From Saccharibacillus sacchari DSM 19268 (GTDB taxonomy: Bacteria > Bacillota > Bacilli > Paenibacillales > Paenibacillaceae): DNA of 64,000 nt. Location: NCBI RefSeq assembly GCF_000585395.1, contig NZ_KK073875.1, forward strand, positions 3,385,307 to 3,449,306, read 5' to 3'. The notes beneath the pieces were generated by a model that had not been told where the DNA came from, ran no database searches, and was given only the letters and a program-made list of their open reading frames with translations. Shown here one piece after another: positions 1-64,000 of this stretch; within the stretch, counting starts at the first letter, position 1; the number at the start of each line of letters is the position of its first letter. A program made the position numbers and the translations under genes.

Positions 1-633
1 GATCATAAGCATGCACAGGAAGCAATCTGCGATATTTTGTCATTGGATGCTGCCTTCGAAGTGATCGGCGTCGTGTCGGACGGGGCGGAAGCGATATCTT
101 TTACCGAACAATGGATGCCGGATCTGATTCTGATGGATATTCGGATGAGCGGAATGGGCGGTTTGGAGGCTACGGGGCGGATCAAGGTCTCTTATCCCTA
201 CGTGAAGATCGTGATTATCACGGTATCGGACGATATTGCCTACCTGCTCGAAGCGTTGAAGCAAGGCGCGCAAGGCTATCTGCTGAAAAATCTGGCCCCG
301 TCGACCTGGATCGAATATCTGAAGGCCATCGTCAGCGAGGAAGCGCCGCTTAGTCGGGAACTCGCTTTTCAAATCCTCAAGGAATTCTCCGCGCCTGCAA
401 CCGAGCCGGAAAGCGATACGCTAACGGCGAGAGAACGGGAAATATTGCGCCAGGTTGCTTCCGGGTTGACGAATCGCGAAGCGGCGGAAGTGCTGGGGAT
501 TTCGGAGCATACGGTCAAAAACCATTTGAAGAATATTTTGCAGAAGCTCCAATTACAGAACCGCGTGCAATTAACCCGTTATGCCATGGAAAAAGGCTGG
601 GTCGGACGCGGCGGATTCGGCGGCGAACGATGA
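1..633 (+). CDS. NarL/FixJ-family response regulator (5' end outside window)
   Basis: The frame is open from base 1, so the start lies upstream of the window; about 210 codons are visible. The N-terminal part is a CheY-like receiver: the phospho-acceptor Asp is in LILMDIRM (visible residue 46), with the conserved Thr in VIITVSDD and the Lys in YLLKNLAP. The C-terminal part (about residues 140-200) is a LuxR-type helix-turn-helix beginning LTAREREILRQVASGLTNRE and containing TVKNHLKNILQKL. Such proteins are phosphorylated by a partner histidine kinase and bind DNA as dimers. The partner is not visible and probably lies to the left. The stop is 20 bp before the copper gene start, so co-transcription with it is possible. 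The target genes are unknown. Confidence 0.9.
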   Translation, partial: DHKHAQEAICDILSLDAAFEVIGVVSDGAEAISFTEQWMPDLILMDIRMSGMGGLEATGRIKVSYPYVKIVIITVSDDIAYLLEALKQGAQGYLLKNLAPSTWIEYLKAIVSEEAPLSRELAFQILKEFSAPATEPESDTLTAREREILRQVASGLTNREAAEVLGISEHTVKNHLKNILQKLQLQNRVQLTRYAMEKGWVGRGGFGGER

Positions 634-653
634 GGGATGAAAGGAAGAATCAC

Positions 654-2336
654 ATGAAGGCAAGAAACGCAAGGTGGAGACGATTGATTCTGCTTCCGCT
701 GCTATCGGCTATTCTGATCGCGACGCTGGCTTTGCCGGGATTGGCGTGGGCGCATGCGACGCTGACCTCGTCCACCCCGGCGGATCAGACCTCGATGGCG
801 GAAATGCCGGAATCGATAGAACTAACATTCAACGAGACGATTCAGGGTGAATTTCTGTCGATCAAGGTGACCAATACGGCGGGAGAGGAAATGCCTGTCG
901 GCCAGGCCGAAGTGTCGGCGAGCGATTCGCACCTCGTCACCGCTCCTGTGGAGGGCGAGTTTCCGGACGGCATCTATACGATGAACTGGCGCGTCGTCTC
1001 GGCAGACGGTCATCCGATACGCGGCACGGTTCGTTTCGGCATCGGATCGGACGGCGTATTGACCGATGCGGGCGTGGCCGGCGGCGCAGCGGATTACACG
1101 CCGGGAGCGGATACGGTGGCGCACCGGGCTGCTTTGTACACGCTGCTTTCGCTGGTAGCCGGAGCGATCTTGTATCTGGGCTTCTTACTGCCTGCGGAAC
1201 TGCGTACGGTGAAAAAGCTGACGCGTCCGGCCCGAATCGTATTTTGGGCGGCCATGGCGCTATTGCTGCTTGTGATTTTGATCGGACTACCGCTTCAGGC
1301 AAAACTGTTCGCGGACGTGCCGTGGAGCGAAGCGTTCGGCAAAGAAATTTTAAACCAGACACTCGAAGGCACGTCCTCGGGACGGATGTTCCTGCTGCAA
1401 GTTCTCGTATGGCTGATGATCGCGGGCGCGGTCGTCGTCAATGACGTAATGGGCTGGGGCAAGCGCGGCGGACATTGGACGATCGTGATTATCGGGTTCG
1501 TATTGCTGCTGGTGACTAAGGCACTGACGGGACACGCGGCGGGCTCGGAGCATGTTTTCGGACAGGTGATGGCGGATACGCTGCATATGCTGGGCGCGAC
1601 GGTCTGGATCGGCGGGCTGCTCATGCTGCTTATCAGCCTATCGGCGACGTCGGGTGACGGTCCGGCCTTTTGGAAAACGACATTCCGTCGATTCGCGCCT
1701 TGGGCATTCGGATCGGTCGTGGCTCTGGTGTTCAGCGGCGTGGTCATGAGCGTGACGCATGTGCCTGCCTGGTCGGACCTGTTCACCAGCCGTTACGGAC
1801 AGCTGATCGTAGCCAAATCGGTGCTGCTGCTGGTGATGGCGGTGCTCGGATTTCTTCACTTCCGGCGTGCGCGCCGCAAAGGGGAAGAACGCCGAACGTG
1901 GTCTTTGGTTACGGAGCTTGCGGCAGGGATCATCGTATTGGTTCTGGCAGGTCTGTTGACCAATGTGCCGACGCCTCAGCCTGCAGCCGCGGCACCGGAA
2001 GCGTTCTCGGATGTTCAACCGGCCGAAGACGCGGAAAACGTGCGAATCTCGCTGGATGTACGTCCGCTGCAAGTGACGACTTCGACCTTTACCGTTCGGT
2101 TCACGGATGCGGAAGGCGCGGCTCGAACCGATTGGCAGCAGGTAACGCTTCGGATCGCGCCTCAGGCCGCGTCGAGCGATTACACCGAGGTTCGCGCCGA
2201 AGCGCAGGAAGACGGCAGTTATGTCGCATCCGGCTTGTACTTCGGCAGTGCGGGAATTTGGAATGTCGAAGTACATGGATTGTCCGAGAAATTCGAACAA
2301 GCAGATCGAACCTTTACGATGGAAGTCAGCGAATAA
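654..2336 (+). CDS. ycnJ: Copper resistance protein, CopC-CopD fusion (YcnJ-like)
   Basis: A 560-residue membrane protein of the YcnJ type, thought to import or handle copper. A signal peptide (LLPLLSAILIATLALPGLAWA) ends just before HATLTSSTPAD, so the mature protein begins with the His that binds Cu in CopC proteins. The CopC beta domain covers roughly residues 30-125, followed by about eight membrane segments of a CopD domain (about 155-440). A C-terminal extracellular beta domain (about 460-560) looks FixH/YtkA-like. The start at 654 is chosen because AAAGGAAG lies 7 bp upstream; an in-frame ATG at 630 lacks a ribosome site and overlaps the previous stop. The next gene is ycnI, the usual partner. 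Confidence 0.9.
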   Translation: MKARNARWRRLILLPLLSAILIATLALPGLAWAHATLTSSTPADQTSMAEMPESIELTFNETIQGEFLSIKVTNTAGEEMPVGQAEVSASDSHLVTAPVEGEFPDGIYTMNWRVVSADGHPIRGTVRFGIGSDGVLTDAGVAGGAADYTPGADTVAHRAALYTLLSLVAGAILYLGFLLPAELRTVKKLTRPARIVFWAAMALLLLVILIGLPLQAKLFADVPWSEAFGKEILNQTLEGTSSGRMFLLQVLVWLMIAGAVVVNDVMGWGKRGGHWTIVIIGFVLLLVTKALTGHAAGSEHVFGQVMADTLHMLGATVWIGGLLMLLISLSATSGDGPAFWKTTFRRFAPWAFGSVVALVFSGVVMSVTHVPAWSDLFTSRYGQLIVAKSVLLLVMAVLGFLHFRRARRKGEERRTWSLVTELAAGIIVLVLAGLLTNVPTPQPAAAAPEAFSDVQPAEDAENVRISLDVRPLQVTTSTFTVRFTDAEGAARTDWQQVTLRIAPQAASSDYTEVRAEAQEDGSYVASGLYFGSAGIWNVEVHGLSEKFEQADRTFTMEVSE

Positions 2337-2373
2337 TTGTTTACCAATATAAATAAAGGCGGGATTAACTCTA

Positions 2374-3063
2374 ATGAAAACAACAAACATGAATCGAACG
2401 TTCAAAAAATTGATGGCTCTTGCAGCTCCGGCATCGGCGGCTTTGCTGCTGTTCGCAACCGTAGCCAGCGCTCACGTTACCGTGCTTCCGAAAGAATCCA
2501 GCACGGGCGCTTGGGAAACGTACACGATGAAGGTCCCGGTGGAGAAGGACGTCAACACGAATAAAGTCGTTCTGAAAATGCCGGAAGGCGTTGAATTCCA
2601 GCAGTACGAGCCGATTCCGGGTTGGACCACGACTGTCGATGAATCTGCCGGCACCGTGACATGGGAAGCGGAAGGCGACGGAATCGCCGCCGGCGAATTT
2701 CAACGCTTTACCTTTGTAGCGAAGAACCCGGCAACAGAAGGCGAAGCGGCCTGGGATGCATTCCAATACTACACGGACGGCAGCATCGTGGAATGGACGG
2801 GCGACGAGAACGCGGATACGCCGCATTCGATCACGACGATCGGCGCAGCAGCGGGCGATACGGCTGCTAACGCGCACGGCCAGACGGTAAGCACGGACGA
2901 CGCGGCAGCTGCGGCAGTCAGCGAACCGACCGAAGTTGCTGCGGACGCGCCTTCCGATGCGCCTGCGCAGACAAACAACGTGCTGCTGTACGTGACGCTG
3001 GCTCTGTCGATCGTGGCGATCGGCTTGTCGGGAGCGGCGTTGGCGACTCGCAAGCGCAAGTAA
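2374..3063 (+). CDS. ycnI: YcnI-family (DUF1775) copper-binding protein
   Basis: A 229-residue exported, membrane-anchored protein. A signal peptide ends before HVTVLPKESSTGAWE, giving a mature N-terminal His, the feature through which B. subtilis YcnI binds Cu(II). The DUF1775 domain covers about residues 33-160. An Ala/Thr/Asp-rich linker follows, then one membrane segment (VLLYVTLALSIVAIGLSGAA) and a basic tail RKRK, which suggest C-terminal anchoring on the outer face of the membrane. It starts 37 bp after ycnJ, and a strong terminator follows. The pair probably forms one unit in copper capture and import. Its regulator (YcnK in Bacillus) is not seen here. Confidence 0.88.
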   Translation: MKTTNMNRTFKKLMALAAPASAALLLFATVASAHVTVLPKESSTGAWETYTMKVPVEKDVNTNKVVLKMPEGVEFQQYEPIPGWTTTVDESAGTVTWEAEGDGIAAGEFQRFTFVAKNPATEGEAAWDAFQYYTDGSIVEWTGDENADTPHSITTIGAAAGDTAANAHGQTVSTDDAAAAAVSEPTEVAADAPSDAPAQTNNVLLYVTLALSIVAIGLSGAALATRKRK

Positions 3064-3077
3064 GACATCGATTGAAA

Positions 3078-3128
3078 ATAAGCCCGCTAACGGACATGAA
3101 TTTCCGTCGGCGGGCTTATGACTTTTTT
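3078..3128 (+). terminator. Rho-independent terminator after ycnI
   Basis: The hairpin arms ATAAGCCCGC and GCGGGCTTAT enclose a second pairing (ACGGA/TCCGT). A T-rich run follows at 3122-3127. It ends the ycnJ-ycnI transcript. Confidence 0.85.
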
Positions 3129-3317
3129 CGGCGTGGAATAATCCTGTGGATAATTCAGTAGAATCTTTACTCTATCCTTACACATCTCTCGAATCCCCCT
3201 GATGCTGACGGCGTACGATAAACGGATAAATACGCCAAGCGTAGGGCCGATATGAGGCAGGAAGCGGATTTTAAAACCAGCGGCCTCTACGTATCGGAAC
3301 GAGAGGAGCTTTATCGA

Positions 3318-3764
3318 ATGACAGCAATCCAGCAACATACGATTCGCCAATTCGGCGTGAATAGCAGTGAAGAGATGGAACCTTTGATGATGGGCATTGG
3401 CTTATCTGCCGCTCCGGCGTTGGTTCTGCCGGATACGGCAACATGCGGAGAGACGCAGCGCTTGCTGCTTGAACAGCCGCAAGCTGCATGCATTGTGGTA
3501 TGTGACCGCAAGCAGCGCCCGGTCGGGTTGGTGATGAGCGATGCGTTTTACATCCAAATGAATGCCGAGTACGAGCCGGAGCATCTGTACGAGCTTCCGA
3601 TCAGCCGACTCATGAATCTGCATCCGTTAAAAGTCGATTTTGCCACACCGCCGGGCATCGTGCGCGAACGCGCCGAGTCCCGGCCATCCCGCACGCGCAA
3701 AGATGCAATCGTAGTGACGCGTGAAGGCGAATTCTTCGGCGTTGTTCTGCCCGAGAACCTGTAA
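3318..3764 (+). CDS. CBS-domain-like protein
   Basis: A 148-residue soluble protein resembling a pair of CBS motifs, which usually sense adenosine nucleotides. In the first half, VLPDTATCGETQRLLLEQP followed by CIVVCDRKQRPVGLVMSD fits the typical CBS strand-helix-strand pattern. In the second half, ISRLMNLHPLKVDFATPP followed by DAIVVTREGEFFGVVLPE fits a second, shorter motif. The start is set by GAGAGGAG (3301-3308) 9 bp upstream of ATG 3318; a longer in-frame ATG at 3252 lacks a ribosome site. It is a single gene between terminators. No catalytic domain is fused to it, so its partner is unknown. Confidence 0.7.
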   Translation: MTAIQQHTIRQFGVNSSEEMEPLMMGIGLSAAPALVLPDTATCGETQRLLLEQPQAACIVVCDRKQRPVGLVMSDAFYIQMNAEYEPEHLYELPISRLMNLHPLKVDFATPPGIVRERAESRPSRTRKDAIVVTREGEFFGVVLPENL

Positions 3765-3807
3765 GTGAGAGCAGCGTACTTATCGTGCAAGTTGTGCGAA
3801 ATGGAAT

Positions 3808-3850
3808 AAAGGACCTCAACCCCGTAACCGCGGGAATTGAGGTCCTTTTT
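3808..3850. terminator. Bidirectional terminator between convergent genes
   Basis: The arms AAAGGACCTCAA and TTGAGGTCCTTT match perfectly, with a run of T on one side and A on the other. It lies between the CBS-type gene (+) and the hydrolase gene (-) and can serve both. Confidence 0.85.
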
Positions 3851-3870
3851 GCGTAGTGAAGCCAAAACAA

Positions 3871-4710
3871 TCAGGTGCGGTCCAGCCAGTCGAACATATT
3901 GCTTAATACTTTCATGCGAATAGGATGCGGCATGTGATGACCCAATCCGTCCAGCGTCATCAGTTCGGTCGTTTTGCCCAGCCTTTGCAACTCTTCATGC
4001 ATCCGTTCGCCGTGTCCGTATTCCACCTGCGCGTCTTCCGTTCCGTGCATAATAAGAACCGGGCATGACAGGCGCGGGGCCATATGGATCGGGGAACGTT
4101 CCATGTAGGCTTCGGGGATTTTGTAAACGGAGCCGTTCATGACCCGTTTGAGCATTTTTCGCAGATCGATCCGTTCTTCATAGGTTCGTCCCAGATCGGA
4201 CAGTCCGCCCCAGAGTACGAGCTGGGCGGCATGCTCCTCGATCGCGGCATCCGTGGCATTGATCGAACCGCGCGAGAAGCCGAGTACGGCAATTCGCGTG
4301 GGATCGGATTGAGGGAACGACCGGGCGATCCGCATCGCTACGCGCGAATCTTCCAGGTCTTCGCCTCCGAACCGGTCGTGTCCGACGCCGCTTTCGCCGC
4401 CGCGGTAACAGGGGGCGACGACGATTCGGCCGAACGACGCGAACTCGGCCAGCCAATCCAGCCGTACCTTGCCCACTCGCCCGATCCCGCCGCGGCAATA
4501 CACGAGTACCGGATAAGGCTCTTTGCGCGGCGGCTTAGTCATCGCTGACGGCAAGACGCAGGCGACAAGCTTCGCGCTCAATTCCTCGTCATCGAACTCG
4601 CGCCTCAGCCATCGGGTGAATTCTTCTTCCGTGAAACTCAATTCCGGCGGAAGGGCTGCATAACCGGCGACCCGCAGTCCTCCGGACAAATAAGTGAATC
4701 GATAGATCAT
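3871..4710 (-). CDS. Alpha/beta hydrolase, S9 prolyl-oligopeptidase type
   Basis: A 279-residue cytoplasmic hydrolase. The nucleophile elbow is GFSRGS, following TRIAVL. The likely acid is the Asp in HGTEDAQVEYGHGE and the catalytic His is in GLGHHMPHP. VYCRGGIGRVGK probably holds the oxyanion region. This order fits the acyl-aminoacyl-peptidase/dienelactone-hydrolase-like group; the substrate cannot be read from sequence. The start at 4710 has AAAGGAGG at the right distance upstream, whereas the longer frame (to 4767) has no such site. It is convergent with the CBS-type gene and divergent from the sigma-factor operon. Confidence 0.82.
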   Translation of the reverse strand: MIYRFTYLSGGLRVAGYAALPPELSFTEEEFTRWLRREFDDEELSAKLVACVLPSAMTKPPRKEPYPVLVYCRGGIGRVGKVRLDWLAEFASFGRIVVAPCYRGGESGVGHDRFGGEDLEDSRVAMRIARSFPQSDPTRIAVLGFSRGSINATDAAIEEHAAQLVLWGGLSDLGRTYEERIDLRKMLKRVMNGSVYKIPEAYMERSPIHMAPRLSCPVLIMHGTEDAQVEYGHGERMHEELQRLGKTTELMTLDGLGHHMPHPIRMKVLSNMFDWLDRT

Positions 4711-4903
4711 GACAGCCTCCTTTCGCGCATATGCGCATTGTGTATGATAGGGATAGCATAGTACCATGACCGCTTAAGAGGTTAGATTACGCCCATCGAA
4801 AATCCGCTTGAACCTTGCGTGTTTCAGACGAACATAAACCTGCAATCAATATGAGACAAGCTACTGGAATCCTTCTATTTTAACCTGTATGGCTTTTAAT
4901 TTC

Positions 4904-4926
4904 GAACTTTAAAACTTTTTTTCGTA
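4904..4926 (+). promoter_or_regulatory. Possible ECF-type promoter before the sigma factor gene
   Basis: The gap 4711-5014 is AT-rich and has no gene. In it, GAAC (4904-4907) and CGTA (4923-4926) are 15 bp apart, similar to the GAAC/CGTA pattern used by ECF sigma factors that control themselves. The spacer is 1 bp shorter than usual, so this is only a suggestion. Confidence 0.3.
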
Positions 4927-5014
4927 AATAGAGATACAAAATTCGGGAGGTCCCCGTCTTCTCAGTGTATATACGGCAAGGAAGAGCGGCCGCACTTCAC
5001 AAGGAGGTTCACCG

Positions 5015-5542
5015 ATGGACAATTTGAATACGGAATCCGACGCGTTTCGCGCGGTATTTCTCGAATATTATCCCGGCGTACGCCGGAAGCTGATCGCGAT
5101 GGTCAAAGACGAGGCGACCGCGGAGGATTTGGCGCAGGAAGTATTTTTGCGGCTGTACCGCAATCCGCCCGACGATCCGAGGGTCATCGGAGCCTGGCTG
5201 CATCGGGTGCTGACCCGGATCGCTTACGACAACACGGATCGCCTGGTCAGGCAGCGAAAGCTTCAGGAGAAGCAGGAACAATATTTTGATCGGGAAAAGA
5301 CGTGGGAAAGCGGCGAAGAGGTCTTGATGCGAAGTGAAAGCCGCGAACAGATCAACGAGCTGCTCGGCGAACTGCCGGAACGCGATCGGCAGGCGCTGAT
5401 GCTGCGATACTCCGGTTACAGCTATGCGGAGATCGCCGAAGAAATTCGCGTCAGCCCGCCGAGGGTAGGATCGCTGCTCAATCGAGCCGCCGAGAAGCTG
5501 CGCAAACGCGCCTCGGGCAAGCGTAACGGATTGGAACTATAA
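5015..5542 (+). CDS. RNA polymerase ECF sigma factor (SigY/SigW-like)
   Basis: A 175-residue ECF sigma factor with only regions 2 and 4. Region 2 (about residues 10-75) contains ATAEDLAQEVFLRLYRNP and the -10-binding segment around IGAWLHRVLTRIAYD. Region 4 (about 115-168) contains LPERDRQALMLRYSGYSYAE and a helix-turn-helix ending in VGSLLNRAAEKLRKRA. The site AAGGAGGT lies 7 bp upstream of the ATG. The next three genes are a single-pass membrane protein, an ABC ATPase and an ABC permease, the last two overlapping. This order resembles the B. subtilis sigY-yxlCDEFG operon, so the factor is probably held by the membrane protein encoded next. Confidence 0.88.
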   Translation: MDNLNTESDAFRAVFLEYYPGVRRKLIAMVKDEATAEDLAQEVFLRLYRNPPDDPRVIGAWLHRVLTRIAYDNTDRLVRQRKLQEKQEQYFDREKTWESGEEVLMRSESREQINELLGELPERDRQALMLRYSGYSYAEIAEEIRVSPPRVGSLLNRAAEKLRKRASGKRNGLEL

Positions 5543-5575
5543 TCAATGAATACGAATTTTCGGGAGGAACGAGCG

Positions 5576-6688
5576 ATGGCAACGAATAGAAACAGCGAGC
5601 ATGAACAGGCGCTTGCGAACGAGGCTTGGGAAAAGATGCAGGCACGTTTGCGGGAAGAACCGGTTAATCCGGCGTGGGCAACGTGGGAAGAACCCCAAGC
5701 AACTTTACAAGGAACGAACAAGGAGGAAGAAAACAGCATGAATAACGACAAACCGCGCGTTTCCGCCGCGGAGGATCAGCCGTCCGTTTTGAACGGTCAA
5801 CCTAGCGTGCCTTTTGCGCCTCAAGCTTCGAACAAGAAACGCAAACGCGCCGTCCGTTTCGCGGTCGCGGCGGCAGCTGCGGCAGTGATCGTCACGGCAG
5901 TAACTCCGGCCGGCAACAACGCCCTGGCGAGCATCTTGAACACATTCACGATGCAGGATACCGTAGTCGTGCAAGAAGGCGAAATGAGCAACATGATGAA
6001 TATGGTCTACGGCGCCGACGATCGTTACGAATCGATCAACACGTACGGCAGCTTCACCAGCAAGGCGGAAGGGCATTTCGATCCCGAAATGACGGCGGAA
6101 CAGATTCGGGACGAACTCGGATTCAAGCCGATCTCCGGTCCGGAAGGCGAAACGGGCAGACTGAGCGCTTCCATCGGCAGCACGACCGAAATGAAGCTTA
6201 ACGTGCAGGAAATAAACGCAGCGCTCAAAAAGCTCGGAGCGGATCACCTGTTCCCGGCGGAGGCCGACGGCAAAGCCATCACGATGACGCATCCGGCCTC
6301 GACCATCTATAATTTCGGCGATGACGAAGCAGAGTGGGCGGTCCTGAACCAATCGGAGATGCCTACCGTGGAATTCGATCCGTCTTTCCCGGTCGAAGAA
6401 ACGATGAATGCGGTCATCAATTTCCCTTACCTGCCGCAAGATCTGCGCACGAGCCTTCAGCAGGCCGCCGTATCGAGCGGACGCCTGCCGCTGCCGATGT
6501 ACGCGAACGGCAAAGCGCAAAGTTTCGAAGTCGACGGCGTGAACGTCACCTATACGTTTAACGATAGCTATTCGCGCAACGCGTTCTGGATCAAAAACGG
6601 TCAGCTGTTCGAATTCAATGCGGGCGAAAATTTCAAAGGCGGCGAAACCGGATTCCTCGATTTCGTGAAAGGACTGGCTGCCCAGTGA
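5576..6688 (+). CDS. Single-pass membrane protein, probable anti-sigma factor
   Basis: A 370-residue protein with a cytoplasmic part (about residues 1-90, charged and rich in Glu/Asn/Pro). After KKRKRAVR comes one membrane segment (FAVAAAAAAVIVTAVTPAG, about 95-113), then an outer domain of about 255 residues resembling the DUF4367/anti-sigma C-terminal domains of Bacillota. The start at 5576 has GGGAGGAAC upstream; an ATG at 5546 in the same frame has none. No zinc-binding HxxxCxxC motif is visible in the cytoplasmic part, so it is not a classic ZAS anti-sigma factor. The anti-sigma role rests on topology and on position directly after the sigma gene. Its stop overlaps the GTG start of the ABC ATPase gene. 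Confidence 0.7.
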   Translation: MATNRNSEHEQALANEAWEKMQARLREEPVNPAWATWEEPQATLQGTNKEEENSMNNDKPRVSAAEDQPSVLNGQPSVPFAPQASNKKRKRAVRFAVAAAAAAVIVTAVTPAGNNALASILNTFTMQDTVVVQEGEMSNMMNMVYGADDRYESINTYGSFTSKAEGHFDPEMTAEQIRDELGFKPISGPEGETGRLSASIGSTTEMKLNVQEINAALKKLGADHLFPAEADGKAITMTHPASTIYNFGDDEAEWAVLNQSEMPTVEFDPSFPVEETMNAVINFPYLPQDLRTSLQQAAVSSGRLPLPMYANGKAQSFEVDGVNVTYTFNDSYSRNAFWIKNGQLFEFNAGENFKGGETGFLDFVKGLAAQ

Positions 6689-7659
6689 ATACCGTGATTC
6701 CTGCGATTCATACTCAAGCACTCAGCAAAATCTACGATAACGGACGCGGTTGCAGGAATATCACGTTGACCGTCGGACAAGGGGAAGCCTTCGGCTTCCT
6801 CGGTCCCAACGGCGCGGGTAAAAGCACCTTCGTCAAAACACTTGTCGGGCTTGTCCGCGCGAGCGGCGGAAACGGCGCGCTGTTCGGACATGCGATCGAT
6901 TCGCTCGAAGCGCGCAAACAGATCGGCTATCTGCCGGAACTGTATCGTTATCCCGAATGGCTGAGCGGCGAAGAAGTGATGAAATTCCATGCCGGGCTGC
7001 TCGGGATCAAAGGCGGCGAAGCCAAGCGTCGGATTCGCGAACGTCTCGACGAAGTCGGGATCGGCAAGCGGGGCTCCGACCGGGTCAAGCAGTATTCCAA
7101 AGGGATGCAGCAGCGGCTCGGCCTGGCTTGCGCGCTGCTCGGCGACCCGAAGCTTTTGTTTCTCGACGAGCCGTCGTCGGCGATGGACCCGGTCGGCAGA
7201 CGGGAAGTGCGCGAACTGCTGCTGGAGCTGAAAAAAAGAGGCACGACCCTTTTCCTCAACTCGCATCTGATGGAAGACGTGGAGACGGTCTGCGACCGCA
7301 TGGCGCTGATGTTGAACGGCGACATGATCCGCAGCGGCCTCGTCGAAGACGTATTGCAAACGAAAGTCCGCTGGCGCTTCAAAGTCGGCGGCTTTTCGCC
7401 GCTTATTCTGGATTGGCTGCGCGAGGAGAGCGGGTTGAGCATCGCGTTGGCGGACCCGGTCCATGATGCGGAAGCCGACTGGGACATGCCGGTATGGCTG
7501 GAAGCGGATGTGTCGGACGAAAATCAGGCAGGTTTGTTGAACATGCTGCTGATCGAGCAGGGCATGACGCTGTACGAGTCGTCCATGCAAAAAGAAAAAC
7601 TCGAGGATTGGTTCGTGGAAACCGTATCCGGACGCGACCAAAGGGGGGAACGGGGATGA
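6685..7659 (+). CDS. ABC transporter ATP-binding protein (YxlF-like)
   Basis: A 324-residue ABC ATPase that starts with GTG inside the stop region of the previous gene. Walker A is GPNGAGKST (about residues 37-45), the signature is YSKGMQQRLGLA, Walker B is LLFLDEPSSAMDP, and the switch His is in FLNSHLMEDVE. The last 100 residues form the C-terminal domain common in ATPases of drug and bacteriocin exporters. It pairs with the permease gene that overlaps it by 4 bp (ATGA). In B. subtilis the sigY operon also holds an ATPase-permease pair (YxlF-YxlG); what this exporter moves is unknown. Confidence 0.88.
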   Translation: MNTVIPAIHTQALSKIYDNGRGCRNITLTVGQGEAFGFLGPNGAGKSTFVKTLVGLVRASGGNGALFGHAIDSLEARKQIGYLPELYRYPEWLSGEEVMKFHAGLLGIKGGEAKRRIRERLDEVGIGKRGSDRVKQYSKGMQQRLGLACALLGDPKLLFLDEPSSAMDPVGRREVRELLLELKKRGTTLFLNSHLMEDVETVCDRMALMLNGDMIRSGLVEDVLQTKVRWRFKVGGFSPLILDWLREESGLSIALADPVHDAEADWDMPVWLEADVSDENQAGLLNMLLIEQGMTLYESSMQKEKLEDWFVETVSGRDQRGERG

Positions 7660-8492
7660 ATACGATTATTGCCTCGACGTGGCAGGAAATGCTGCGTCGC
7701 AAAATGCTGCTGATCACCTTCGTGCTGACCGCGCTGTTTTTGGCCGTGTTTTGGTTTATCGCCGATACGGTCGGAGCGGATTTCGCAAACGGCGGTGACC
7801 TGCTGATGCAATATGCGCGGCGCAGTGCCATTTTGTCGCTCGGCTTCTTTTTCGGCGGCTTCGTGGTGGCGTTTTTGGCGATCTTCAGCTCGTTTTCGGT
7901 TATTTCGGGCGAAGCCGAACAGGGCGTGCTTCAATCCGTGTTGACCCGTCCCATTCCGCGCTGGAAATGGTACGTCGGCCGCTGGATCGGATACGTTTCG
8001 CTGATCGGCACGTATGCGCTGGTGCTGTTTGCGGCGATTTTGCTGATTACCAACGTTCATGCCGGGATGACTCGGGATTACAGCGACATCGCCGTATCAC
8101 TGCTGCTGTTTCTGGGCGCGGTTCCGGTACTCGTCGGGACTTCGATGGTCGGTTCGACGGTATTCTCGGGTATCGGAAACGGCGTGTTCATGACGATGCT
8201 GTACGGAGCGGGCTGGCTCGGCGGCATGGTGGAAAAAGTGCGCGGCGCGCTGCCGGTCGAATCGGAAGTGGAAGCGACGCTCAGCCGGATCGGGGCGCTG
8301 CTGTCTTTGATCATGCCGGCCGACGGACTCAACCGCCGCATGCAGTACGTATTGACGCAGGGAGCCGGAGAAACGATTCCTTTTCTGACCGGAGGAAATC
8401 CGCCTTCGAACGCGTTCGTCTGGTATGCGGGCGTTTTCGCGATTTTTGCTTTCGGCCTCGGATTGTGGTTATTTAGAAGAAAGGATTTCTAA
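7656..8492 (+). CDS. ABC transporter permease, ABC-2 type (YxlG-like)
   Basis: A 278-residue integral membrane protein with about six membrane segments, including LLITFVLTALFLAVFWFIAD near the N-terminus and FAIFAFGLGLWLFRRKDF at the end. SVISGEAEQGVLQSVLTRPI is the typical loop of ABC-2 permeases. The start at 7656 overlaps the ATPase stop and has GGGGGGAACGGGG upstream; the same frame runs open to 7494, but those codons are a shadow of the ATPase gene. It probably forms the export channel with that ATPase, under control of the ECF factor. Confidence 0.85.
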   Translation: MNTIIASTWQEMLRRKMLLITFVLTALFLAVFWFIADTVGADFANGGDLLMQYARRSAILSLGFFFGGFVVAFLAIFSSFSVISGEAEQGVLQSVLTRPIPRWKWYVGRWIGYVSLIGTYALVLFAAILLITNVHAGMTRDYSDIAVSLLLFLGAVPVLVGTSMVGSTVFSGIGNGVFMTMLYGAGWLGGMVEKVRGALPVESEVEATLSRIGALLSLIMPADGLNRRMQYVLTQGAGETIPFLTGGNPPSNAFVWYAGVFAIFAFGLGLWLFRRKDF

Positions 8493-8529
8493 AATATCGC
8501 GAGTTTTTACCGGGAAGGGGCAATGGCTC

Positions 8530-9111
8530 ATGGGCCGACAAACGTATCGCGTTCCGTTCGGAGTCGAACCTGCGAAACGCACAACGAAAGGAACCCTGAT
8601 CTTCTACGATTCGTTCGAGCATATTTCGGATGAACAGCTGGAGCGCGCAGCCGAGCTGGCCGTCGCCCGTTCGTTCTCGCAGTTGGTGCTGTATCCGCTG
8701 CATGAAGCGACGGTGAAGCGGCTGACGGGAGAGACTGCGAGTGCTTTTTACAAACGGGACGATCGGGTGCATGAATGGCGGCGCGATCAACAGATCATGC
8801 GCAATGTGACCGTGGAGAACTGGGACGGCAAGCGGAAAAAGTATACCCCGCTCGAAGCGGCATTGCGGTTTATGGACGAAAAGTATCCGTCGCCGCTGTT
8901 CCTGTACCTGACCGCCGATAACGCGAACCGTTTCTCATCTTTCGCTACGTTCGAAGAATGGATCGTGAAGATTCGGTTGGTTCTGGACGAGTTGCCGCAG
9001 CGCCTGCACCCGCGATTAACGAAGTTCCGCCATCGTTGGGATACGGTTGGGGAACTGCTGGCGAAGGAGAAGCCGGAGGATCAGCCGGACACGCGTCCGC
9101 GCAAGCATTAA
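8530..9111 (+). CDS. Conserved hypothetical protein
   Basis: A 193-residue, soluble, highly charged protein that I do not recognise. It has no signal peptide or membrane segment. Visible features are an early beta-strand region (GTLIFYDSFEHISDEQLERA), a helix rich in Arg (DDRVHEWRRDQQIMR) and a C-terminal tail EKPEDQPDTRPRKH. The start at 8530 is preceded by GGGAAGGGG. It begins 37 bp after the ABC permease and may be transcribed with it, but nothing else ties it to transport. Confidence 0.65.
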   Translation: MGRQTYRVPFGVEPAKRTTKGTLIFYDSFEHISDEQLERAAELAVARSFSQLVLYPLHEATVKRLTGETASAFYKRDDRVHEWRRDQQIMRNVTVENWDGKRKKYTPLEAALRFMDEKYPSPLFLYLTADNANRFSSFATFEEWIVKIRLVLDELPQRLHPRLTKFRHRWDTVGELLAKEKPEDQPDTRPRKH

Positions 9112-9210
9112 GCAGGATTCACAATCGTTTCACACGTGCATCAGCCGGACCCGAGCCGTTTCCTTTACACTGGAGGAGACGGTTTTTTATATGCGAAAAG
9201 AGGAAAAGCG

Positions 9211-10584
9211 ATGCCTATTATTTTACGAAAAAGTTTCCCTTTGCTGGCAGCCCTGGCGATCTCGGCGCTGGCTCTGTCCGGTTGTGAAAGTAGAGCGGGT
9301 TCCGTTTCGGCACAGCCTGCATCGATCGGGCGCGGCGAAGACGTTACGCTGGCTGTAGCGACGGATGTGCATTATCTGAGCGGAAGGCTGACGGATCACG
9401 GAAAAGCTTTTGATACCTATGTCTATGCGGGCGACGGCAAGCAGCTCAATTATAGCGAAGAACTGCTTGATGCGTTTACGGAGCAGATGGCGGAAGAGCA
9501 TCCGAATGTGCTGATTTTAAGCGGCGATCTGACCAATAACGGGGAGCTGGAAAGCCATGAGGATCTAGCCGAGAAGCTGCAAAAGGTCGAACAGGCCGGA
9601 ACCCGCGTCTATGTCATTCCGGGCAATCATGATCTGCTAAACCCTTGGGCGCGCAGCTTTAAGGGAGAGGATCAGTATAAGGCTGCCTCCGTCACGGAAG
9701 AGCAGTTTGCCGAAATTTATGGAGCGTACGGGTACGACGAAGCCGTATCCCGCGATTCGTCCTCGCTCAGCTATCTGGTTAAGCCTTCCGACGACCTGTG
9801 GCTGCTCATGCTGGATACGAGCAAATACGCAAACAACGCCAAGCTGGGCTATCCGGAGACAGGCGGCGAGTTGAAAGCTGGAACATTGAAGTGGGTCAGA
9901 GACTGCGGTGAACAAGCGGAAAAAGCCGGTGCGCGAATCATTCCGGTCATGCACCATAATCTGACGGATCACAGCGATGTGGTAAAGGAGGGCTTCACGC
10001 TCGACAACGCGGGCGAGGTGCAGGAAGTGTTTGCCCGATATAAGATGACGCCGTCGCTCAGCGGGCATATCCATATTCAGAACATTGCGTCGGTTGAAAA
10101 CGGTGGAGGCAAGTTGACTGATATCGTGACCGGGGCACAGTCGGTTTCGCCGAATCGGTACGGGCTGCTCACTTACGACGCCTCCGCCCATGAACTGCAT
10201 TACGAAGCACGCATGACGGATGTCGAAGGATGGGCGAAGAAGAGCGGCAGCACCGATGAGAATCTGCTGAGTTTCCGCGAGTATTCCCGAGACTTTTTTG
10301 CCGGATTCGGGTATGACATGGCCTTCAAGCGTCTGATTGTAGATGAAACGTACACCTCCGAAGAAGTCGAAGCGATGGCTCAGACGATGGCGGATGTGAA
10401 CGTGAGCTACTTTGCAGGCACGCAGCAGCAGGATCGTGAGGCGATCATGGCGTCCGAAGGCTATCGGTTATGGGCAGAGTCGGGAGGGAACTTTACGAAA
10501 AACTATGTGGAGAGCATCGTGGGGACAGAAGGAGCGGCGAATAATCTGTCGTTGACGACGGAGTTTTCATTACCGGAAAAATAA
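9211..10584 (+). CDS. Metallophosphoesterase lipoprotein
   Basis: A 457-residue exported lipoprotein. The signal LLAALAISALALSGC ends in a lipobox (LSGC), so the mature protein should be fixed to the membrane through its Cys. The calcineurin-like phosphoesterase motifs appear in order: DxH in VATDVHYL, GDLTNNGE, GNHDLL, the His pair in VMHHNLTDHS and GHIHIQ. These bind two metal ions and cleave phosphate esters; the natural substrate is not apparent. The C-terminal 150 residues are helical and of unknown role. ATG 9211 follows AAGAGGAAA; an ATG at 9136 would put 25 residues before the signal peptide and is unlikely. Confidence 0.85.
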   Translation: MPIILRKSFPLLAALAISALALSGCESRAGSVSAQPASIGRGEDVTLAVATDVHYLSGRLTDHGKAFDTYVYAGDGKQLNYSEELLDAFTEQMAEEHPNVLILSGDLTNNGELESHEDLAEKLQKVEQAGTRVYVIPGNHDLLNPWARSFKGEDQYKAASVTEEQFAEIYGAYGYDEAVSRDSSSLSYLVKPSDDLWLLMLDTSKYANNAKLGYPETGGELKAGTLKWVRDCGEQAEKAGARIIPVMHHNLTDHSDVVKEGFTLDNAGEVQEVFARYKMTPSLSGHIHIQNIASVENGGGKLTDIVTGAQSVSPNRYGLLTYDASAHELHYEARMTDVEGWAKKSGSTDENLLSFREYSRDFFAGFGYDMAFKRLIVDETYTSEEVEAMAQTMADVNVSYFAGTQQQDREAIMASEGYRLWAESGGNFTKNYVESIVGTEGAANNLSLTTEFSLPEK

Positions 10585-10602
10585 GGTTTTGAACGGAATG
10601 GG

Positions 10603-10647
10603 TTTGTATTCATGTTCCCTGCGTATTAACATGGAAGCGAATACAAA
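10603..10647. repeat. 9-bp inverted repeat between two genes
   Basis: TTTGTATTC and GAATACAAA flank a second short pairing (ATGTT/AACAT). There is no T-run, so it may be an operator or a weak terminator upstream of the isomerase-like gene. Confidence 0.35.
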
Positions 10648-10700
10648 AGGCGAACGTTGCGGATTGCGCTGCGGTCATTCGCCATACCTAGGAGGAACTC

Positions 10701-11537
10701 ATGTTAAAAGGACTGACGCGTGCCGGATTGGGTGCGATCGAAAACGATGAGCAATTCTTGAAGTTGGCGTCCGACGCCGGATTTGACAGCGTGGATCTGA
10801 ATGCAAAGGCGTTGATCGAGCAATACGGGCAAGAGGGAGCGATCGAGCTTTTTCAAAGGTATAATCTTCAACTCGGTTCGATCGATCTGCCCATCGAATG
10901 GCGTGCGGATGAAGAAGCATTTCTGGCTGGCCTCCCGGCGCTGACCGAAGCGGCTGCGGCCGCGCGCAAGCTGGGCTGCACGCGCTGCTGCACCTATGTG
11001 CTACCTTCAACCGACCAAATGCCCGCTCACTTTATGGCTTTGGCAACCCGTCGACTGCGCATCTGCGCACAGGTTCTGGGCGCTTACCGCATCCGGCTCG
11101 GCTTGGAATTCGTCGGCCCGCATCATCTCCGTACCGCCTGGAAACACCCATTCATCTGGACGATGCAAGACACGCTGGATTGGATAGACGCTATCGGCGA
11201 GCCCAACGTCGGCTTATTGCTGGACGCCTACCACTGGCATACCAACAGCCTGACCGTCACGGATCTCGAACGACTACAGCCTCACCAGATCGTCCACGTT
11301 CATCTGAACGACGCCAAAGACCTGCCTGTTGATCAGATCCTGGACAACGACCGCATCTACCCCGGCGAAGGCATCATCGACCTTCCCGGCTTCCTTCATG
11401 CTCTGAACAAAATCGGCTACACCGATTTCGTGACCCAAGAAATCTTGACGCCGTCCGCGCCGACGGAAAGTCCCGAAGAACTGGTGCAGCGCTCCAAAAA
11501 AGGTTACGCTCAAGTATTTTCCGCCGCAGGCTTGTAG
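10701..11537 (+). CDS. Sugar phosphate isomerase/epimerase-like TIM barrel
   Basis: A 278-residue protein of the AP-endonuclease-2/xylose-isomerase fold. Metal-site residues are recognisable: the Glu in RLGLEFVGPHH, the Asp-Ala-Tyr-His set in VGLLLDAYHWHTNS, the HVHLNDAKD block and the last Glu in FVTQEIL. Members include hydroxypyruvate isomerase, tagatose epimerase and inositol pathway enzymes; the exact substrate cannot be told. AGGAGGAAC lies directly upstream of ATG 10701. It stands alone, and the intergenic palindrome (copy A) follows it. Confidence 0.82.
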   Translation: MLKGLTRAGLGAIENDEQFLKLASDAGFDSVDLNAKALIEQYGQEGAIELFQRYNLQLGSIDLPIEWRADEEAFLAGLPALTEAAAAARKLGCTRCCTYVLPSTDQMPAHFMALATRRLRICAQVLGAYRIRLGLEFVGPHHLRTAWKHPFIWTMQDTLDWIDAIGEPNVGLLLDAYHWHTNSLTVTDLERLQPHQIVHVHLNDAKDLPVDQILDNDRIYPGEGIIDLPGFLHALNKIGYTDFVTQEILTPSAPTESPEELVQRSKKGYAQVFSAAGL

Positions 11538-11693
11538 CTAAAAAATAAAGCAACACCTTTCCGACAGCCCGTTCGATATGCTTTTTCCTCCTCTGAATGT
11601 CTTGTCTGTCTTTCTATTTTGTCTTTGCATCTTACTCTTTTAAAAAGAAACCCATCCCTTTCTCGGGAAAGGAATGTTCCCCGGAAGCAACAG

Positions 11694-11799
11694 GCGGAGG
11701 GAGAAATTCGATTGAAGAAGCCTTTGAACTCGGAAAAAACAAATAAAAACTTCAATCTATTTTCCGAGTGAGACAGCGCCCGAAACGAATTTCTCCCGC
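11694..11799 (+). repeat. Intergenic covarying palindrome, copy A
   Basis: The outer arms GGGAGAAATTC and GAATTTCTCCC pair, as do the inner arms CTCGGAAAA and TTTTCCGAG. Conserved words are GCCTTTGAACT before, and GTGAGACAGCG after, the centre. It lies in the 425-bp gap between the isomerase-like and helicase genes. The rest of that gap, 11538-11690, holds only a short CCTTTC/GGAAAGG hairpin. Confidence 0.8.
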
Positions 11800-11861
11800 A
11801 GCCGTCTAAGCTTCCCCAAACATAACTCCCCCGATTTTCGCGGATAGGTTTCTTTTCCCTC

Positions 11862-11890
11862 TCGCCAAAATGACGGTTTCCGGTTATAAT
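11862..11890 (+). promoter_or_regulatory. Sigma-A promoter for the helicase gene
   Basis: TCGCCA (11862-11867) and a perfect TATAAT (11885-11890) are separated by 17 bp. Transcription would begin near 11897, downstream of ATG 11870, so that ATG cannot be the start of the helicase. Confidence 0.6.
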
Positions 11891-11962
11891 GACGGGTGGC
11901 CCGATTGGCAACCGTTTGACAATCCCGCCAAATCCGCAAGATCAATGGAGGCTATCACCGCT

Positions 11963-13900
11963 TTGACGACTACTTATCCATTTACGTTCGACCCCGCGGC
12001 CCCTTTTCTGGACCAGGCTTCCGACTGGATCGCGGACGTCTTTTACGATATTTTGCCCGAAGCCGGCTTCGAGACCCGTGACGAACAGATCTTCATGGCG
12101 TTTCAATTGGAGCGCGCTTATAAAGAAAAGAAAACCATCTTTGCCGAAGCCGGAGTGGGAACGGGCAAGACGCTCGTATACCTGCTGTACGCTTCATTAT
12201 ATGCACGTTATACACGCAAACCGGCCGTTATCGCCTGCGCCGACGAGTCGCTGATCGAGCAGCTGGTTAAGCCGGAAGGCGACATTGCCAAGATTGCCCG
12301 CCATTTGAATTTGAACATCGACGTACGGCTCGGCAAATCCCAGGATCAATATTTGTGTTTGAACAAACTTGAAGAAGTCCGCGGACCGGGCAGCGAAAAC
12401 GAAGTGTTCCAAAACATCTACGAAGAACTGCCGCCGTTCGTGCATTTTCCGGATACCCTTCAATCGTTCTATCCGTACGGTAGCCGTAAAGATTACCCGG
12501 AATTGGACGACAAGCAGTGGGATCAAGTCGGCTGGGACGTGTTCCAAGATTGTCTGATCTGTCCGCGCCGTCATCGCTGCGGTCAGACGCTGTCGCGCGA
12601 TCATTACCGCAAAGCAACGGACTTGATCGTTTGCTCGCACGACTTTTACATGGAGCACGTCTGGACTTACGAAGCGCGCAAGCGCGAAGGCCAGCTTCCG
12701 CTGCTGCCCGAGCACAGCTCGGTCGTCTTCGACGAAGGCCACCTGCTGGAGACTGCCGCGCAAAGCGCATTGACTTACAAACTCAAACATTCGGCTTTCG
12801 AATCGATCGTGACGCGCCTTCTTGAAGGCGAAGTTCGCGAATCGCTCGCGCTGGCGGTCGAACATGCCATCGAACGCAGCGACGATCTGTTCGAGCTGGT
12901 CCATCGCTACAGCACGCCGGTTCCGGCATCGCAGCGTAACGAACTTGAACTTTCTGCCGAGTTGATGAAGGGCGTGAACGCTTTCCGCGCGGCGGTCGAT
13001 GCGATCGAGGAAGAAATCGTGTTCGAGAGCGGAATGTTCAGTCTTGACGAGTATCAACTGCGCATCGTGGAAGAGCACTTGGAAATGATGCAGACCGCGC
13101 TCGCTTTGTTCGCCAACCCGCGCGAGCTGATCTGTTGGACGCAGGACGATCAAGGCGACATGACGCTGGTATTGATGCCGAAGAAGGTAAAAGAGATCCT
13201 GAACGAACGCGTCTTTTCCAAAAAGATGCCGATCATCTTCTCCTCCGCGACATTGTCGGCCGACGAATCGTTCGATTACATCGCGGACAGCCTCGGAGTC
13301 AGCGAATACCAGTCGTTCTCGGTGGCTTCGCCGTATGACTACGAAGAAAGCATGCAAGCCCGCCTGAGCACGGAAACAACCGTCGCGATCAAAACGGATC
13401 ATGTGCTTCGCGCTTTGGAGCGCCGAGAAGGCGGCATGCTGCTGCTGTTCCCGTCCCGCGAATCGATGGAAGCTTTCCGTTTCGAAGCCGACTCGCGTCT
13501 TGAGTTCGCAGACTTCCCGATCCTATATGAAGGCGATGCCGAAATCAGCCGCCTGATCTCGGAATTCCAGAACGGCAAGCTGGTGAATCTCTGTGCGGTT
13601 ACGCTATGGGAAGGTCTGGACGTTCCGGGCGATTCGCTGAATCATGTCGTGATCTGGGAATTGCCGTTCCCGCCGAACGATCCGGTCTTCGCCGCGAAGC
13701 GTCGCGAGTCTGCCGATCCGTTCGGCGAAGTGGATATGCCGCACATGCTGCTGAGATTGCGTCAAGGCATCGGGCGCTTGATCCGCACGAGCGGGGATCG
13801 CGGACGCGTCGATATCTTCGGCGAAGCATTAAACCAACAGGGCGTGCGCGAACGAGTGAGCAGTCTACTGCCGGCCAGCGCCGCAAAGGAGAATGAATAA
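11963..13900 (+). CDS. dinG: DinG/XPD-type ATP-dependent DNA helicase
   Basis: A helicase of about 645 residues. Walker A is AEAGVGTGKT and the DEAH-type box is VVFDEGHLLE. Later motifs include FSSATLSADESF and RLRQGIGRLIRTSGDRG. Four Cys (132, 197, 200, 206 from this start) have the spacing of the DinG iron-sulfur cluster: one Cys far ahead, then C-x2-C-x5-C. No exonuclease domain precedes the helicase, unlike B. subtilis DinG. TTG 11963 is chosen because TGGAGG lies 11 bp upstream and the promoter TATAAT is at 11885; ATG 11945 in frame is the alternative. These enzymes unwind forked or R-loop DNA in repair. The DUF6509-like gene overlaps the stop. Confidence 0.85.
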   Translation: MTTTYPFTFDPAAPFLDQASDWIADVFYDILPEAGFETRDEQIFMAFQLERAYKEKKTIFAEAGVGTGKTLVYLLYASLYARYTRKPAVIACADESLIEQLVKPEGDIAKIARHLNLNIDVRLGKSQDQYLCLNKLEEVRGPGSENEVFQNIYEELPPFVHFPDTLQSFYPYGSRKDYPELDDKQWDQVGWDVFQDCLICPRRHRCGQTLSRDHYRKATDLIVCSHDFYMEHVWTYEARKREGQLPLLPEHSSVVFDEGHLLETAAQSALTYKLKHSAFESIVTRLLEGEVRESLALAVEHAIERSDDLFELVHRYSTPVPASQRNELELSAELMKGVNAFRAAVDAIEEEIVFESGMFSLDEYQLRIVEEHLEMMQTALALFANPRELICWTQDDQGDMTLVLMPKKVKEILNERVFSKKMPIIFSSATLSADESFDYIADSLGVSEYQSFSVASPYDYEESMQARLSTETTVAIKTDHVLRALERREGGMLLLFPSRESMEAFRFEADSRLEFADFPILYEGDAEISRLISEFQNGKLVNLCAVTLWEGLDVPGDSLNHVVIWELPFPPNDPVFAAKRRESADPFGEVDMPHMLLRLRQGIGRLIRTSGDRGRVDIFGEALNQQGVRERVSSLLPASAAKENE

Positions 13901-14196
13901 TGGAATTTACAGAGTATACAGTAGAGAAAATTCGCGACGCATTCGGCATCGTGCAGGGAGAACGCTACGAATTCGTGCTTGAATTCGAAGTGGATGAAGA
14001 AGACGAGCTTTACACGCCGCAAGGGCTGCTGCTGCGCGTCATCTACAGCGTGAACGGGGAAGAAAAGAAGATCGTGAAGCACGAGATTATCGAACGCGGT
14101 ACGCAAAAAGTACTCGAGTTTGATCTCGAAGACGACGAACTGGAAGAAACCGAAGCTTTTTGCGCGGCGCACTATAACGAAGGCGAAGAATCGTAA
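13900..14196 (+). CDS. DUF6509-like small acidic protein
   Basis: A 98-residue, strongly acidic soluble protein. It begins MEFTEYTVEKIRDAFGIVQG and ends in an acidic helix (LEDDELEETEAFCAAHYNEG). From memory it matches the DUF6509 proteins of Bacillales, which have no known function. Its ATG overlaps the helicase stop codon (TAATGG), and AAAGGAGAA lies 7 bp upstream, so the two are translationally coupled. A strong terminator follows. Confidence 0.7.
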   Translation: MEFTEYTVEKIRDAFGIVQGERYEFVLEFEVDEEDELYTPQGLLLRVIYSVNGEEKKIVKHEIIERGTQKVLEFDLEDDELEETEAFCAAHYNEGEES

Positions 14197-14235
14197 GCCG
14201 GAATCCCGATCCGCTTGCATTGCCCATACGTATCA

Positions 14236-14275
14236 AAACAGCCGATGTTCTTTATAAAGAACATCGGCTGTTTTG
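14236..14275. terminator. Bidirectional terminator
   Basis: A perfect stem of AAAACAGCCGATGTTCTTT against its complement, with a tiny loop. It has A and T runs on the two sides and sits between the convergent DUF6509-like and MpsC-like genes. Confidence 0.9.
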
Positions 14276-14311
14276 CATGCGGTGTTGGCGTTTTAATGAA
14301 AATAGTACCCG

Positions 14312-15007
14312 TTATCCGGCTTCAGAATCATTTTCCGTAAAGTCCAACGTCAGCAAGCTGAGGTCGTCTTCGAAAGCCCAATCCAAATAAGCGGCATTCA
14401 GCTTGCGATTCAGCAGCTCTTGGAGAGGGAGTTCTTCCAGAAATCGGTCCAGTTCCAACTCGCGCTTGGCTACCCGAAGCTGGCTGTTAAAGCCTTTTTT
14501 GACGAGCTTTTTTTCCAAATTGATCAATAATCCGCTTCGAATGATTAACAACAGATCATTCTGCAACCAGAATGATTCGATGCTTACCGGCGATTTTTGG
14601 ACCTGTTCGGTAACGGATTCCACAACGTGATGCAATTCGGCTTTGCCTGCATACAGATCTTCGGCATAAGGTTCGTTATCAGGCTTCAGCAATACGGCGA
14701 TCAGCGCGGTATCGGATTCGATCTTCCAGTCGATGTACGCGTAATCCGTTTTTCTGCCCGTTAACTTTTCAATCTTGGGACGAATGGAAGGGAAAATAAA
14801 TTGTTCGAGTAAAATATAAATGTGCGTGTAACATTCGTCTGGATCTTTGGGCAGGCGTTCGTCCCGGACATCGGTCAAACCTCGGTAAAAAAACAGAATC
14901 GAGCGTTCGTTCGAACGAATGTCGACGGACTCCGGAGATTTGCCGAATTGGCTTTTGCATAAAAGTTTGGAATAGTCTTGAAGAGTTTGAAGCGTCTCGT
15001 TGTCCAT
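14312..15007 (-). CDS. MpsC-like (DUF2294) protein, two tandem units
   Basis: A 231-residue soluble protein. It looks like two units of the DUF2294/MpsC type. The first runs from about residue 10 to 110 (GKSPESVDIRSNERSILFFY through KTDYAYIDWKIESDTALIAV). The second runs from about 130 to 225 (KSPVSIESFWLQNDLLLIIR through NAAYLDWAFEDDLSLLTLDF). The paired YIDW/YLDW motifs support an internal duplication. MpsC was named in a Staphylococcus sodium-translocating system, but no such system is nearby, so a role cannot be given. The start 15007 has GAAAGGAG upstream; in-frame starts further up do not. The family assignment is from memory and moderately sure. Confidence 0.55.
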   Translation of the reverse strand: MDNETLQTLQDYSKLLCKSQFGKSPESVDIRSNERSILFFYRGLTDVRDERLPKDPDECYTHIYILLEQFIFPSIRPKIEKLTGRKTDYAYIDWKIESDTALIAVLLKPDNEPYAEDLYAGKAELHHVVESVTEQVQKSPVSIESFWLQNDLLLIIRSGLLINLEKKLVKKGFNSQLRVAKRELELDRFLEELPLQELLNRKLNAAYLDWAFEDDLSLLTLDFTENDSEAG

Positions 15008-15172
15008 CTGGATCGAACTCCTTTCCATATGCCTATCCATTACCCGCAATCAAGATCGAGAACATCTTATCCACAACAATTTTTTTGAAGGATTATAGTT
15101 ATCAAATAAACGTTTGCTTCCGATAATGAAAACAAGAGAGCGATTTTGCATTGTGCAAGGAGAGGGACAACC

Positions 15173-16234
15173 ATGATTCGCGACTTATTTATTAACTTCT
15201 GCTTGTTGTCTACTTTCCTTTTTTTCGGAGACATGGCGCATAATATGCTGCGTGTGCGGTTCAAGCTCAGTCCCTGGATCCTCAACGGGGTATCCGGAGT
15301 CGGCCTGGGTTTATTCGGCATTTTGCAGTTAGTGTTCACTTTTGAACTTTCCAACGGGCTTTTGCTTGATTTTCGCCAGCTTTCGATCATGGTAGCAGCA
15401 GGCATCGGCGGACCCTGGGCAGCCTTGATCGCGACTCTGTTGATCGGAGCGGGGCGGATTGCGATCGCCGGAGGGTTCACGCCCGCATCCGTGCTCGGAT
15501 TGATCGCGACGCTGCTTACATTCGTGTTCGTGCTGCCGGCTTTTCTGGTCAAAGGCTCGCTTCGAAGACAGTGGACGTTGGCTGCTTTGTCCACCACTTT
15601 TCTCGCGCTCGGCTTATTGTTATACCGTCTCGGCGAATCGGGCATTCCGCTGATTTTGTTTCTGGCCGTCCTTCAAGCGGCGGGCTGCACGTTTACGTAT
15701 CATATGATGCGTTATCTGCGCGCGACCCGCGAGATTCAGGACGCGTTGAAGCAGGACATCGAGCATGATTTCTTGACGGGGCTTTACAATTCGCGAGGCT
15801 TTGAATCCAGGTACCGTCTCGCGATCGCATCGGGCAGTCCGTTCGCTTTGTTGCTGCTGGATATCGACCATTTCAAAAAGGTTAACGATACGTACGGCCA
15901 TCCGGCAGGCGACGCCGTACTGGAACAGCTCGGCAAGCTTATCCGGGAATACGTCCGCAAAATCGGCTGCGCTTCGCGTAAAGGCGGCGAGGAATTCGCG
16001 GTAATCCTGAGGCCGTGCGATTCGAAACGCGCGATCGAAAATGCGGATAAACTGCGCGCGCAAATCGAACAGACGCCGTTTCTTTTGCCGGACGGCCAAA
16101 TCATTCATATCACGATCTCGGTCGGAATCGGAATGTATCCGCGTTTCTCCGAAAGCAAACTCGTCGAAGAAACCGACCGCGCCCTTTACCGCGCCAAGCA
16201 GGAGGGCCGCAACCGCGGCGTTTTGGCAGTTTGA
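15173..16234 (+). CDS. Membrane diguanylate cyclase (GGDEF)
   Basis: A 353-residue protein with an N-terminal five- to six-helix membrane sensor (about residues 1-185, 5TM-5TMR_LYT type), then a GGDEF domain (about 195-353). The active loop is RKGGEEF, an accepted GGEEF variant. DHFKKVNDTYGHPAGD holds the metal-binding Asp, and ISVGIGMYP follows the usual pattern. It should make cyclic di-GMP from two GTP. No RxxD inhibitory site is visible five residues before the loop. AAGGAGAGGG lies 6 bp upstream of ATG 15173. No EAL or PilZ gene is nearby. Confidence 0.9.
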   Translation: MIRDLFINFCLLSTFLFFGDMAHNMLRVRFKLSPWILNGVSGVGLGLFGILQLVFTFELSNGLLLDFRQLSIMVAAGIGGPWAALIATLLIGAGRIAIAGGFTPASVLGLIATLLTFVFVLPAFLVKGSLRRQWTLAALSTTFLALGLLLYRLGESGIPLILFLAVLQAAGCTFTYHMMRYLRATREIQDALKQDIEHDFLTGLYNSRGFESRYRLAIASGSPFALLLLDIDHFKKVNDTYGHPAGDAVLEQLGKLIREYVRKIGCASRKGGEEFAVILRPCDSKRAIENADKLRAQIEQTPFLLPDGQIIHITISVGIGMYPRFSESKLVEETDRALYRAKQEGRNRGVLAV

Positions 16235-16249
16235 ATAACCTTTGCAAAA

Positions 16250-16291
16250 GCGAAAAATTCCCGCTGGGGCATATCCGGCGGGAATTTTTCG
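16250..16291. terminator. Bidirectional terminator
   Basis: GCGAAAAATTCCCGC pairs with GCGGGAATTTTTCGT. It lies between the convergent cyclase and nitronate monooxygenase genes. Confidence 0.85.
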
Positions 16292-16292
16292 T

Positions 16293-17303
16293 TTATTGGG
16301 CCGCGGGAACGAAAGAACGGTCGGAATCGGCGGCGTTGCCGTTTTTTTCGATCCAATCTTCCAACAATTCGGTTATGATTTCGCGGCAAGGTTTGATCTC
16401 GTCGATAAACTGAATACCGCTGGAAACCGTGTTGATTCCTTGTTCCAATTGTCCGTCGAGCATGGCGGTTTTCAAGTTTCCGAGCTGCGCGAACGAAGCG
16501 TTGATTTCCGTGTCGCTCAGCGCTTTGGCCGTCTGCGCAAGCTCATGGGGAGTCGCCCGCCAAAATCCGCCGCGTCCGGTACGCACCAGAATCAAATCTT
16601 CGGCTCCGTGTCGCAGAATATCTTGCTTGGCTTGCGAATGGGCTGGGGATTCATCGGAGGCGATAAAACGCGTCCCCAGATAAACGCCTTCGGCTCCCAG
16701 CGCGAACGCTGCATTGACGCCGCGTTTGTCCGCGATTCCTCCGGTTGCCATCACGGGGATTTTTACCGCGTCGACGATCATCGGCACGACGGTCATCGTT
16801 CCGAGCGGAATCTCCGGCGTCGATCCGCCTTCGTCGAAGCCCGTAGCCACGATAATGTCGGCGCCTGCCTGCTCTGCCGCCTGTGCGCCGGAAACGGTGG
16901 GATGAAGTTCCCGGAAAACGACCGTGAACCCGAGGGATTTCAATCTGCGGATCTCTGCCGTATTCACGGCTCCGACGACAACTAGAATATCGACTTTTTC
17001 TTCAAGCGCGACTTGTAACGTATGTTCGCTGAACGGGCTTGTTTCGCTGCCTTCCGGGCCGGTGAAGTAATTCAGTCCGAACGGTTGATCCGTGAGCTGC
17101 CTGGTTTTGACGATCTCTTGCTTCAACCGAAGAGCATGCTCCGATAAATCTTTCGGCGCGCTCTGCTGTCCCGCATTCGGTCCGAGCGTGCCCATCCCGC
17201 CGGCATTCGAAACGGCGGCGACCAGTTCCGCGGACGTGACCCAAGACATCGGGGCTTGAATGATCGGATATCGGACACCCAAAATTTCGGTGATTCTGTT
17301 CAT
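16293..17303 (-). CDS. Nitronate monooxygenase (2-nitropropane dioxygenase family)
   Basis: A 336-residue FMN enzyme with a TIM-barrel fold. The N-terminus YPIIQAPMSWVTSAEL is the typical FMN-site start. LGAEGVYLGTRFIASDESPA and PVMATGGIADKRGV carry the phosphate-binding loops. The block QAGADIIVATGFDEGGSTPE is near the active site, but the usual catalytic His here (GxEAGGH) appears as FDEGGS, so activity on alkyl nitronates is uncertain. AGGAGAG lies 9 bp upstream of ATG 17303. It is transcribed away from a TetR gene, and an inverted repeat shared by both promoters suggests joint control. Confidence 0.82.
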   Translation of the reverse strand: MNRITEILGVRYPIIQAPMSWVTSAELVAAVSNAGGMGTLGPNAGQQSAPKDLSEHALRLKQEIVKTRQLTDQPFGLNYFTGPEGSETSPFSEHTLQVALEEKVDILVVVGAVNTAEIRRLKSLGFTVVFRELHPTVSGAQAAEQAGADIIVATGFDEGGSTPEIPLGTMTVVPMIVDAVKIPVMATGGIADKRGVNAAFALGAEGVYLGTRFIASDESPAHSQAKQDILRHGAEDLILVRTGRGGFWRATPHELAQTAKALSDTEINASFAQLGNLKTAMLDGQLEQGINTVSSGIQFIDEIKPCREIITELLEDWIEKNGNAADSDRSFVPAAQ

Positions 17304-17350
17304 TTGATGATTCTCTCCTGTCTGATTGTCGATTGAACGTCACTTCTTTG

Positions 17351-17458
17351 TAAGCAACAAGTGTTGTATAGTTGATTGTGAAGCAGGAGCGACCGCGATA
17401 CAACCGTCAAAGTCGCCGAAATATCGCTTAGACGACACTCTTTGGATTTTGTTGCTTA
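17351..17458. promoter_or_regulatory. 10-bp inverted repeat in a divergent promoter region
   Basis: TAAGCAACAA (17351-17360) reappears as its complement TTGTTGCTTA (17449-17458). The two lie on opposite sides of the divergent region and could bind the TetR protein encoded next. The first copy also lies in a shorter dyad, CAACA-AG-TGTTG. Confidence 0.45.
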
Positions 17459-17476
17459 ATTAAGGAGAGAACCACG

Positions 17477-18055
17477 ATGCCGACTTCTTCGGACAAGATC
17501 GATCCGCGCATTTTGCGTACGCAAAAACTGATTATTCAAGCCTTTCACAAACTCACCCTGGCCAAAGATTTTAAAGATATTACCGTCAAAGACATTACCG
17601 ACGAAGCCACGATTAACCGGGCGACTTTCTATGCTCATTTCGCCGATAAGTACGAACTGATGGAAGAATCCATCCTGCGCATGATTTCCGAACGGGTAGG
17701 CGGGGAATTGAAGCGTTTCGAACACTTGGGCAAAGAAACGGTGGCTGATATTTTCCTGTTGATCGTCAAATTTCAGGCTGATTACGATAGCAGACTTACT
17801 TCCCAGTGCAAAAGAAGCAGCCAATCGTTCGCTTACGTATTCGAATCCGCGATCAAATCGGAGCTGGAAAAGCTTTTTCGACGTCTTTTTCAAAGCAAAG
17901 ATCCGGAATTGAGCCCGAGTTCGATCCGAATCGGAGCCGCCCTGCTAAGTTCGAGCCTGTACGGAGCGACACTGGATTGGAAAAACGAAAACTTGTCCGC
18001 AGAACAGTATATCGATTACGCGATTCCTTATTTGTCGGGCGAATATTTTTCGTGA
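17477..18055 (+). CDS. TetR/AcrR-family regulator
   Basis: A 192-residue regulator. The N-terminal helix-turn-helix (about residues 14-60) reads KDITDEATINRATFYAHFAD, the standard TetR recognition region. The C-terminal half is helical and probably binds a small ligand or forms the dimer. TTAAGGAGAG lies upstream of the ATG. The MacB-type transporter gene starts 44 bp downstream, so the regulator probably represses its own operon and perhaps the divergent nitronate monooxygenase. Confidence 0.85.
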   Translation: MPTSSDKIDPRILRTQKLIIQAFHKLTLAKDFKDITVKDITDEATINRATFYAHFADKYELMEESILRMISERVGGELKRFEHLGKETVADIFLLIVKFQADYDSRLTSQCKRSSQSFAYVFESAIKSELEKLFRRLFQSKDPELSPSSIRIGAALLSSSLYGATLDWKNENLSAEQYIDYAIPYLSGEYFS

Positions 18056-18099
18056 ATCAGTCATAAAAAGCCGGCGCTGCGCCGGGGAAGGATGATGAC

Positions 18100-20502
18100 A
18101 TGCTGCAACTCCAACACATCTCCAAAAAGTACACGACCGGGGACTTCATGCAGACCGCGCTGGACGGCGTCAGTTTATCGTTTCGCCAAAGCGAATTCGT
18201 TGCCATACTCGGTCCGAGCGGTTCGGGGAAAACGACCTGCCTGAATCTGATCGGGGGTTTGGACCGTTACGACGAAGGCGATCTGTTCATCAACGGACAA
18301 TCGACCAAGCGCTTCAAAGACCGTGATTGGGATGCGTATCGCAACAACAGCGTCGGGTTTGTTTTCCAAAGCTATAATCTGATCTCGCATATGAGCATCG
18401 TCGGCAATGTCGAGATGGGGATGACGCTCAGCGGCGTAAGCGCATCGGTACGTCGCCGCAAGGCGGAGGAGGTCCTGGAGCGCGTCGGCTTGAAAGATCA
18501 TATGCACAAAAAGCCGGGTCAGCTCTCGGGCGGGCAGATGCAGCGCGTTGCCATCGCCCGTGCCCTCGCCAATGATCCGGACATTATTCTCGCCGACGAG
18601 CCGACAGGTGCGCTGGATACGGGGACGAGTGCCCAGATCATGGACCTGATTCGCGAGATTGCAGGAGACAAGCTGGTCGTTATGGTTACGCATAATCCGG
18701 AATTGGCCGAACGTTACGCGGACCGGATCGTGCAATTCCGCGATGGTCAGGTCGTCTCGGACAGCAATCCGCCGGAGCAGGTCGAAGCCTCGCCGGAATA
18801 TCGGTTGAAAAAGACCGCGATGAGCTATATGACGGCACTCAAACTCTCGGGACGGAACATCGCAACGAAAAAATGGCGCACGGCGTTGACCGCTTTTGCG
18901 TCCAGTATCGGAATTATCGGCATCGCTTTGATCTTGTCGCTCTCCAACGGCTTCGACAAGCAAATCAGCAAATACGAATCCGGTGCTTTGTCGAACTTCC
19001 CGGTTACGATCAGCCGCACGGCCGCGAATATCGACTTTACCGAGCCGCCGCCGGGCACGCCGGGCGGGGCAGAAGTCGAGCTTCCGGAGTTCCCGCAGGA
19101 ATCCGAGGTCTATCCTTACGATCCGACGCTGAACACGGTGCTGCATGCCAATAACATCACCGAAGCTTACCTGGATTATTTAAATGAGATTGATCCGTCT
19201 TTGCTTGACGGTATTTCTTATGCGCGCGAAGCTAATCTAAATGTACTCAAGCAGACAGCGGGCGGAAGCGTAACCGATGTCGACTTGGCCGAAGCAGGGT
19301 TTACCGCCTATCCGTCCAAGCCTGCGAGCGTATCGGGGAGTTACTTGGAGCAGGTCTATGATTTGCTGCAAGGCGAATTCCCTTCCGGGCCTACGGACCT
19401 GGTTATGGTCGTGGACGAATACAATCGGATCGATACCTCGGCGTTGGAAGCGCTTGGCTTCGATTATGAAGCGGAGTCCGTTGACTTCAGCGATATCGTC
19501 GGCAAGACGTTCAAGCTGATTCCCAATGATCTTTTTTACCAAAGCAGGGGAGACGGTCTGTTCGACCGCGCGAGCGCATCGGATTTGAAAAGCATCTACG
19601 ACGATTCGCAGGCATTGACGCTAACCGTGTCGGGCATCATCCGGGAAAAACAGGATTCGCCGATGTCCACCATGAATGCCGGGATCGCGTATTCGGATGA
19701 ATTGACCGAGCAGTTCATTGCGGGAGCGCAAGCTTCCGAAGTCGTTCAAGCCCAGCAATCCAGCCCGACCTTGAACGTAGTAAGCGGACAAGCGTTCAGC
19801 CGAACCAGTTTGTTTTCCGCATTCGGCGGCATGAATTTCGGACCCCCGGGGATGGGCGGATCTTCGACGAGCAGCACGATCGATCCGGCGGATGCAACCA
19901 CGCAGCAGCAAGCATTATCCGCTCTCGGAGCTTCGGCTCAACCTGCATCGATCTCCTTATATCCCAAAGACTTTAATGCCAAAGAGAAACTGAACGCTTA
20001 CCTTGATGCCTGGAACGCAGGAAAAGAAACGGAGGATCAAGTCGTCTACACCGATCTTGCCGCAACGGTAACCAGCTTATCCAGCGGCATCATGAACGGT
20101 ATCACGATCGTCCTGATTGCTTTCGCATCGATCTCTTTATTCGTTTCCCTCATCATGATCGGCATTATCACCTATATTTCCGTGTTGGAGCGGACCAAGG
20201 AAATCGGCGTGCTTCGAGCATTGGGCGCACGCAAAAAAGACATTACCCGCGTCTTCAACGCCGAGACTTTCATCATCGGCGCCGCATCCGGCCTGCTCGG
20301 CATCACCATTGCGTATCTATTGACGCTCCCGATCAACGCCGTCCTCAAGTCGATGACCGACCTGTCCGGCGTAGCCGTGCTCAATCCGCTGCATGCTTTG
20401 GCACTCGTGGTGCTCAGCGTGGCCCTGACGATGCTCGGCGGATTCATCCCGGCCAAATTTGCTTCCCGCAAAGATCCGGTAGCTGCGCTGCGCAGTGAAT
20501 AA
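18100..20502 (+). CDS. MacB-like ABC transporter, ATPase fused to permease
   Basis: An 800-residue fusion. The N-terminal ABC domain (about 1-225) has Walker [10 protein letters not shown], signature [10 protein letters not shown], Walker [13 protein letters not shown] and the switch His in VMVTHNPE. A membrane helix follows (about 268-285), then a large outer domain of about 380 residues. Three C-terminal helices form the FtsX domain, with the usual [18 protein letters not shown] and a final [20 protein letters not shown]. Such proteins move peptides or drugs, or signal envelope stress, by lever motion rather than by a channel. It lies in an operon with the TetR gene; a 32-residue peptide gene follows. 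Confidence 0.88.
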
Positions 20503-20551
20503 AAGCTTATTCGCGCTATACCGATCCAACGTTTCACCTGTTCGTCCTTTG

Positions 20552-20596
20552 GGGAAATGGCAGTATAGCAAGTCGGCTTAGCCGCTGCCATTTCCC
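20552..20596 (+). repeat. Hairpin ahead of a small peptide gene
   Basis: The arms GGGAAATGGCAG and CTGCCATTTCCC pair perfectly (12 bp) around a 21-base loop that holds its own CGGCT/AGCCG pairing. There is no T-run. It lies between the transporter stop and the ribosome site of the peptide gene. Confidence 0.6.
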
Positions 20597-20616
20597 GAAA
20601 CAGGAGGCCAAACACC

Positions 20617-20715
20617 ATGAGAAAAATCATGCGCACCATCGGAACTATCGCCGCCGTAGTCACTACAGCCAAACAAGTCATCAACCTCGTCCAAAGTCTG
20701 CGCAAAAGACGTTAA
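20617..20715 (+). CDS. Small basic hydrophobic peptide (32 residues)
   Basis: An ORF of 32 codons preceded by a good AGGAGG (20602-20607) 9 bp before the ATG. The product starts MRKIMRTIGTIAAVVTTA and ends SLRKRR: a basic end, a hydrophobic middle (IGTIAAVVTTAKQVINLV) and another basic end, as expected for a short membrane-active or membrane-bound peptide. It lies 114 bp after the MacB-type transporter gene and just after a stable hairpin. It could be a peptide linked to that transporter, a small regulator of it, or a chance ORF; no homologue comes to mind. Confidence 0.5.
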   Translation: MRKIMRTIGTIAAVVTTAKQVINLVQSLRKRR

Positions 20716-20745
20716 CATTTTTCGAGAAAGTTACGTATGCGCGGG

Positions 20746-20878
20746 GAAGCGAGAAGACTGCGAGATAAATTCGTTCAAGACGCTGTCTCACTTGGAAAAG
20801 TCGATTGAAATTTTGAGTTGAAGTTTTCCAAGTTCAAAGGCGTCTTTCACTGAATTTCTCTCTCCGTCTTCTCGCTTC
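20746..20878 (-). repeat. Intergenic covarying palindrome, copy B
   Basis: In reverse orientation relative to copy A. The outer arms GAAGCGAGAAGAC and GTCTTCTCGCTTC match perfectly. The inner arms CTTGGAAAA and TTTTCCAAG differ from copy A on both sides together. TTTCGAGAAA/TTTCTCGAAA pairing continues outside to about 20720 and 20900. Copies B and C fill most of the 699-bp gap 20716-21414. Confidence 0.8.
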
Positions 20879-21052
20879 CAGCTACGTTTGATTTTCTCGA
20901 AACGTTATGTCTTTTCTTTTTAAAAGTTGTAGTTTATTAAATTTTTCTATATACATTTTCGCTTTCCGTTGCGTTAGAACTTCTTGTAAACGTAGAGTTT
21001 TCTTTGAAAGTTCATGATGTATTGGCACTTGTACTTTCGGCGAGAGACCCAA

Positions 21053-21245
21053 GCGGAGGGAGGAATTCAGTGTAGGTGAAGCATTTCGAAGAAATGCACT
21101 TCGGAAGCCTATGCTATAAGCGATCGCCTTTGTATTTAAGAAGCTTCCTATAAAAATTCCAATCCAGCTTCCCAAATGCAACACGCGACCTGAAGCCTTT
21201 CGGAGAAAGGCACATCGAAAGCATAAGCTAACGAATTCCTCCCGC
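21053..21245 (+). repeat. Intergenic covarying palindrome, copy C (long form)
   Basis: The outer arms GGGAGGAATTC and GAATTCCTCCC pair, with the same change in both arms relative to copy A. The middle is longer and holds CAACACGCGACC, as in copy H. Inner hairpins such as CATTTCGAAGAAATG and GCCTTTCGGAGAAAGGC lie within it. Confidence 0.7.
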
Positions 21246-21333
21246 AGCGCCTGCCCTCGGATTCTAAAAGAACATGATCTCAAGCCCTTGTCGAAAGGGC
21301 TTTTTCCATTCTAAAAAAGAAAGCGAAGAACGC

Positions 21334-21380
21334 TTGACATCATCATTAAAATGATTTATCTTTAATTCAAGAGATTTAAA
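21334..21380 (+). promoter_or_regulatory. Promoter and operator-like box of the mhqR-like gene
   Basis: TTGACA (21334-21339) and TATCTT (21357-21362) are 17 bp apart. A box starting TATCTTTAA and ending ATTTAAA (21357-21380) begins on the -10. A second copy lies before the dioxygenase gene. Its imperfect dyad (ATCT...AGAT around AATTCA) resembles what I recall of the B. subtilis MhqR operator. Confidence 0.65.
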
Positions 21381-21414
21381 TTAAAAGATAATCACATCAA
21401 GGAGGTGAGTTCAA

Positions 21415-21900
21415 ATGACGGAACATGAAGACCAACAACGGGCTGCTCAACATCCCGTATCAACGACCGAAGAAGCGGCTTCGCTCAAGCTTTTCGTCGT
21501 CCTTTCCAAAGCCTACAAAAACATCATGGATCGCGCAGTCAAAGACATGAAACGGCACGGCTTGTCGCCGTCCGAATTCACCATCCTTGAAGTGCTGTAT
21601 AATAAAGGACGTTTCCCGCTTCAACAGATCGGCGAGAAAATCCTGATCACAAGCGGCAGCGTCACCTACAACATCGACAAGCTGGAGAAGCGCGAGCTGC
21701 TGCGGCGGGTACCGAGTCCAAGCGATCGGCGCGTGATCTACGCAGAGATCACGGATCAAGGACGCGAGTTATTTGACACAATCTTCCCCGAGCATGCGGC
21801 AGAGGTTCATCGGATTATGAGCGGCTTAAGCGCAGAGGAGACCGAGACGGCTTCCGCGCTGCTGAAAAAGCTCGGTAAAGGAGTAGCGGAACGCGGGTAG
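21415..21900 (+). CDS. mhqR: MarR-family regulator, MhqR-like
   Basis: A 161-residue winged-helix regulator. The recognition region includes PLQQIGEKILITSGSVTYNI followed by DKLEKRELLRRVPSPSDRRV, with the wing DRRVIYAEITDQG. AAGGAGGTGAG lies upstream of the ATG. The next two genes are a ring-cleavage dioxygenase and an esterase, the same types as MhqO and MhqD controlled by MhqR in B. subtilis, where MhqR answers to quinones and catechol. The shared operator-like boxes at this gene and at the dioxygenase gene support repression of both. The name is by context and similarity and is not proven. Confidence 0.75.
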   Translation: MTEHEDQQRAAQHPVSTTEEAASLKLFVVLSKAYKNIMDRAVKDMKRHGLSPSEFTILEVLYNKGRFPLQQIGEKILITSGSVTYNIDKLEKRELLRRVPSPSDRRVIYAEITDQGRELFDTIFPEHAAEVHRIMSGLSAEETETASALLKKLGKGVAERG

Positions 21901-21942
21901 CGTTTCGCTTTACCAAAAAGAAACGCGTTTGCTCAGGTCTAA

Positions 21943-21966
21943 TATCTTTAAGTTAAGAAATTTAAA
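21943..21966 (+). promoter_or_regulatory. Second copy of the MhqR-like box
   Basis: It matches the box at 21357-21380 at 21 of 24 positions and lies 33 bp before the dioxygenase start. Confidence 0.6.
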
Positions 21967-21999
21967 AATAAATCATACGAATCAAAAGGAGAGATTATC

Positions 22000-22944
22000 A
22001 TGAGTTTGCAAACCGCAGGTATTCACCACATCACCGCTTTCGCGGGAGACCCGCAAGCCAACGTCGATTTTTACGCGGGAGTTCTCGGACTTCGCATGGT
22101 AAAAAAGACGATCAACTTCGACGCTCCCGACGTCTATCATCTGTATTTCGGTAACGAAGAAGGCGCACCGGGCACCGTGATCACGTTCTTCCCGTTCCCT
22201 GGAGCGCGCAGAGGCCGGATCGGCGGCGGGCAGGTTGGATTCACGACTTACGTGATTCCGCAAGGTTCTTCGGCTTTTTGGAAAGAACGCCTGCACAGCT
22301 TCGGAATCTCCGTCGTTGAAGCGGATCGCTTCGGCGAACATTATCTGCAATTCAAAGACAACGAAGGTTTGCAGCTGGAGTTGGTTGAGCGTGCGGAAGG
22401 CGCGGCATCGACCTGGTCGTTTGCAGGCGTTCCGGCCGAAATGGCGATCAAAGGCTTCGGCGGTGCCGTATTGTACAGCGTGAATCCGCAGCGTACGGCT
22501 TTCGTATTGGAATCGGTTATGGGCATGGAAAAAATCGGCGAATTCGCAGGCTTTACTCGCTTCCGCGCAACAGGCGACTTGGGCAACCTGATCGATTTGC
22601 CAATGACAGCCGTTCCTCACGGAGCAGGCGGCGCGGGAACGGTGCATCATATCGCGTGGCGTGCCAAAGACTTTGAAGAGCACGAAATGTGGCGCAGCGC
22701 GGTAAACGGCGGCGGTTTCCAACCGACTCCGGTCATCGACCGTCAGTATTTCCATGCGGTATACTTCCGGGAGGAAGGCGGAATCCTGTTCGAGATTGCA
22801 ACCGATCCTCCGGGCTTCGCCGTGGATGAGGAAATGGACGCCTTGGGCGAACAATTAATGCTGCCTGCTTGGTACGAAGAACGCCGTCCGCAGATCGAAC
22901 AAGGCCTGCTGCCGATTACCGTAAGAGACCCGAAAAACGTATAA
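22000..22944 (+). CDS. mhqO: Ring-cleaving dioxygenase, glyoxalase fold (MhqO-like)
   Basis: A 314-residue enzyme of two glyoxalase/VOC units. The N-terminal one begins GIHHITAFAGDPQANVDFYA, where the second His of IHHIT is a metal ligand. The C-terminal one has TVHHIAWRAKDFEEHEMW and ends with GGILFEIATDPPGF, which carries the metal-binding Glu. Family members open catechol or hydroquinone rings with iron and oxygen and thus remove toxic quinones. AAAAGGAGAG lies upstream of the ATG. The esterase gene follows after 27 bp, so both are probably one transcript. Confidence 0.87.
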   Translation: MSLQTAGIHHITAFAGDPQANVDFYAGVLGLRMVKKTINFDAPDVYHLYFGNEEGAPGTVITFFPFPGARRGRIGGGQVGFTTYVIPQGSSAFWKERLHSFGISVVEADRFGEHYLQFKDNEGLQLELVERAEGAASTWSFAGVPAEMAIKGFGGAVLYSVNPQRTAFVLESVMGMEKIGEFAGFTRFRATGDLGNLIDLPMTAVPHGAGGAGTVHHIAWRAKDFEEHEMWRSAVNGGGFQPTPVIDRQYFHAVYFREEGGILFEIATDPPGFAVDEEMDALGEQLMLPAWYEERRPQIEQGLLPITVRDPKNV

Positions 22945-22971
22945 ACCTACAATCGAGAGGAGACGATGGTC

Positions 22972-23583
22972 ATGAAACATATTTTCCAAAAAGGAACGAA
23001 CGAAGCCCTTCCGACGGTGGTGGTCTTTCACGGAACGGGCGGTACCGAAAACGACTTGATCCCATTGGCCGAAATGGTTGCGCCGGGAGCTTCGATCCTG
23101 TCGCTCCGCGGCAACGTATCCGAGAACGGAATGTCGCGCTTCTTCCGCCGACTGGCGGAAGGCGTATTCGACGAAGAAGATTTGGTCTTCCGCACAAACG
23201 AGATTCGCGATTTTCTGAACGAAGCGGCGGAGCAATACGGTTTTGATGCTTCGAATCTGGTGGCGCTCGGCTATTCTAACGGAGCGAATATCGCGGCGAG
23301 TCTGATGTTCCATTTCGAAGGTGCTTTCAAAGGCGCAATGCTGCATCATCCGATGGTGCCGATGCGCGGGCTGAAACTGCCGGACATGAACGGCGTGCAG
23401 GTGTTTGTGGGTGCGGGACGCAACGACGGGATGGTACCGGCGGCAAATACGGAGGAACTGATCGGGCTGTTGGAAGGCGCAGGAGCTGCGGTAAAAGCGA
23501 ACTGGGAGCATTTCGGGCACCAGTTGACGCGGACGGAAGCCGAAGGGGCGCGCCGATGGTTTGGGGAACACTTCCTGGGCTGA
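22972..23583 (+). CDS. mhqD: Phospholipase/carboxylesterase (MhqD-like)
   Basis: A 203-residue alpha/beta hydrolase. The N-terminal VVFHGTGGTENDLIPLAEMV holds the oxyanion loop. The nucleophile is in GYSNGAN, the acid in GRNDGMVP and the His in FGHQLTRTEA. MhqD of B. subtilis belongs to the same group and responds to quinones, though its true substrate is not known. The start at 22972 gives the better distance to GAGAGGAG; ATG 22966 in the same frame is only about 3 bp from it. The gene ends 16 bp before palindrome copy D. Confidence 0.85.
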   Translation: MKHIFQKGTNEALPTVVVFHGTGGTENDLIPLAEMVAPGASILSLRGNVSENGMSRFFRRLAEGVFDEEDLVFRTNEIRDFLNEAAEQYGFDASNLVALGYSNGANIAASLMFHFEGAFKGAMLHHPMVPMRGLKLPDMNGVQVFVGAGRNDGMVPAANTEELIGLLEGAGAAVKANWEHFGHQLTRTEAEGARRWFGEHFLG

Positions 23584-23598
23584 GGTGTGTTGGACGAA

Positions 23599-23762
23599 GT
23601 TCCTATTCAGGAGGGCGAAGCAGGGGCGGCTGCGGGAGAAATTCGGTAAAGTCGCTGTCTCACTCGGAAAAACTGATTAGAATTTTTAGTGGAGGTTTTC
23701 CGAGTTCAAAGGCGTCTTGACCTGAATTTCTCCCTCCGTCTACGCTTCGCCGGAATAGGAAC
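23599..23762 (-). repeat. Intergenic covarying palindrome, copy D
   Basis: In reverse orientation. Its layers are GTTCCTATTC/GAATAGGAAC, GGCGAAGC/GCTTCGCC, GGGAGAAATTC/GAATTTCTCCC and CTCGGAAAA/TTTTCCGAG, so almost the whole 164 bp can fold on itself. It lies in the 312-bp gap after mhqD, which holds nothing else of note. Confidence 0.8.
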
Positions 23763-23895
23763 ATGCAACACGAACTCATCTTCGGATGGGTTCTTTTTTG
23801 TAGGGAGAGAAAGTCATCAGAATCTTGCTGCTGGGGGGAGTGGGCGGTAAAGTAGTAGGAAAAGGTGCGAAGGATTGCGGAAGGAGGGGGACCGG

Positions 23896-24930
23896 GTGGA
23901 TTATACGGAGGTATCGGAGTGGGAACAACTTGGGAATGTGCAGAAAGAAGAGACGATGCGGCGGCTTCTGGAGAAGCTTCCGGGCGGTTTCGTGTTCGAA
24001 GGGGTCAAAACGTTCGGACGATGGGGGCAAAGTTTGGAAACGGGGGTATTCGTGTTTGAAGGGCGTTCCTTTGTTTTCGTTCCGGGTCGGATCGTGAATT
24101 TAGGCTGGGCCGGAGGGGAGAAGAGGCTGGATGCCGTTTTGAAAAAGGAGCTGCTCGAAAGCCTGGAAATGCACGAAATCACGGATGCGGAAGCTTTTTT
24201 GCATGACATGTCGTCTCCGGCGAGAACGGTTCGGATCGGCGCGTTGTTGGTCGAATGCCAGACGCGGCAGGCGGGTTGGAGAGAACTCGGCGCGGAGGAG
24301 ATCCGCAGCGATCCGAAGTTGATTGAAGATATCGGGCAGTTCGAACGGTCCGGCTATTCCGGGGTGACGTTGAATCAAAGTTTGAAAATGGAGCGCGAAG
24401 AAGGGCGGGTTCGCGTTTACCGTTTTGTTCCAGGCGGGTTAAACGAATGGGCGAAAGAGTGGATGTTCGAGGGTTTTCGACTGCCGAACGAAGACGAGTG
24501 GGAGTATCTGTACGGCGGAGGAAGCGAATCGATTTTTCCGTGGGGAGACCGATTCGATTACGGGATGAAGCTGCGTCATTTGGAAAAAACGGACGAAGCA
24601 TCGGCGGTCAAACCGTATGACTTGGAGCAAGAGAACGCGTTCGGTTTGTTTTTTGCCGGCGATCCTTACGTGTACGAATTGACGTCGGAGACGTCCGTTG
24701 ACGGCGCTCTGCTGCGCGGAAAAGGCGGAGACGGCGGCAGCCTGATTTGCGGAGGGGAAGAGGCGCTGCTCGGTTATCTGCCCGCAACGATGATCGCTTA
24801 TCGCGACTCCTTGGTAAGCGATCCGCCGAAGTCTTGGAAAGAGCTGGCGCCGTATTCCGTTTACCGGCGAATACTGGACGTATCCGGATACCTAACAAAT
24901 GAAGCGAAAAAGGAGCAGAACAATGGATAA
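23896..24930 (+). CDS. FGE/SUMF1-like protein of unknown function
   Basis: A 344-residue soluble protein. The middle segment FRLPNEDEWEYLYGGGSESI followed by FPWGDRFDYG is the hallmark of the formylglycine-generating-enzyme (SUMF1/EgtB) fold. The active-site Cys pair of true FGE is not visible, and the first 150 residues do not resemble it, so it may only share the fold. GAAGGAGGGGG lies just before GTG 23896; TTG 23875 is open in frame but would lack a site. It overlaps the next gene by 8 bp, so the two are translated together. Confidence 0.55.
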   Translation: MDYTEVSEWEQLGNVQKEETMRRLLEKLPGGFVFEGVKTFGRWGQSLETGVFVFEGRSFVFVPGRIVNLGWAGGEKRLDAVLKKELLESLEMHEITDAEAFLHDMSSPARTVRIGALLVECQTRQAGWRELGAEEIRSDPKLIEDIGQFERSGYSGVTLNQSLKMEREEGRVRVYRFVPGGLNEWAKEWMFEGFRLPNEDEWEYLYGGGSESIFPWGDRFDYGMKLRHLEKTDEASAVKPYDLEQENAFGLFFAGDPYVYELTSETSVDGALLRGKGGDGGSLICGGEEALLGYLPATMIAYRDSLVSDPPKSWKELAPYSVYRRILDVSGYLTNEAKKEQNNG

Positions 24931-25528
24931 CGCCTCGCTAGAATCTATCTTTTTCGAATATGACGATCTGAAAAGATATAGCTTGCCGGACGTTGTTCTG
25001 GCGCGCCTTCGGAGAGGTTTGCCGCAGCCTTCCGAGCTTGAGCATAACGCGGGCGTGCGCTTCGCGAACGATCTGGCGTTCGAAGCCGGAGCCGATAAAC
25101 GCAATGCGAAACGTCTTCCTATCGCTTACGTCTGGGACAGGGAAGCGGAGTATCTGGTCGTCGAATCGGACAGCGGCCAGATCCAAGCTTGCGGGCCGGA
25201 AGGAGGCAACAGCGCATTCGTCAATTCTGATCTGGACGCGTTGCTCGATTGTCTGGAGGCGTACCGGCAATTTCAACATCGTCGCCCGCCAGAGCCGGCG
25301 CCGCTAACATTGAATGAAGAAGAAATGCGGCTGAAGCTGGAAGCTTTTCGACGCGGGGAAATCAAACCGAAAAGAACGGCTGCCGAAGCGGCTAAAGCAG
25401 AAGCGGAAGATCGGCGGGAGCGCAAAGCATTGACCGATTTTTTGCGGCAAAGAGATCCCGAATGTCTGAAACGCCGCGGCGCTTGGTGGAAAACCGTGAT
25501 GGAGCAAGTAGACGACGGCTTGATTTAG
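24923..25528 (+). CDS. SUKH-like (immunity-type) hypothetical protein
   Basis: A 201-residue soluble protein. The block AYVWDREAEYLVVESDSGQI followed by SAFVNSDLDALLDCLEAYRQ resembles the C-terminal part of SUKH-family proteins, many of which are immunity partners of secreted toxins. The last 75 residues are a charged helix rich in Ala/Glu/Arg (KPKRTAAEAAKAEAEDRRER). AAAGGAG lies 8 bp before ATG 24923. The gene overlaps the FGE-like gene by 8 bp. No toxin gene is visible nearby, so immunity is only a thought. Confidence 0.45.
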   Translation: MDNASLESIFFEYDDLKRYSLPDVVLARLRRGLPQPSELEHNAGVRFANDLAFEAGADKRNAKRLPIAYVWDREAEYLVVESDSGQIQACGPEGGNSAFVNSDLDALLDCLEAYRQFQHRRPPEPAPLTLNEEEMRLKLEAFRRGEIKPKRTAAEAAKAEAEDRRERKALTDFLRQRDPECLKRRGAWWKTVMEQVDDGLI

Positions 25529-25600
25529 TATGTTCGGCTGAAACGCGCATCGTTAACGTGCAATTCTGCCGCGTTCGCATACGGAAACGGAGGAGAAGTT

Positions 25601-26971
25601 TTGACTACATACGACTTTACGGAGATTGACGACGCGATTGAGCAAGGCAAAGCCGAGTTTATCGAAATGCTGCAAAAGCTGCTCCGCCAAAAAAGCATCA
25701 GCCATACCGGGGAAGGCATGGAGGAATGCGCAGAAGCGGTGCGTCTGCTGCTCCAGCAGGAAGGGTTTCATACAACGGTGTATCGTCCAGGCGCGTATCC
25801 GATCGTGTACGGAGAGATTACGGCTCTGGAGCAAACGGCGGACACGCCAACAGTGCTGTTGTACGGACATTACGACGTGATGCCGCCCGATCCGCTGAAC
25901 GAATGGGTATCCGATCCGTTCGAGCCGGAGATCCGGGACGGCAAAATTTATGCACGCGGAGCAGGGGATAACAAAGGGCAATTTTTGGCGCACATTCTGG
26001 CTGTTCGGAATTATGTGAAGCTGCACGGCGGCCTACCGATTAACCTCAAAATCCTGATCGAAGGCGAGGAAGAAACAGGAAGTCCGTCGCTTGCGGATTT
26101 TGTGGCGGACCACCGCGAGCTGCTGAAGGCCGATCTGGTATATACGTCGGACGGACCTAAGCATGCAAGCGGCGCGCCGGTGGTTTTGCTGGGCGTTCGC
26201 GGAGCTTTGTCGGTGCGTTTGACGTCGAAAGGCGCGGCTTGGGACAACCATTCCGGCAATAAAGGCAATATCGTTCCCAATCCGGTCTGGCCTCTGATCT
26301 CTTTGCTGCACGGCATTCGATCCGGCGACGGTACCGTGCAGGTTGAAGGATTTTACGACGGTATTCCCGAAGTGAGCGAAGCCGATGCAGAAGCACTGCG
26401 GCGTTTGCCGTTCGATCTGGATGATTTGAAAAGACAGGTGGGGCACGACGGCATCGATCTGGACGGGGAAACGTATTATCGGCGCTTGTCGCTGGAACCT
26501 ACGTTCAACGTCTTCGGTCTGCATGCGGGAGGCCGGGACAAAGGGATCATTCCGGCGGTAGCCGAAGCTTATCTGGATGTTCGGTTGGTGTCCGGTCAAG
26601 ATCCGCTCGATATGTACGCAAAGTTGGAACGCCATGTGAAAAAGCATGCGCCGGGCATCGGCATCGAGCGCATCATGTCCGTGCCGCCGTCGAAAACGCC
26701 GATTGATCTGCCGATCATTCGCACCGTGATCGAGACCGTTACGGAAGCCTGCGCGCTGGAACCGGTCGTGCAGCCCGCAATGGGCGGAACGCTGCCGGAC
26801 TACGTCTGGACCTCGGTATTGGGCGCGCCGTCCGTCATCGTGCCTTACGCGCCGTATGACGAAGCCAACCATTCGCCGAACGAAAATACCGGCATTGCCG
26901 ACTTTTTGGAAGGAATTCGCTGCACGTATCATTTGATTCGCCGTTTGGCAGACTCCGGGGACGGGGAATGA
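25601..26971 (+). CDS. M20 family dipeptidase/deacylase
   Basis: A 456-residue zinc peptidase. The metal and catalytic motifs are in order: LLYGHYDVMPPDPL (His, Asp), GAGDNKGQ (bridging Asp), EGEEETGSPSL (Glu pair), DGPKHASG, and near the end NHSPNENTG, carrying the last His. The dimerisation domain lies between about residues 200 and 330. This pattern fits cytosolic non-specific dipeptidases. The start is TTG 25601, with GGAGGAG 5 bp upstream. It is followed after 47 bp by a TauE-type permease gene. Confidence 0.85.
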   Translation: MTTYDFTEIDDAIEQGKAEFIEMLQKLLRQKSISHTGEGMEECAEAVRLLLQQEGFHTTVYRPGAYPIVYGEITALEQTADTPTVLLYGHYDVMPPDPLNEWVSDPFEPEIRDGKIYARGAGDNKGQFLAHILAVRNYVKLHGGLPINLKILIEGEEETGSPSLADFVADHRELLKADLVYTSDGPKHASGAPVVLLGVRGALSVRLTSKGAAWDNHSGNKGNIVPNPVWPLISLLHGIRSGDGTVQVEGFYDGIPEVSEADAEALRRLPFDLDDLKRQVGHDGIDLDGETYYRRLSLEPTFNVFGLHAGGRDKGIIPAVAEAYLDVRLVSGQDPLDMYAKLERHVKKHAPGIGIERIMSVPPSKTPIDLPIIRTVIETVTEACALEPVVQPAMGGTLPDYVWTSVLGAPSVIVPYAPYDEANHSPNENTGIADFLEGIRCTYHLIRRLADSGDGE

Positions 26972-27018
26972 GAGTAAACGTAACTTTACTATTTTAGCGA
27001 TACAGGAAAGGATTGTTT

Positions 27019-27810
27019 ATGGAAATTATTATTTTGATTGCCGTAGGGATGCTGGCCTCGTTATGCGGCGCGATCGCGGGTCTCGGCGGGGGCTTCATCA
27101 TGGTCCCTATTCTGGCTCTGATGTACGTTATTCCGGTATCCGATATCTCCGGCACGTCGATGGCGGTGTTGTTCGTCAGCGCAATCTCCAGCACAATCGC
27201 TTACGCGGGTCAAAAGCGCATCGATTACCGCAGCGGATTGACGTTCGCCGTCGCCATGATTCCGGGTTCGATTCTCGGAGCTTGGACGACGGGAGTCATC
27301 GAAAATCGGGTATTCTTCGTATCGCTCGGCATCTTTCTGGTGCTGATGGCGATCTCGATCAATTTCAAGCCGAAAAAGAGCCGCGACGGCTTTTTGAAAC
27401 CGAACGTCAGCCGCAGCCTGCTCGATGCTTCGGGTCAGAGGCATGAATATTCGTTCAACATGACATTCGCCGCCGTAGTCGCCTTTTTCGTCGGCTTTCT
27501 GTCCAGTCTGTTCGGGATCGGCGGCGGTTCGGTCATGGTGCCGACGATGATTCTGTTCCTGGCTTTCCCGCCGCATATCGCAACCGCCACCTCTATGTTC
27601 TCCATCCTGCTGTCCGCATTCGTCGGAACCGTCTCCCATGCCGTACTGGGACACGTGATGTGGGACAAGTTCATTTGGTTGGCGATCGGCGCTCTTGCAG
27701 GCGGACAGATCGGTGCCCGCATCGCATCCAAAATCCCCGCAATCGCCGTCGTCCGCGTCCTATCGGTATGTTTGCTGATCGCCGCCGTCAGACTGATGTT
27801 CAAGGGTTAA
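27019..27810 (+). CDS. Sulfite exporter TauE/SafE-family permease
   Basis: A 263-residue membrane protein with about eight helices in two similar halves. Each half begins with the family Gly-rich motif: CGAIAGLGGGFIMVPILALM near residue 16 and LSSLFGIGGGSVMVPTMILF near residue 166. Members move sulfite, sulfoacetate or other organic anions, usually outward. AGGAAAGG lies 7 bp upstream of ATG 27019. It may share a transcript with the M20 peptidase. The substrate is unknown. Confidence 0.85.
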   Translation: MEIIILIAVGMLASLCGAIAGLGGGFIMVPILALMYVIPVSDISGTSMAVLFVSAISSTIAYAGQKRIDYRSGLTFAVAMIPGSILGAWTTGVIENRVFFVSLGIFLVLMAISINFKPKKSRDGFLKPNVSRSLLDASGQRHEYSFNMTFAAVVAFFVGFLSSLFGIGGGSVMVPTMILFLAFPPHIATATSMFSILLSAFVGTVSHAVLGHVMWDKFIWLAIGALAGGQIGARIASKIPAIAVVRVLSVCLLIAAVRLMFKG

Positions 27811-27840
27811 GATTCAGTTTCCAAATAAATGAAGCGATTA

Positions 27841-27862
27841 GCGAATTTCTCCTGCAACGCCT
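27841..27862 (+). repeat. Half copy of the intergenic palindrome (remnant)
   Basis: GCGAATTTCTCCTGCAACGC matches the right end of copies A and E, but no left arm is found. It sits between the permease and AlkX-like genes. Confidence 0.45.
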
Positions 27863-27962
27863 AACGCTTCTCCGCCCAAAAAATCAGGAACCGGACAACC
27901 TGCTGTCCGGTTTTTCCCGATAGAATAGAAGGATCAAACTATGTAAGGAAAGGGGCAAACCG

Positions 27963-29171
27963 ATGGCACGGCAAGCGATTGCGTTGACCGTTGAACAGAC
28001 CAGACGCTTTTTATTCGATTATCACGGATTGTCGCATAGGTTCGATTCGGCAGGCAAAGCAGGCATTTTAGCGTATATCCGCCGAGTCGGCTGTATTCAA
28101 TTTGATCCGTTGAACGTCGTAGGCACGAATCCCGAACTGGTGCTTCAATCGAGAATATTGGATTTTGATCGCAAAATGCTATGGGAATTGCTGTATGAAG
28201 AACGGAGCCTGGTCGATTACTGGGACAAAAACATGGCGATCTTCCCGATGGAAGACTGGCCGTATTTCGAGCGTCACCGCCGCAAACATCAAGCCTGGTT
28301 CCAGTCCAATCCGGCGGCAGCGACTGCGGCATTGGACGAGATTGCGCAGCGCGGCCCTTTATGTTCGGCGGATCTGCAATATAACGAAAAGATCGATTGG
28401 GCGTGGGGACCGACGAGACTGTCTCGCGCCGCTTTGGAAGGCTCGTACTTTGCGGGCCGGTTGGTGGTGCATCACAAAACGTCCGGTCGCAAATATTACG
28501 AGTTGGCCGAGCGGATCGTGCCGAAGGAACTGTATGATTTGGACGATCCTTTTTCCGATGATGCCGCTTATTATGAATGGTATCTTTTGCGCCGGATCGG
28601 CAGCGTAGGGCTGCTCTGGAATCGTCCGAGCGACGCGCTGTTGATGACGGGGATCAAAGCTCCGCAGCGACTGGCCGCATTTGCTGCCCTGATCGACCGA
28701 GGCGAAATTACGGAAGTATCGGTAGAGGGGCTGGTCTATCCGTTGTATATTCGCTCCAACGATATCCCGCTGTTGGAAGCATCATTGTCGGCCGGACCGC
28801 TAGAAGGGGAAACCGTAGAATCGGGGCGTCCGATGCGGGCTTGCGTGTTGGCGCCGCTGGACAATCTGTTATGGGATCGCAAGCTGATTCGGGAAATGTT
28901 TGGCTTCGATTATCTATGGGAAGTGTATAAGCCGGTAACCGAACGCAGGTATGGCTATTATGTGCTTCCGGTTGCCGTCGACGGTCGATTCGTTGCCCGG
29001 TTCGAGCCGGAGAAGCAGCGAGGAACCGAACCGCTTGCGATCAAGCAGTGGTGGTGGGAAGACGGGGAAGGGCTTGACGCGGAGATTCGCGCAAGCGTGG
29101 AGCGGGCGCTGCATCGTTTTGCGACTTCGCTGGGGACGACATTTAACGGAGAATTGCCGCAACCGGAGTAA
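27963..29171 (+). CDS. AlkX/YcaQ-like winged-helix DNA glycosylase
   Basis: A 402-residue protein of the HTH_42 (YcaQ/AlkZ) family, which removes bases from DNA crosslinks or alkylated DNA. The N-terminal winged-helix part has QTRRFLF and the motif CIQFDPLN. The Q-F-D pattern (Gln46, Asp48) is the form I recall for AlkX/YcaQ, whereas AlkZ has Q-x-Q. WWWEDGE and FATSLG near the C-terminus also fit the family. AGGAAAGGGG precedes the ATG. The gene is the last native one before the foreign island. Confidence 0.8.
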   Translation: MARQAIALTVEQTRRFLFDYHGLSHRFDSAGKAGILAYIRRVGCIQFDPLNVVGTNPELVLQSRILDFDRKMLWELLYEERSLVDYWDKNMAIFPMEDWPYFERHRRKHQAWFQSNPAAATAALDEIAQRGPLCSADLQYNEKIDWAWGPTRLSRAALEGSYFAGRLVVHHKTSGRKYYELAERIVPKELYDLDDPFSDDAAYYEWYLLRRIGSVGLLWNRPSDALLMTGIKAPQRLAAFAALIDRGEITEVSVEGLVYPLYIRSNDIPLLEASLSAGPLEGETVESGRPMRACVLAPLDNLLWDRKLIREMFGFDYLWEVYKPVTERRYGYYVLPVAVDGRFVARFEPEKQRGTEPLAIKQWWWEDGEGLDAEIRASVERALHRFATSLGTTFNGELPQPE

Positions 29172-29192
29172 AGCTTATTTTCGTTCCCCATA

Positions 29193-29247
29193 TTGACATT
29201 CGTTCCTCCAGCATCTACACTTCTTTTGGATATGATAACGATTATCA
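29193..29247 (+). promoter_or_regulatory. Orphan sigma-A promoter with a Fur box
   Basis: TTGACA (29193-29198) and TACACT (29216-29221) are 17 bp apart. A Fur box TGATAACGATTATCA (29233-29247) lies just past the expected start point. No gene follows; the AT-rich island begins here. The promoter most likely belonged to the lipoprotein gene now at 39849. Confidence 0.7.
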
Positions 29248-29251
29248 CTAC
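29235..29251 (+). repeat. Putative attL core, 17-bp direct repeat
   Basis: GATAACGATTATCACTA is identical to 39792-39808. The repeat flanks the AT-rich block and lies 70 bp outside the recombinase remnant, as expected for a tyrosine-recombinase attachment core. Confidence 0.6.
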
Positions 29252-29258
29252 TACCAAT

Positions 29259-29311
29259 GAAAAAAGCGACCGTAAAACCTTGATTTATAAGGGTTTATGG
29301 TCGCTTAATTT
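29259..29311 (-). terminator. Terminator of the recombinase remnant
   Basis: AAGCGACC and GGTCGCTT form the stem, with inner AAACCTT/AAGGGTTT pairing. The A-run on the plus side gives a T-run on the minus strand, so it serves the minus-strand recombinase gene. Confidence 0.7.
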
Positions 29312-29320
29312 GTTTTTGCA

Positions 29321-29681
29321 TCACGTTTTTATCACATTTTCTGCAAAATCGCCCTTAAATGGAATGTCCAAAAGATCAGCGTACATTTCACTAATCTTCT
29401 GATCAGCGTCAATCTGCATTTTGGAAGTTACGTGCGTATAGATTTTTAAAGTGGTTTTTGCATCGTCGTGTCCGACACGCTTCATGATCATTGGCAATGG
29501 CACACTAGCTTCAGCTAAGAGCGAAATAAAGGTATGTCGGAAGATGTGAGGGGTGGCGTTTTTCTTGATTGTGGTTTGTTTTAAAATACTGCGCATTTTT
29601 TGTATGAACCTTTTTGAAGAAAGAGGATAACCATCACTTTTAGAGAAAATAAATCCTCCATCATGTAGAGGTTTATTTTTT
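29321..29681 (-). pseudogene. Tyrosine recombinase (integrase), C-terminal remnant
   Basis: About 120 codons remain. The core catalytic signatures are present: HIFRHTFISLLAEA (His-x-x-Arg), the His in RVGHDDAKTTLKIYTHVT and, in the same stretch, the Tyr nucleophile (KIYTHVT). Upstream of the internal Met at 29596 the frame stays open to the IS30 end at 29682 and reads as more integrase (GGFIFSKSDGYPLSSKRFIQ), so the gene was cut by the IS and has lost its N-terminal DNA-binding part. Its 3' end faces the attL repeat, the usual position for a site-specific integrase of a phage or island. Confidence 0.85.
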
Positions 29682-30758
29682 GACGAATTGTCAATCCAAG
29701 TGCAACACTTCGTCCTGAAACGATTCGTGTGTAGACTTCCAACCTAAACATTTGCGAGGCCGGTTGTTAATGAGGTGAAGCGCCTGTTCGAGTTCGGCAT
29801 CGGTCACTTGGGCAAAATCGTGGCCTTTGGGGAAAAACTCCCGAAGCAGGCCGTTCGCGTTCTCATTGGAACCCCGCTGCCAAGAGGAGTACGGATCGGC
29901 GAAATAGACATCTACGCCATGCCGTCGCTCTAGCGCTTCATGACACGCGAATTCCTTTCCTCGGTCTACAGTCGCGGTTTGAATGACCGACTTGGGGTAC
30001 TGACCGGCCAGCACGCCAAACGCAATTTCCATCGATAAAGCCGTTCGATTCGGCATCTTAATCGCTTGGTAAAACCGTGTTTTTCGCTCCACAAAGGTCG
30101 CGACGCACGCTTTACTTTTCCCCCGGCTAGAGACGACGGTGTCTAGTTCCCAGTGTCCAAATGTTTCCCGGTCACGAATGGTTTTCGGACGCTGCCGAAT
30201 CGATTTGCCAACGGTAAAACGTCCACGTTTCTCAGGTGGCTTTTGGCGCTTGCCTTTGTGCCTTAGAATTTGGAGATTCCCTCGGCCCAGCAGACCCGCG
30301 TAGAGCCAGTTGTACAGTGTTTTAAAAGCAACGGTAGGAAGTCCTTTGGCTTTGCGGCTGTGTTGGATTTGTTCGGGTGAATACGTCTTTTCGAAGTCGG
30401 CCTCGATCTCACCCGTCAACTCTGGATTCCACTTGCCGTGTGGCTTCGAATTTCCCCTTCTGGAAACGTAGGCGTTTTGTGCCTCTTGGGCCTTGTATTC
30501 TCGGTCGGTTCCATTACGTGTAAGCTCTCGGCTGACGGCTCCAGCCGAACGTCCGAGTGCCCGGCCAATGGCTCGTACCCCGGCTCCCTGACTGCGCAGC
30601 AACTCTAGTTTACTACGCTCGATTATGCTAAAATGCGTATAGTCCATGGTCGGATTCTCCTTGTAGAGGGTGTTGTGGTGACTTCATTCTACACGAATCC
30701 GGCCATGGGCCCTTTTTATATTCAGTTTGAGGTGTTGCACTTCATTTTACAATCCGTC
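29682..30758 (-). mobile_element. IS30-family insertion sequence, copy 1 (intact)
   Basis: A 1077-bp element with imperfect terminal inverted repeats beginning GACGAATTGT and GACGGATTGT and sharing AAGTGCAACAC. It contains one intact transposase gene. It interrupts the integrase gene. No matching direct repeats are seen in the bases just outside (TTTTT left, ATATG right), which suggests rearrangement after insertion. Confidence 0.85.
29691..30647 (-). CDS. IS30-family transposase
   Basis: A 318-residue transposase that appears complete. The N-terminal part has helix-turn-helix blocks (FSIIERSKLELLRSQGAGVR; RSAGAVSRELTRNG). The C-terminal part is the DDE catalytic domain: first Asp in FGHWELDTVV, second in TATVDRGKEF and Glu in GSNENANGLLREFFP. 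It cuts and joins IS ends. The start has AAGGAGAATCCGACC before ATG. It is more GC-rich than the island around it, so the IS had a different source from the cargo. Confidence 0.9.
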   Translation of the reverse strand: MDYTHFSIIERSKLELLRSQGAGVRAIGRALGRSAGAVSRELTRNGTDREYKAQEAQNAYVSRRGNSKPHGKWNPELTGEIEADFEKTYSPEQIQHSRKAKGLPTVAFKTLYNWLYAGLLGRGNLQILRHKGKRQKPPEKRGRFTVGKSIRQRPKTIRDRETFGHWELDTVVSSRGKSKACVATFVERKTRFYQAIKMPNRTALSMEIAFGVLAGQYPKSVIQTATVDRGKEFACHEALERRHGVDVYFADPYSSWQRGSNENANGLLREFFPKGHDFAQVTDAELEQALHLINNRPRKCLGWKSTHESFQDEVLHLD

Positions 30759-30820
30759 ATATGTTTATATATCATAATGTAATTTGAAATGGGAAGAGGG
30801 ATAGAAAAACAAAAAAACAT

Positions 30821-30849
30821 TTGCAATTTGCACATAATAAGAGTGTAAT
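30821..30849 (+). promoter_or_regulatory. Promoter and operator-like box of the island MarR gene
   Basis: TTGCAA (30821-30826) and TGTAAT (30844-30849) are 17 bp apart. The box TTGCAATTTGCACATAATAA (30821-30840) contains a TTGCA-N3-TGCA dyad over the -35 and recurs before the flavoprotein gene. Confidence 0.6.
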
Positions 30850-30869
30850 TATAACAAGAGGTGAGGTAA

Positions 30870-31319
30870 TTGGAAAACAACGTAAGAGAGATGTTTCAGA
30901 TCATGACACGGCGTTTTGGATTATTGGATAAAAACTGTTGTACCGCGGGAGGGTTGGATATTTCACTTGTTCAAAGTCATATTATTTATGAAATTGATCG
31001 TAAACATAATCCATCCATTCAGCAGGTGGCAGATGCACTCTCCATTGACATCACAACGTTTAGCCGCCAGGTTCAAAGTCTTGTAAAGTTGAGATTGGTT
31101 CAAAAAACGCCCTTACCTGAAGATCGGCGGATTAACATATTATCCTTGACTACACAAGGTAAATTTGTTGCTACGGTCATTGATGAGCAGATGAATGATT
31201 ATTTAAAAGAAGTCTTTTCGCATATGTCCGAGTTTGAACGGGATATGGTCATCAACGCCGTCAAACTGCTCAACGAAAGTATGGCGAAATCCAGCGTATG
31301 CTGTACACCACTGGGATAA
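30870..31319 (+). CDS. MarR-family regulator with Cys pairs
   Basis: A 149-residue winged-helix regulator starting with TTG 30870, with AGAGGTGAGG upstream. The recognition helix is in IQQVADALSIDITTFSRQVQ and the wing is TPLPEDRRINILSLTTQG. Two adjacent Cys pairs stand out: Cys23-Cys24 (DKNCCTAGG) and Cys144-Cys145 (SSVCCTPLG, at the very end). Cys pairs at the two termini could bind arsenite or another thiophilic metalloid or sense oxidation; this is an inference. The same dyad lies at its own promoter and before the next gene, so it probably controls itself and the flavoprotein genes. Confidence 0.8.
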   Translation: MENNVREMFQIMTRRFGLLDKNCCTAGGLDISLVQSHIIYEIDRKHNPSIQQVADALSIDITTFSRQVQSLVKLRLVQKTPLPEDRRINILSLTTQGKFVATVIDEQMNDYLKEVFSHMSEFERDMVINAVKLLNESMAKSSVCCTPLG

Positions 31320-31351
31320 TAAATAATTATCTCATTCATTTAACAAAATAC

Positions 31352-31371
31352 TTGCAAAATGCAAATAATAA
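31352..31371 (+). promoter_or_regulatory. Second copy of the island MarR box
   Basis: TTGCAAAATGCAAATAATAA matches the box at 30821-30840 at 17 of 20 positions. It keeps the TTGCA-N3-TGCA dyad and lies 16 bp before the flavoprotein start. Confidence 0.6.
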
Positions 31372-31387
31372 TGAGGAGGAAACTAAA

Positions 31388-32800
31388 ATGATTAAAAATA
31401 TTTCTGTGAACAAAATGAGCTGCTGCGAAACGCCTGTACAAGAGAAGGGCAACTTACCTGTTGCGATTATTGGAGCTGGACCGGTTGGTCTTGCGGCAGC
31501 GGCACAACTCATTTCAAAAGGTGAGCCGTTTATGTTATTTGAAGCTGGAGATGAAGTGGGGGCAAACATTAGAAAATGGGAACATGTACGACTGTTCTCG
31601 CCATGGCAATATAACATCGATAAAGCTGCTAAAGAGTTACTGCTATCGGCGAATTGGGTTGCTCCACAAAACGAAAAGATCCCAACGGGTAAGGAGATTG
31701 TTGAGCATTATCTAAAACCTTTGGCTGCGCTGCCTGAATTAAGTGCCAATGTACATTTGAATACGAAAGTTACTGCGATCAGCCGCAAAGGGTTAAGTAA
31801 AGTGAAAACAAGTGGGCGTGAGAAACTGCCGTTTGTGATCCATGTTGAACAAAACGGATCTTCGTTTATTTATGAAGCGAGGGCTGTCATCGATGCCTCT
31901 GGGACATGGTCCAATCCCAATCCACTTCGTTCAGACGGAATATTTACAGAAGAGGAAAAAGCGCTTAATAGTCACATTTCATATGGTATTCCTGCTGTAT
32001 TAAGTAAAGAGAGAAATCGATATAGCGGCAAGAAGGTACTTGTTGTAGGCAGCGGACATTCTGCGATTAACACGTTGCTTGAACTTGCCCAGCTTCAAAA
32101 AGAGGAGTCGGGAACTGAAATCGTTTGGGCTATTCGCAAAGCAAATATTGAGGATGTTTATGGAGGACGAGAACTAGATGGGCTTCAGGCAAGGGGGGAA
32201 CTGGGTACTCGCATTCAAAAAGTGGTTGAATCCGGTACCGTAAAGGTCCTGACAGGATTCCATATTGAAGAACTTCGAAAACAAGGTGAACAGATCCAAG
32301 TTTCCGGAAGCATTCAAAATGAACGAGTGGTTATTGATCACATCGATGAAATTGTAGGTAACACAGGCTCTCGTCCTGACTTATCGATCGTGCAGGAAGT
32401 ACGGATATTAACGGACCCGAGCTTAGACTGTGTTTATGAGCTTGCGCCATTGATTGATCCCAATGTCCACAGCTGCGGTACAGTTCGACCGCATGGTGAA
32501 AAAGAACTGCGTCAACCTGAAAAGGACTTTTATATCGTAGGTGCCAAAAGTTATGGAAGAGCGCCAACCTTCTTAATGGCAACGGGATATGAGCAAGTCA
32601 GATCCATTGTAGCGGCTTTGGTGGGAGATATGGAGTCAGCTCAAAAAGTAGAACTGGAACTGCCGGAGACAGGTGTTTGCAGTTTAGGTGCTAGTAGCAC
32701 GGACAGCTGCTGTGAACCAGTTCAAATGAAGGAAACATCTTTGGATTGTTGCTCACCTTCAAAAACGGAAAAGGCCGGATCAGATTCTTGCTGCGAATAA
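31388..32800 (+). CDS. FAD/NAD(P)-dependent oxidoreductase with Cys-rich tail
   Basis: A 470-residue flavoprotein. The FAD site is VAIIGAGPVGLAAAAQLISK near residue 28; the NAD(P) site is KVLVVGSGHSAINTLLELAQ near residue 220. A late GATG-like stretch is IVGAKSYGRAPTFLMATGYE. The C-terminal 45 residues hold Cys pairs (TDSCCEP, LDCCSPS, SDSCCE), and the N-terminus has MSCCETP. These tails do not belong to the fold and could bind As(III) or another soft metal. GAGGAGG precedes ATG 31388. It lies between a MarR gene and an ArsO-like gene, so a role in metalloid redox is likely but unproven. Confidence 0.75.
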   Translation: MIKNISVNKMSCCETPVQEKGNLPVAIIGAGPVGLAAAAQLISKGEPFMLFEAGDEVGANIRKWEHVRLFSPWQYNIDKAAKELLLSANWVAPQNEKIPTGKEIVEHYLKPLAALPELSANVHLNTKVTAISRKGLSKVKTSGREKLPFVIHVEQNGSSFIYEARAVIDASGTWSNPNPLRSDGIFTEEEKALNSHISYGIPAVLSKERNRYSGKKVLVVGSGHSAINTLLELAQLQKEESGTEIVWAIRKANIEDVYGGRELDGLQARGELGTRIQKVVESGTVKVLTGFHIEELRKQGEQIQVSGSIQNERVVIDHIDEIVGNTGSRPDLSIVQEVRILTDPSLDCVYELAPLIDPNVHSCGTVRPHGEKELRQPEKDFYIVGAKSYGRAPTFLMATGYEQVRSIVAALVGDMESAQKVELELPETGVCSLGASSTDSCCEPVQMKETSLDCCSPSKTEKAGSDSCCE

Positions 32801-32866
32801 ATCAAGAATTCAGAGCTACTGCATCCGAATCGTGATGCAGTAGGTTTTCTAGAAGGAGGGAGAAAA

Positions 32867-33904
32867 ATGAAAAATATGATTTATGATTGCATCGTTATTG
32901 GTGGTGGTCAATCCGGTTTGGCAGCAGCATATTACTTACAAGAAGCTAAACGGAACTTTATCATCCTTGAAAAAAGTGAAGAGCATTTAGGATCATGGGC
33001 AAATTACTATGATAGCTTAACATTGTTCTCGCCTGCACCGTATTCTTCATTGCCAGGACTCCCATTTCCAGGCGGAGCAAATGTTTATCCGCGTAGAGAT
33101 GAGGTTGTTCAATACTTAAAGTCTTATGCGGCTACATACAATTTTCCAATACACACAGGGCAAGAAGTAATCAAAGTGGATAAGGAAAGTAATATCTATA
33201 CAGTCCATACCTCAAGCGGAGAACAGTTTCGTACAGAGTCCATCATTTGTGCAAGCGGGGCATTCGTAAATCCTCATATTCCAAACATTCCTGGCATGCA
33301 TGAATTTAAGGGAGAAATACTTCATGCCAAGGACTACCGAAATGAGAAAGAGTTTAAAAACAAACGGATCATTGTTGTGGGAGGAGGAAATTCGGCGGTA
33401 CAAATAGCGGTTGAACTGGCTAGGACGGCGCATGTAACGATTGCGTCCAGAAGCTCCATCAAATTTAAGCCGCAGGTCATTGCGGGGAAAGATATTCACT
33501 TTTGGCTAACCATACTTAGGCTTGATCAATCCAATTGGGGCAAACGATTATTGCAAAAAAGCAGTGACGGTGTCCTTGATACCGGTATATATAAAAGTGC
33601 TATCGATCAAGGTAAGCCAGATGCCAAACTGATGTTCAAAGCTTTTACGGAAAATGGAATAGTGTGGGCAGATGAGACTCGTGAAAATGTGGATACCGTT
33701 ATTTTTGCCACAGGTTATATTCCGAATTTCGAATATCTTAGTGGATTAAACGTTCTGGATTCATCAGGTGTACCTTTAAAACAAAGTGATGAAAGTATCC
33801 ATTTCGTAGGTATACCGTGGCAGACCTCATTTGCGTCTGCGACGATTCGAGGTTCTGGGAATGACGCGAAAAAAGTTGTACAATCGCTTGAGAAAAGATT
33901 GTGA
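32867..33904 (+). CDS. arsO: ArsO-like NAD(P)H-dependent flavin monooxygenase
   Basis: A 345-residue flavin monooxygenase of the CzcO/ArsO type. The FAD motif is CIVIGGGQSGLAAAYYLQEA at the N-terminus and the NADPH motif is RIIVVGGGNSAVQIAVELAR near residue 167. DTVIFATGYIPN is the ATG-type motif of such enzymes. ArsO genes occur in many arsenic clusters; the reaction is not settled. GAAGGAGGGAG lies upstream of the ATG. It follows the Cys-tailed flavoprotein by 66 bp and probably shares its transcript. The symbol is by similarity. Confidence 0.7.
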   Translation: MKNMIYDCIVIGGGQSGLAAAYYLQEAKRNFIILEKSEEHLGSWANYYDSLTLFSPAPYSSLPGLPFPGGANVYPRRDEVVQYLKSYAATYNFPIHTGQEVIKVDKESNIYTVHTSSGEQFRTESIICASGAFVNPHIPNIPGMHEFKGEILHAKDYRNEKEFKNKRIIVVGGGNSAVQIAVELARTAHVTIASRSSIKFKPQVIAGKDIHFWLTILRLDQSNWGKRLLQKSSDGVLDTGIYKSAIDQGKPDAKLMFKAFTENGIVWADETRENVDTVIFATGYIPNFEYLSGLNVLDSSGVPLKQSDESIHFVGIPWQTSFASATIRGSGNDAKKVVQSLEKRL

Positions 33905-33925
33905 GCTATGGAATTTCAGGTGGAT

Positions 33926-33946
33926 GTTATAATTGATGATTATAAC
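33926..33946. repeat. 8-bp inverted repeat after the ArsO-like gene
   Basis: GTTATAAT and ATTATAAC are separated by 5 bp. It resembles an operator and contains a -10-like TATAAT. It lies before a short ORF remnant. Confidence 0.35.
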
Positions 33947-33964
33947 TATTCTCGAGGTGACTTA

Positions 33965-34158
33965 ATGAAGGGCACAATTTTGTATACCGCAACACAACTT
34001 AATGATGCAATCTTAAAACAATGGCACGTAGAGGTAATCAGCATGATGAATTATTAGATCAAGGTGGAGTCATTGAGTATCAAACGAAAGATATAGTTAA
34101 GATGAAAGACAGTCATTATTTTATTAAGTCAAAATGTGAATTTTTTAGTTCAGAGTAA
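33965..34158 (+). pseudogene. Small broken ORF region
   Basis: An ATG at 33965 with AGGTGA upstream opens a 30-codon frame (MKGTILYTATQLNDAILK...) that stops at 34057. A second frame from ATG 34021, without its own ribosome site, reads 45 codons (MARRGNQHDELLDQGGVIEY...) to a stop just before the terminator. Together they look like one small gene broken by a frameshift near 34020. I do not recognise it. The 387-bp gap 33905-34291 holds otherwise only the dyad, a terminator and the ars promoter. Confidence 0.3.
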
Positions 34159-34187
34159 AGTCGGCAATCTTTTTCGCCGACTTTTTT
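34157..34187 (+). terminator. Rho-independent terminator
   Basis: AAAGTCGGC and GCCGACTTT are followed by T's. It separates the flavoprotein unit from the arsRBC unit. Confidence 0.85.
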
Positions 34188-34215
34188 GGTGTATTAAAAC
34201 CCCTTATATTCGTCA

Positions 34216-34252
34216 TTGCTTATATAAGTGATTTATTATATGATTATATCAT
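34216..34252 (+). promoter_or_regulatory. ars promoter with operator-like dyad
   Basis: TTGCTT (34216-34221) and TATGAT (34239-34244) are 17 bp apart. The dyad ATGAT-N3-ATCAT (34240-34252) overlaps the -10 and is a fitting site for ArsR. Confidence 0.6.
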
Positions 34253-34291
34253 TAAATGAAGCCGACAAGACTAATCACAGGGAGGGTACAT

Positions 34292-34621
34292 ATGGAACAA
34301 AAAATTCAGGAGATGGCTGAGGCGTATAAGTTATTAGCTGATAAAACACGGTTGACCATCGTTGCATTACTTAAAGAACAGGAACTTTGTGTATGTGACA
34401 TCACAGACATTATTGGCATGTCTCAACCAAACGCCAGTCAGCATCTTCGAAAACTAAAGGCAGCCGGTCTACTTAATGAAAAGAAAAGAGGACAGTGGGT
34501 GTACTATTCTCTTAATCCAGATGCAGAAGCATATGTTCAGTGTGTGTATCCGTATCTGCCATCCATGAAAGCTAAAATAGCAGGATTGAAAAACTGCTGC
34601 GGTCCTCAGGAGGAAGCATGA
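34292..34621 (+). CDS. arsR: ArsR-family arsenite-sensing repressor
   Basis: A 109-residue winged-helix repressor. The metal site ELCVCDI (Cys33, Cys35) on the DNA-binding helix is the classic ArsR arsenite site. The recognition region follows as [21 protein letters not shown] Cys pair near the C-terminus (KNCCGPQ) could add a third ligand. GGGAGGG lies 6 bp upstream of ATG 34292; the in-frame ATG 34256 lies beyond the promoter's likely start and lacks a site. Its stop overlaps the arsB start (ATGA). It probably binds the dyad at 34240 and leaves it when arsenite binds. Confidence 0.92.
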
Positions 34622-36054
34622 CCATTATCGCGATTTTAATCTTTTTACTTACACTGACTTTTGTGATTTGGCAACCTAAGGGGCTTAATATTGGATGGTC
34701 AGCGTCAGCTGGAGCTGTCCTTGCTCTTCTTTTTGGAGTTGTGAGTCTATCCGATGTAGGTACGGTCACAGGAATCGTATGGAACGCTACGCTTGCTTTC
34801 GTAGCTATTATCTTAATTTCGCTAATCTTAGATGAAATCGGTTTTTTTGAATGGGCTGCACTGCACATGGCAAGGCTCGCAAGAGGTAATGGCAAGCTGA
34901 TGTTCGTTTATGTTGTGCTGCTTGGAGCAGCGGTGGCAGCGTTCTTTGCAAATGACGGTGCCGCACTGATATTAACACCCATTGTGCTTGCCATGGTCCG
35001 AGCGCTCAAATTTGATCAAAAGATGATTTTACCTTTTATCATCGCAAGTGGTTTTATTGCAGATACAACTTCACTTCCGCTCGTCGTTAGTAACCTCGTC
35101 AATATCGTTTCTGCGGATTACTTCGGTATTGGTTTTGTGGAGTATGCAAGTCGTATGATTGTTCCGAATTTCTTTTCAATTTTAGCGAGTCTTCTGGTCT
35201 TATTCTTGTTCTTTAGAAAGAGTATTCCAGGCAACTATGAAGTCAGTCAGCTCAAAAAACCAGCTGAAGCGATTAAGGACAAGAAACTGTTCAGAATATC
35301 TTGGATGATATTAGCCGTGCTACTGGTTGCGTACTTGATGAGCGAGTTCATTCAAGTTCCGGTGTCAGTTATCGCTGGGGTTATTGCAATCTTGTTTATT
35401 TTAGCTGCACGACGGAGTCACGCTATTCAAACATGGAAGCTCATCAAAGGGGCTCCATGGGCAGTAGTGATTTTCTCAATTGGTATGTACGTCGTCGTCT
35501 ATGGACTACGAAATGTGGGATTGACAGATGAACTTGGGAAGGTCATTCAAGCTATTGCCGACAAAGGACTCTACATCTCCACACTTGGTATGGGCTTTCT
35601 AGCTGCGGTATTGTCTTCGGTTATGAACAATATGCCGACAGTAATGATTGATGCGCTTGCAATTGAAGGAACGAATACGCAAGGTGTCATTCGGGAATCG
35701 CTGATTTATGCCAATATTATCGGCAGTGACTTGGGTCCTAAAATTACACCGATTGGCTCACTCGCAACACTTTTGTGGCTACATGTACTGTCCCGTAAGG
35801 ATGTAAAAATCACGTGGGGAAGTTATTTCAAAATTGGGATTGTACTCACCATCCCAACGCTCTTTATCACGTTAACAGGACTGTATTTGTGGCTACACTT
35901 GATCCATTCAACAAACATAAACGTTTGGTTAATGATTGCCGTAATCACAGCCATATTGGTTGTTATCGCTTGGATCATCAAAGCGTTGATTAATCCAAAA
36001 ATGGGCGAAGCGAAAATACAAGTAAGCCAAACCGAAGATAAAGGAGATCAATAA
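34618..36054 (+). CDS. arsB: ArsB-family arsenite efflux permease
   Basis: A 478-residue membrane protein with about 12 helices of the ArsB/NhaD (ion transporter) superfamily. It contains the conserved [18 protein letters not shown] and the later [18 protein letters not shown]. These Asn-Asp/Asn-Asn hairpins lie in the re-entrant transport sites. It exports arsenite, and perhaps antimonite, alone or with ArsA; no arsA gene is seen. It is about 45 residues longer than common ArsB because of an extra C-terminal hydrophobic segment ([20 protein letters not shown]) and a polar tail. It is translationally coupled to arsR and followed by arsC. Confidence 0.92.
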
Positions 36055-36056
36055 TC

Positions 36057-36482
36057 ATGAACAACAAACCACTTGTTTACTTTTTGTGTACAGGAAACTC
36101 TTGCAGAAGCCAAATCGCTGATGGATTTTTGAAGGCACTTGGTAGTGATAAATACGAGGTGAGAAGTGCAGGGTTAGAGGCACATGGCTTAAATCCTCGC
36201 GCTGTACAAACGATGAAAGAAGCTGGGATCGATATTTCCAATCATACATCAGATGTGATTGATCCTGAGATTTTAAAACAAGCAGACTATATTATCACGC
36301 TTTGTGGTCATGCCAACGATAATTGTCCAATTGTACGTAATGACAAAGCGGAAAGATGGCACTGGGGCTTCGATGATCCAGCCAAGGCGACAGGTACAGA
36401 GGAAGAAATCACAGCTACATTCGCGGAGGTCCGCGATTCAATTAAAGCTCGAATCGAGCAGTTCTTGAAAGAAGGTAAGTAA
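36057..36482 (+). CDS. arsC: Thioredoxin-linked arsenate reductase
   Basis: A 141-residue enzyme of the low-molecular-weight phosphatase fold, which reduces arsenate to arsenite. The P-loop has Cys11 and Cys16 ([11 protein letters not shown]). The redox Cys83 and Cys90 ([11 protein letters not shown]) match the Cys10/Cys82/Cys89 relay of Staphylococcus Ars[12 protein letters not shown] is also conserved. AAAGGAG lies upstream, and the gene starts 2 bp after the arsB stop. The product feeds arsenite to ArsB. Confidence 0.93.
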
Positions 36483-36483
36483 C

Positions 36484-36921
36484 ATGGATCATGCCGAAAA
36501 GAAATACCATGCACTTATTGCTAATAAAGTTTTTATGGGCGGAGCTGCCGACGTAGAGGCAATGGTTCTTAACGAAGGCATTGAGGTCGTGGTGGATCTT
36601 CGGGAGGAAGCAACAGAGTGCGCCTATCCAACAGATCATGTGAAGTGGGTAAAGGTTCCGCTTAATGACGATACGAAAGAACATGAAGCCGAGCTTTTCA
36701 AACAAGCAATTGATGAGGTTGTTGGAGCGTATAACGTCGGCAAGAAAGTTGCCTTTCACTGTGGAGGAGGCAAGGGTAGAACGGGGACCGTTGCAGCTGG
36801 GATATTATTAGAACTAGGGTTGGCAAATACGTTTGAGGATGCTGAAATAAAAGCAAAAAGCATTAGAAGTATCATCAATATTAAACCGATGCAAAAGGAA
36901 TTATTAAAGGAAATATACTAA
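36484..36921 (+). CDS. Cys-type (dual-specificity/tyrosine) phosphatase in the ars operon
   Basis: A 145-residue protein with the Cys-phosphatase loop HCGGGKGRTG (Cys93, Arg99; C-x5-R) and a likely general acid Asp in VPLNDDTKEH. An N-terminal KVFMGGAADVEAM and VVVDLREEA fit small dual-specificity phosphatases. It begins 1 bp after the arsC stop, so it is part of the operon. The family appears in other Bacillota ars operons, as I recall. It could act on protein or small-molecule phosphate, or handle arsenate; the role is unknown. Confidence 0.78.
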   Translation: MDHAEKKYHALIANKVFMGGAADVEAMVLNEGIEVVVDLREEATECAYPTDHVKWVKVPLNDDTKEHEAELFKQAIDEVVGAYNVGKKVAFHCGGGKGRTGTVAAGILLELGLANTFEDAEIKAKSIRSIINIKPMQKELLKEIY

Positions 36922-37045
36922 AAAAGGATCTTAACCGTTAAACTAACGGGAAACGTTAGCTCAATAAAACTAAGAAGGTATCAACGTGATCAGCCGCTGT
37001 TTTCAACTAGCGGACTCGTTGCAGAAATGCTGACGATCCTTTTTT
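36920..37045 (+). terminator. Long structured terminator after the ars operon
   Basis: AAAAAAGGATC (36920-36930) pairs with GATCCTTTTTT (37035-37045) and encloses two hairpins, CCGTTA/TAACGG and CCGCT/AGCGG. The final U-run suggests a terminator with an unusually large branched stem. Confidence 0.55.
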
Positions 37046-37168
37046 GTATGCTTTTACAGACAGCATAATTTGCCTCTTAAAGCTGTTCGTAAATGTAGTA
37101 TTACGACTTTAGTGATGTTAGTAAAGTAGAGCGTGGAGTTTTTAAATATAGTGAAGGAGAGACGAGAC

Positions 37169-37342
37169 TTGAACTTAGGATATTCTCGCGTTTCGAGTAA
37201 AGACCAAAATTCAGAACGTTAGAGATTAAAGTTTTTAAATCTTAAGGTAGAAGAACGCTTTATCTTTATAGACAAAGCAAGTGGTAAAGGTTTCGAGCGC
37301 CCGGCCTATCAAGCAATGCGTTATCTCCTGTCTCTTTACTGA
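37169..37342 (+). pseudogene. Serine resolvase/invertase, N-terminal remnant
   Basis: From TTG 37169 (GAAGGAGAG upstream) the frame reads NLGYSRVSSKDQNSER, the start of a TnpR-type resolvase with its catalytic Ser in RVSSKDQN. It then meets TAG at 37220, where CAG (Gln) is expected. Reading through, RLKFLNLKVEERFIFIDKAS and GKGFERPAYQAMRYLL continue the family match to TGA 37340. The catalytic core and the C-terminal DNA-binding part are missing. It marks an older transposon or plasmid segment within the island. Confidence 0.7.
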
Positions 37343-37404
37343 TTCGACTTTTGCTTACTGAACTATTATTCTGGAAATAGAACAATCGAAGGGAGGATAA
37401 TCGT

Positions 37405-37527
37405 TTGGTAAAATACTTTCGTGGCGTCGCTTTAGGACTTGCTGCTGCGTTTCTTCTATGGGCCTTCCCATACTTAATCAATCTTGGTATGGAGAGCGCG
37501 ACAACCTTCAAGCCGATCTTACCGTAA
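37405..37527 (+). CDS. Small membrane peptide (40 residues)
   Basis: A 40-codon ORF from TTG 37405 with GGGAGG 8 bp upstream. The product has one hydrophobic stretch (VALGLAAAFLLWAFPYLINL) after a short basic start (MVKYFRG) and a polar end (ESATTFKPILP). It would be a single-pass membrane peptide. No function or family is recognised. The following 168 bp to 37694 hold nothing I can name. Confidence 0.4.
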   Translation: MVKYFRGVALGLAAAFLLWAFPYLINLGMESATTFKPILP

Positions 37528-37694
37528 GGAAAAGGCGAGAAGAGGAACGCCCCAGTCATCCGCTGCCTTTGCAGCTGTGCGTTTCATTCTCGCCCGATTT
37601 CCACGTTAACAATGTAACACGAAGAAAGCGTCATATGGCGCTCAAGTTACGGTCAACCTACAGCCATGTTACCGTCACTTTTGTTTCAAAAATC

Positions 37695-38009
37695 TTAACG
37701 CATCAACTCGTCGAGTTCTTGTTTCTTCTTATCGATATACTCGTCCACACTGTTAAAGTAAGTAAATCCACCTTGACCTTTCAGCCAATCGATTTCTTCG
37801 AGTTGCAGTTGAGGGCCGAACATGCAATTTCGCATCATTTTTAACTGCTGTTCATCTCGTATGCGGATTAAATCGAAGTCCTGTTCGTTAATGATATAAA
37901 TTTCTGGTTCCTTTCTTTCTTGAAAAGTCGATTCGCTTACATAAATCATATTGGTACCACCTCCGAACCAATTTCCACGATGCTCTTCTCTATATCCTTC
38001 AAATGCCAT
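37695..38009 (-). CDS. Hypothetical protein
   Basis: A 104-residue soluble protein not recognised. It has no signal or membrane segment. The N-terminus MAFEGYREEHRGNWFGGGTN is unusual for a folded start; the C-terminal helix EYIDKKKQELDELMR is charged. GGGAGGATACAGT precedes ATG 38009, better than the longer frame from 38027. It is the only intact gene between the resolvase remnant and the second IS copy. AT-rich non-coding DNA lies upstream of it (38010-38328). Confidence 0.5.
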   Translation of the reverse strand: MAFEGYREEHRGNWFGGGTNMIYVSESTFQERKEPEIYIINEQDFDLIRIRDEQQLKMMRNCMFGPQLQLEEIDWLKGQGGFTYFNSVDEYIDKKKQELDELMR

Positions 38010-38328
38010 ACTGTATCCTCCCAACATATGTTCTTATATTGGTAGTATAACATGACTGGGGGTCTATCAGAATGTTACATTATTCATTTAAAAACTAATG
38101 AGTTTCAAAGTTAAGTTAGTGTTCATGATGCCTCTCATGTGATTATTTACGAATCATGTTTTCCCAAATTGAGCTTTCACTCCTTTTTGCTTTAATCTAA
38201 TCTACTGGTTTACAAATCGAATGATATTCTCAGAATTTTTTTAAAAGGAGAAGTGGATTTTAATACTTTTTCCAGAATAAAGCTTACCAAAGCGAGTGGA
38301 ATAAGCAAGCGTATATGAAACGTGAACA

Positions 38329-38364
38329 GCCCGCTCAGGATAGATCCTACAGCGGGCTTTTTTT
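38329..38364 (+). terminator. Rho-independent terminator
   Basis: AGCCCGCT and AGCGGGCT with inner AGGAT/ATCCT pairing, followed by seven T's. It lies just before the second IS copy; the gene it once served is not visible. Confidence 0.75.
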
Positions 38365-38368
38365 AATC

Positions 38369-39444
38369 GACGGATTGTAAAATGAAGTGCAACACCTCGA
38401 ACTGAATATAAAAAGGCCCAAGGCCGGACTCGTGTAGAATGAAGTCACCATAACACCCTCTACAAGGAGAATCCGACCATGGACTATACGCATTTTAGCA
38501 TAATCGAGCGTAGTAAACTAGAGTTGTTGCGTAGTCAGGGAGTCGGGGTACGAGCCATTGGCCGGGCACTCGGACGTGCGGCTGGGGCCGTCAGCCGAGA
38601 GCTTAAACGTAATGGAACCGACCGGAAATACAAGGCCCAAGAGGCACAAAACGCCTACGTTTCCAGAAGGGGAAATTCGAAGCCACACGGCAAGTGGAAT
38701 CCGGCATTGGCGAGCGAGATCGAGGCTGACTTCGAAAAGACGTATTCACCCGAACAAATCCAGCACAGCCGTAAAGCCAAAGGACTTCCTACGGTTGCTT
38801 TCAAAACGCTGTACAACTGGCTCTATGCCGGTCTGCTGAGCCGGGGGAATCTCCAAGTTCTACGGCACAAAGGCAAGCGCCAGAAACCGCCGGAGACGCG
38901 TGGACGTTTTCAGATTGGGAAATCTATTTGGCAGCGCCCCAAAGCTATCCGTGACCGGGAAACATTCGGTCACTGGGAACTAGACACGGTCGTTTCCAGC
39001 CGGGGAAAAAGCAAAGCTTGCGTCGCGACATTCGTCGAACGAAAAACACGTTTTTACCAAGCCATTAAGATGCCGAATCGGACCGCGTTGTCGATGGAAA
39101 TCGCGTTTGGCGTGCTGGCCGCACCGATGCCCAAATCAGCGATTCAAACCGCAACGGTAGACCGGGGCAAAGAGTTTGCCTGTTACAAATCGTTAGAGCG
39201 TCTGCACGGCGTAGACGTGTATTTCGCCGATCCGTATTGCTCTTGGCAGCGTGGCTCCAACTAGAACGCGAACGGCTTGCTTCGGGAATTTTTCCCTAAA
39301 GGTCACGACTTTGCTCAGGTGACAGATGCCGAACTTGAACAGGCGCTTCACCTCATCAACAACCGGCCTCGCAAATGTTTAGGTTGGAAATCCACACACG
39401 AATCCTTTCAGAATGAAGTGTTGCACTTGGGTTGACAATTCGTC
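38369..39444 (+). mobile_element. IS30-family insertion sequence, copy 2 (inactive)
   Basis: A 1076-bp element with the same ends as copy 1 (GACGGATTGT... and ...ACAATTCGTC) but in the opposite orientation. The two copies point away from each other and bracket the cargo. It differs from copy 1 at many positions, so it is not a fresh duplicate. No clean target duplication is visible. Confidence 0.85.
38479..39435 (+). pseudogene. IS30-family transposase with internal stop
   Basis: The 318-codon frame aligns end to end with the intact transposase of copy 1 but has TAG at codon 262 (39262-39264). In copy 1 this codon is GAG for the catalytic Glu (GSNENANG), so one G-to-T change removed the third DDE residue and ended translation. 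The frame then continues cleanly to TGA 39433. The start has AAGGAGAATCC before the ATG. Confidence 0.88.
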
Positions 39445-39489
39445 ATATATTATTTAGTACTACACATACAAAGATCAAAGATATCTTTA

Positions 39490-39532
39490 AAAACAGACTG
39501 ACAACATTTTGATAATATTGTCAGTCTGTTTT
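39490..39532. terminator. Strong hairpin terminator
   Basis: AAAACAGACTGACAA pairs with TTGTCAGTCTGTTTT around a 13-base loop. It lies in the 413-bp gap between IS copy 2 and the lipoprotein gene. Confidence 0.75.
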
Positions 39533-39690
39533 CGTTGTCTCTTATCAAAAGCAGTATGCGAGTTAAATATTCTTTGTTAAGAGTCTTTGCTGATTTTATA
39601 GACGAATATTTTTTTGCCTGCTATACTGTTGATAACCAATCTCATTTAGGTTTTAAAAATGTCACACCAAAAATCACAAAATATCTGAAG

Positions 39691-39777
39691 ATGTACGATT
39701 AGTGACGTTGATCTTAAATCATAAATGTACGATTTAGGCGTATTGAAGGCATAAGTTGATGGTCGTTAATCGTATAC
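39691..39777. repeat. Repeated ACGATT words near the right island end
   Basis: ATGTACGATT occurs at 39691-39700 and 39725-39734. A related inverted copy, TTAATCGTATACG, lies near 39765-39777. Repeats at this distance from the core are what arm-type integrase sites look like; the assignment is a guess. Confidence 0.35.
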
Positions 39778-39791
39778 GAAACGCAATCGCC

Positions 39792-39808
39792 GATAACGAT
39801 TATCACTA
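39792..39808 (+). repeat. Putative attR core and Fur box
   Basis: GATAACGATTATCACTA is identical to 29235-29251. It contains the Fur dyad GATAACGATTATC and lies 40 bp before the lipoprotein start, where it can still act as an operator. Confidence 0.6.
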
Positions 39809-39848
39809 TCCATAAACACAACATAGACTCCGGGGGGACGTTAGAGTA

Positions 39849-40820
39849 ATGAAAAAAAACACATGCTGGATAGCGGCACTTATGCTGCTGTTCGTACTTG
39901 TGCTGAGCGCTTGCGGCAATGCGCAGACAGAGCAAGTAGCCACGACGGAAACAAACACAGAGGCTGCAACGTCGGAACCTGCGGCTGCGGAAGAAACGGC
40001 ATCGGGAACGGTTACTTACGAATCGGAGACGGGTCCCGTGGAAATCCCGGCCAATCCGACCCGCATCGTCGCGTTAACGAATGCGCCGAACGTGCTTTCA
40101 TTGGACGTCACGCCGATCGGCGTCGATCAATGGACGGGCGAAAATCCGTTGTTCACCGATAAGCTGAAGGACGTTGCGGTCGTATCGGAAGAACAACCGG
40201 AAACGGTAGCCGCTTTGGCTCCGGATCTGATTATCGCCGGATCGCATATGAAGAACCTGGATCAATTGAGCAAAATCGCGCCGACGGTCGCATACACGTG
40301 GGGCAAGCTGAACTATCTGGACCAACAGGTCGAGATCGGCAAGCTGCTGGGCAAAGAAGCGGAAGCGCAAGCCTGGGCAGACGATTTCACGAAAAGAGCG
40401 GCTGATGCAGGCGAAAAGATTAAAGCCAAATACGGCGACGACGTTACGGTATCCGTGATCGAAATCGACGGCAAAAGCGCATTCGTCATGGGCGACAGTT
40501 GGGCGCGCGGCACGGAAATCGTGTACCAAGCGATGGGGCTGAGCATGCCGGAGAAAGTTAAAGAAGCGGTATCGACGGATGGGTATTATTCGTTGTCGCT
40601 TGAAGTACTGCCGGAATATCTGGGCGACTTCGTGCTGGTCAGCCACAGATTGGACGCCAGCAACGAGATCATCGGTTCCGAAGTTTGGAATCAGATTCCG
40701 GCTGTAAAAGAAGGACATGTGATCGAGTTCGAATCCAGAGCTTCTTCGTATAGCGATCCGACGACGCTGGAGAACCTGCTCGGTATTTTCGAAAAAGGAT
40801 TCCTTGAAGATTCGAATTAA
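39849..40820 (+). CDS. Iron-siderophore ABC transporter substrate-binding lipoprotein
   Basis: A 323-residue exported lipoprotein. The signal WIAALMLLFVLVLSAC ends in a lipobox (LSAC). The mature part is a FepB/TroA-type binding protein: GPVEIPANPTRIVALTN, then APDLIIAGSHMKNLDQL, a long linking helix, and GSEVWNQIPAVKEGHVIEF near the end. It should bring ferric siderophore to a permease, but no permease or ATPase gene is adjacent. GGGGGGACG precedes the ATG. A Fur box (39792-39804) lies upstream, but its likely promoter now sits 10.5 kb away at 29193, because the island is between them. Confidence 0.87.
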   Translation: MKKNTCWIAALMLLFVLVLSACGNAQTEQVATTETNTEAATSEPAAAEETASGTVTYESETGPVEIPANPTRIVALTNAPNVLSLDVTPIGVDQWTGENPLFTDKLKDVAVVSEEQPETVAALAPDLIIAGSHMKNLDQLSKIAPTVAYTWGKLNYLDQQVEIGKLLGKEAEAQAWADDFTKRAADAGEKIKAKYGDDVTVSVIEIDGKSAFVMGDSWARGTEIVYQAMGLSMPEKVKEAVSTDGYYSLSLEVLPEYLGDFVLVSHRLDASNEIIGSEVWNQIPAVKEGHVIEFESRASSYSDPTTLENLLGIFEKGFLEDSN

Positions 40821-40876
40821 TTCGAAGATGCAGCAGGTTGACCGCGTTAAATGTCAGGTCTACCCCTATCACTATT

Positions 40877-40936
40877 AAAAATGCCCGGAACGCAGCGATT
40901 CGATCAAGTCGAATCGCTGCGCTCTCGGGCATTTTT
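40877..40936. terminator. Bidirectional terminator
   Basis: AAAAATGCCCG/CGGGCATTTTT encloses CGCAGCGATTCGA/TCGAATCGCTGCG. It separates the lipoprotein gene from the convergent amidohydrolase gene. Confidence 0.9.
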
Positions 40937-41003
40937 GATGTGCGTCGAGCTTACGGTAGCGATACCTGAATGTATGCGAAAAAGCGAAAGAATCTGCGCA
41001 GGT

Positions 41004-42464
41004 TTACCGCGATACGGTCGCCGTTTCCCGCATCGCTGCCGGATTGTCCGGTTGAGGAGGATTGACATCGTCCGGAATCGGACAGACATAAGGTTCTCCC
41101 GCCAGTTGAAGAACCAAATCCTGCTTCGCGGTTGCGATCAGCTGCGGATTAAGCAGGGCTTCGATCGCGGTAGCCGCCATTGCTTTTCCGGCATACAGCA
41201 TCGCTTTGTGCGCATGAGGAGATTGTCCCTGAGAGACGGCTTGCCAGGAATGCCCGGGCGTCGCAAAAGCCCAAGTCGCGGTTGTGCATTGGATCGTCGG
41301 AACGAGCCAACTCACATCGCCGACATCCGTGGAAGCGGACATCGGCATGCTGCCTTCGATCAGAGGAGCCAATTCCGGCAAAAGAGGATTCTCCCGTAGA
41401 GCCGCAGCTTTTTCCCGACTCATTCGACTGGCCGCAGACTGTTTATCCGGTTCCGGGATCGAAGCGAAAATGCGCTGCGCGAACGCAATTTCTTCGGCAG
41501 AAGGCACGGGCGGAGTGATTTGCTCCATATGACGGTGCATCACGCGTTCCAGCGTCGGATTCGGAATCAGATCGGATGTCGCGCCGGTAACGAAAAACTC
41601 CATCCGCGTCCCGCTCATCAGCGCTGCGCCTCGGGCTACATCCTTCACGCGTTCAAACAATTCGCGAACCTGGGCCGACTTGGGTGCGCGGATCGAATAC
41701 AGCACTTCCGCTTCGGACTGCACCACGTTCGGCGCGCTGCCGCCCGTATTCAGCACCGCATAGTGGATACGAGCCTGATCGATCATATGCTCCCGCATAT
41801 AGTTCACGCCGACGCTCATCAGCTCGACCGCATCCAGCGAGCTTCGACCCAAATGCGGCTCGGCCGCGGCATGCGTGCTTTTCCCCAAGAAACGAAAGCG
41901 TACGGTCGTCGTGGCCAGCGAAGTAACCTGCATAATCGCGTTGCTCGTACCCGGATGCCAGGTGATCGCCGTATCCACATCATCAAACAATCCTTTTCGC
42001 GCCATAAACGTCTTACCCGCGCCGCTCTCCTCGGCCGGACAGCCGTAAAAACGCACCGTTCCCGCCACCTTATTCGCCACCATATAATCTTTGACCGCTA
42101 CAGCCGCCGCCAAAGCTCCCGTCCCAAGCAGATTATGCCCGCATCCATGCCCGTGCCCGCCTGCCGCAACCGGATCGAAGCTATCCAATCCTGCCTGCTG
42201 GCTCAACCCGGCCAACGCGTCATATTCGCCGAGCAGCGCGATCACCGGTTTGCCGCTGCCGTAGCTGGCAACAAACGCCGTCTGAATCCCCGCCGCCTGC
42301 CGCTCTACCGAAAAGCCCTCCTGCTCCAATACCCGACTGAGCAACTCCGCGGACTGAAATTCTTCATACCGAATCTCCGCAAACTCCCACACCCGGTCAC
42401 TGGCATCCGTGAACATTTTCTTTTTCCGTTCCACCAATTCCGATACTGTTTCTGCAAGACGCAT
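41004..42464 (-). CDS. AbgB-like M20 amidohydrolase
   Basis: A 486-residue zinc hydrolase resembling p-aminobenzoyl-glutamate hydrolase subunit B and M20D aminoacylases. GHGHGCGHNLLG holds the metal-binding Cys/His, CPAEESGAGKTFM the Glu pair, WHPGTSN a His and TPGHSW the last His. ALLGEYDAL precedes the metal site. It removes an acyl or aminobenzoyl group from an amino acid. The start 42464 has AAGTAGGT upstream; GTG 42473 in frame is the alternative. It is the last gene after an oligopeptide importer on the same strand, separated from it by palindrome copy E, so a link in use of imported conjugates is likely. Confidence 0.82.
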   Translation of the reverse strand: MRLAETVSELVERKKKMFTDASDRVWEFAEIRYEEFQSAELLSRVLEQEGFSVERQAAGIQTAFVASYGSGKPVIALLGEYDALAGLSQQAGLDSFDPVAAGGHGHGCGHNLLGTGALAAAVAVKDYMVANKVAGTVRFYGCPAEESGAGKTFMARKGLFDDVDTAITWHPGTSNAIMQVTSLATTTVRFRFLGKSTHAAAEPHLGRSSLDAVELMSVGVNYMREHMIDQARIHYAVLNTGGSAPNVVQSEAEVLYSIRAPKSAQVRELFERVKDVARGAALMSGTRMEFFVTGATSDLIPNPTLERVMHRHMEQITPPVPSAEEIAFAQRIFASIPEPDKQSAASRMSREKAAALRENPLLPELAPLIEGSMPMSASTDVGDVSWLVPTIQCTTATWAFATPGHSWQAVSQGQSPHAHKAMLYAGKAMAATAIEALLNPQLIATAKQDLVLQLAGEPYVCPIPDDVNPPQPDNPAAMRETATVSR

Positions 42465-42538
42465 ATCAAGCACCTACTTTCTTGGAATAAGGGCGAAGCC
42501 CGGTTGAATGTCAAAAATCAAATGGAGCGAAGCGTTGG

Positions 42539-42645
42539 GCGGAGGGAGAAATTCAGTGAAAGACGCCTTTGAACCGGGAAACATTCCACTAAACATCTAA
42601 TCGACTTTTCCCGGTGAGACAGTGTCTTGAACGAATTTCTCCCGC
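42539..42645 (+). repeat. Intergenic covarying palindrome, copy E
   Basis: The outer arms GGGAGAAATTC/GAATTTCTCCC pair, as do the inner arms CCGGGAAA/TTTCCCGG. It lies between the amidohydrolase start and the end of the substrate-binding protein gene. Confidence 0.8.
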
Positions 42646-42700
42646 AGCCCTAAGCCTTTAGCGAACAGGATTTTCGCAGCAACCCGAAGGGCTGAGACCC

Positions 42701-44332
42701 TTATTCCGTCTTCTCCCACAGATACACGTTGTTCAACATATCCGGACCGACTTTGCCTTTCAGGCTGTTCGACTGCGCGGACATCAAGTTATCGACATAC
42801 ATCGCGAACTGAGGGATATTTTCGTGGAAATACTGTTGGACTTCGTTATAGGCTTCTTTGCGTGCCGCCGTGTCGGTTTCTTTGGCGCCCTGCTCGATTA
42901 GAGCTGTCAGCTCGGGATCATCGATTCCGGTGAAGTTCATTGCGCTGGTCGGCGTGAAGTAGTTGAAGACGGAGCTTGGATCGGCGGTGTACGGGATCGT
43001 GACGACGCCGACTTCGTAATCGTTGGACACCAGCTTTTGCAGCAAGGTCGGGAAGTCGAACTTTTGAATTTCAACTTGCAAGCCGATTGCTTTCCAGTCG
43101 GCGGCGACCAGCTCGGAGGCTTGCTCGCGGACCTTGTTGCCGACCGGGATCGAGAAGTGGATCACTTGGCTGAAGTCCCATCCGGCTTCTTGCAGCATTT
43201 TTTTCGCGGCATCCGGGTCAAAAGCGTACGGTTCGATGCTGCTGTCGTAGAACGGGTGAGTGCTCGGCAGCATGTTATCGACGATCTCGCCGTTGCCTTT
43301 TAGCAGCTTGTCGACGATTTGAGGGCGATTAACCGCCATTTCGAGGGCTTGGCGCACCTTTGGATCGGTCATTTTCTGCACGTTGAACATGACGGAGACC
43401 GGCGTGCTGATCGGCGAGAAGGAAGAGGTTACGTTGGTCATATTCGATACTTTTTCAAAGTCTTCGACCGGAATAAGGCCTGTGCGGTCCATATTCGCGT
43501 CCACTTCTCCGGTTTGCAGCTGCGCGACCAGATTCGGAGCGGTCAGGATTTTGACGTAGAGCTCAGCAAGCTTCGGCGCGCCCAAGTAATAGCTTTCGTT
43601 GGCTTTGTATTGTACGTATTGGTCTTTGGCGAATTTCACGAAGCTGAACTGCCCGATCGAGACGGTCGGGTTTTGCATGTAGGGGCTTTTGTCCAGATCC
43701 GCCGGAGCGGTATCTTTCAGCACGTGCTGAGGGAGAAAACGGACTTTACCGCTGAAGTTATCATTGAAATAGGTGATCTCGACCGGATATTTGGTTGTGA
43801 TCGTAAATGTCTTATCGTCGACCGCCGCAAAGCCTGAGATCGCGGTCTGACCTTCGTCGAGTTTGCCGGAATCGTTCAAGCCTTCGATAAAGGACAAGTT
43901 GATATTGGTCGTCACGGCCGGAGCGGCGATCATGCCCAGCGTGTATTCGACGTCTTTGGACGTGAAGTCGGTACCGTCGTTCCAAACGGCTTTGTCTTGC
44001 AGATGGATCGTGAACGTCTGATTGTCTTCCGTCTCGATCGATTCCGCCAGGCGAGGTTCGAATTCCAGCTTGTCGTTCACCACCATCAGGCTGTCGTTCA
44101 TGATCGAAGTGGCTTGGGTCGAAGCGGTGTCGTTGGGGTTGATCGGATTGAACGTCGTCGGCGGATTGACAATGCCGATCACTGCCGTGCCGCTGCCCGA
44201 CGAGGCAGAGGAAGCTTCCGTCGCGGCGGCTTCGTTCGTGGTCGTATATCCGCTGCCTCCGCAGGCCGACAGGGTCAAAGCAAAGGCTGCGGCGAGCAGC
44301 AGTCCCGTAAATCTTTTTTTAGTGTTTGTCAT
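42701..44332 (-). CDS. oppA: Oligopeptide ABC transporter substrate-binding lipoprotein
   Basis: A 543-residue SBP family 5 lipoprotein. The signal LLLAAAFALTLSAC ends in a lipobox; the mature part starts GGSGYTTTNEAAATEAS. Family motifs include FTIHLQDKAVWNDGTDFTSK followed by DVEYTL, and KVRQALEMAVNRPQIVDKLL. It captures peptides outside the cell and hands them to the OppBC channel. CAGGGGG lies upstream of ATG 44332. It comes after oppC in the order D-F-B-C-A. The exact ligand (di- or oligopeptide, or another amide) cannot be told; neighbouring M20 hydrolases hint at acylated amino acids or short peptides. Confidence 0.88.
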   Translation of the reverse strand: MTNTKKRFTGLLLAAAFALTLSACGGSGYTTTNEAAATEASSASSGSGTAVIGIVNPPTTFNPINPNDTASTQATSIMNDSLMVVNDKLEFEPRLAESIETEDNQTFTIHLQDKAVWNDGTDFTSKDVEYTLGMIAAPAVTTNINLSFIEGLNDSGKLDEGQTAISGFAAVDDKTFTITTKYPVEITYFNDNFSGKVRFLPQHVLKDTAPADLDKSPYMQNPTVSIGQFSFVKFAKDQYVQYKANESYYLGAPKLAELYVKILTAPNLVAQLQTGEVDANMDRTGLIPVEDFEKVSNMTNVTSSFSPISTPVSVMFNVQKMTDPKVRQALEMAVNRPQIVDKLLKGNGEIVDNMLPSTHPFYDSSIEPYAFDPDAAKKMLQEAGWDFSQVIHFSIPVGNKVREQASELVAADWKAIGLQVEIQKFDFPTLLQKLVSNDYEVGVVTIPYTADPSSVFNYFTPTSAMNFTGIDDPELTALIEQGAKETDTAARKEAYNEVQQYFHENIPQFAMYVDNLMSAQSNSLKGKVGPDMLNNVYLWEKTE

Positions 44333-44414
44333 GAAGTTGACCCCCTGTAAAAGTTCGGATGTAAAACGCGTTGCGAAGCTTTTCGATACGGTGAATCTTT
44401 ACGGACAGTCCGGC

Positions 44415-45326
44415 TTATTGCTTCGGGTCGAGCGCGTCGCGCAAACCGTCGCCGACGAAGTTGATCGCCAGCACCGTCAGCAAAATCGCCATGCCGGCAG
44501 GCAGCCACAGCCACGGTTGACCGCTCAGCACGGAGATGGACTGGGCTTCGCTGAGCATGTTGCCCCAGCTTGCGGTCGGCGGCTGAACGCCCATGCCGAG
44601 AAAACTGAGTCCGGATTCGGTCAAGATCGCGGAAGCGACGCCGAATGTGGCATTGACGATGATCGGAGCCAATGCGCCGGGGAAGATATGCTGCCGGATG
44701 ATGCGCGGCGTCTTCAGTCCGAGCGAGACGGCGGCCCGTACATGGTCAGCTTGCTTGAGCGAGAGTACGCTGCCGCGTACCAATCTCGCGATGCTCGGCC
44801 AAGAGAATAACGCCAACACCGCAATGATGGTGAAAAGACTCGGCCCGACGACGCTGACTACGACGAGAATGACCATCATGAACGGAAAAGCCATGAACAT
44901 GTCCGTGATCCGCATGACCAGCGTATCGATCCAGCCGCCGTAATAAGCGGACAACAATCCGACCACGGTGCCGAAAGCGACGTAAATCGCGACCGTAGCG
45001 AAGCCGACGAGGAGAGAGACTTGCGCTGCCGAAATCAATCGGCTGAGCACGTCGCGTCCGATCTGATCCGTACCGAGCCAATGGGCCGAGCTCGGCGGCG
45101 CGGAGAAGTCGCCCGCAACCTGATCCGGCGGATACGGCTGCAGCAGCGGGGCAAACAATCCGACGGCGAACAGCAGGATACAGAAGAACAATCCGATCAC
45201 GGCCATCTTGTTTTTCGAAAAACGGCGAGAGACTTGGCGGAATCGGCTTTCCAACTGTTCGACCTGTGCGTTGGCAGGATTCTGTACTCCCGCAGAAGCC
45301 AATGCCTGAAGCTTGGTTGAAGACAT
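44415..45326 (-). CDS. oppC: Oligopeptide ABC transporter permease (OppC/DppC)
   Basis: A 303-residue permease with six helices. The cytosolic N-terminus ends in FRQVSRRFSKNKMAVIGLFF at the first helix. The ATPase-docking loop (EAA motif) is HVRAAVSLGLKTPRIIRQHI. LGTDQIGRDVLSRLI is typical of OppC. AGGAGGTGACGTTC precedes ATG 45326. The frame is open upstream to 45671, but that part is a shadow of oppB. It forms the channel with OppB. Confidence 0.9.
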   Translation of the reverse strand: MSSTKLQALASAGVQNPANAQVEQLESRFRQVSRRFSKNKMAVIGLFFCILLFAVGLFAPLLQPYPPDQVAGDFSAPPSSAHWLGTDQIGRDVLSRLISAAQVSLLVGFATVAIYVAFGTVVGLLSAYYGGWIDTLVMRITDMFMAFPFMMVILVVVSVVGPSLFTIIAVLALFSWPSIARLVRGSVLSLKQADHVRAAVSLGLKTPRIIRQHIFPGALAPIIVNATFGVASAILTESGLSFLGMGVQPPTASWGNMLSEAQSISVLSGQPWLWLPAGMAILLTVLAINFVGDGLRDALDPKQ

Positions 45327-45397
45327 GAACGTCACCTCCTGAAAGTGGGCGATAGACTTTGCATAGACGAATGCGAACAACGACATTGAAGAAGCGA

Positions 45398-46348
45398 TTA
45401 TCCCACCTTGATCCGGGGATCGGCCGCGGAATACAGAATATCCGTCAACAAGTTGGCGCCGAGTACGGCGACGGCCGCGATCAGATTCAGCGCCATGATC
45501 GTCGGATAATCGCGCGACATCATCGACTGGAGCGTCAACTGGCCGATGCCCGGCCATTGGAAGATCTGCTCCGTGATGATGGCGCCGCCGAGCAGAATCG
45601 GAATTTCCAGGCCGACGACGGTGATGACCGGCAGCAGGGCGTTGCGCAGCGCGTGCTTGTTCGTCACCCAAAATTCATGCACGCCTTTGGAACGGGCGGT
45701 GCGCAGATAATCCTGCTTCAGCACGTCCAGCATGCTGGCGCGAACATAGCGGACTTTGCGTCCGGCGATTCCGGTTGCCAGCACGATCGCGGGCAGGATC
45801 ATATGCAGCATCCGGTCTCCGAATCCGCCGTCGCCGCCGAGCTTCTGCATGCCGCCTGTCGGCAAAATGCCCAGATTGACCGCGAAAATATAAATCAGCG
45901 CCAGACCGAGGAAAAAGTTCGGAATCGAAGTGCCGATAAACGAAAGTCCGGTAACCAGATAATCGATCTTCGTATTTTGCTTCAGTGCGCTAAGAATGCC
46001 CAAGGGCACGGCGATCAATAGCGCAAGCACCAGAGCGGCGAGCCCGAGCGTTACGGTCGGCATGATCCGTTCCCCCACGAGCTGGGCCACAGGCGCATAC
46101 GAACTCATCGAGTAGCCGAGATCCCCGGTGAGCAGCGTTCCGAGCCACTTGACGTACTGAACGAACAGCGGATCATTCAGACCCAGTGCTTCCTTTTTGG
46201 CTTCGGCGATCTCCGGCGACATATTCGGGTCGATGTACATGTCGACCGGGTTGCCGGGAGCCATGTTGACGATAATAAAATTAATGATCGTGATCCCGAG
46301 CAGCACCGGAATAAAGATCAGCAGCCGCCGCGCAATATAAGTCACCAT
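45398..46348 (-). CDS. oppB: Oligopeptide ABC transporter permease (OppB/DppB)
   Basis: A 316-residue permease. The N-terminus YIARRLLIFIPVLLGITIIN is typical of OppB/DppB. The docking loop is YVRASMLDVLKQDYLRTARS followed by KGV, and the end IAAVAVLGANLLTDILYSAA followed by DPRIKVG is also standard. About six helices are visible. GGAGGG lies upstream of ATG 46348. It works with OppC, and with OppD and OppF as motors. Confidence 0.9.
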   Translation of the reverse strand: MVTYIARRLLIFIPVLLGITIINFIIVNMAPGNPVDMYIDPNMSPEIAEAKKEALGLNDPLFVQYVKWLGTLLTGDLGYSMSSYAPVAQLVGERIMPTVTLGLAALVLALLIAVPLGILSALKQNTKIDYLVTGLSFIGTSIPNFFLGLALIYIFAVNLGILPTGGMQKLGGDGGFGDRMLHMILPAIVLATGIAGRKVRYVRASMLDVLKQDYLRTARSKGVHEFWVTNKHALRNALLPVITVVGLEIPILLGGAIITEQIFQWPGIGQLTLQSMMSRDYPTIMALNLIAAVAVLGANLLTDILYSAADPRIKVG

Positions 46349-46407
46349 GCGAAATCCCTCCTTTTATTTGGCGTCAAGCAGTACCGATGCCGGCGAAATG
46401 TTCTTGT

Positions 46408-47424
46408 CTAAAACGTGAAATGGCACGCTGCCGCATGCCCGTCGGACGCTGCGGCAAGCGGCGGTTCTTCTTGGCGGCAAAGCTCCTGCGCAAACGGACA
46501 TCGGGTATGGAAACGACACCCGGACGGCGGATTGGCCGGGGAAGGAACATCCCCTTGCACCACGATCTTTTCCCTTCCGCGCAAGTGGGGGTTCGGAACC
46601 GGATAAGCATTCAACAACACTTTGGTGTAGGGGTGCTTCGGATTGCGGAAAATGTCTTCTTTCGTCCCGATCTCGACGACTTTGCCGAGATACATGACCG
46701 CGATTCGCGTACTGATGTATTTGACTGCACCCAGTCCGTGAGCGATGAACAAATAGGTCAGGCCCAGATCCTTTTGCAGTTGTTTGAGCAGGTTGAGAAC
46801 CTGAGCCTGAATCGATACGTCCAGCGCGGAGACCGGTTCGTCGCAGACGATAAACTTGGGGTTCAACGACAACGCGCGCGCAATGCCGATCCGCTGCCGC
46901 TGTCCGCCGGAAAATTCATGCGCGTAGCGGTCTTTGTAGGAGCGGGGAATCCCTACGGCGTCCAGCAAGCGATCCACCTCGGCTTCCGCCGTGGCGGCGG
47001 TCGCTTTGCCATGCGCGAGCATCGGTTCTTTCAAAATATCCCGAACCCGCATCCACGGATTAAGCGAGGAAAAAGGGTCCTGGAAAATCATTTGCATCTC
47101 CGTTCGCAGCGGTCGCATTTTCGAGATCGAGTAGCGGGTGATGTCTTCGCCCCGGTAGGTGATCTGTCCGCCCGTCGATTGCTCCAGCCGCAAAATCGTG
47201 CGTCCGATCGTGGATTTTCCGCAACCGGATTCGCCGACAAGCCCCAATGTTTCGCCTTCGCGAATATCCAGGCTGACGCCGTCGACGGCTTTCACATGGC
47301 CTTTGACGCGACCGAGCAATCCTTTGCGAATCGGATAATAGGTAGTCAGTCCGTCCAAGCGCAACAGCGTGTCGGCCGTATCCGGTCGAACGGCGGCCAT
47401 GGGCATTTCTTCAAATTCAATCAT
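46408..47424 (-). CDS. oppF: Oligopeptide ABC transporter ATPase (OppF/DppF)
   Basis: A 338-residue ATPase. Walker A is GESGCGKST, signature [15 protein letters not shown], Walker [13 protein letters not shown]. The C-terminal Cys-rich end ([20 protein letters not shown]) is the oligopeptide-ATPase extension, which can hold an iron-sulfur cluster. The H-loop reads FIAHGLGAV, with Gly where Asp follows His in most relatives. AAAGGAGTGACGAC precedes ATG 47424, which overlaps the oppD stop. It drives the OppBC channel together with OppD. Confidence 0.9.
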
Positions 47425-48443
47425 GTCGTCACTCCTTTCGCGGACGAAACCGGAATTGGGCTTGCTGCTTCCGAATCGCCTTGAGCGACCCAGCAGCGAA
47501 CGCGATGCCCTTCGGCCAATTCGAGCAGCGGCGGCGCTTCGGCGGAGCATTTCTCGGTCGCGAGCGGGCAGCGGGTATGGAACCGGCAACCCGAAGGCAT
47601 GTTTTGCAGCGGAGGCACGGTACCCGGAATCGAGGCCAACGTCTCTTCGTCGTCTCCGTCGAGGTGAGGGATCGAGCCCATCAGGCCCGTCGTGTACGGA
47701 TGCAGCGGCTTATCGAACAAGGTGAATACGTCTGCTTCTTCCACGACCTGTCCCGCATACATGACGATCACTCGATCCGCCATCTCCGCCACGACGCCCA
47801 GGTCGTGGGTGATCAGCATGATCGCCGTACCGGTTTCTTCCCGCAACTTTTTCATCAGATCCAGAATTTGTGCCTGAATGGTCACGTCGAGCGCGGTAGT
47901 CGGTTCGTCGGCAATCAACAGCTTAGGTTCGCAGGATAGGGCAATCGCGATCATGACCCGTTGGCGCATGCCGCCCGACAGCTTATGCGGATACTCGTCC
48001 ATGATCTCTTCCGGACGCGAAATGCCGACTTTGCGCAGCATGTCGACCGCATGGTTGCGTGCCGCTTTGCCTTTTACGTTCAGATGCAGCATGATCGATT
48101 CGACCAGTTGACTGCCTATGGTGAACACCGGGTTAAGCGACGTCATCGGGTCTTGAAAGATCATCGATACTTCGCTGCCTCGGATCTGACGCATGGCCGA
48201 TTCGGCCAACCCCGTGATATTGCGTCCGTTCAGTCGAATCTCGCCTTTGCGGATCGAGCCGGTCTTGCCAAGCAGCCGCATAATGGAGAGCGAGGTGACG
48301 CTTTTGCCGCAGCCCGATTCGCCGACGATGCCGAGCGTCTCGCCTGCTTTCAGTCGGAAGCTGACGCCGTCGACCGAAGTCACTTCCCCGCGTTCCGTGC
48401 GAAACACCGTTTCAATTCCGTCTACTTCGAGCAAATCGTTCAT
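47421..48443 (-). CDS. oppD: Oligopeptide ABC transporter ATPase (OppD/DppD)
   Basis: A 340-residue ATPase, first gene of the operon. Walker A is GESGCGKSV (Val in place of the second Ser/Thr, as is common in OppD), signature [15 protein letters not shown], Walker [13 protein letters not shown] and H-loop ITHDLGVV. The C-terminus has the Cys motif [26 protein letters not shown] lies 10 bp upstream of the ATG. A promoter-like pair at 48492-48520 faces this gene, and the YesM-type kinase gene is divergent, which suggests control by that pair. Confidence 0.9.
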
Positions 48444-48491
48444 CGCATCTGGCTCCTCTCTTATGTCAGGATAGCTTTCGTTGATGTCCTC

Positions 48492-48520
48492 ATTGTAAGG
48501 AGAAGCTCTGTTTTCTGAAA
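48492..48520 (-). promoter_or_regulatory. Likely promoter of the opp operon
   Basis: On the minus strand, TTTCAG (48515-48520) and TACAAT (48492-48497) are 17 bp apart, with oppD as the next gene. Confidence 0.45.
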
Positions 48521-48617
48521 GTAACTTGGATTGGTTTTTGGGTCTTGGTTTGCAGAGAAAGTAGGGTTTAAACCGGAAAAAGTGTCATTACTTGCACAAG
48601 GGGTGTTTTTTTTATGC

Positions 48618-48646
48618 TTTAACGTTGCAGCGCGAGCGGCTATAAT
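48618..48646 (+). promoter_or_regulatory. Likely promoter of the sensor kinase gene
   Basis: TTTAAC (48618-48623) and a perfect TATAAT (48641-48646) are 17 bp apart, 44 bp before the GTG start. Confidence 0.55.
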
Positions 48647-48689
48647 CGACGTAAAGCGTCATAGAACGACAAAAGAAGGGGAGAGTAGT

Positions 48690-50513
48690 GTGAAGAAAGT
48701 TTACAGAGCCTTTTTTATTCGCAACCTTTCATCCTTCATGCTGCCTGTCCTCATTCCGCTGGTCATGCTGGGCGGCTTATCGATCGCGATCATTCAGCGT
48801 TATGTGGGAATCGAGGCGCAAGCGGCTAACCAAAACGTGCTGGAACGCATGCAGGGGAACGTGGAGCTGCTGTTCGAGGAACTCGATACGCTGCATATGC
48901 ATGCGGTCTCCAGTGCGCTTGAATTCGATCGACTGCGAAATATGCTGAATGAGCCGCTGCCGAGCGCCGAAGATTATCGGGAATTGGCTTCATTCAAAAA
49001 CTTCATCGATTCTCCGGCCATTGCCAGACCTTATATCGAATCGATCTATGTTTACGTGGAAAATGATCGCGGCCGCTTTATCTCTTCCACGACCGGAGGG
49101 ACTATGGCGTTCGACGACACCTATGACGCGGATTGGTACGGCAGTTATGCGGCTCATCGCGAGGCGGGAACGGACAAGCAATGGAGCGAACCGCGTTCCT
49201 TCGACAAATATGGGTTGGCCACGTTTCGCACGGATGTCATTTCGCTGTATCAAATGCTCGATATCGAAGGGAAAAATGACGCCGTGATCGTTTTGAACGT
49301 GCGACTCGACTATTTGAAGGAACAGCTTGCGTGGATGCCGACTTCCTCCGACCAGCATCTGCTGATCACGGATTTGCAGCGTCAGGTAATCGTTCGCGGC
49401 GACGAGCCGAATCCGTCTTCCTTTACGCCTCGAACCTTGTTCGATCCGCTGCGTCCCGAACGTTTGTACGGAGAAGCCGCGCTGGGATATGAAGTGTTGG
49501 AACTGCAATCGCCCGAGTACGGTCTGCATTTCGCGTCGGTCACGCCGAAGGCGGCTTTGTACGAACTGCCGATTCGGCTTGCGTTATATACGGGGATCGC
49601 CGCTCTGCTATCCATCTTGGCTGCGGTCGCGGTGAGTTTGCTTTTTGCCCGGCGCAACGTTCGCAATATTCGGCATATCGTGGATATGCTGCACGATGCC
49701 GAACAAGGAACCGAGCCGGCCGCGCGAGCGGGGAAGAACGACGTCAACGCTTATATCGTGCAGCAGATTCTGGCGAATTTTTTGGAGAAAAAGTATTTGA
49801 AAACGCAGCTTGCCCGACGTAAAGCAGTCAATGAGCTGATGGAGCTGAGCGCTCTGCAATCGCAGTTGAATCCGCATTTTCTGCTCAATACGCTGGAGAC
49901 CGTGAAATGGAAAGCGGCAGCGTTGGCAGGCGGCATGGATAATGAACTGACACAGATGATCGAGCAGCTCGGCGAGATTTTGAAAGGCGCGTTGGATCTG
50001 GAAGAAAAAGAAGTCGCGATCGAGGAGGAAATTCGTTATACCGAATCTTATCTGGCCATTCAGCGCATGCGAAGCGGCGAAGCTTTTGACGTGGTTTGGG
50101 ACTGCCGCGCGCAAGGGAAAGATATTCGGATCTTGAAGCTGCTGTTACAGCCTTTGGTCGAAAACAGTCTGCTCCACGGTCTTCGCGGACAGCAAGGCGG
50201 CGTTATTAAAATCAAACTTTACGAGAGTAGGGGGATGCTGCGTTTATCCGTGTTCGATAACGGCCGCGGAATGACGCCTCGACGGCTTCGGGAACTGCAA
50301 GGCAAACTTGAAGGTCCTTTCGGGCAGTCTGCGCATATCGGCGTATCCAATACGCATAAGAGATTAAGGCTTGCTTACGGAAAAAAATACGGACTCCGGA
50401 TCTATAGCCGCGAAGGAAAAGGAACGCTGGTGCAAATCGTGATCCCTCTGGCACTGGTTAAAAAAGCAGGAGGAATTACTGAAGATTCAAATCATAATGA
50501 AAGAGTTGTGTGA
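48690..50513 (+). CDS. YesM-type sensor histidine kinase
   Basis: A 607-residue membrane kinase. Helix 1 (SFMLPVLIPLVMLGGLSIAI) and helix 2 (IRLALYTGIAALLSILAAVA, about residue 295) flank an outer sensing domain of about 260 residues (dCache type). A HAMP-like region follows, then the His_kinase domain with the phospho-acceptor His396 in SQLNPHFLLNTLETVKWK. The ATPase part shows LLLQPLVENSLLHGL and FDNGRGM. AAGAAGGGGAGAG precedes GTG 48690; the frame is open to 48531, but the promoter lies inside that stretch. It pairs with the AraC-type regulator next and probably reads a peptide or sugar signal for the divergent opp operon. Confidence 0.88.
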   Translation: MKKVYRAFFIRNLSSFMLPVLIPLVMLGGLSIAIIQRYVGIEAQAANQNVLERMQGNVELLFEELDTLHMHAVSSALEFDRLRNMLNEPLPSAEDYRELASFKNFIDSPAIARPYIESIYVYVENDRGRFISSTTGGTMAFDDTYDADWYGSYAAHREAGTDKQWSEPRSFDKYGLATFRTDVISLYQMLDIEGKNDAVIVLNVRLDYLKEQLAWMPTSSDQHLLITDLQRQVIVRGDEPNPSSFTPRTLFDPLRPERLYGEAALGYEVLELQSPEYGLHFASVTPKAALYELPIRLALYTGIAALLSILAAVAVSLLFARRNVRNIRHIVDMLHDAEQGTEPAARAGKNDVNAYIVQQILANFLEKKYLKTQLARRKAVNELMELSALQSQLNPHFLLNTLETVKWKAAALAGGMDNELTQMIEQLGEILKGALDLEEKEVAIEEEIRYTESYLAIQRMRSGEAFDVVWDCRAQGKDIRILKLLLQPLVENSLLHGLRGQQGGVIKIKLYESRGMLRLSVFDNGRGMTPRRLRELQGKLEGPFGQSAHIGVSNTHKRLRLAYGKKYGLRIYSREGKGTLVQIVIPLALVKKAGGITEDSNHNERVV

Positions 50514-50534
50514 TATTTTCTGTAATTTTCTTGG

Positions 50535-50563
50535 TTGTCGAATCGTTAACAGTGTTATATAAT
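50535..50563 (+). promoter_or_regulatory. Promoter of the response regulator gene
   Basis: TTGTCG (50535-50540) and TATAAT (50558-50563) are 17 bp apart, 24 bp before the start. The regulator can thus be made apart from the kinase. Confidence 0.6.
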
Positions 50564-50587
50564 CGAACAAAAAAAGGAGGTTGGTGC

Positions 50588-51355
50588 ATGTATAAGCTGC
50601 TGATTGCGGACGACGAAGCGGAAATCAGACATGGGTTGGGAAATTACTTCCCTTGGAGCGAACTGGGATTCGAAGTGGACGGATTTGCGCAAAACGGACT
50701 TGAAGCGCTGGAATATATCGGTTGCCATTCCGTCGATGTCCTGCTGTGCGACGTGATGATGCCGGTCATGACCGGTATTGAGGTGGCCGAATACTTGCAT
50801 AGACAAAAGACCTCTCCGCGCATCGTGTTTCTTAGCGCGCATCGGGATTTCGACGCGGCCTGCCGCGCCATGGAATTCGGAGTGCGCAGTTACATTCTGA
50901 AGCCGACGCGCTATCAGGAATTGAAAGATACGTTTACGGCGCTGAAAGAAGCGATGGATCAGGAAGCGCAAACCGCCTTGGTGTCGGAACCCGGGGAAAC
51001 GAGCAGACCCTTGTTCCCGTTGCAAGAAGGGGCTTCCGATCCGATCATCCTGCGCATCATGAGGTACATCGAGGACGATTGCTCGGAAGCGACGCTGGAA
51101 GGATCGGCGTTGGCCGTACGGATGAATCCCACTTATGTGAGCAAATATTTCAAACAGAAAACGGGTATTAATTTCTCGGAATACTTGAACGACGTGCGGA
51201 TGTTCAAAGCGGCGGGAATGTTGGAAGCAAGCGGCTGCCGGACATATGAGGTTAGCGAAGCGGTAGGGTATCAGAACCCGAAAAACTTCACCCGTTCGTT
51301 TAAGCGCCGATTCGGCAAAACGCCAAGGGAATTCAGGCAAGGGCTGGGGCTGTAG
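50588..51355 (+). CDS. YesN-type response regulator, AraC family
   Basis: A 255-residue regulator. The receiver (about 1-120) has acidic residues in LLIADDEAE, the phospho-acceptor Asp55 in VLLCDVMMP and the Lys in YILKPTR. The C-terminal AraC/XylS domain (about 150-255) contains LEGSALAVRMNPTYVSKYFK and the second helix-turn-helix motif VSEAVGYQNPKNFTRSFKRR, ending FGKTPREFRQ. AAGGAGG lies 6 bp upstream of ATG 50588. It acts with the kinase encoded before it; the opp operon is the nearest plausible target. Confidence 0.9.
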   Translation: MYKLLIADDEAEIRHGLGNYFPWSELGFEVDGFAQNGLEALEYIGCHSVDVLLCDVMMPVMTGIEVAEYLHRQKTSPRIVFLSAHRDFDAACRAMEFGVRSYILKPTRYQELKDTFTALKEAMDQEAQTALVSEPGETSRPLFPLQEGASDPIILRIMRYIEDDCSEATLEGSALAVRMNPTYVSKYFKQKTGINFSEYLNDVRMFKAAGMLEASGCRTYEVSEAVGYQNPKNFTRSFKRRFGKTPREFRQGLGL

Positions 51356-51394
51356 AGGGATAAGATCGACAACAACGTTCAAAAGAAAAATTCG

Positions 51395-51427
51395 GAGCTG
51401 CCGAGAACTTCTCGGCAGCTTTTTTTG
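51395..51427 (+). terminator. Rho-independent terminator
   Basis: AGCTGCCGAGA and TCTCGGCAGCT with a 3-base loop, followed by seven T's. It ends the kinase-regulator unit. Confidence 0.9.
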
Positions 51428-51629
51428 TATAGGGATTTTGCGCAGAAAGAGAACATTTATGAATGAATAAGGAATCTTGCAATGAAATCCTACTTTTTGG
51501 ATGCGGAGAAGGTATAATCAAAACTTGGGGACTGGTAACTTGCTTGAATCCGGATCACGCATTCGCGTTCATCCAATTCAAACAATCGGCCGATTTGAAA
51601 GCATGAAATCATCAGAGGGAGTGGAACGC

Positions 51630-52892
51630 ATGGGGAAAAAGATCGCCAAATGGGCAGGGGTTGCGCTGGCGGCTGTGTTGACGACAAACATGTTGGGAAA
51701 CGGAGGGGCCAAGGCAGAAGGCGATTCTTCGAATCTGTTCGGGGATGTTCAAACGGGTCATTGGGCAGCTAGCGGAATCAGCAAAGGGGTAGCCAAAGGC
51801 TATGTCGCAGGCTATACGAACGGGACTTTTAAACCCGATATGAACGTCACGCGGGCCGAATTCGTCAAAATGGTCGTGTCGGCGCTGAATCTGCAAGTCG
51901 GATCGCAAACGGACAAATGGTATGCACCTTATGTGGCTTCCGCTGGCGAACAAGGTTTGTATAAGACGGACGACTTTGCGAATACGGAAACGAATTGGAA
52001 CAAGACGCTCACCCGCGAAGAGATGGCACGGATCGCAAGCCGGGCAATCGGCCAGAAGGAGAATGAAAAAGAACACCCCTGGATGTACATCCCGGAAGGC
52101 AAGTGGATGTATACCGCGACAAAGAACGGACTCATGACCGGAGTAGGAAGAGGAGAAATTGCACCGGACGGAACCACGACGAGAGCGCAAGCGGTCGTGG
52201 TTATCGAGCGGATTCTGGCGGCGAACGCCGGAGAAAAGCTCCCGGTCGACAAATACGCGGTTAGCAGCGCCGAAGTATATTGGCACGGAACGAATATTTT
52301 CACGGTGATGCCTGAAGTGTTTTACGCGCCTGAGAAATGGATCGGAAGCAACGGGAAAAACGAGTCTGCGGACTTTTGGAACGAGAAGAAAATGACGGTC
52401 AAATCAAGAGACGGACTCTATGAAGGGAAGTTGGATACCTTAATTGCCATCGATCTTGCCGATCCGAATGATCCGAATTTGAAATTGCTTCCGCCGATCA
52501 AAGAACTGAAGTGGGACAATAACGTCGGCAATCAAAACATCAACGATCTTCCCGTTTCCAAGCAGATGAATAGCTATATTTTGTATTACAAAACAAGAAC
52601 GATATCCAATAAAAGACCGGAAGTTTACTCAACGCATTTTCCTCCTCATTTTCAAATAAGCGGGTTTGATAGTCCGAACCGGGATGATTTTTATAAGAAA
52701 GGAATACTGAACACCATAACTCGCGTATATCACAAAGAACCTTTTGATACCACGGCTTGGATTCTTCCTAAAAAAGGTTATGTGAGATCGAGCTCGATTT
52801 CGATCGGGGTTCGAACACCGACCGCAGGGAATTACGGATACTTGGTTAGTGATATATTAGAGTTCAGTTATCCGCAATCGACCGGCGAATAA
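51630..52892 (+). CDS. SLH-domain surface protein
   Basis: A 420-residue exported protein. A signal peptide (IAKWAGVALAAVLTTNMLGN) is followed by SLH repeats (about residues 35-205): FGDVQTGHWAASGISKGVAK, GYTNGTFKPDMNVTRAEFVK, and LTREEMARIASRAIG with MTGVGRGEIAPDGTTTRAQA. Such repeats hold proteins to cell-wall polymer. The C-terminal 200 residues are rich in Asn/Lys/Tyr and are not recognised. AGAGGGAGTGG lies upstream of ATG 51630. A TATAAT at 51513 may be its -10, with a weak -35. It lies alone after the two-component pair. Confidence 0.8.
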   Translation: MGKKIAKWAGVALAAVLTTNMLGNGGAKAEGDSSNLFGDVQTGHWAASGISKGVAKGYVAGYTNGTFKPDMNVTRAEFVKMVVSALNLQVGSQTDKWYAPYVASAGEQGLYKTDDFANTETNWNKTLTREEMARIASRAIGQKENEKEHPWMYIPEGKWMYTATKNGLMTGVGRGEIAPDGTTTRAQAVVVIERILAANAGEKLPVDKYAVSSAEVYWHGTNIFTVMPEVFYAPEKWIGSNGKNESADFWNEKKMTVKSRDGLYEGKLDTLIAIDLADPNDPNLKLLPPIKELKWDNNVGNQNINDLPVSKQMNSYILYYKTRTISNKRPEVYSTHFPPHFQISGFDSPNRDDFYKKGILNTITRVYHKEPFDTTAWILPKKGYVRSSSISIGVRTPTAGNYGYLVSDILEFSYPQSTGE

Positions 52893-52927
52893 GCCAAAAG
52901 AAAGAATCACAATGAGCAGTTTTTCAT

Positions 52928-52965
52928 AAAAAAAAGTCGGATCCCTCGGGAACCCGACTTTTTTT
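52928..52965. terminator. Bidirectional terminator
   Basis: AAAAAAGTCGG and CCGACTTTTTT lie between the SLH gene and the convergent amidohydrolase gene. Confidence 0.85.
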
Positions 52966-52980
52966 GCGCAACTTGAAATG

Positions 52981-54186
52981 TTATACCGAAGCTGCCTCTA
53001 CCGTCGTCGCTTCCGCCACGGCATTCAATCGCCCGTCCACAATCGCCAGAAACGCTTTGGCCGACATCATCAGCGCGCGTTCGTCGAAATCGAACTTCGG
53101 ATGATGATGCGGGAAATTTTCTTGATCTTCGAAAGCCGCGCCGACCATCAAGAAGCTGCCCGGTTTTTCCTGAAGATAGTACGAGAAGTCCTCGCCGCCC
53201 ATCATCGCCGGAAGCTCCACCAGCTTGGCGATGCCGCTGTCGGTCAAGATGCGAATGACTTCGTCCGTTTCTTTTTCATGGTTAAACGTTGCCGGATAAC
53301 CGCGCAGATAGTCGATCTCGCACGTCGCGTCAAACGAATGACATAATCCTTCGCTCAAAGCGGTGATGCCCTGTTGAATCTTGTCGCGGGCTTCTTCCTG
53401 GAAGGTGCGCACGGTTCCGGTCATTTTGGCTTGATCGGCGATGACATTATGCGTTGTGCCTGCATGGAACGAGCCGACGGTTAACACGGAAGGGTGCATC
53501 GGATCGACGCGGCGGCTGATCAGAAGCTGAAGCTCCGTAATCAGCTGCGCTCCGAGCGCTACGGCGTCGATCGAATGGTGCGGCGATGCACCGTGTCCGC
53601 CTTTGCCTTGAATCAGAATTTCGAACAGATCGGCACTGGCTGTCAAAAATCCGTGCTTGTATCCGATCGAACCGTACGGCTGAAGCGAGGCCAGATGGAT
53701 ACCGTATACTTCGTCCACGCCGTCCAAGCAACCGTCTTCGATCATCGCTTTCGCTCCGCCCGGCGGCGCTTCTTCCGCGTGTTGATGCAGCAAAACGATG
53801 TTACCGGCCAACTCGTCCCGATATTCGCTCAACACCTGCGCAACCGCCAACAGCGAAGCCGTATGACCGTCGTGTCCGCAAGCGTGCATCACGCCCGGCA
53901 CCGTCGACTTGTAAGGCACATCCTTCTCATCTTGAATCGGCAACGCATCGAAGTCCGCACGCAAAGCAATCGTCGGCCCCGGCTTACCGCCGCGAATGGT
54001 CCCGACCACGCCATTGCCACCCACTCCGGTTCGAACCTCAATTCCGCCAAACCCACTCAGCGTTTCTGCGACAAAAGCCGCCGTAGCCGCTTCCTGAAAC
54101 GACAACTCCGGATTGCGGTGCATATGACGTCTCCATTCCACCATCGTACCTTCCAACTCAGCCAGTCTCGCGTACCATGTTTCCAT
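52981..54186 (-). CDS. M20D amidohydrolase (hippurate/N-acyl amino acid type)
   Basis: A 401-residue zinc amidohydrolase. RHMHRNPELSFQE begins the fold; LRADFDALP and MHACGHDGHTA hold metal ligands; LLHQHAEEAPPGGAKAMIE has the catalytic Glu; GGHGASPHHSIDA and the late GGEDFSYYL, PHHHPKFD complete the family set. It splits N-acyl or N-acetyl amino acids. GGAAGGATG precedes ATG 54186; the frame is open upstream but without a site. It is the second M20 enzyme near the peptide importer. A 686-bp gap with palindromes F and G separates it from the next gene upstream. Confidence 0.87.
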   Translation of the reverse strand: METWYARLAELEGTMVEWRRHMHRNPELSFQEAATAAFVAETLSGFGGIEVRTGVGGNGVVGTIRGGKPGPTIALRADFDALPIQDEKDVPYKSTVPGVMHACGHDGHTASLLAVAQVLSEYRDELAGNIVLLHQHAEEAPPGGAKAMIEDGCLDGVDEVYGIHLASLQPYGSIGYKHGFLTASADLFEILIQGKGGHGASPHHSIDAVALGAQLITELQLLISRRVDPMHPSVLTVGSFHAGTTHNVIADQAKMTGTVRTFQEEARDKIQQGITALSEGLCHSFDATCEIDYLRGYPATFNHEKETDEVIRILTDSGIAKLVELPAMMGGEDFSYYLQEKPGSFLMVGAAFEDQENFPHHHPKFDFDERALMMSAKAFLAIVDGRLNAVAEATTVEAASV

Positions 54187-54384
54187 GAAATCATCCTTCC
54201 CGGGAACGCCTATGCGCCATAATTTGAAATACCTCTTCCGTTGCTGCTTCCAGCTTAAAACGATGGAAGAAAAAGTAACAGACCCGTTGCTTCGCTTTTG
54301 TATCTCTAGTTGTATGGTTTTATAAAAACGACACCGGAATAGGATGCTCATTTTGGAAAAGGTCTTCACAGTTGACATGAAAAA

Positions 54385-54617
54385 GGAGCCGTTAATGGCT
54401 CCATCAGAATGCTCTCGGAAGTCACGTATGCGGGAGAAGACAGAAGGCTCCGAGAGAAATTCGTTCAAAACGCTGTTTCACTTGGAAAACTGGATTGGAA
54501 TTTGGTTTGGAAGTTTTACAAGTTCAAAGGCGTATTGAACTGAATTTCTCTCTCCGCCTTCTGTCTTCCAGCTACGTTAGACTTTCTTGATATGTTGACG
54601 AAGCCATTAATGGCTCC
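54385..54617. repeat. Two GGCTCC hairpins flanking palindrome copy F
   Basis: GGAGCCGTTAATGGCTCC (54385-54402) and GAAGCCATTAATGGCTCC (54601-54617 region) are near-identical, each self-complementary, and lie on either side of copy F. Confidence 0.5.
54436..54568 (-). repeat. Intergenic covarying palindrome, copy F
   Basis: In reverse orientation. The outer arms GAAGACAGAAGGC/GCCTTCTGTCTTC are perfect; GAGAGAAATTC/GAATTTCTCTC is next. The inner CTTGGAAAA has a damaged partner (TTTTACAAG). The flanks (CACGTATGCG before, CCAGCTACGTT after) are like those of copy B. Confidence 0.8.
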
Positions 54618-54635
54618 GTTTGATGTGTAAGCAAA

Positions 54636-54672
54636 GCTGCGCTCACCGATTAAGGTGAAGAGCGCAGTATAA
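54636..54672 (+). terminator. Hairpin with T-run in the gap
   Basis: CTGCGCTCACC and GGTGAAGAGCGCAG pair with one bulge and are followed shortly by TTTTT. No gene precedes it, so it may be a relic or end an unseen RNA. Confidence 0.45.
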
Positions 54673-54739
54673 GTTTTTACTTCTTACCCTTATAGCTTGT
54701 TAAGCTGTCAGAAAGTTCTTAAAGGTAGCCAAGCGACCA

Positions 54740-54830
54740 GCGGAGGGGAAAATTCAGTGAAAGACGCCTTTGAACGAGGAAAGCTGAAAGCTTTCTTCGT
54801 GAGACAGCGTCTTGAACGAATTTTCCCCGC
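54740..54830 (+). repeat. Intergenic covarying palindrome, copy G
   Basis: The outer arms GGGGAAAATTC and GAATTTTCCCC pair, both changed relative to copy A. The inner arms GGAAAGC and GCTTTC, and GACGC with GCGTC, also pair. Confidence 0.8.
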
Positions 54831-54872
54831 AGCGCCCAAGCTTTTTACCGACTAGGACTTTCGCCAAGCGGG

Positions 54873-55610
54873 TTAACGAAGCCGCCGCTCACCGTTTTCG
54901 TCCAATCCGCGGAACATTTTCAACACGACGATCAAAATAATCACCATCACCAAAATCGGAATCCATATCGCGCTGAACGGCATGTTGATCTCTGCAATCC
55001 CCGCTACAAGCGCGCCGAAGCAATAGATCACCACCGCCGTAAAACGCAGCCAAGTCTCCCCGCCGATCTTCGAAGTCTTTTCCTTGAGGCGGAATCTTTT
55101 GCGGAAAAAGGCCACAAAGTCTTCGATCACGCTCGCGAGATTGTTGGTTAGAACCGTGGTAGAAATCCCGGCGATCCCTAGTTTGCGAGCGGCAGTCGTC
55201 TGCATGCCCATCGCGCTGCTAAGCAGCAGAATCAACACATGCAGCAGCGTCTCGCTCATCACCGGACCGGCTAATGCGGCGAAAATGAAGTAGAACGCCA
55301 ATTCGATAAACAGAATCAGGGTTATTCGAGCAGGCCAGAAGCCTTTGGCTTTTCCGCCGCTGAGCAATATCGCTGCCGCCGCGTTCCCCGCGATAAAGCC
55401 GATGCAGGCCAATGCCGCCCGCAGGAAGGATAATTCCGCGACATGCGCGAACGACATCCCGAGAATCACGATATTTCCGGTCATATTCGCCGTGAAAACG
55501 CGTCCCAAATGAATATAGCCTATGACGTCGACGATCCCAGCCGACATACACAGCAGCATCAAAACGCCGCTGCGCCAAGTTTTGACGTGCAAATTATTCA
55601 TTCCTTTCAT
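54873..55610 (-). CDS. DUF1275 (YoaK-type) membrane protein
   Basis: A 245-residue membrane protein with about six helices. The N-terminus MLLCMSAGIVDVIGYIHLGR followed by VFTANMTGNIVILG is the recognised DUF1275 motif. An AMGMQTTAARKLGI stretch and STTVLTNNLASVIED are also typical. The function of the family is unknown. GAGGTGAG lies upstream of ATG 55610; a second ATG at 55601 is less likely. It is convergent with no gene; palindrome G follows its end. Confidence 0.82.
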   Translation of the reverse strand: MKGMNNLHVKTWRSGVLMLLCMSAGIVDVIGYIHLGRVFTANMTGNIVILGMSFAHVAELSFLRAALACIGFIAGNAAAAILLSGGKAKGFWPARITLILFIELAFYFIFAALAGPVMSETLLHVLILLLSSAMGMQTTAARKLGIAGISTTVLTNNLASVIEDFVAFFRKRFRLKEKTSKIGGETWLRFTAVVIYCFGALVAGIAEINMPFSAIWIPILVMVIILIVVLKMFRGLDENGERRLR

Positions 55611-55872
55611 GTAAACTCACCTCTACGATTCTCGCAAGAAAGTCGGTAAAGTTCAAGAAAATACAGAAAGAAAAATGAAAATGTGGCTTTATCCGTGTTA
55701 GAAAAAGGAATGATCGGATAAAGAGGAATTTATCTTCAAAAAGGTTATGATAAAAGGGAAGCTTGAAAAGTTCGTATTGAGTGCGTAGATGAGACCTTCG
55801 AACAACTTCACGATGTCGAGGGTATGACGCTCGCGCTTCGGTCAAAGTCGCCTTTACCAAAGGAGGGATTTT

Positions 55873-56454
55873 TTGCACGCTTTTTATCTGATTTTGAGTT
55901 GGTCGTTGGCAGCGATCGTACTCATATTGATCTTGTTGATTTTCGTCTCGAGCATTCGAAATGGCATAACGCCCATGCCGACCAGTCGCCCTGTACGGCG
56001 TATGGTCATGCGCGAGATCGACCGACTGCCGGAAGGGAGCGAGATCGTGGAGGCGGGGTCGGGTTTTGGCACGCTGGCTGTGAAACTGGCAAGACGTTTT
56101 CCGTTATGCCGGGTGACGGGGGTGGAAAATTCGCTCGTGCCATTGTGGGGATCGAGGTTGCTGGCGGCAGCTAATCGATTGCCCAAGTCGCGATTGGTCT
56201 TTCGGCGAGGTGATCTGTTCGAATATCCGTATGCGGATGTCGATCTGATCGTGTGCTATCTGCATCCCGCCGCGATGCGTCGGCTTGGCCCTATACTGCG
56301 AGAGCGGGCGAAGAGCGGGACAAGGGTGGTGAGCGTGTTTTTTGCTTTTGACGATTGGGAGCCGGCTTCGGTGGCGGTATGCAGTGATTTGTACCGTACC
56401 AAAGTGTATGTATATCATGTAGGACGTCAGCATCCGCTGGATCTAAAGGTGTAA
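55873..56454 (+). CDS. Membrane-anchored SAM methyltransferase
   Basis: A 193-residue protein. An N-terminal helix (FYLILSWSLAAIVLILILLI) anchors it. The SAM-binding motif I is EIVEAGSGFGTLAVKLARRF, the acidic residue of motif II is in VTGVENS, and VDLIVCYLHPAAMRR is the later motif. TTG 55873 has AAAGGAGG 6 bp upstream. Membrane-tied class I methyltransferases of this size are known but their targets are not. The 262-bp gap before it (55611-55872) has no clear feature. Confidence 0.75.
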   Translation: MHAFYLILSWSLAAIVLILILLIFVSSIRNGITPMPTSRPVRRMVMREIDRLPEGSEIVEAGSGFGTLAVKLARRFPLCRVTGVENSLVPLWGSRLLAAANRLPKSRLVFRRGDLFEYPYADVDLIVCYLHPAAMRRLGPILRERAKSGTRVVSVFFAFDDWEPASVAVCSDLYRTKVYVYHVGRQHPLDLKV

Positions 56455-56566
56455 CTGCTGGAAGAGAGCGGCGAAGAAGCCGTGGCTCTAAGCGTAGTTG
56501 CACCATTAAAACCTCTGTAGTTCGCCTATTGTTATCATTTCCCATAGTAAAAGGAGCGATCGTGAA

Positions 56567-57547
56567 ATGGAATATGCCAAATTGGGTCAAACGGGATTGG
56601 ACGTCTCCAGATTGTGTCTCGGCTGCATGAGTTACGGGATTCCCGAGCGTGGCGCGCACGAGTGGACGATGGGAGAAGAAGAAAGCCGTCCTTTCATCAA
56701 GCGAGCGCTGGAGCTGGGAATTAACTTTTTCGATACGGCCAATGTGTATTCGGACGGAACGAGCGAGGAGATCGTGGGGCGTGCGCTGAAGGATTACGCA
56801 GACCGAGACGAGATTGTGGTAGCGACCAAGGTACACGGCAAGATGCGAAAAGGGCCGAACGGCGGAGGGTTGTCGCGTAAAGTGATCATGACGGAGATCG
56901 ACAACAGTTTGCGGCGGCTCGGCATGGACTACGTCGACTTGTATCAGATTCACCGTTGGGACCCGCAGACGCCGATCGAGGAGACGATGGAAGCTTTGCA
57001 TGACGTGGTCAAAGCGGGAAAGGTTCGTTATATCGGGGCATCGTCGATGTATGCTTGGCAGTTCCTGAAGGCACAGCATACAGCGGAGCGGCACGGCTGG
57101 ACGAAATTCGTCAGCATGCAAAACTACGTCAATCTGCTGTACCGGGAAGAAGAACGCGAGATGCTGCCGCTTTGCGAAGCGGAAGGCGTCAGCGTCATTC
57201 CGTGGAGTCCGCTGGCGCGCGGGCGTCTGACCAGGGATTGGGAAGAAAGCAGCAAGCGTTCGGAGACGGACGCGTTCGGTAAAACGTTGTACGACAAGAC
57301 GGAAGAGGCCGATCGGCGCGTAGTCGAAGCGGTGGCGGCAGTCGCGAACGAACGCGGCGTACCGAGAGCGCAGATCGCGCTGGCCTGGGTGCTGCAAAAG
57401 CGTCCGGTGACTTCGCCGATCGTGGGCGCCACGAAGACTCATCATCTGGAGGATGCGGTCGCCGCGTTGTCGATCAAGCTGACGGATGAGGAGATTCGGC
57501 GGTTGGAGGAGCCTTACGTGCCGCATGCGGTGATGGGACATCAGTGA
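56567..57547 (+). CDS. Aldo/keto reductase
   Basis: A 326-residue NADPH-dependent reductase with a TIM barrel. The catalytic tetrad is visible: Asp and Tyr in FFDTANVYSDG, Lys in VVATKVHGKM, His in LYQIHRWDP. VIPWSPLARGRLTRDWEE and SPIVGATKTHHLEDAVAAL are the cofactor-binding ends. It resembles the YghZ/AKR11 group. AAAAGGAG precedes the ATG. It lies alone; the 390-bp gap after it holds the palindrome array. Confidence 0.9.
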   Translation: MEYAKLGQTGLDVSRLCLGCMSYGIPERGAHEWTMGEEESRPFIKRALELGINFFDTANVYSDGTSEEIVGRALKDYADRDEIVVATKVHGKMRKGPNGGGLSRKVIMTEIDNSLRRLGMDYVDLYQIHRWDPQTPIEETMEALHDVVKAGKVRYIGASSMYAWQFLKAQHTAERHGWTKFVSMQNYVNLLYREEEREMLPLCEAEGVSVIPWSPLARGRLTRDWEESSKRSETDAFGKTLYDKTEEADRRVVEAVAAVANERGVPRAQIALAWVLQKRPVTSPIVGATKTHHLEDAVAALSIKLTDEEIRRLEEPYVPHAVMGHQ

Positions 57548-57729
57548 GCGGTGATTAGGCGCTAGATGTATTAGACGCAAAGCGAAACGGCACGGCACGA
57601 GCAATAAAAGCATGTGAAACGTGCGAAAACGCTGGCGAAAAAGAGGATTGGCGTGAAAAGCATGAACAGAGGATTGCTGATCGCAGTACGCTTTTTACGT
57701 AAAGAGGTCAAAAGAAGGAAGGAGTGCGG

Positions 57730-57916
57730 AATTAACTGCGAAAATCCATTTATTTAGCCGAATTTTAGCGTTTTGAGAGAAATAACTGCATATATCCAGT
57801 TAAATGGTCTGATCTGCACAGAATAGTGGACGATCGCGCCAAATAACTGGATATACGTAGTTATTTTTTTGAGATGTTTGATGTTGAAAAAATTAACTGG
57901 ATATATGCAGTTATTT
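57730..57916. repeat. Array of four related AT-rich palindromes
   Basis: Units begin near 57731, 57781, 57841 and 57891, so at 50-, 60- and 50-bp steps. The unit is close to AACTGGATATATGCAGTT with AAT on the outside; the outer two differ most. The stretches between units are not alike. Confidence 0.65.
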
Positions 57917-57937
57917 CTGGATTGGATCGAAAAAAGA

Positions 57938-58606
57938 CTACAAATGGCGGATCGCCGAGCTTTGTAACGTATAACGAACGATTCGCTTGCCGTCTGTTCC
58001 AGTTATACCTTCGAATAAATGTTGATCGCAAAGCAAGCCCAGCGCCTTAACCGCGGTTCGATGATCCAGCCCAAGATGCGAGCTAACATCGATAGGACGA
58101 ATCGGTCGACCGAGCGTGCAAGCCAAACGGATGATCTCGCGATCTACTACAGTAATTTTTGTGCCGATTTCAGAGTTGCTTGTATATCGTCCCAATACCA
58201 TCCGCAGAAGCGTCATACATAGTTCCGGGCGTTGAGCTACATCATCATAGGCAAAAGAAATCACTTGAAATCCCATTGCGGTCAGAAAAGTCTCGCGGTT
58301 CAGCTCCCGGCAGAATTTGCGGCGATCCATGTCTTGAACATGCGGGCCGAAGCCTTTGATCTCGATCACCAATTTGACGTAAGGCGTGATCCAGACGAAG
58401 TCGCAAAAGTAGGTGAGTCCTCGCCAATCCGTGACTTCATACTCCGGGTGCAGATGGTCGAAGTTTTGCCGGAGCGGCCACCAGACGTTGCGGCAAAATA
58501 GCTGTTCGGCTTCGCGATGTCCCCGTTCCAGACGATCCCGACGTTCGCCGGAGCGTTCCGTAAGATGGTGATCGAGAAATAAACGGTGTGCGGATTTAAA
58601 ATCCAT
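57938..58606 (-). CDS. DUF559-like nuclease with C-terminal winged helix
   Basis: A 222-residue protein. The middle (about residues 55-140) looks like a PD-(D/E)XK nuclease of the DUF559/Vsr group: YFCDFVWITPYVKLVIEIKG holds the D and E-x-K, followed by RRKFCRELNRETFLTAMGFQ and VISFAYDDV. The C-terminal 70 residues look like a winged helix (IRPIDVSSHLGLDHRTAVKA followed by LGLLCDQHLF). GGGAGGCTTTATC precedes ATG 58606. The role is unknown; neighbours give no hint of a defence system. Confidence 0.6.
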   Translation of the reverse strand: MDFKSAHRLFLDHHLTERSGERRDRLERGHREAEQLFCRNVWWPLRQNFDHLHPEYEVTDWRGLTYFCDFVWITPYVKLVIEIKGFGPHVQDMDRRKFCRELNRETFLTAMGFQVISFAYDDVAQRPELCMTLLRMVLGRYTSNSEIGTKITVVDREIIRLACTLGRPIRPIDVSSHLGLDHRTAVKALGLLCDQHLFEGITGTDGKRIVRYTLQSSAIRHL

Positions 58607-58709
58607 GATAAAGCCTCCCTGATAATCCGAATTTGCGTAACGAATGGCAATGAAGCAGCGATAATGAAGCATAGCGATACGAATAACGAGCGATCGATAG
58701 GATAAAACA

Positions 58710-58760
58710 CAAAAAACGTCCCGGCTTCTTTCCTCGTTAAAGGACAGGAGCGGGACGTTC
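58710..58760 (-). terminator. Terminator of the 5'-nucleotidase gene
   Basis: AACGTCCCG/CGGGACGTT with inner CTTTCCT/AGGA pairing. The A-run at its left side is a U-run on the minus strand. Confidence 0.75.
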
Positions 58761-58859
58761 TTCGTCACCGATTCGTTATGAAAAAGATGCTTTTATTATA
58801 GAGCTAAAATAACCCGAACGCAAAACGGAAAGTTATGCGTATCGCGAATCGAAAACAAC

Positions 58860-61013
58860 TTAAGAAGCCGAAGCTTCCAGCGCCGCTTCGATCGCGGCAT
58901 TCGCTTCAGTCAGCGAAACCGTGCCTTTCGGCTGAATGTTGCCTGGCGTTACTTCAACCAGGAAACCTGCTTGTACCAGTTGGGCAACAGGAGTCTTTGC
59001 GTAAGCCGCAACGCTCGAAGCGTCGTCGAATGCGCTCAGTACCGAAGTCGCGTTAACGGTCGGCAGTTGTTGTTTCAACACGTTAGCCAAGATCGAAGCC
59101 AGCTCTTGACGAGTGATTTCTTGATCTGGGTTGAACTTGCCCGCGCCGTAGCCTTTGATGAAACCGGCGTTGACGGCTTCGGCGATCGCGTCTGCGTAAG
59201 GAGCGTCGGCAGCTACGTCAGTAAAGGCTTTGCTTGGAGCGGAAACTGCGTTCAGATCCAAAGCTTCAACCAGTTTGGACACGAAGTCCGCACGGGAGAT
59301 ACCGTCAGTCGACGGAGTCGAAGGCGCCGTTGCCGGGCCGTCCGCATCCGGAGCTTCCGAACCCGCAGCCGGCGTGTTCACGATACGACCGTCAATTTTT
59401 GCCGTGATCGCAGCGCCTTTGAAAGTATCCACAATGTACTTGTAGAAGACGTCCAGGTCGATCGGGCCTGCCAGCGAAGCACTTGCTTGGGTCAGCACTT
59501 TGTAGTTATCTCCGCCGCCTGCCATGAAGTTGTTCACGACTGCCGTGTACGACTTGGCCGGATCGATTGCGGTGCCGTCTGCCAATTGCAGATCGCTAAC
59601 GCGCTCGGCTACCGGTTTGTTCAGGTCGGCTTTGTACTTCAGGCCGGAGATTTGCAGCGTTTTGGTGTTCGGCGTACCGTCCGCGTTCGTTCCCCATTGT
59701 TGTTCCAACAGCTCTTGCACTTGCGCGCCTGTCAGAGTCAGCTTCACGAGCGTGTTGCCGAAAGGCTGAATCTTCGCCAGATCGGCAAAGGTTACGTCGC
59801 CTTTCGGCAGATCGGCACGGATACCGCCCGGGTTCATGAACGCGAAGTCGGCGGCTTCCGCTTTATCGCCGAAATCGGCAGTACGCATGGCGTCAGCGAT
59901 CAGGTTGCCCAGTGCCGCTTCGTTGTTGTAGGCATCCGTGCGCGTCACCGAACCGTCTGTCGTTCCGACCGGTTTGGTCAGTTCCGGGTGCTTCTCCAGG
60001 TATTTCTCGATCAGGGCCACGGATTCCGCGTCAGGCGTTACGCCTTCTTGGAACGTTGTGGTTACGGTAGCGGATTTCTCCGTCACGTCGCCTGTTTTCG
60101 GATCGATCATCAGCTTGATATCTTCAAACGCCGTACCGTACGAGTAAGCTTGAACGATCAGTTTGCCGTTGACTTCGCCGTTAGCCAGAGCGTGGTTGTC
60201 GCCGGCTACGATGACGTCGATCGGCGAATCGGCGGGAAGAGCTTTCGCCAGATCGGCCGCTTCGCCCGTCGTTACGCCTTCCTTCGTGGAAGCCGGGTCA
60301 TGCGCGAGAACGATGATCGTCTCGACGCCTTGGTCTTGCAGTTCTTTCGCATATTTGTTGACCGCCGCCACTTCTTCTTCGACGCTCAGGAAACGAACGC
60401 CTTTTGTACCCGCAGGGGATACTTTCGCCGGAGTCGATTTGGTCACGAGACCGATAAAGCCGATCTTCACGCCGCCTACTTCTTTGATCACGTAAGGATC
60501 GATCAGCGTTTTGCCTGTTGCTTCTTCGATAACGTTCGCGTTCACGTAGTCGAAGTTGGCGCCTTTGTGCGTCACGACGCCGTCTTTCGGATCCAGGCCG
60601 CCGTTCAATTGGGCTTTGAGCGCGGCAATGCCTTGGTCGAATTCGTGGTTGCCCAGCGAGCCGACGTCGAAGCCCATCATGTTCATCCATTCGATGGTCG
60701 GTTCGTCGCGTTCCAGCGAAGAGATTGGAGCGGAAGCGCCGACGGAGTCGCCGTTGTGGAACAGAAGCGAATGCTCGTATTTGGCTTGAGCCTGCTTCAA
60801 ATATGTAGCGAGAATAGGAGCAGTGCCAGCCGCTTTGTCGGCTACGATCGAAGTCGTGTCCAGCTGTCCGTGCAGATCGTTAATGCCGAGCAGGTGGACT
60901 TCGACGTCGCCTTCAGCTGCCGAAGCGGTTCCCGCGGCGCCCAATACCTGAGCCGAGATCAGCGCTGCCGCCGCGAACCCGACGCTAGGTCTTCTCCAAG
61001 ATTTCCAATTCAT
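58860..61013 (-). CDS. SLH-anchored 5'-nucleotidase (UshA-like)
   Basis: A 717-residue exported enzyme. A signal peptide ends near GTASAAEGDV. The metallophosphatase part (about 35-300) has GINDLHGQ, FHNGDSVG, GNHEFDQG, VAGDNHALANG. The substrate-binding 5_nucleotid_C part (about 330-530) has NPGGIRADLPKGDVTFADL and FMAGGGDNYKVL. After a Pro/Ala linker, SLH repeats (about 570-717) have SRADFVSKLVEALDL and GYGAGKFNPDQEITRQE. It should free phosphate from nucleotides at the cell surface. The ribosome site AGGGGG is 12 bp from the ATG. The long plus-strand frame through it is a shadow. Confidence 0.9.
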   Translation of the reverse strand: MNWKSWRRPSVGFAAAALISAQVLGAAGTASAAEGDVEVHLLGINDLHGQLDTTSIVADKAAGTAPILATYLKQAQAKYEHSLLFHNGDSVGASAPISSLERDEPTIEWMNMMGFDVGSLGNHEFDQGIAALKAQLNGGLDPKDGVVTHKGANFDYVNANVIEEATGKTLIDPYVIKEVGGVKIGFIGLVTKSTPAKVSPAGTKGVRFLSVEEEVAAVNKYAKELQDQGVETIIVLAHDPASTKEGVTTGEAADLAKALPADSPIDVIVAGDNHALANGEVNGKLIVQAYSYGTAFEDIKLMIDPKTGDVTEKSATVTTTFQEGVTPDAESVALIEKYLEKHPELTKPVGTTDGSVTRTDAYNNEAALGNLIADAMRTADFGDKAEAADFAFMNPGGIRADLPKGDVTFADLAKIQPFGNTLVKLTLTGAQVQELLEQQWGTNADGTPNTKTLQISGLKYKADLNKPVAERVSDLQLADGTAIDPAKSYTAVVNNFMAGGGDNYKVLTQASASLAGPIDLDVFYKYIVDTFKGAAITAKIDGRIVNTPAAGSEAPDADGPATAPSTPSTDGISRADFVSKLVEALDLNAVSAPSKAFTDVAADAPYADAIAEAVNAGFIKGYGAGKFNPDQEITRQELASILANVLKQQLPTVNATSVLSAFDDASSVAAYAKTPVAQLVQAGFLVEVTPGNIQPKGTVSLTEANAAIEAALEASAS

Positions 61014-61052
61014 AAACGTGTATTCCCCCTAAGTGTTTGTTGGTGCCGTCAT

Positions 61053-61082
61053 ATTGTATCACAGGGATTTTTTTAAAATCAA
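61053..61082 (-). promoter_or_regulatory. Promoter of the 5'-nucleotidase gene
   Basis: On the minus strand, TTGATT (61077-61082) and TACAAT (61053-61058) are 18 bp apart. Confidence 0.6.
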
Positions 61083-61138
61083 AGGTTATGTAAGCGCTGT
61101 GTTAAATATTTTTAAAATCGTTTTCGAAAAACGCGGAT

Positions 61139-61168
61139 TTGACAGGTCGGTCGCGTCCGTGATATAAA
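61139..61168 (+). promoter_or_regulatory. Promoter of the tyrS leader
   Basis: TTGACA (61139-61144) and TATAAA (61163-61168) are 18 bp apart, just ahead of the T-box leader. Confidence 0.65.
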
Positions 61169-61179
61169 GTGAATCAATA

Positions 61180-61477
61180 AGCGTCCGGCCTGCGGAGCTT
61201 TATAGAAAGCGTTGAAGGGAATCCAGTAGTGTTCAGATCCGTACTTTCAGAGAGCCGTCGGTTGGTGCGAGGCGGTAGGCGAATGAATGCGAATTACGTC
61301 CCGGAGCTTCCCGTTTCCGAACCCGCGAGAGCGGAAGGAGCGGGACGGAATCGTCCACGTTATCGGGCGTCAGAGTGGGAAACGCGCCTTCGCAAGTGTT
61401 GAAGCGCCTTTCCAATAAGGGTGGTACCGCGATTAAGACTCGTCCCTGCAGAAATGCAGCAGGCCGGGTCTTTTTTA
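61180..61477 (+). ncRNA. T-box riboswitch (tyrosine specifier)
   Basis: The invariant AGGGTGGTACCGCG lies at 61418-61431. The terminator (GACTCG... with CTGCA/TGCAG and CCGGGTC, then a U-run) ends near 61477. A Tyr codon TAC at 61295-61297 in GAATTACG fits the specifier loop on the 3' side of stem I. Uncharged tRNA-Tyr would free the T-box to form the antiterminator and allow tyrS transcription. Confidence 0.92.
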
Positions 61478-61503
61478 TTTTCCCATTTTGAAGGAGGACA
61501 TTG

Positions 61504-62805
61504 ATGATGACAAACGAACATACCCCGATCGAAGCCAACGCGCTGCTGGACGATCTCGAATACAGAGGGCTGATCTACCAGGTGACGCACCGCGAGGAGC
61601 TTCAGAAAAAGCTAAGCGAAGAAAGCGTCACGTTCTACAACGGCTTCGACCCGACGGCGGACAGCCTGCATATCGGTCACCTGCTGCCGGTTCTGACCAT
61701 GCGCCGTTTCCAATTGGCCGGACACCGTCCGATCGCTCTCGTCGGCGGCGGCACGGGCATGATCGGCGACCCGAGCGGACGTTCCACCGAGCGCTCGCTG
61801 AACACCGCCGATACGGTAGCGGAATGGACGCTCAAGCTGCAAAACCAACTCTCGCGCTTCCTGGACTTCGGCAGCGGCGACGCATCGGTGTCTGCGAAAA
61901 TGGTCAGCAACTACGACTGGCTCGGCCCGATCTCGATGATCGACTTCCTGCGCGACGTGGGCAAGAACTTCACCGTTAACTACATGCTCGCCAAAGATTC
62001 CGTCGATTCCCGTCTTCAACACGGTATCTCGTTCACCGAGTTCTCTTACATGATCCTTCAAGCCTACGATTTCCAACGTCTGCACGAAGATGAGAATTGC
62101 TCGCTGCAACTGGGCGGAAGCGACCAGTGGGGCAACATTACGGCAGGCCTGGATCTTATCGGCAAAACGGGCGGCGGCGACGCGTTCGGAATGACGATGC
62201 CTTTGGTTACGAAAAGCGACGGCAAAAAGTTCGGCAAATCCGAATCCGGCGCCGTCTGGCTCGACCGCAGCAAAACGAGCGCGTACGCCTTCTACCAGTT
62301 CTGGATCAACACCGACGACGCGGACGTGATCAAGTTCCTGAAATACTTCACGTTCCTGACTCGCGAGGAAATTGCGGAACTCGAAACCCAGCATCTCCAA
62401 GCGCCGGAACAACGCAACGCGCAGCGCGAACTCGCCCGCCGCGTGACGACATTGGTGCATGGCGAAGAAGCCGTAATCAGCGCCGAAAAAATCACCGCAG
62501 CCCTGTTCTCGGGAAGCTTCGCTGAACTGAGCGAGTCCGATCTGGCCGAAGCCCTGGCAGATATGCCAACCACTTCCGCCGCAGCCTCGTCCGAGCCTCT
62601 GCTGATCGACCTGCTCGTCGAAGCCGGCGCCGCTCCGTCCAAAGGCCAAGCCCGCAAAGACATCCAAAGCGGCGCGGTCTCCGTCAACGGCGAAAAACGC
62701 ACGTCGATCGAAACGGTCATCACCGCAGAAGACCGCCTGCACGGCAAAACCCTTGTCCTTCGCCGCGGCAAAAAGAATTACTTCGTCGTGAAATTCGAAG
62801 GCTAA
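61504..62805 (+). CDS. tyrS: Tyrosyl-tRNA synthetase
   Basis: A 433-residue class I synthetase. The HIGH motif is in DSLHIGHLLPVL; the tyrosine and ATP site includes GGGTGMIGDPSGRS and GGSDQWGN. The KMSKS loop is KKFGKSESG (KFGKS form). The last 65 residues are an S4 RNA-binding domain (APSKGQARKDIQSGAVSVNG). It charges tRNA-Tyr. AAGGAGG lies 6 bp before ATG 61504 (ATG 61507 is also possible). A T-box in the leader controls it. Confidence 0.96.
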   Translation: MMTNEHTPIEANALLDDLEYRGLIYQVTHREELQKKLSEESVTFYNGFDPTADSLHIGHLLPVLTMRRFQLAGHRPIALVGGGTGMIGDPSGRSTERSLNTADTVAEWTLKLQNQLSRFLDFGSGDASVSAKMVSNYDWLGPISMIDFLRDVGKNFTVNYMLAKDSVDSRLQHGISFTEFSYMILQAYDFQRLHEDENCSLQLGGSDQWGNITAGLDLIGKTGGGDAFGMTMPLVTKSDGKKFGKSESGAVWLDRSKTSAYAFYQFWINTDDADVIKFLKYFTFLTREEIAELETQHLQAPEQRNAQRELARRVTTLVHGEEAVISAEKITAALFSGSFAELSESDLAEALADMPTTSAAASSEPLLIDLLVEAGAAPSKGQARKDIQSGAVSVNGEKRTSIETVITAEDRLHGKTLVLRRGKKNYFVVKFEG

Positions 62806-62873
62806 ATTTTTTTTATTTCGACCTTTGATTATGCAATTTAAAATCTTTCATTAAGCCCTTTAAGTTGAAAGAA

Positions 62874-62911
62874 AGCGGATCAGGCATCCATTGCCCGATC
62901 CGCCTTTTTTT
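62874..62911 (+). terminator. Terminator after tyrS
   Basis: GCGGATC and GATCCGC with inner GGCA/TGCC pairing, then seven T's. Confidence 0.85.
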
Positions 62912-62958
62912 ATTATCTTTTTTCCCTTTCTCTCTTTGATTGTCACAGTGCCGAAGGA

Positions 62959-63074
62959 GCGGAGGGTGGATGCGTGCAGGAGCGATAGCGTTCGCCTTTG
63001 AATCCGGGAAATCCCCCTTTAAAAATCCAATCAAAATTTCCCGGATTCAACACGCGACCGAAACCATCCACCCG
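62959..63074 (+). repeat. Intergenic covarying palindrome, copy H
   Basis: The outer arms GGGTGGATG and CATCCACCC pair, both unlike copy A. The inner ATCCGGGAAAT and ATTTCCCGGAT pair perfectly. TTCGCCTTTGAA and CAACACGCGACC are kept. It lies in the 295-bp gap between the convergent tyrS and LysR genes. Confidence 0.8.
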
Positions 63075-63100
63075 TAGCTCCCCCCCGCCACTGTCCCAAC

Positions 63101-64000
63101 TCAAAGATGCCCCATCTCGATCGCCTGCCGAAACCGCGCCTCAAAGCGTTCGACCCCCGCGCCGAGCGCACGCGTCTCCGACCGCAAAAAACCGATCTGC
63201 ATCTCCGGCTGCGCCATGTCCGCGATCTCGATGATTTTCATGCGCCCCGCCTTCCATGACGGATGCTGGTATAACGAGAAATCATGCCCGATGCTGGCCG
63301 CAAGCCCATTATTCAATACGCTCGTAATCGCTTCGGAATTATTCGTCCAGAACAAAATAGACAATTCCCCGTAAACATCCGTAAACCGATCGACGAAATC
63401 ATGCACGAACTGATCATTATAAAGCGCCAACTGATGCTCCATCAATTGCTTCGGCGTAATGCGGTTGTACTGCGCCAGCGGAGATTCATGATGCGCTCCA
63501 ATCACAAGTTTTCCCGTATACATCTCGCTAAAATGCATCCCGTTCAGCTTTTTCAATTGGTTGCTGTAGATCGCGATGAATCCGAGCTGAATACGGCCTT
63601 GCCGAATATCCTCAGTGATCTCCATCGACCCTTTTTCCTCAATCGAGATATGAAGCTGCGGATGCTCTTGTTTCATAGAAGCGGTGGTTTCGATCAAATA
63701 AGGCATGACGCTCGGGAAAGTCGCGACCTGAATATGACCTTTGAGCCGTTTGTCAGAATCGCCGTTTATGCGCAGCAACTCCACGCGCCGCAAAATTTCG
63801 ATCGCCTGTTCAATAAAAAGTTTGCCTTCCTCGGTCGGAACCGCGCCTTGTCGGGACCGTTCGAAAACCGTCAGCTCAAGCTCCTCCTCCAATTTGCGCA
63901 CGGACTGGCTGATCGCGGATTGCGTCATATGCAGTTGCGAAGCGGCAGCGGAGAACGAACGTGTTTTGGCGATTTCGACAATGTATTCAAGTTGCTCCAA
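63101..64000 (-). CDS. LysR-family regulator (start at or beyond window edge)
   Basis: At least 299 residues. The N-terminal winged helix reads EYIVEIAKTRSFSAAASQLH followed by MTQSAISQSVRKLEEELEL and FERSRQGAVPTEEGK, the standard LysR form. The rest is the type 2 periplasmic-binding-like ligand domain (HIQVATFPSVMPYLIET; QLGFIAIYSNQL; LVIGAHHESPLA). The last codon in the window (64000 backwards) is TTG in frame, but family members usually have a few more residues before EQLEYIVE, so the true start is probably outside. The ligand and target are unknown; the gene it controls may be divergent beyond the window. Confidence 0.88.
   Translation of the reverse strand: MEQLEYIVEIAKTRSFSAAASQLHMTQSAISQSVRKLEEELELTVFERSRQGAVPTEEGKLFIEQAIEILRRVELLRINGDSDKRLKGHIQVATFPSVMPYLIETTASMKQEHPQLHISIEEKGSMEITEDIRQGRIQLGFIAIYSNQLKKLNGMHFSEMYTGKLVIGAHHESPLAQYNRITPKQLMEHQLALYNDQFVHDFVDRFTDVYGELSILFWTNNSEAITSVLNNGLAASIGHDFSLYQHPSWKAGRMKIIEIADMAQPEMQIGFLRSETRALGAGVERFEARFRQAIEMGHL

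Follow-up and report, generated by a model that had tools for sequence, protein, structure and literature searches.

The eight long intergenic palindromes of the window (the whole stretch of 64,000 nucleotides from Saccharibacillus sacchari that was analysed here) are very probably copies of a MITE-like element, a non-autonomous transposon of about 200 bp, which carries terminal inverted repeats (TIRs) of the IS1182 type around a conserved imperfect hairpin and inserts in terminators. At the level of sequence, the TIRs are shared with IS1182 elements and most TIR-intact copies have whole-stem-loop duplications of a terminator at both ends, while the hairpin itself displays compensatory variation and unpaired bases that hardly vary across genera.

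All eight palindromes and the additional half copy lie where the initial annotation had placed them, and the outer-arm words it gave are present in the window. Its sites were right but its exact starts overshot the cores, as delimited now, by about 30 bases at most, and it drew the palindromes too short, the element being about 200 bp long, bounded by terminal repeats and locally flanked by duplicated terminators. Six copies have a type-A core, and these six served to build our first model (R1), so that their high R1 scores (103–124 bits) match by construction. On the plus strand, they are 11694..11802 (105.5 bits), between two plus-strand ORFs and with the same copy in the genome G006; 42539..42649 (123.5 bits), also in G006, its site being occupied by a different subtype in G012 and by a short spacer devoid of any copy in G013; and 54740..54833 (102.8 bits), with a short inner loop. 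The copies initially listed at 20746, 23599 and 54436 are on the minus strand: 20755..20867 (122.5 bits), with IS1182-like outer arms at about 20720–20906 and forming a divergent pair with the copy at 21053; 23628..23739 (122.2 bits), the inner hairpin of which is shorter at the G006 locus; and 54446..54558 (114.9 bits), an insertion missing from G006. Around the latter (3439754 in the flanking-repeat comparison), a terminator-like stem-loop, GGAGCCGTTAATGGCTCC, is duplicated, with a left copy at 54385..54402 and a right, diverged copy at 54600..54617, and this stem-loop is single in G006. Two further plus-strand copies belong to a second subtype, B, and were outside the R1 model: 62959..63077, with a mini-hairpin P2 (47.1 bits and E 1.6e-9 with R1; 91.6 bits with R2, a further model, built on the conserved centre), and 21053..21247, each arm of which bears extra side hairpins (28.7 bits and E 6.9e-5 with R1; 62.2 bits with R2). 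The half copy (27842..27873, plus strand) is a remnant of the 3' arm only. When folded as RNA, each of seven copies was better than its 200 dinucleotide shuffles without exception, with z between −5.0 and −11.2; the copy at 21053, folded as DNA, was equalled by 1 of 200 shuffles (z −4.1).

Within Saccharibacillus, a MITE of about 200 bp has this hairpin as its core and terminal repeats (TGTCGAGAAA) that match those of IS1182-family insertion sequences of the genus. The identity between element and IS1182 runs up to TGTCGAGAAA and stops after it, and the element ends are TIRs of the type CA...TGTCGAGAAAGTC, the latter sequence having 19 exact occurrences in the S. sacchari genome (G000). In this genome, elements and autonomous IS1182 copies have their TIRs in common (e.g., CAGAATGTCGAGAAAC / CAGGCTGTCGAGAAAC in the IS copies L148 and L149), and the element TIRs read CAGAATGTCGAGAAAGTC in G006 and CAACGTGTCGAGAAAGTC / CAGGCTGTCGAGAAAGTC in G003. 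Among the 150 G000 copies listed, 51 have a left flank with at most three mismatches to TGTCGAGAAAGT (3 of 150 in the control) and 38 a right TIR with at most three mismatches (12 in the control), but only 26 combine both, and only 16 have a flanking repeat scoring at least 12 (10 of 450 among shuffled pairings; not all 16 are stem-loops), which means that most copies are too diverged to reveal the mechanism. The partner transposase is a DDE enzyme of the IS1182 family (NF033551/PF13751), present in 3 of 12 examined Saccharibacillus genomes and absent from G013 and from G006, which harbours at least 150 copies of the hairpin. The IS1182 copies were located by family search; a 13-mer search returned no long element with exact TIRs. 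The core also lies inside seven complete IS1182 elements of G102, a genome from outside Saccharibacillus, and in six of them the duplication looks limited to the hairpin loop.

The insertion target is best seen in 50 TIR-bounded elements, 43 of which are flanked by a direct repeat scoring at least 12 (1 of 981 in the control), in a set chosen for exact TIR ends, often through a TIR-requiring scan, and thus enriched in young copies. The repeat is mostly a whole intrinsic-terminator stem-loop, 18–30 bp long in 41 of these 43 elements, and each of 12 similar copies in G003 sits in a different terminator. The IS1182 copies with the same TIRs behave likewise: three of four (L147, L148 and L149, the repeat of L147 being longer than the flank window of the duplication check) have a whole stem-loop duplicated over 20–31 bp, L146 having no such duplication, so that MITE and IS1182 are alike in target and in duplication type. 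For 64 copies from genera other than Saccharibacillus, no excess of terminator duplication was found, high scores corresponding to tandem arrays; a terminator scan near these copies gave low counts (8, 9, 4 and 2 of 64), and flanking arms outside Saccharibacillus differ.

We infer that the IS1182 transposase acts in trans on the element TIRs and that its target would be an extruded terminator hairpin, attacked at both 5' feet of the stem. Upon repair, the stem-loop would be duplicated in full and a functional terminator would remain, in which case insertions would be little harmful and would build up at gene 3' ends. As for the centre, the likely reason for its maintenance is that its hairpin form, either as RNA or through recognition by a protein, promotes the spread or the stability of the element. 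A related behaviour is described for IS1272 and TnSha1 of staphylococci, which also belong to the IS1182 family and, in the sections considered of PMC4923244 and PMC5678879, target hairpins, often terminators, without conserved primary sequence. Both systems thus share transposase family and hairpin target, but IS1272 reportedly replaces the stem-loop without target duplication, whereas the whole stem-loop is duplicated in Saccharibacillus and apparently the loop in G102 (PMC4923244, PMC5678879). Duplications of the whole hairpin and of the loop are sketched in PMC5678879 (2017) as possible pathways b and c; as far as that text goes they were only sketched, and our sequences provide natural evidence for both structure-dependent outcomes, which makes the recognition of a DNA hairpin by a DDE transposase directly testable.

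Comparison of sister genomes shows some insertion polymorphism between species, since two sites have the element in one genome and a lone terminator in the other. Aligned copies are mostly common to G000 and G006 (21 of 32 and 21 of 28), only 3 and 5 being absent from the other genome, and some of these absences resemble deletions of the inner hairpin rather than insertions.

R1 retrieved at least 150 copies in G000, with others in further genomes, and the lack of additional copies that the initial annotation had named as a refuting outcome was thus not observed. All 16 Saccharibacillus genomes have copies, from 1 to at least 150 each (at most 150 being scored per genome), a very uneven number within the genus. 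Among 295 family genomes, R1 matches no more than 18, of which 11 are Saccharibacillus, hence the need for R2 in the wider family, where it matches 251 of 290 sampled Paenibacillaceae genomes. In a class-wide sample, R2 recovered one further genome, from another family of the order, and no match outside the order. These figures bear out the copying mechanism, mobile element and kept fold proposed at the outset, and they describe an abundant, taxonomically confined structured repeat for which we found no Rfam model: in the window, no copy matched at gathering cut-offs (the only match, a T-box, lies away from the copies), while one window copy and ten loci from Saccharibacillus and other genera gave sub-threshold matches only, so that a described Rfam family was rejected. 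None of the open-licence PMC papers listed names the hairpin family in its title or at the start of its abstract, and an earlier description elsewhere is possible. Among the 150 copies listed, strands are near-even after re-orientation of 16 copies (72 plus and 78 minus, from 58 and 92), and a replichore or strand pattern was discarded, no regional pattern being visible.

The statement that both arms change with pairing kept holds for much of the stem, 23 of 33 pairs having changed on both sides in 109 type-A copies, but fails at pairs 24-130 and 25-129, which are broken in 34 and 52 of the 109 copies, respectively. This alignment includes the matches with E ≤ 1e-17, 109 in number and from 96 sources, rather than all of the at least 150 copies. 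Two-sided changes amount to 234 cells, compared to 47.6 for shuffles and no more than 45 when partners were slid, and covariation thus exceeds both controls, even though related rows imply fewer events than cells. The unpaired words are indeed kept, with C29, U30, G33, A34, G119, A120 and A124 found in 109 of 109 copies and C123 in 108, the outer tandem G-A being seen in only about 68. Across genera, helix P3 is compensated at 12 of 15 pairs in 16 diverse cores and at 13 of 15 in 73 distinct rows (from all 77 alignment rows, low-scoring opposite-strand rows included), and these unpaired words recur in 63 or 64 of 64 unique other-genus cores (the first 68 of the 77 rows, collapsed). The 16 cores, out of 19 candidate rows, were selected on the patterns CGCCTTTG and CAACA(C)GCG, which makes invariance there partly a matter of construction; L014, L160 and the copy at 21053 were dropped because of their extra hairpins.

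Such conservation might also be expected if the core functioned as a noncoding RNA or as an RNA module bound by proteins (e.g., a 3' UTR element or a processing or stability signal) and a transposon did no more than distribute it, a possibility that we regard as rather improbable. Beyond the nearly invariant unpaired bases, the compensated helices and the reach of the core within the family, it draws on an excess of G-U over A-C pairs on the plus strand (22 vs. 4 in the 64 other-genus cores, albeit with 15 of the 22 G-U cells in one column pair; 39 vs. 20 when three of the 33 pairs are left out) and on the enrichment of copies at gene 3' ends. According to crude ORF-based gene calls, neighbouring genes are convergent for 64 of 146 classified copies (out of 150) and divergent for 12, compared to 48 and 54 among 239 gaps of 60 nt or more that lack a copy. 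Yet, copies show no orientation bias to neighbouring genes (36 in > C > vs. 34 in < C <), an orientation bias of TIR-intact copies with respect to T-tracts was likewise rejected (T-run on the right only in 12 of the 43 elements, A-run on the left only in 13, both in 13, neither in 5), and copy number varies widely inside a single genus. In a bolder version, which we consider doubtful, the core would be an RNA module of Paenibacillales put at many gene 3' ends by terminator-seeking transposons, thereby forming a family-wide 3'-end network that a dedicated partner, protein or RNA, would read, with inner-hairpin exchange varying the recognised stem and keeping the fold.

Alternatively, arm complementarity could stem only from hairpin-templated replication or gene conversion of quasi-palindromes, without selection on the fold, which we deem unlikely. 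En bloc swaps are indeed seen at orthologous loci in Saccharibacillus, where the inner hairpin is at most 0.75 identical in 6 of 18 orthologous copies (18 of 20 pairs, 122936 and 61126 being left out), each of the six nearer to a copy elsewhere, and subtype B pairs the positions that form tandem G-A mismatches in subtype A. However, internal-loop mismatches, which correction should erase, are unchanged in 108–109 of the 109 type-A copies, and the unpaired words persist in the other genera. The co-change of arms follows two routes, compensation of P3 across genera and swaps of whole inner hairpins in Saccharibacillus, where ectopic conversion between dispersed copies may alter both arms at once. 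Fold-by-fold selection is not the sole cause of arm co-change, inner hairpins being exchanged whole at fixed loci; that co-changing arms can arise in this way inside one genome calls for caution when RNAs are sought in repeats by covariation. Correction templated by the hairpin may further contribute to arm co-change.

That the palindromes are plain intrinsic terminators, or bidirectional ones forming a family, is very unlikely in spite of the gene-end location and strong hairpins, because where TIRs are intact the terminator stands apart as a flanking hairpin that is duplicated and locus-specific, whereas the core is conserved; a plain terminator was thus rejected and the initial view that the palindrome is not a simple one confirmed, the terminator being the insertion target. 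REP/REPIN elements moved by a Y1 (RAYT) transposase, which are abundant extragenic palindromes occurring in pairs and thus recall our more than 100 intergenic, sometimes head-to-head copies, are scarcely credible here, since the REP-like route suggested initially was abandoned for lack of any PF01797 match in G000 (5 of 14 control genomes positive), and target duplications are long in TIR-intact copies and size and ends differ. Integron attC sites, for their part, have RYYYAAC/GTTRRRY boxes beside cassette genes.

Other repeats resemble the element in part. ERIC, BOX, RUP and Correia are likewise short, noncoding palindromes of intergenic regions, present in tens to hundreds of copies and giving stable folded transcripts, as described in a review (PMC10969869), the present element differing by its terminator-hairpin target; neither "IS1182" nor "Paenibacillus" occurs in the main text of that review, the part of it considered here. 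The MRSC-65-2 motif also combines a long covarying stem, dozens of copies per genome and a transposase sometimes nearby, but its account in PMC11109978, for the portion compared, counts over 20,000 representatives from various phyla and describes one long stem with UYCCGG repeats, from which the Paenibacillales core is set apart, by description, through its confinement to the order in our class sample, its conserved internal loops and its side hairpin.

All eight long intergenic palindromes of the initial annotation, and the half copy, were confirmed at their positions in the window, with the core on the + strand, in the orientation adopted here, at 11694, 21053, 42539, 54740 and 62959, and on the - strand at 20755, 23628 and 54446. 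Six of the eight are of type A, while copies 21053 and 62959 are of type B. The outer part of type A consists, in order, of GCGGAG, helix P1 (with GGGAGAAATTC/GAATTTCTCCC or variants of it), one bulged A and a short helix, followed by a tandem GA/GA mismatch that many but not all copies have, a helix, CU/CA, UU/GA and GA/GA, and the centre is an inner helix capped by an AT-rich loop. A side-hairpin module of ~39 nt (GAAGCATTTCGAAGAAATGCACTTCGGAAGC) is found in either arm of a few copies (window 21053-21247; fetched loci L071 17681, L082 7905 and L083 17760) and appears by eye to be more conserved than the arms.

A covariance model built from the alignment of the six type-A copies (R1) recovered the further copies that the initial annotation had proposed to seek, both in the window's own genome (G000; at least 150 matches, every listed one at E <=6.2e-9) and, at E <=0.001, in 16/16 Saccharibacillus genomes (at least 150, 44, 2, 23, 1, 17, at least 150 and 2 matches in the first eight; 43, 5, 6, 77, 39, 118, 84 and 2 in the others). 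When the named genomes were scanned for a core combined with terminal inverted repeats (TIRs), the 27 stretches retrieved all came from Saccharibacillus. Close pairs in G000 are mostly divergent (- then +; 9/11 at gaps <2 kb, 7/7 at <400 bp), with strands as first listed, before 16 copies were re-oriented; three divergent close pairs also occur in genome G085, and tandem arrays take their place in G237 and G040.

Outside the genus, R1 matched 18/295 Paenibacillaceae genomes, and a model built from 16 diverse cores across genera (R2) matched 251/290, in 14/19 genera, with 22, 82, 59, 23 and 60 copies (E <=1e-5) in one genome each from five other genera. In a class-wide sample, 38/398 genomes matched, of which 37 belong to the same family and one to another family of the order, and none lies outside the order. 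The plan of these cores is unchanged and their helix sequences differ: P1, a mini-hairpin P2 near GAGCG..CGCUC, CGCC-UUUG, P3, a loop with CC and AAUC, then CAACA-GCG, RYCGNA and P1'. Apart from a T-box lying away from the copies, no Rfam family reached its cut-off in the window, and none did so for one window copy and ten loci of this and other genera; nor was the core named in the title or abstract start of the open-licence PMC papers listed.

The earlier observation that both arms change so as to keep pairing holds within type A of G000 as well as across genera, beyond shuffled and slid controls. In the 16 diverse cores, 99.7% of cells are paired, double changes affect 12/15 P3 pairs, and the covariation score is 0.566 (0.143 shuffled, <=0.170 slid); these cores were chosen by a pattern fixing CGCCTTTG and CAACA(C)GCG, so that variable pairs alone are informative. 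The score is 0.631 (0.172 shuffled, <=0.202 slid) for 77 other-genus matches (73 distinct), and 0.206 (0.096 shuffled, <=0.078 slid) for type A of G000, with 39 G-U versus 20 A-C. In 64 unique other-genus rows, G-U outnumbers A-C 22 to 4 (15 of the 22 in one column pair), and unpaired C26, U27, C46, C112, A113, G122 and A124 are among the positions kept in 63 or 64. Because the rows share ancestry, such counts are not independent events.

Twenty orthologous copies were aligned between G000 and a sister species (G006), and 18 pairs could be compared for the inner hairpin. In six of these, identity of the inner hairpin does not exceed 75%, against 70-95% for the flanks, and each divergent hairpin is nearer to a copy at another locus than to its orthologue (e.g., 0.98 to G000:5130172 versus 0.51), by a narrow margin for the G000 side of 342405 (0.76 versus 0.73). 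Types A and B also substitute for one another at the fixed loci 306032, 373528 and 381830 (tile coordinates). Judging from these alignments, the simplest reading would be ectopic conversion of the inner block, which would also account for both arms changing simultaneously within a genome; it leaves the origin of new stem sequences unexplained.

In the Saccharibacillus genome G003, the core is surrounded by CAACGTGTCGAGAAAGTC...GACTTTCTCGACAGCCTG, and each of 12 closely similar fetched copies is flanked on both sides by one stem-loop, different at every locus. Across all fetched loci, 50 elements have exact TIR cores at both sides, and 43 of them carry a flanking direct repeat (score >=12; control pairing 1/981), 18-30 bp long in 41 cases. 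By eye, the long repeats are nearly all stem-loops adjoining an A- or T-run, and these runs favour neither orientation (on the right alone in 12 elements, on the left alone in 13, on both sides in 13 and on neither in 5). TIRs and duplications are not visible in most G000 copies, which are too diverged. Based on crude ORF-based gene calls, 64 of 146 classified G000 copies lie in convergent gaps and 12 in divergent ones, an excess that fits a terminator as target; in a 460-kb tile, copy-free gaps >=60 nt are convergent in 48 cases, divergent in 54 and codirectional in 137.

Copy 54446 has stem-loop GGAGCCGTTAATGGCTCC on both sides in the window, and this stem-loop occurs once at the orthologous G006 place; the reverse holds at G006:C10 260525. 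At G006:C10 37938 and 381369, the difference looks more like a deletion, between short repeats, of the inner hairpin than like a gain. Within the tiles compared, G006 shares 21 of the 32 G000 copies (3 absent there, 6 unalignable, 2 without hit) and G000 shares 21 of the 28 G006 copies (5 absent, 2 without hit), hence most copies predate the species split. One orthologous copy seems inverted between the two species (G000 tile 61126; G006:C10 76256). A second palindromic family of ~109-135 nt (TTAATCAG..TTACGTT..) is present in G006 and missing from orthologous G000 sites (G006:C10 177920-178030, L088; 253911-254021, L092; 35429-35564, L081), and a third, MITE-like family (~170 nt or more, ends GGGCGTGTCTTCAAACC) also differs (G006:C10 341723-341894, L097; G000 tile 3910-4375, L060).

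Regarding the mover, the REP-like reading of the initial annotation, driven by a Y1 transposase, finds no matching gene in G000, though 5/14 control genomes match. The likely mover in Saccharibacillus, from shared ends and targets, is instead an IS1182-family transposase, found in 3/12 genus genomes known to have been examined (PF13751 matches G000 five times, G003 twice and G011 once, but neither G006 nor G013). Insertion sequences L146-L149 have at both ends CAG(A/G)(A/G/C)TGTCGAGAAA, a stretch common to the element TIR, and duplicated stem-loops surround L147 (31 bp), L148 (21 bp) and L149 (20 bp), while the hairpins on the two sides of L146 differ, without duplication; L151 has a different TIR, yet AAAGATCGGGCTTCGGCCCGATCTTT at both flanks. 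The two transposase reading frames align collinearly to the IS1182-family model NF033551. In L146 and L148, the transposase spans two neighbouring frames, with GGAAAAAAGC close to the point where they meet, a motif shared by L147 (three species in all), and a programmed frameshift may be at work. The staphylococcal IS1182 member IS1272 is reported to target hairpins and to replace them without duplication (PMC4923244, PMC5678879), whereas the Saccharibacillus elements and L147-L149 have the hairpin duplicated; they fit whole-hairpin duplication, the first outcome sketched as a possibility in PMC5678879. Terminator duplication is not in excess at the flanks of other-genus copies, so IS1182 mobility is supported by sequence for Saccharibacillus only.

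In G102, from another genus, an IS1182-type element was found in eight fetched loci, seven being ~1.9 kb long, with the transposase start on one side of the core and the right TIR on the other, and the eighth (L304) a partial match without core. The L300 transposase is 487 aa long and reaches 380 bits against NF033551. Six of the seven elements (not L303) show a target duplication of 6-9 nt, which can be read as a hairpin loop in the flanks; wherever automatic pairing scored poorly (3 to 6/10 in four of six), the stems were called by eye. Since the core there keeps its own outer arms, it may be a passenger of the IS1182-type element.

Finally, the window also contains an inverted pair of insertion sequences (29674-30716 and 38410-39452; 88% alike, ~7.7 kb apart, HTH_38 and rve domains), which we take to be IS30-like from their domain content, a ~26-nt repeat (AAATAACTGGATATA..) present three times inside 140 nt (57780-57916), and a T-box leader (61203-61450, 117 bits) with the tyrosyl-tRNA synthetase gene directly downstream at 61501.
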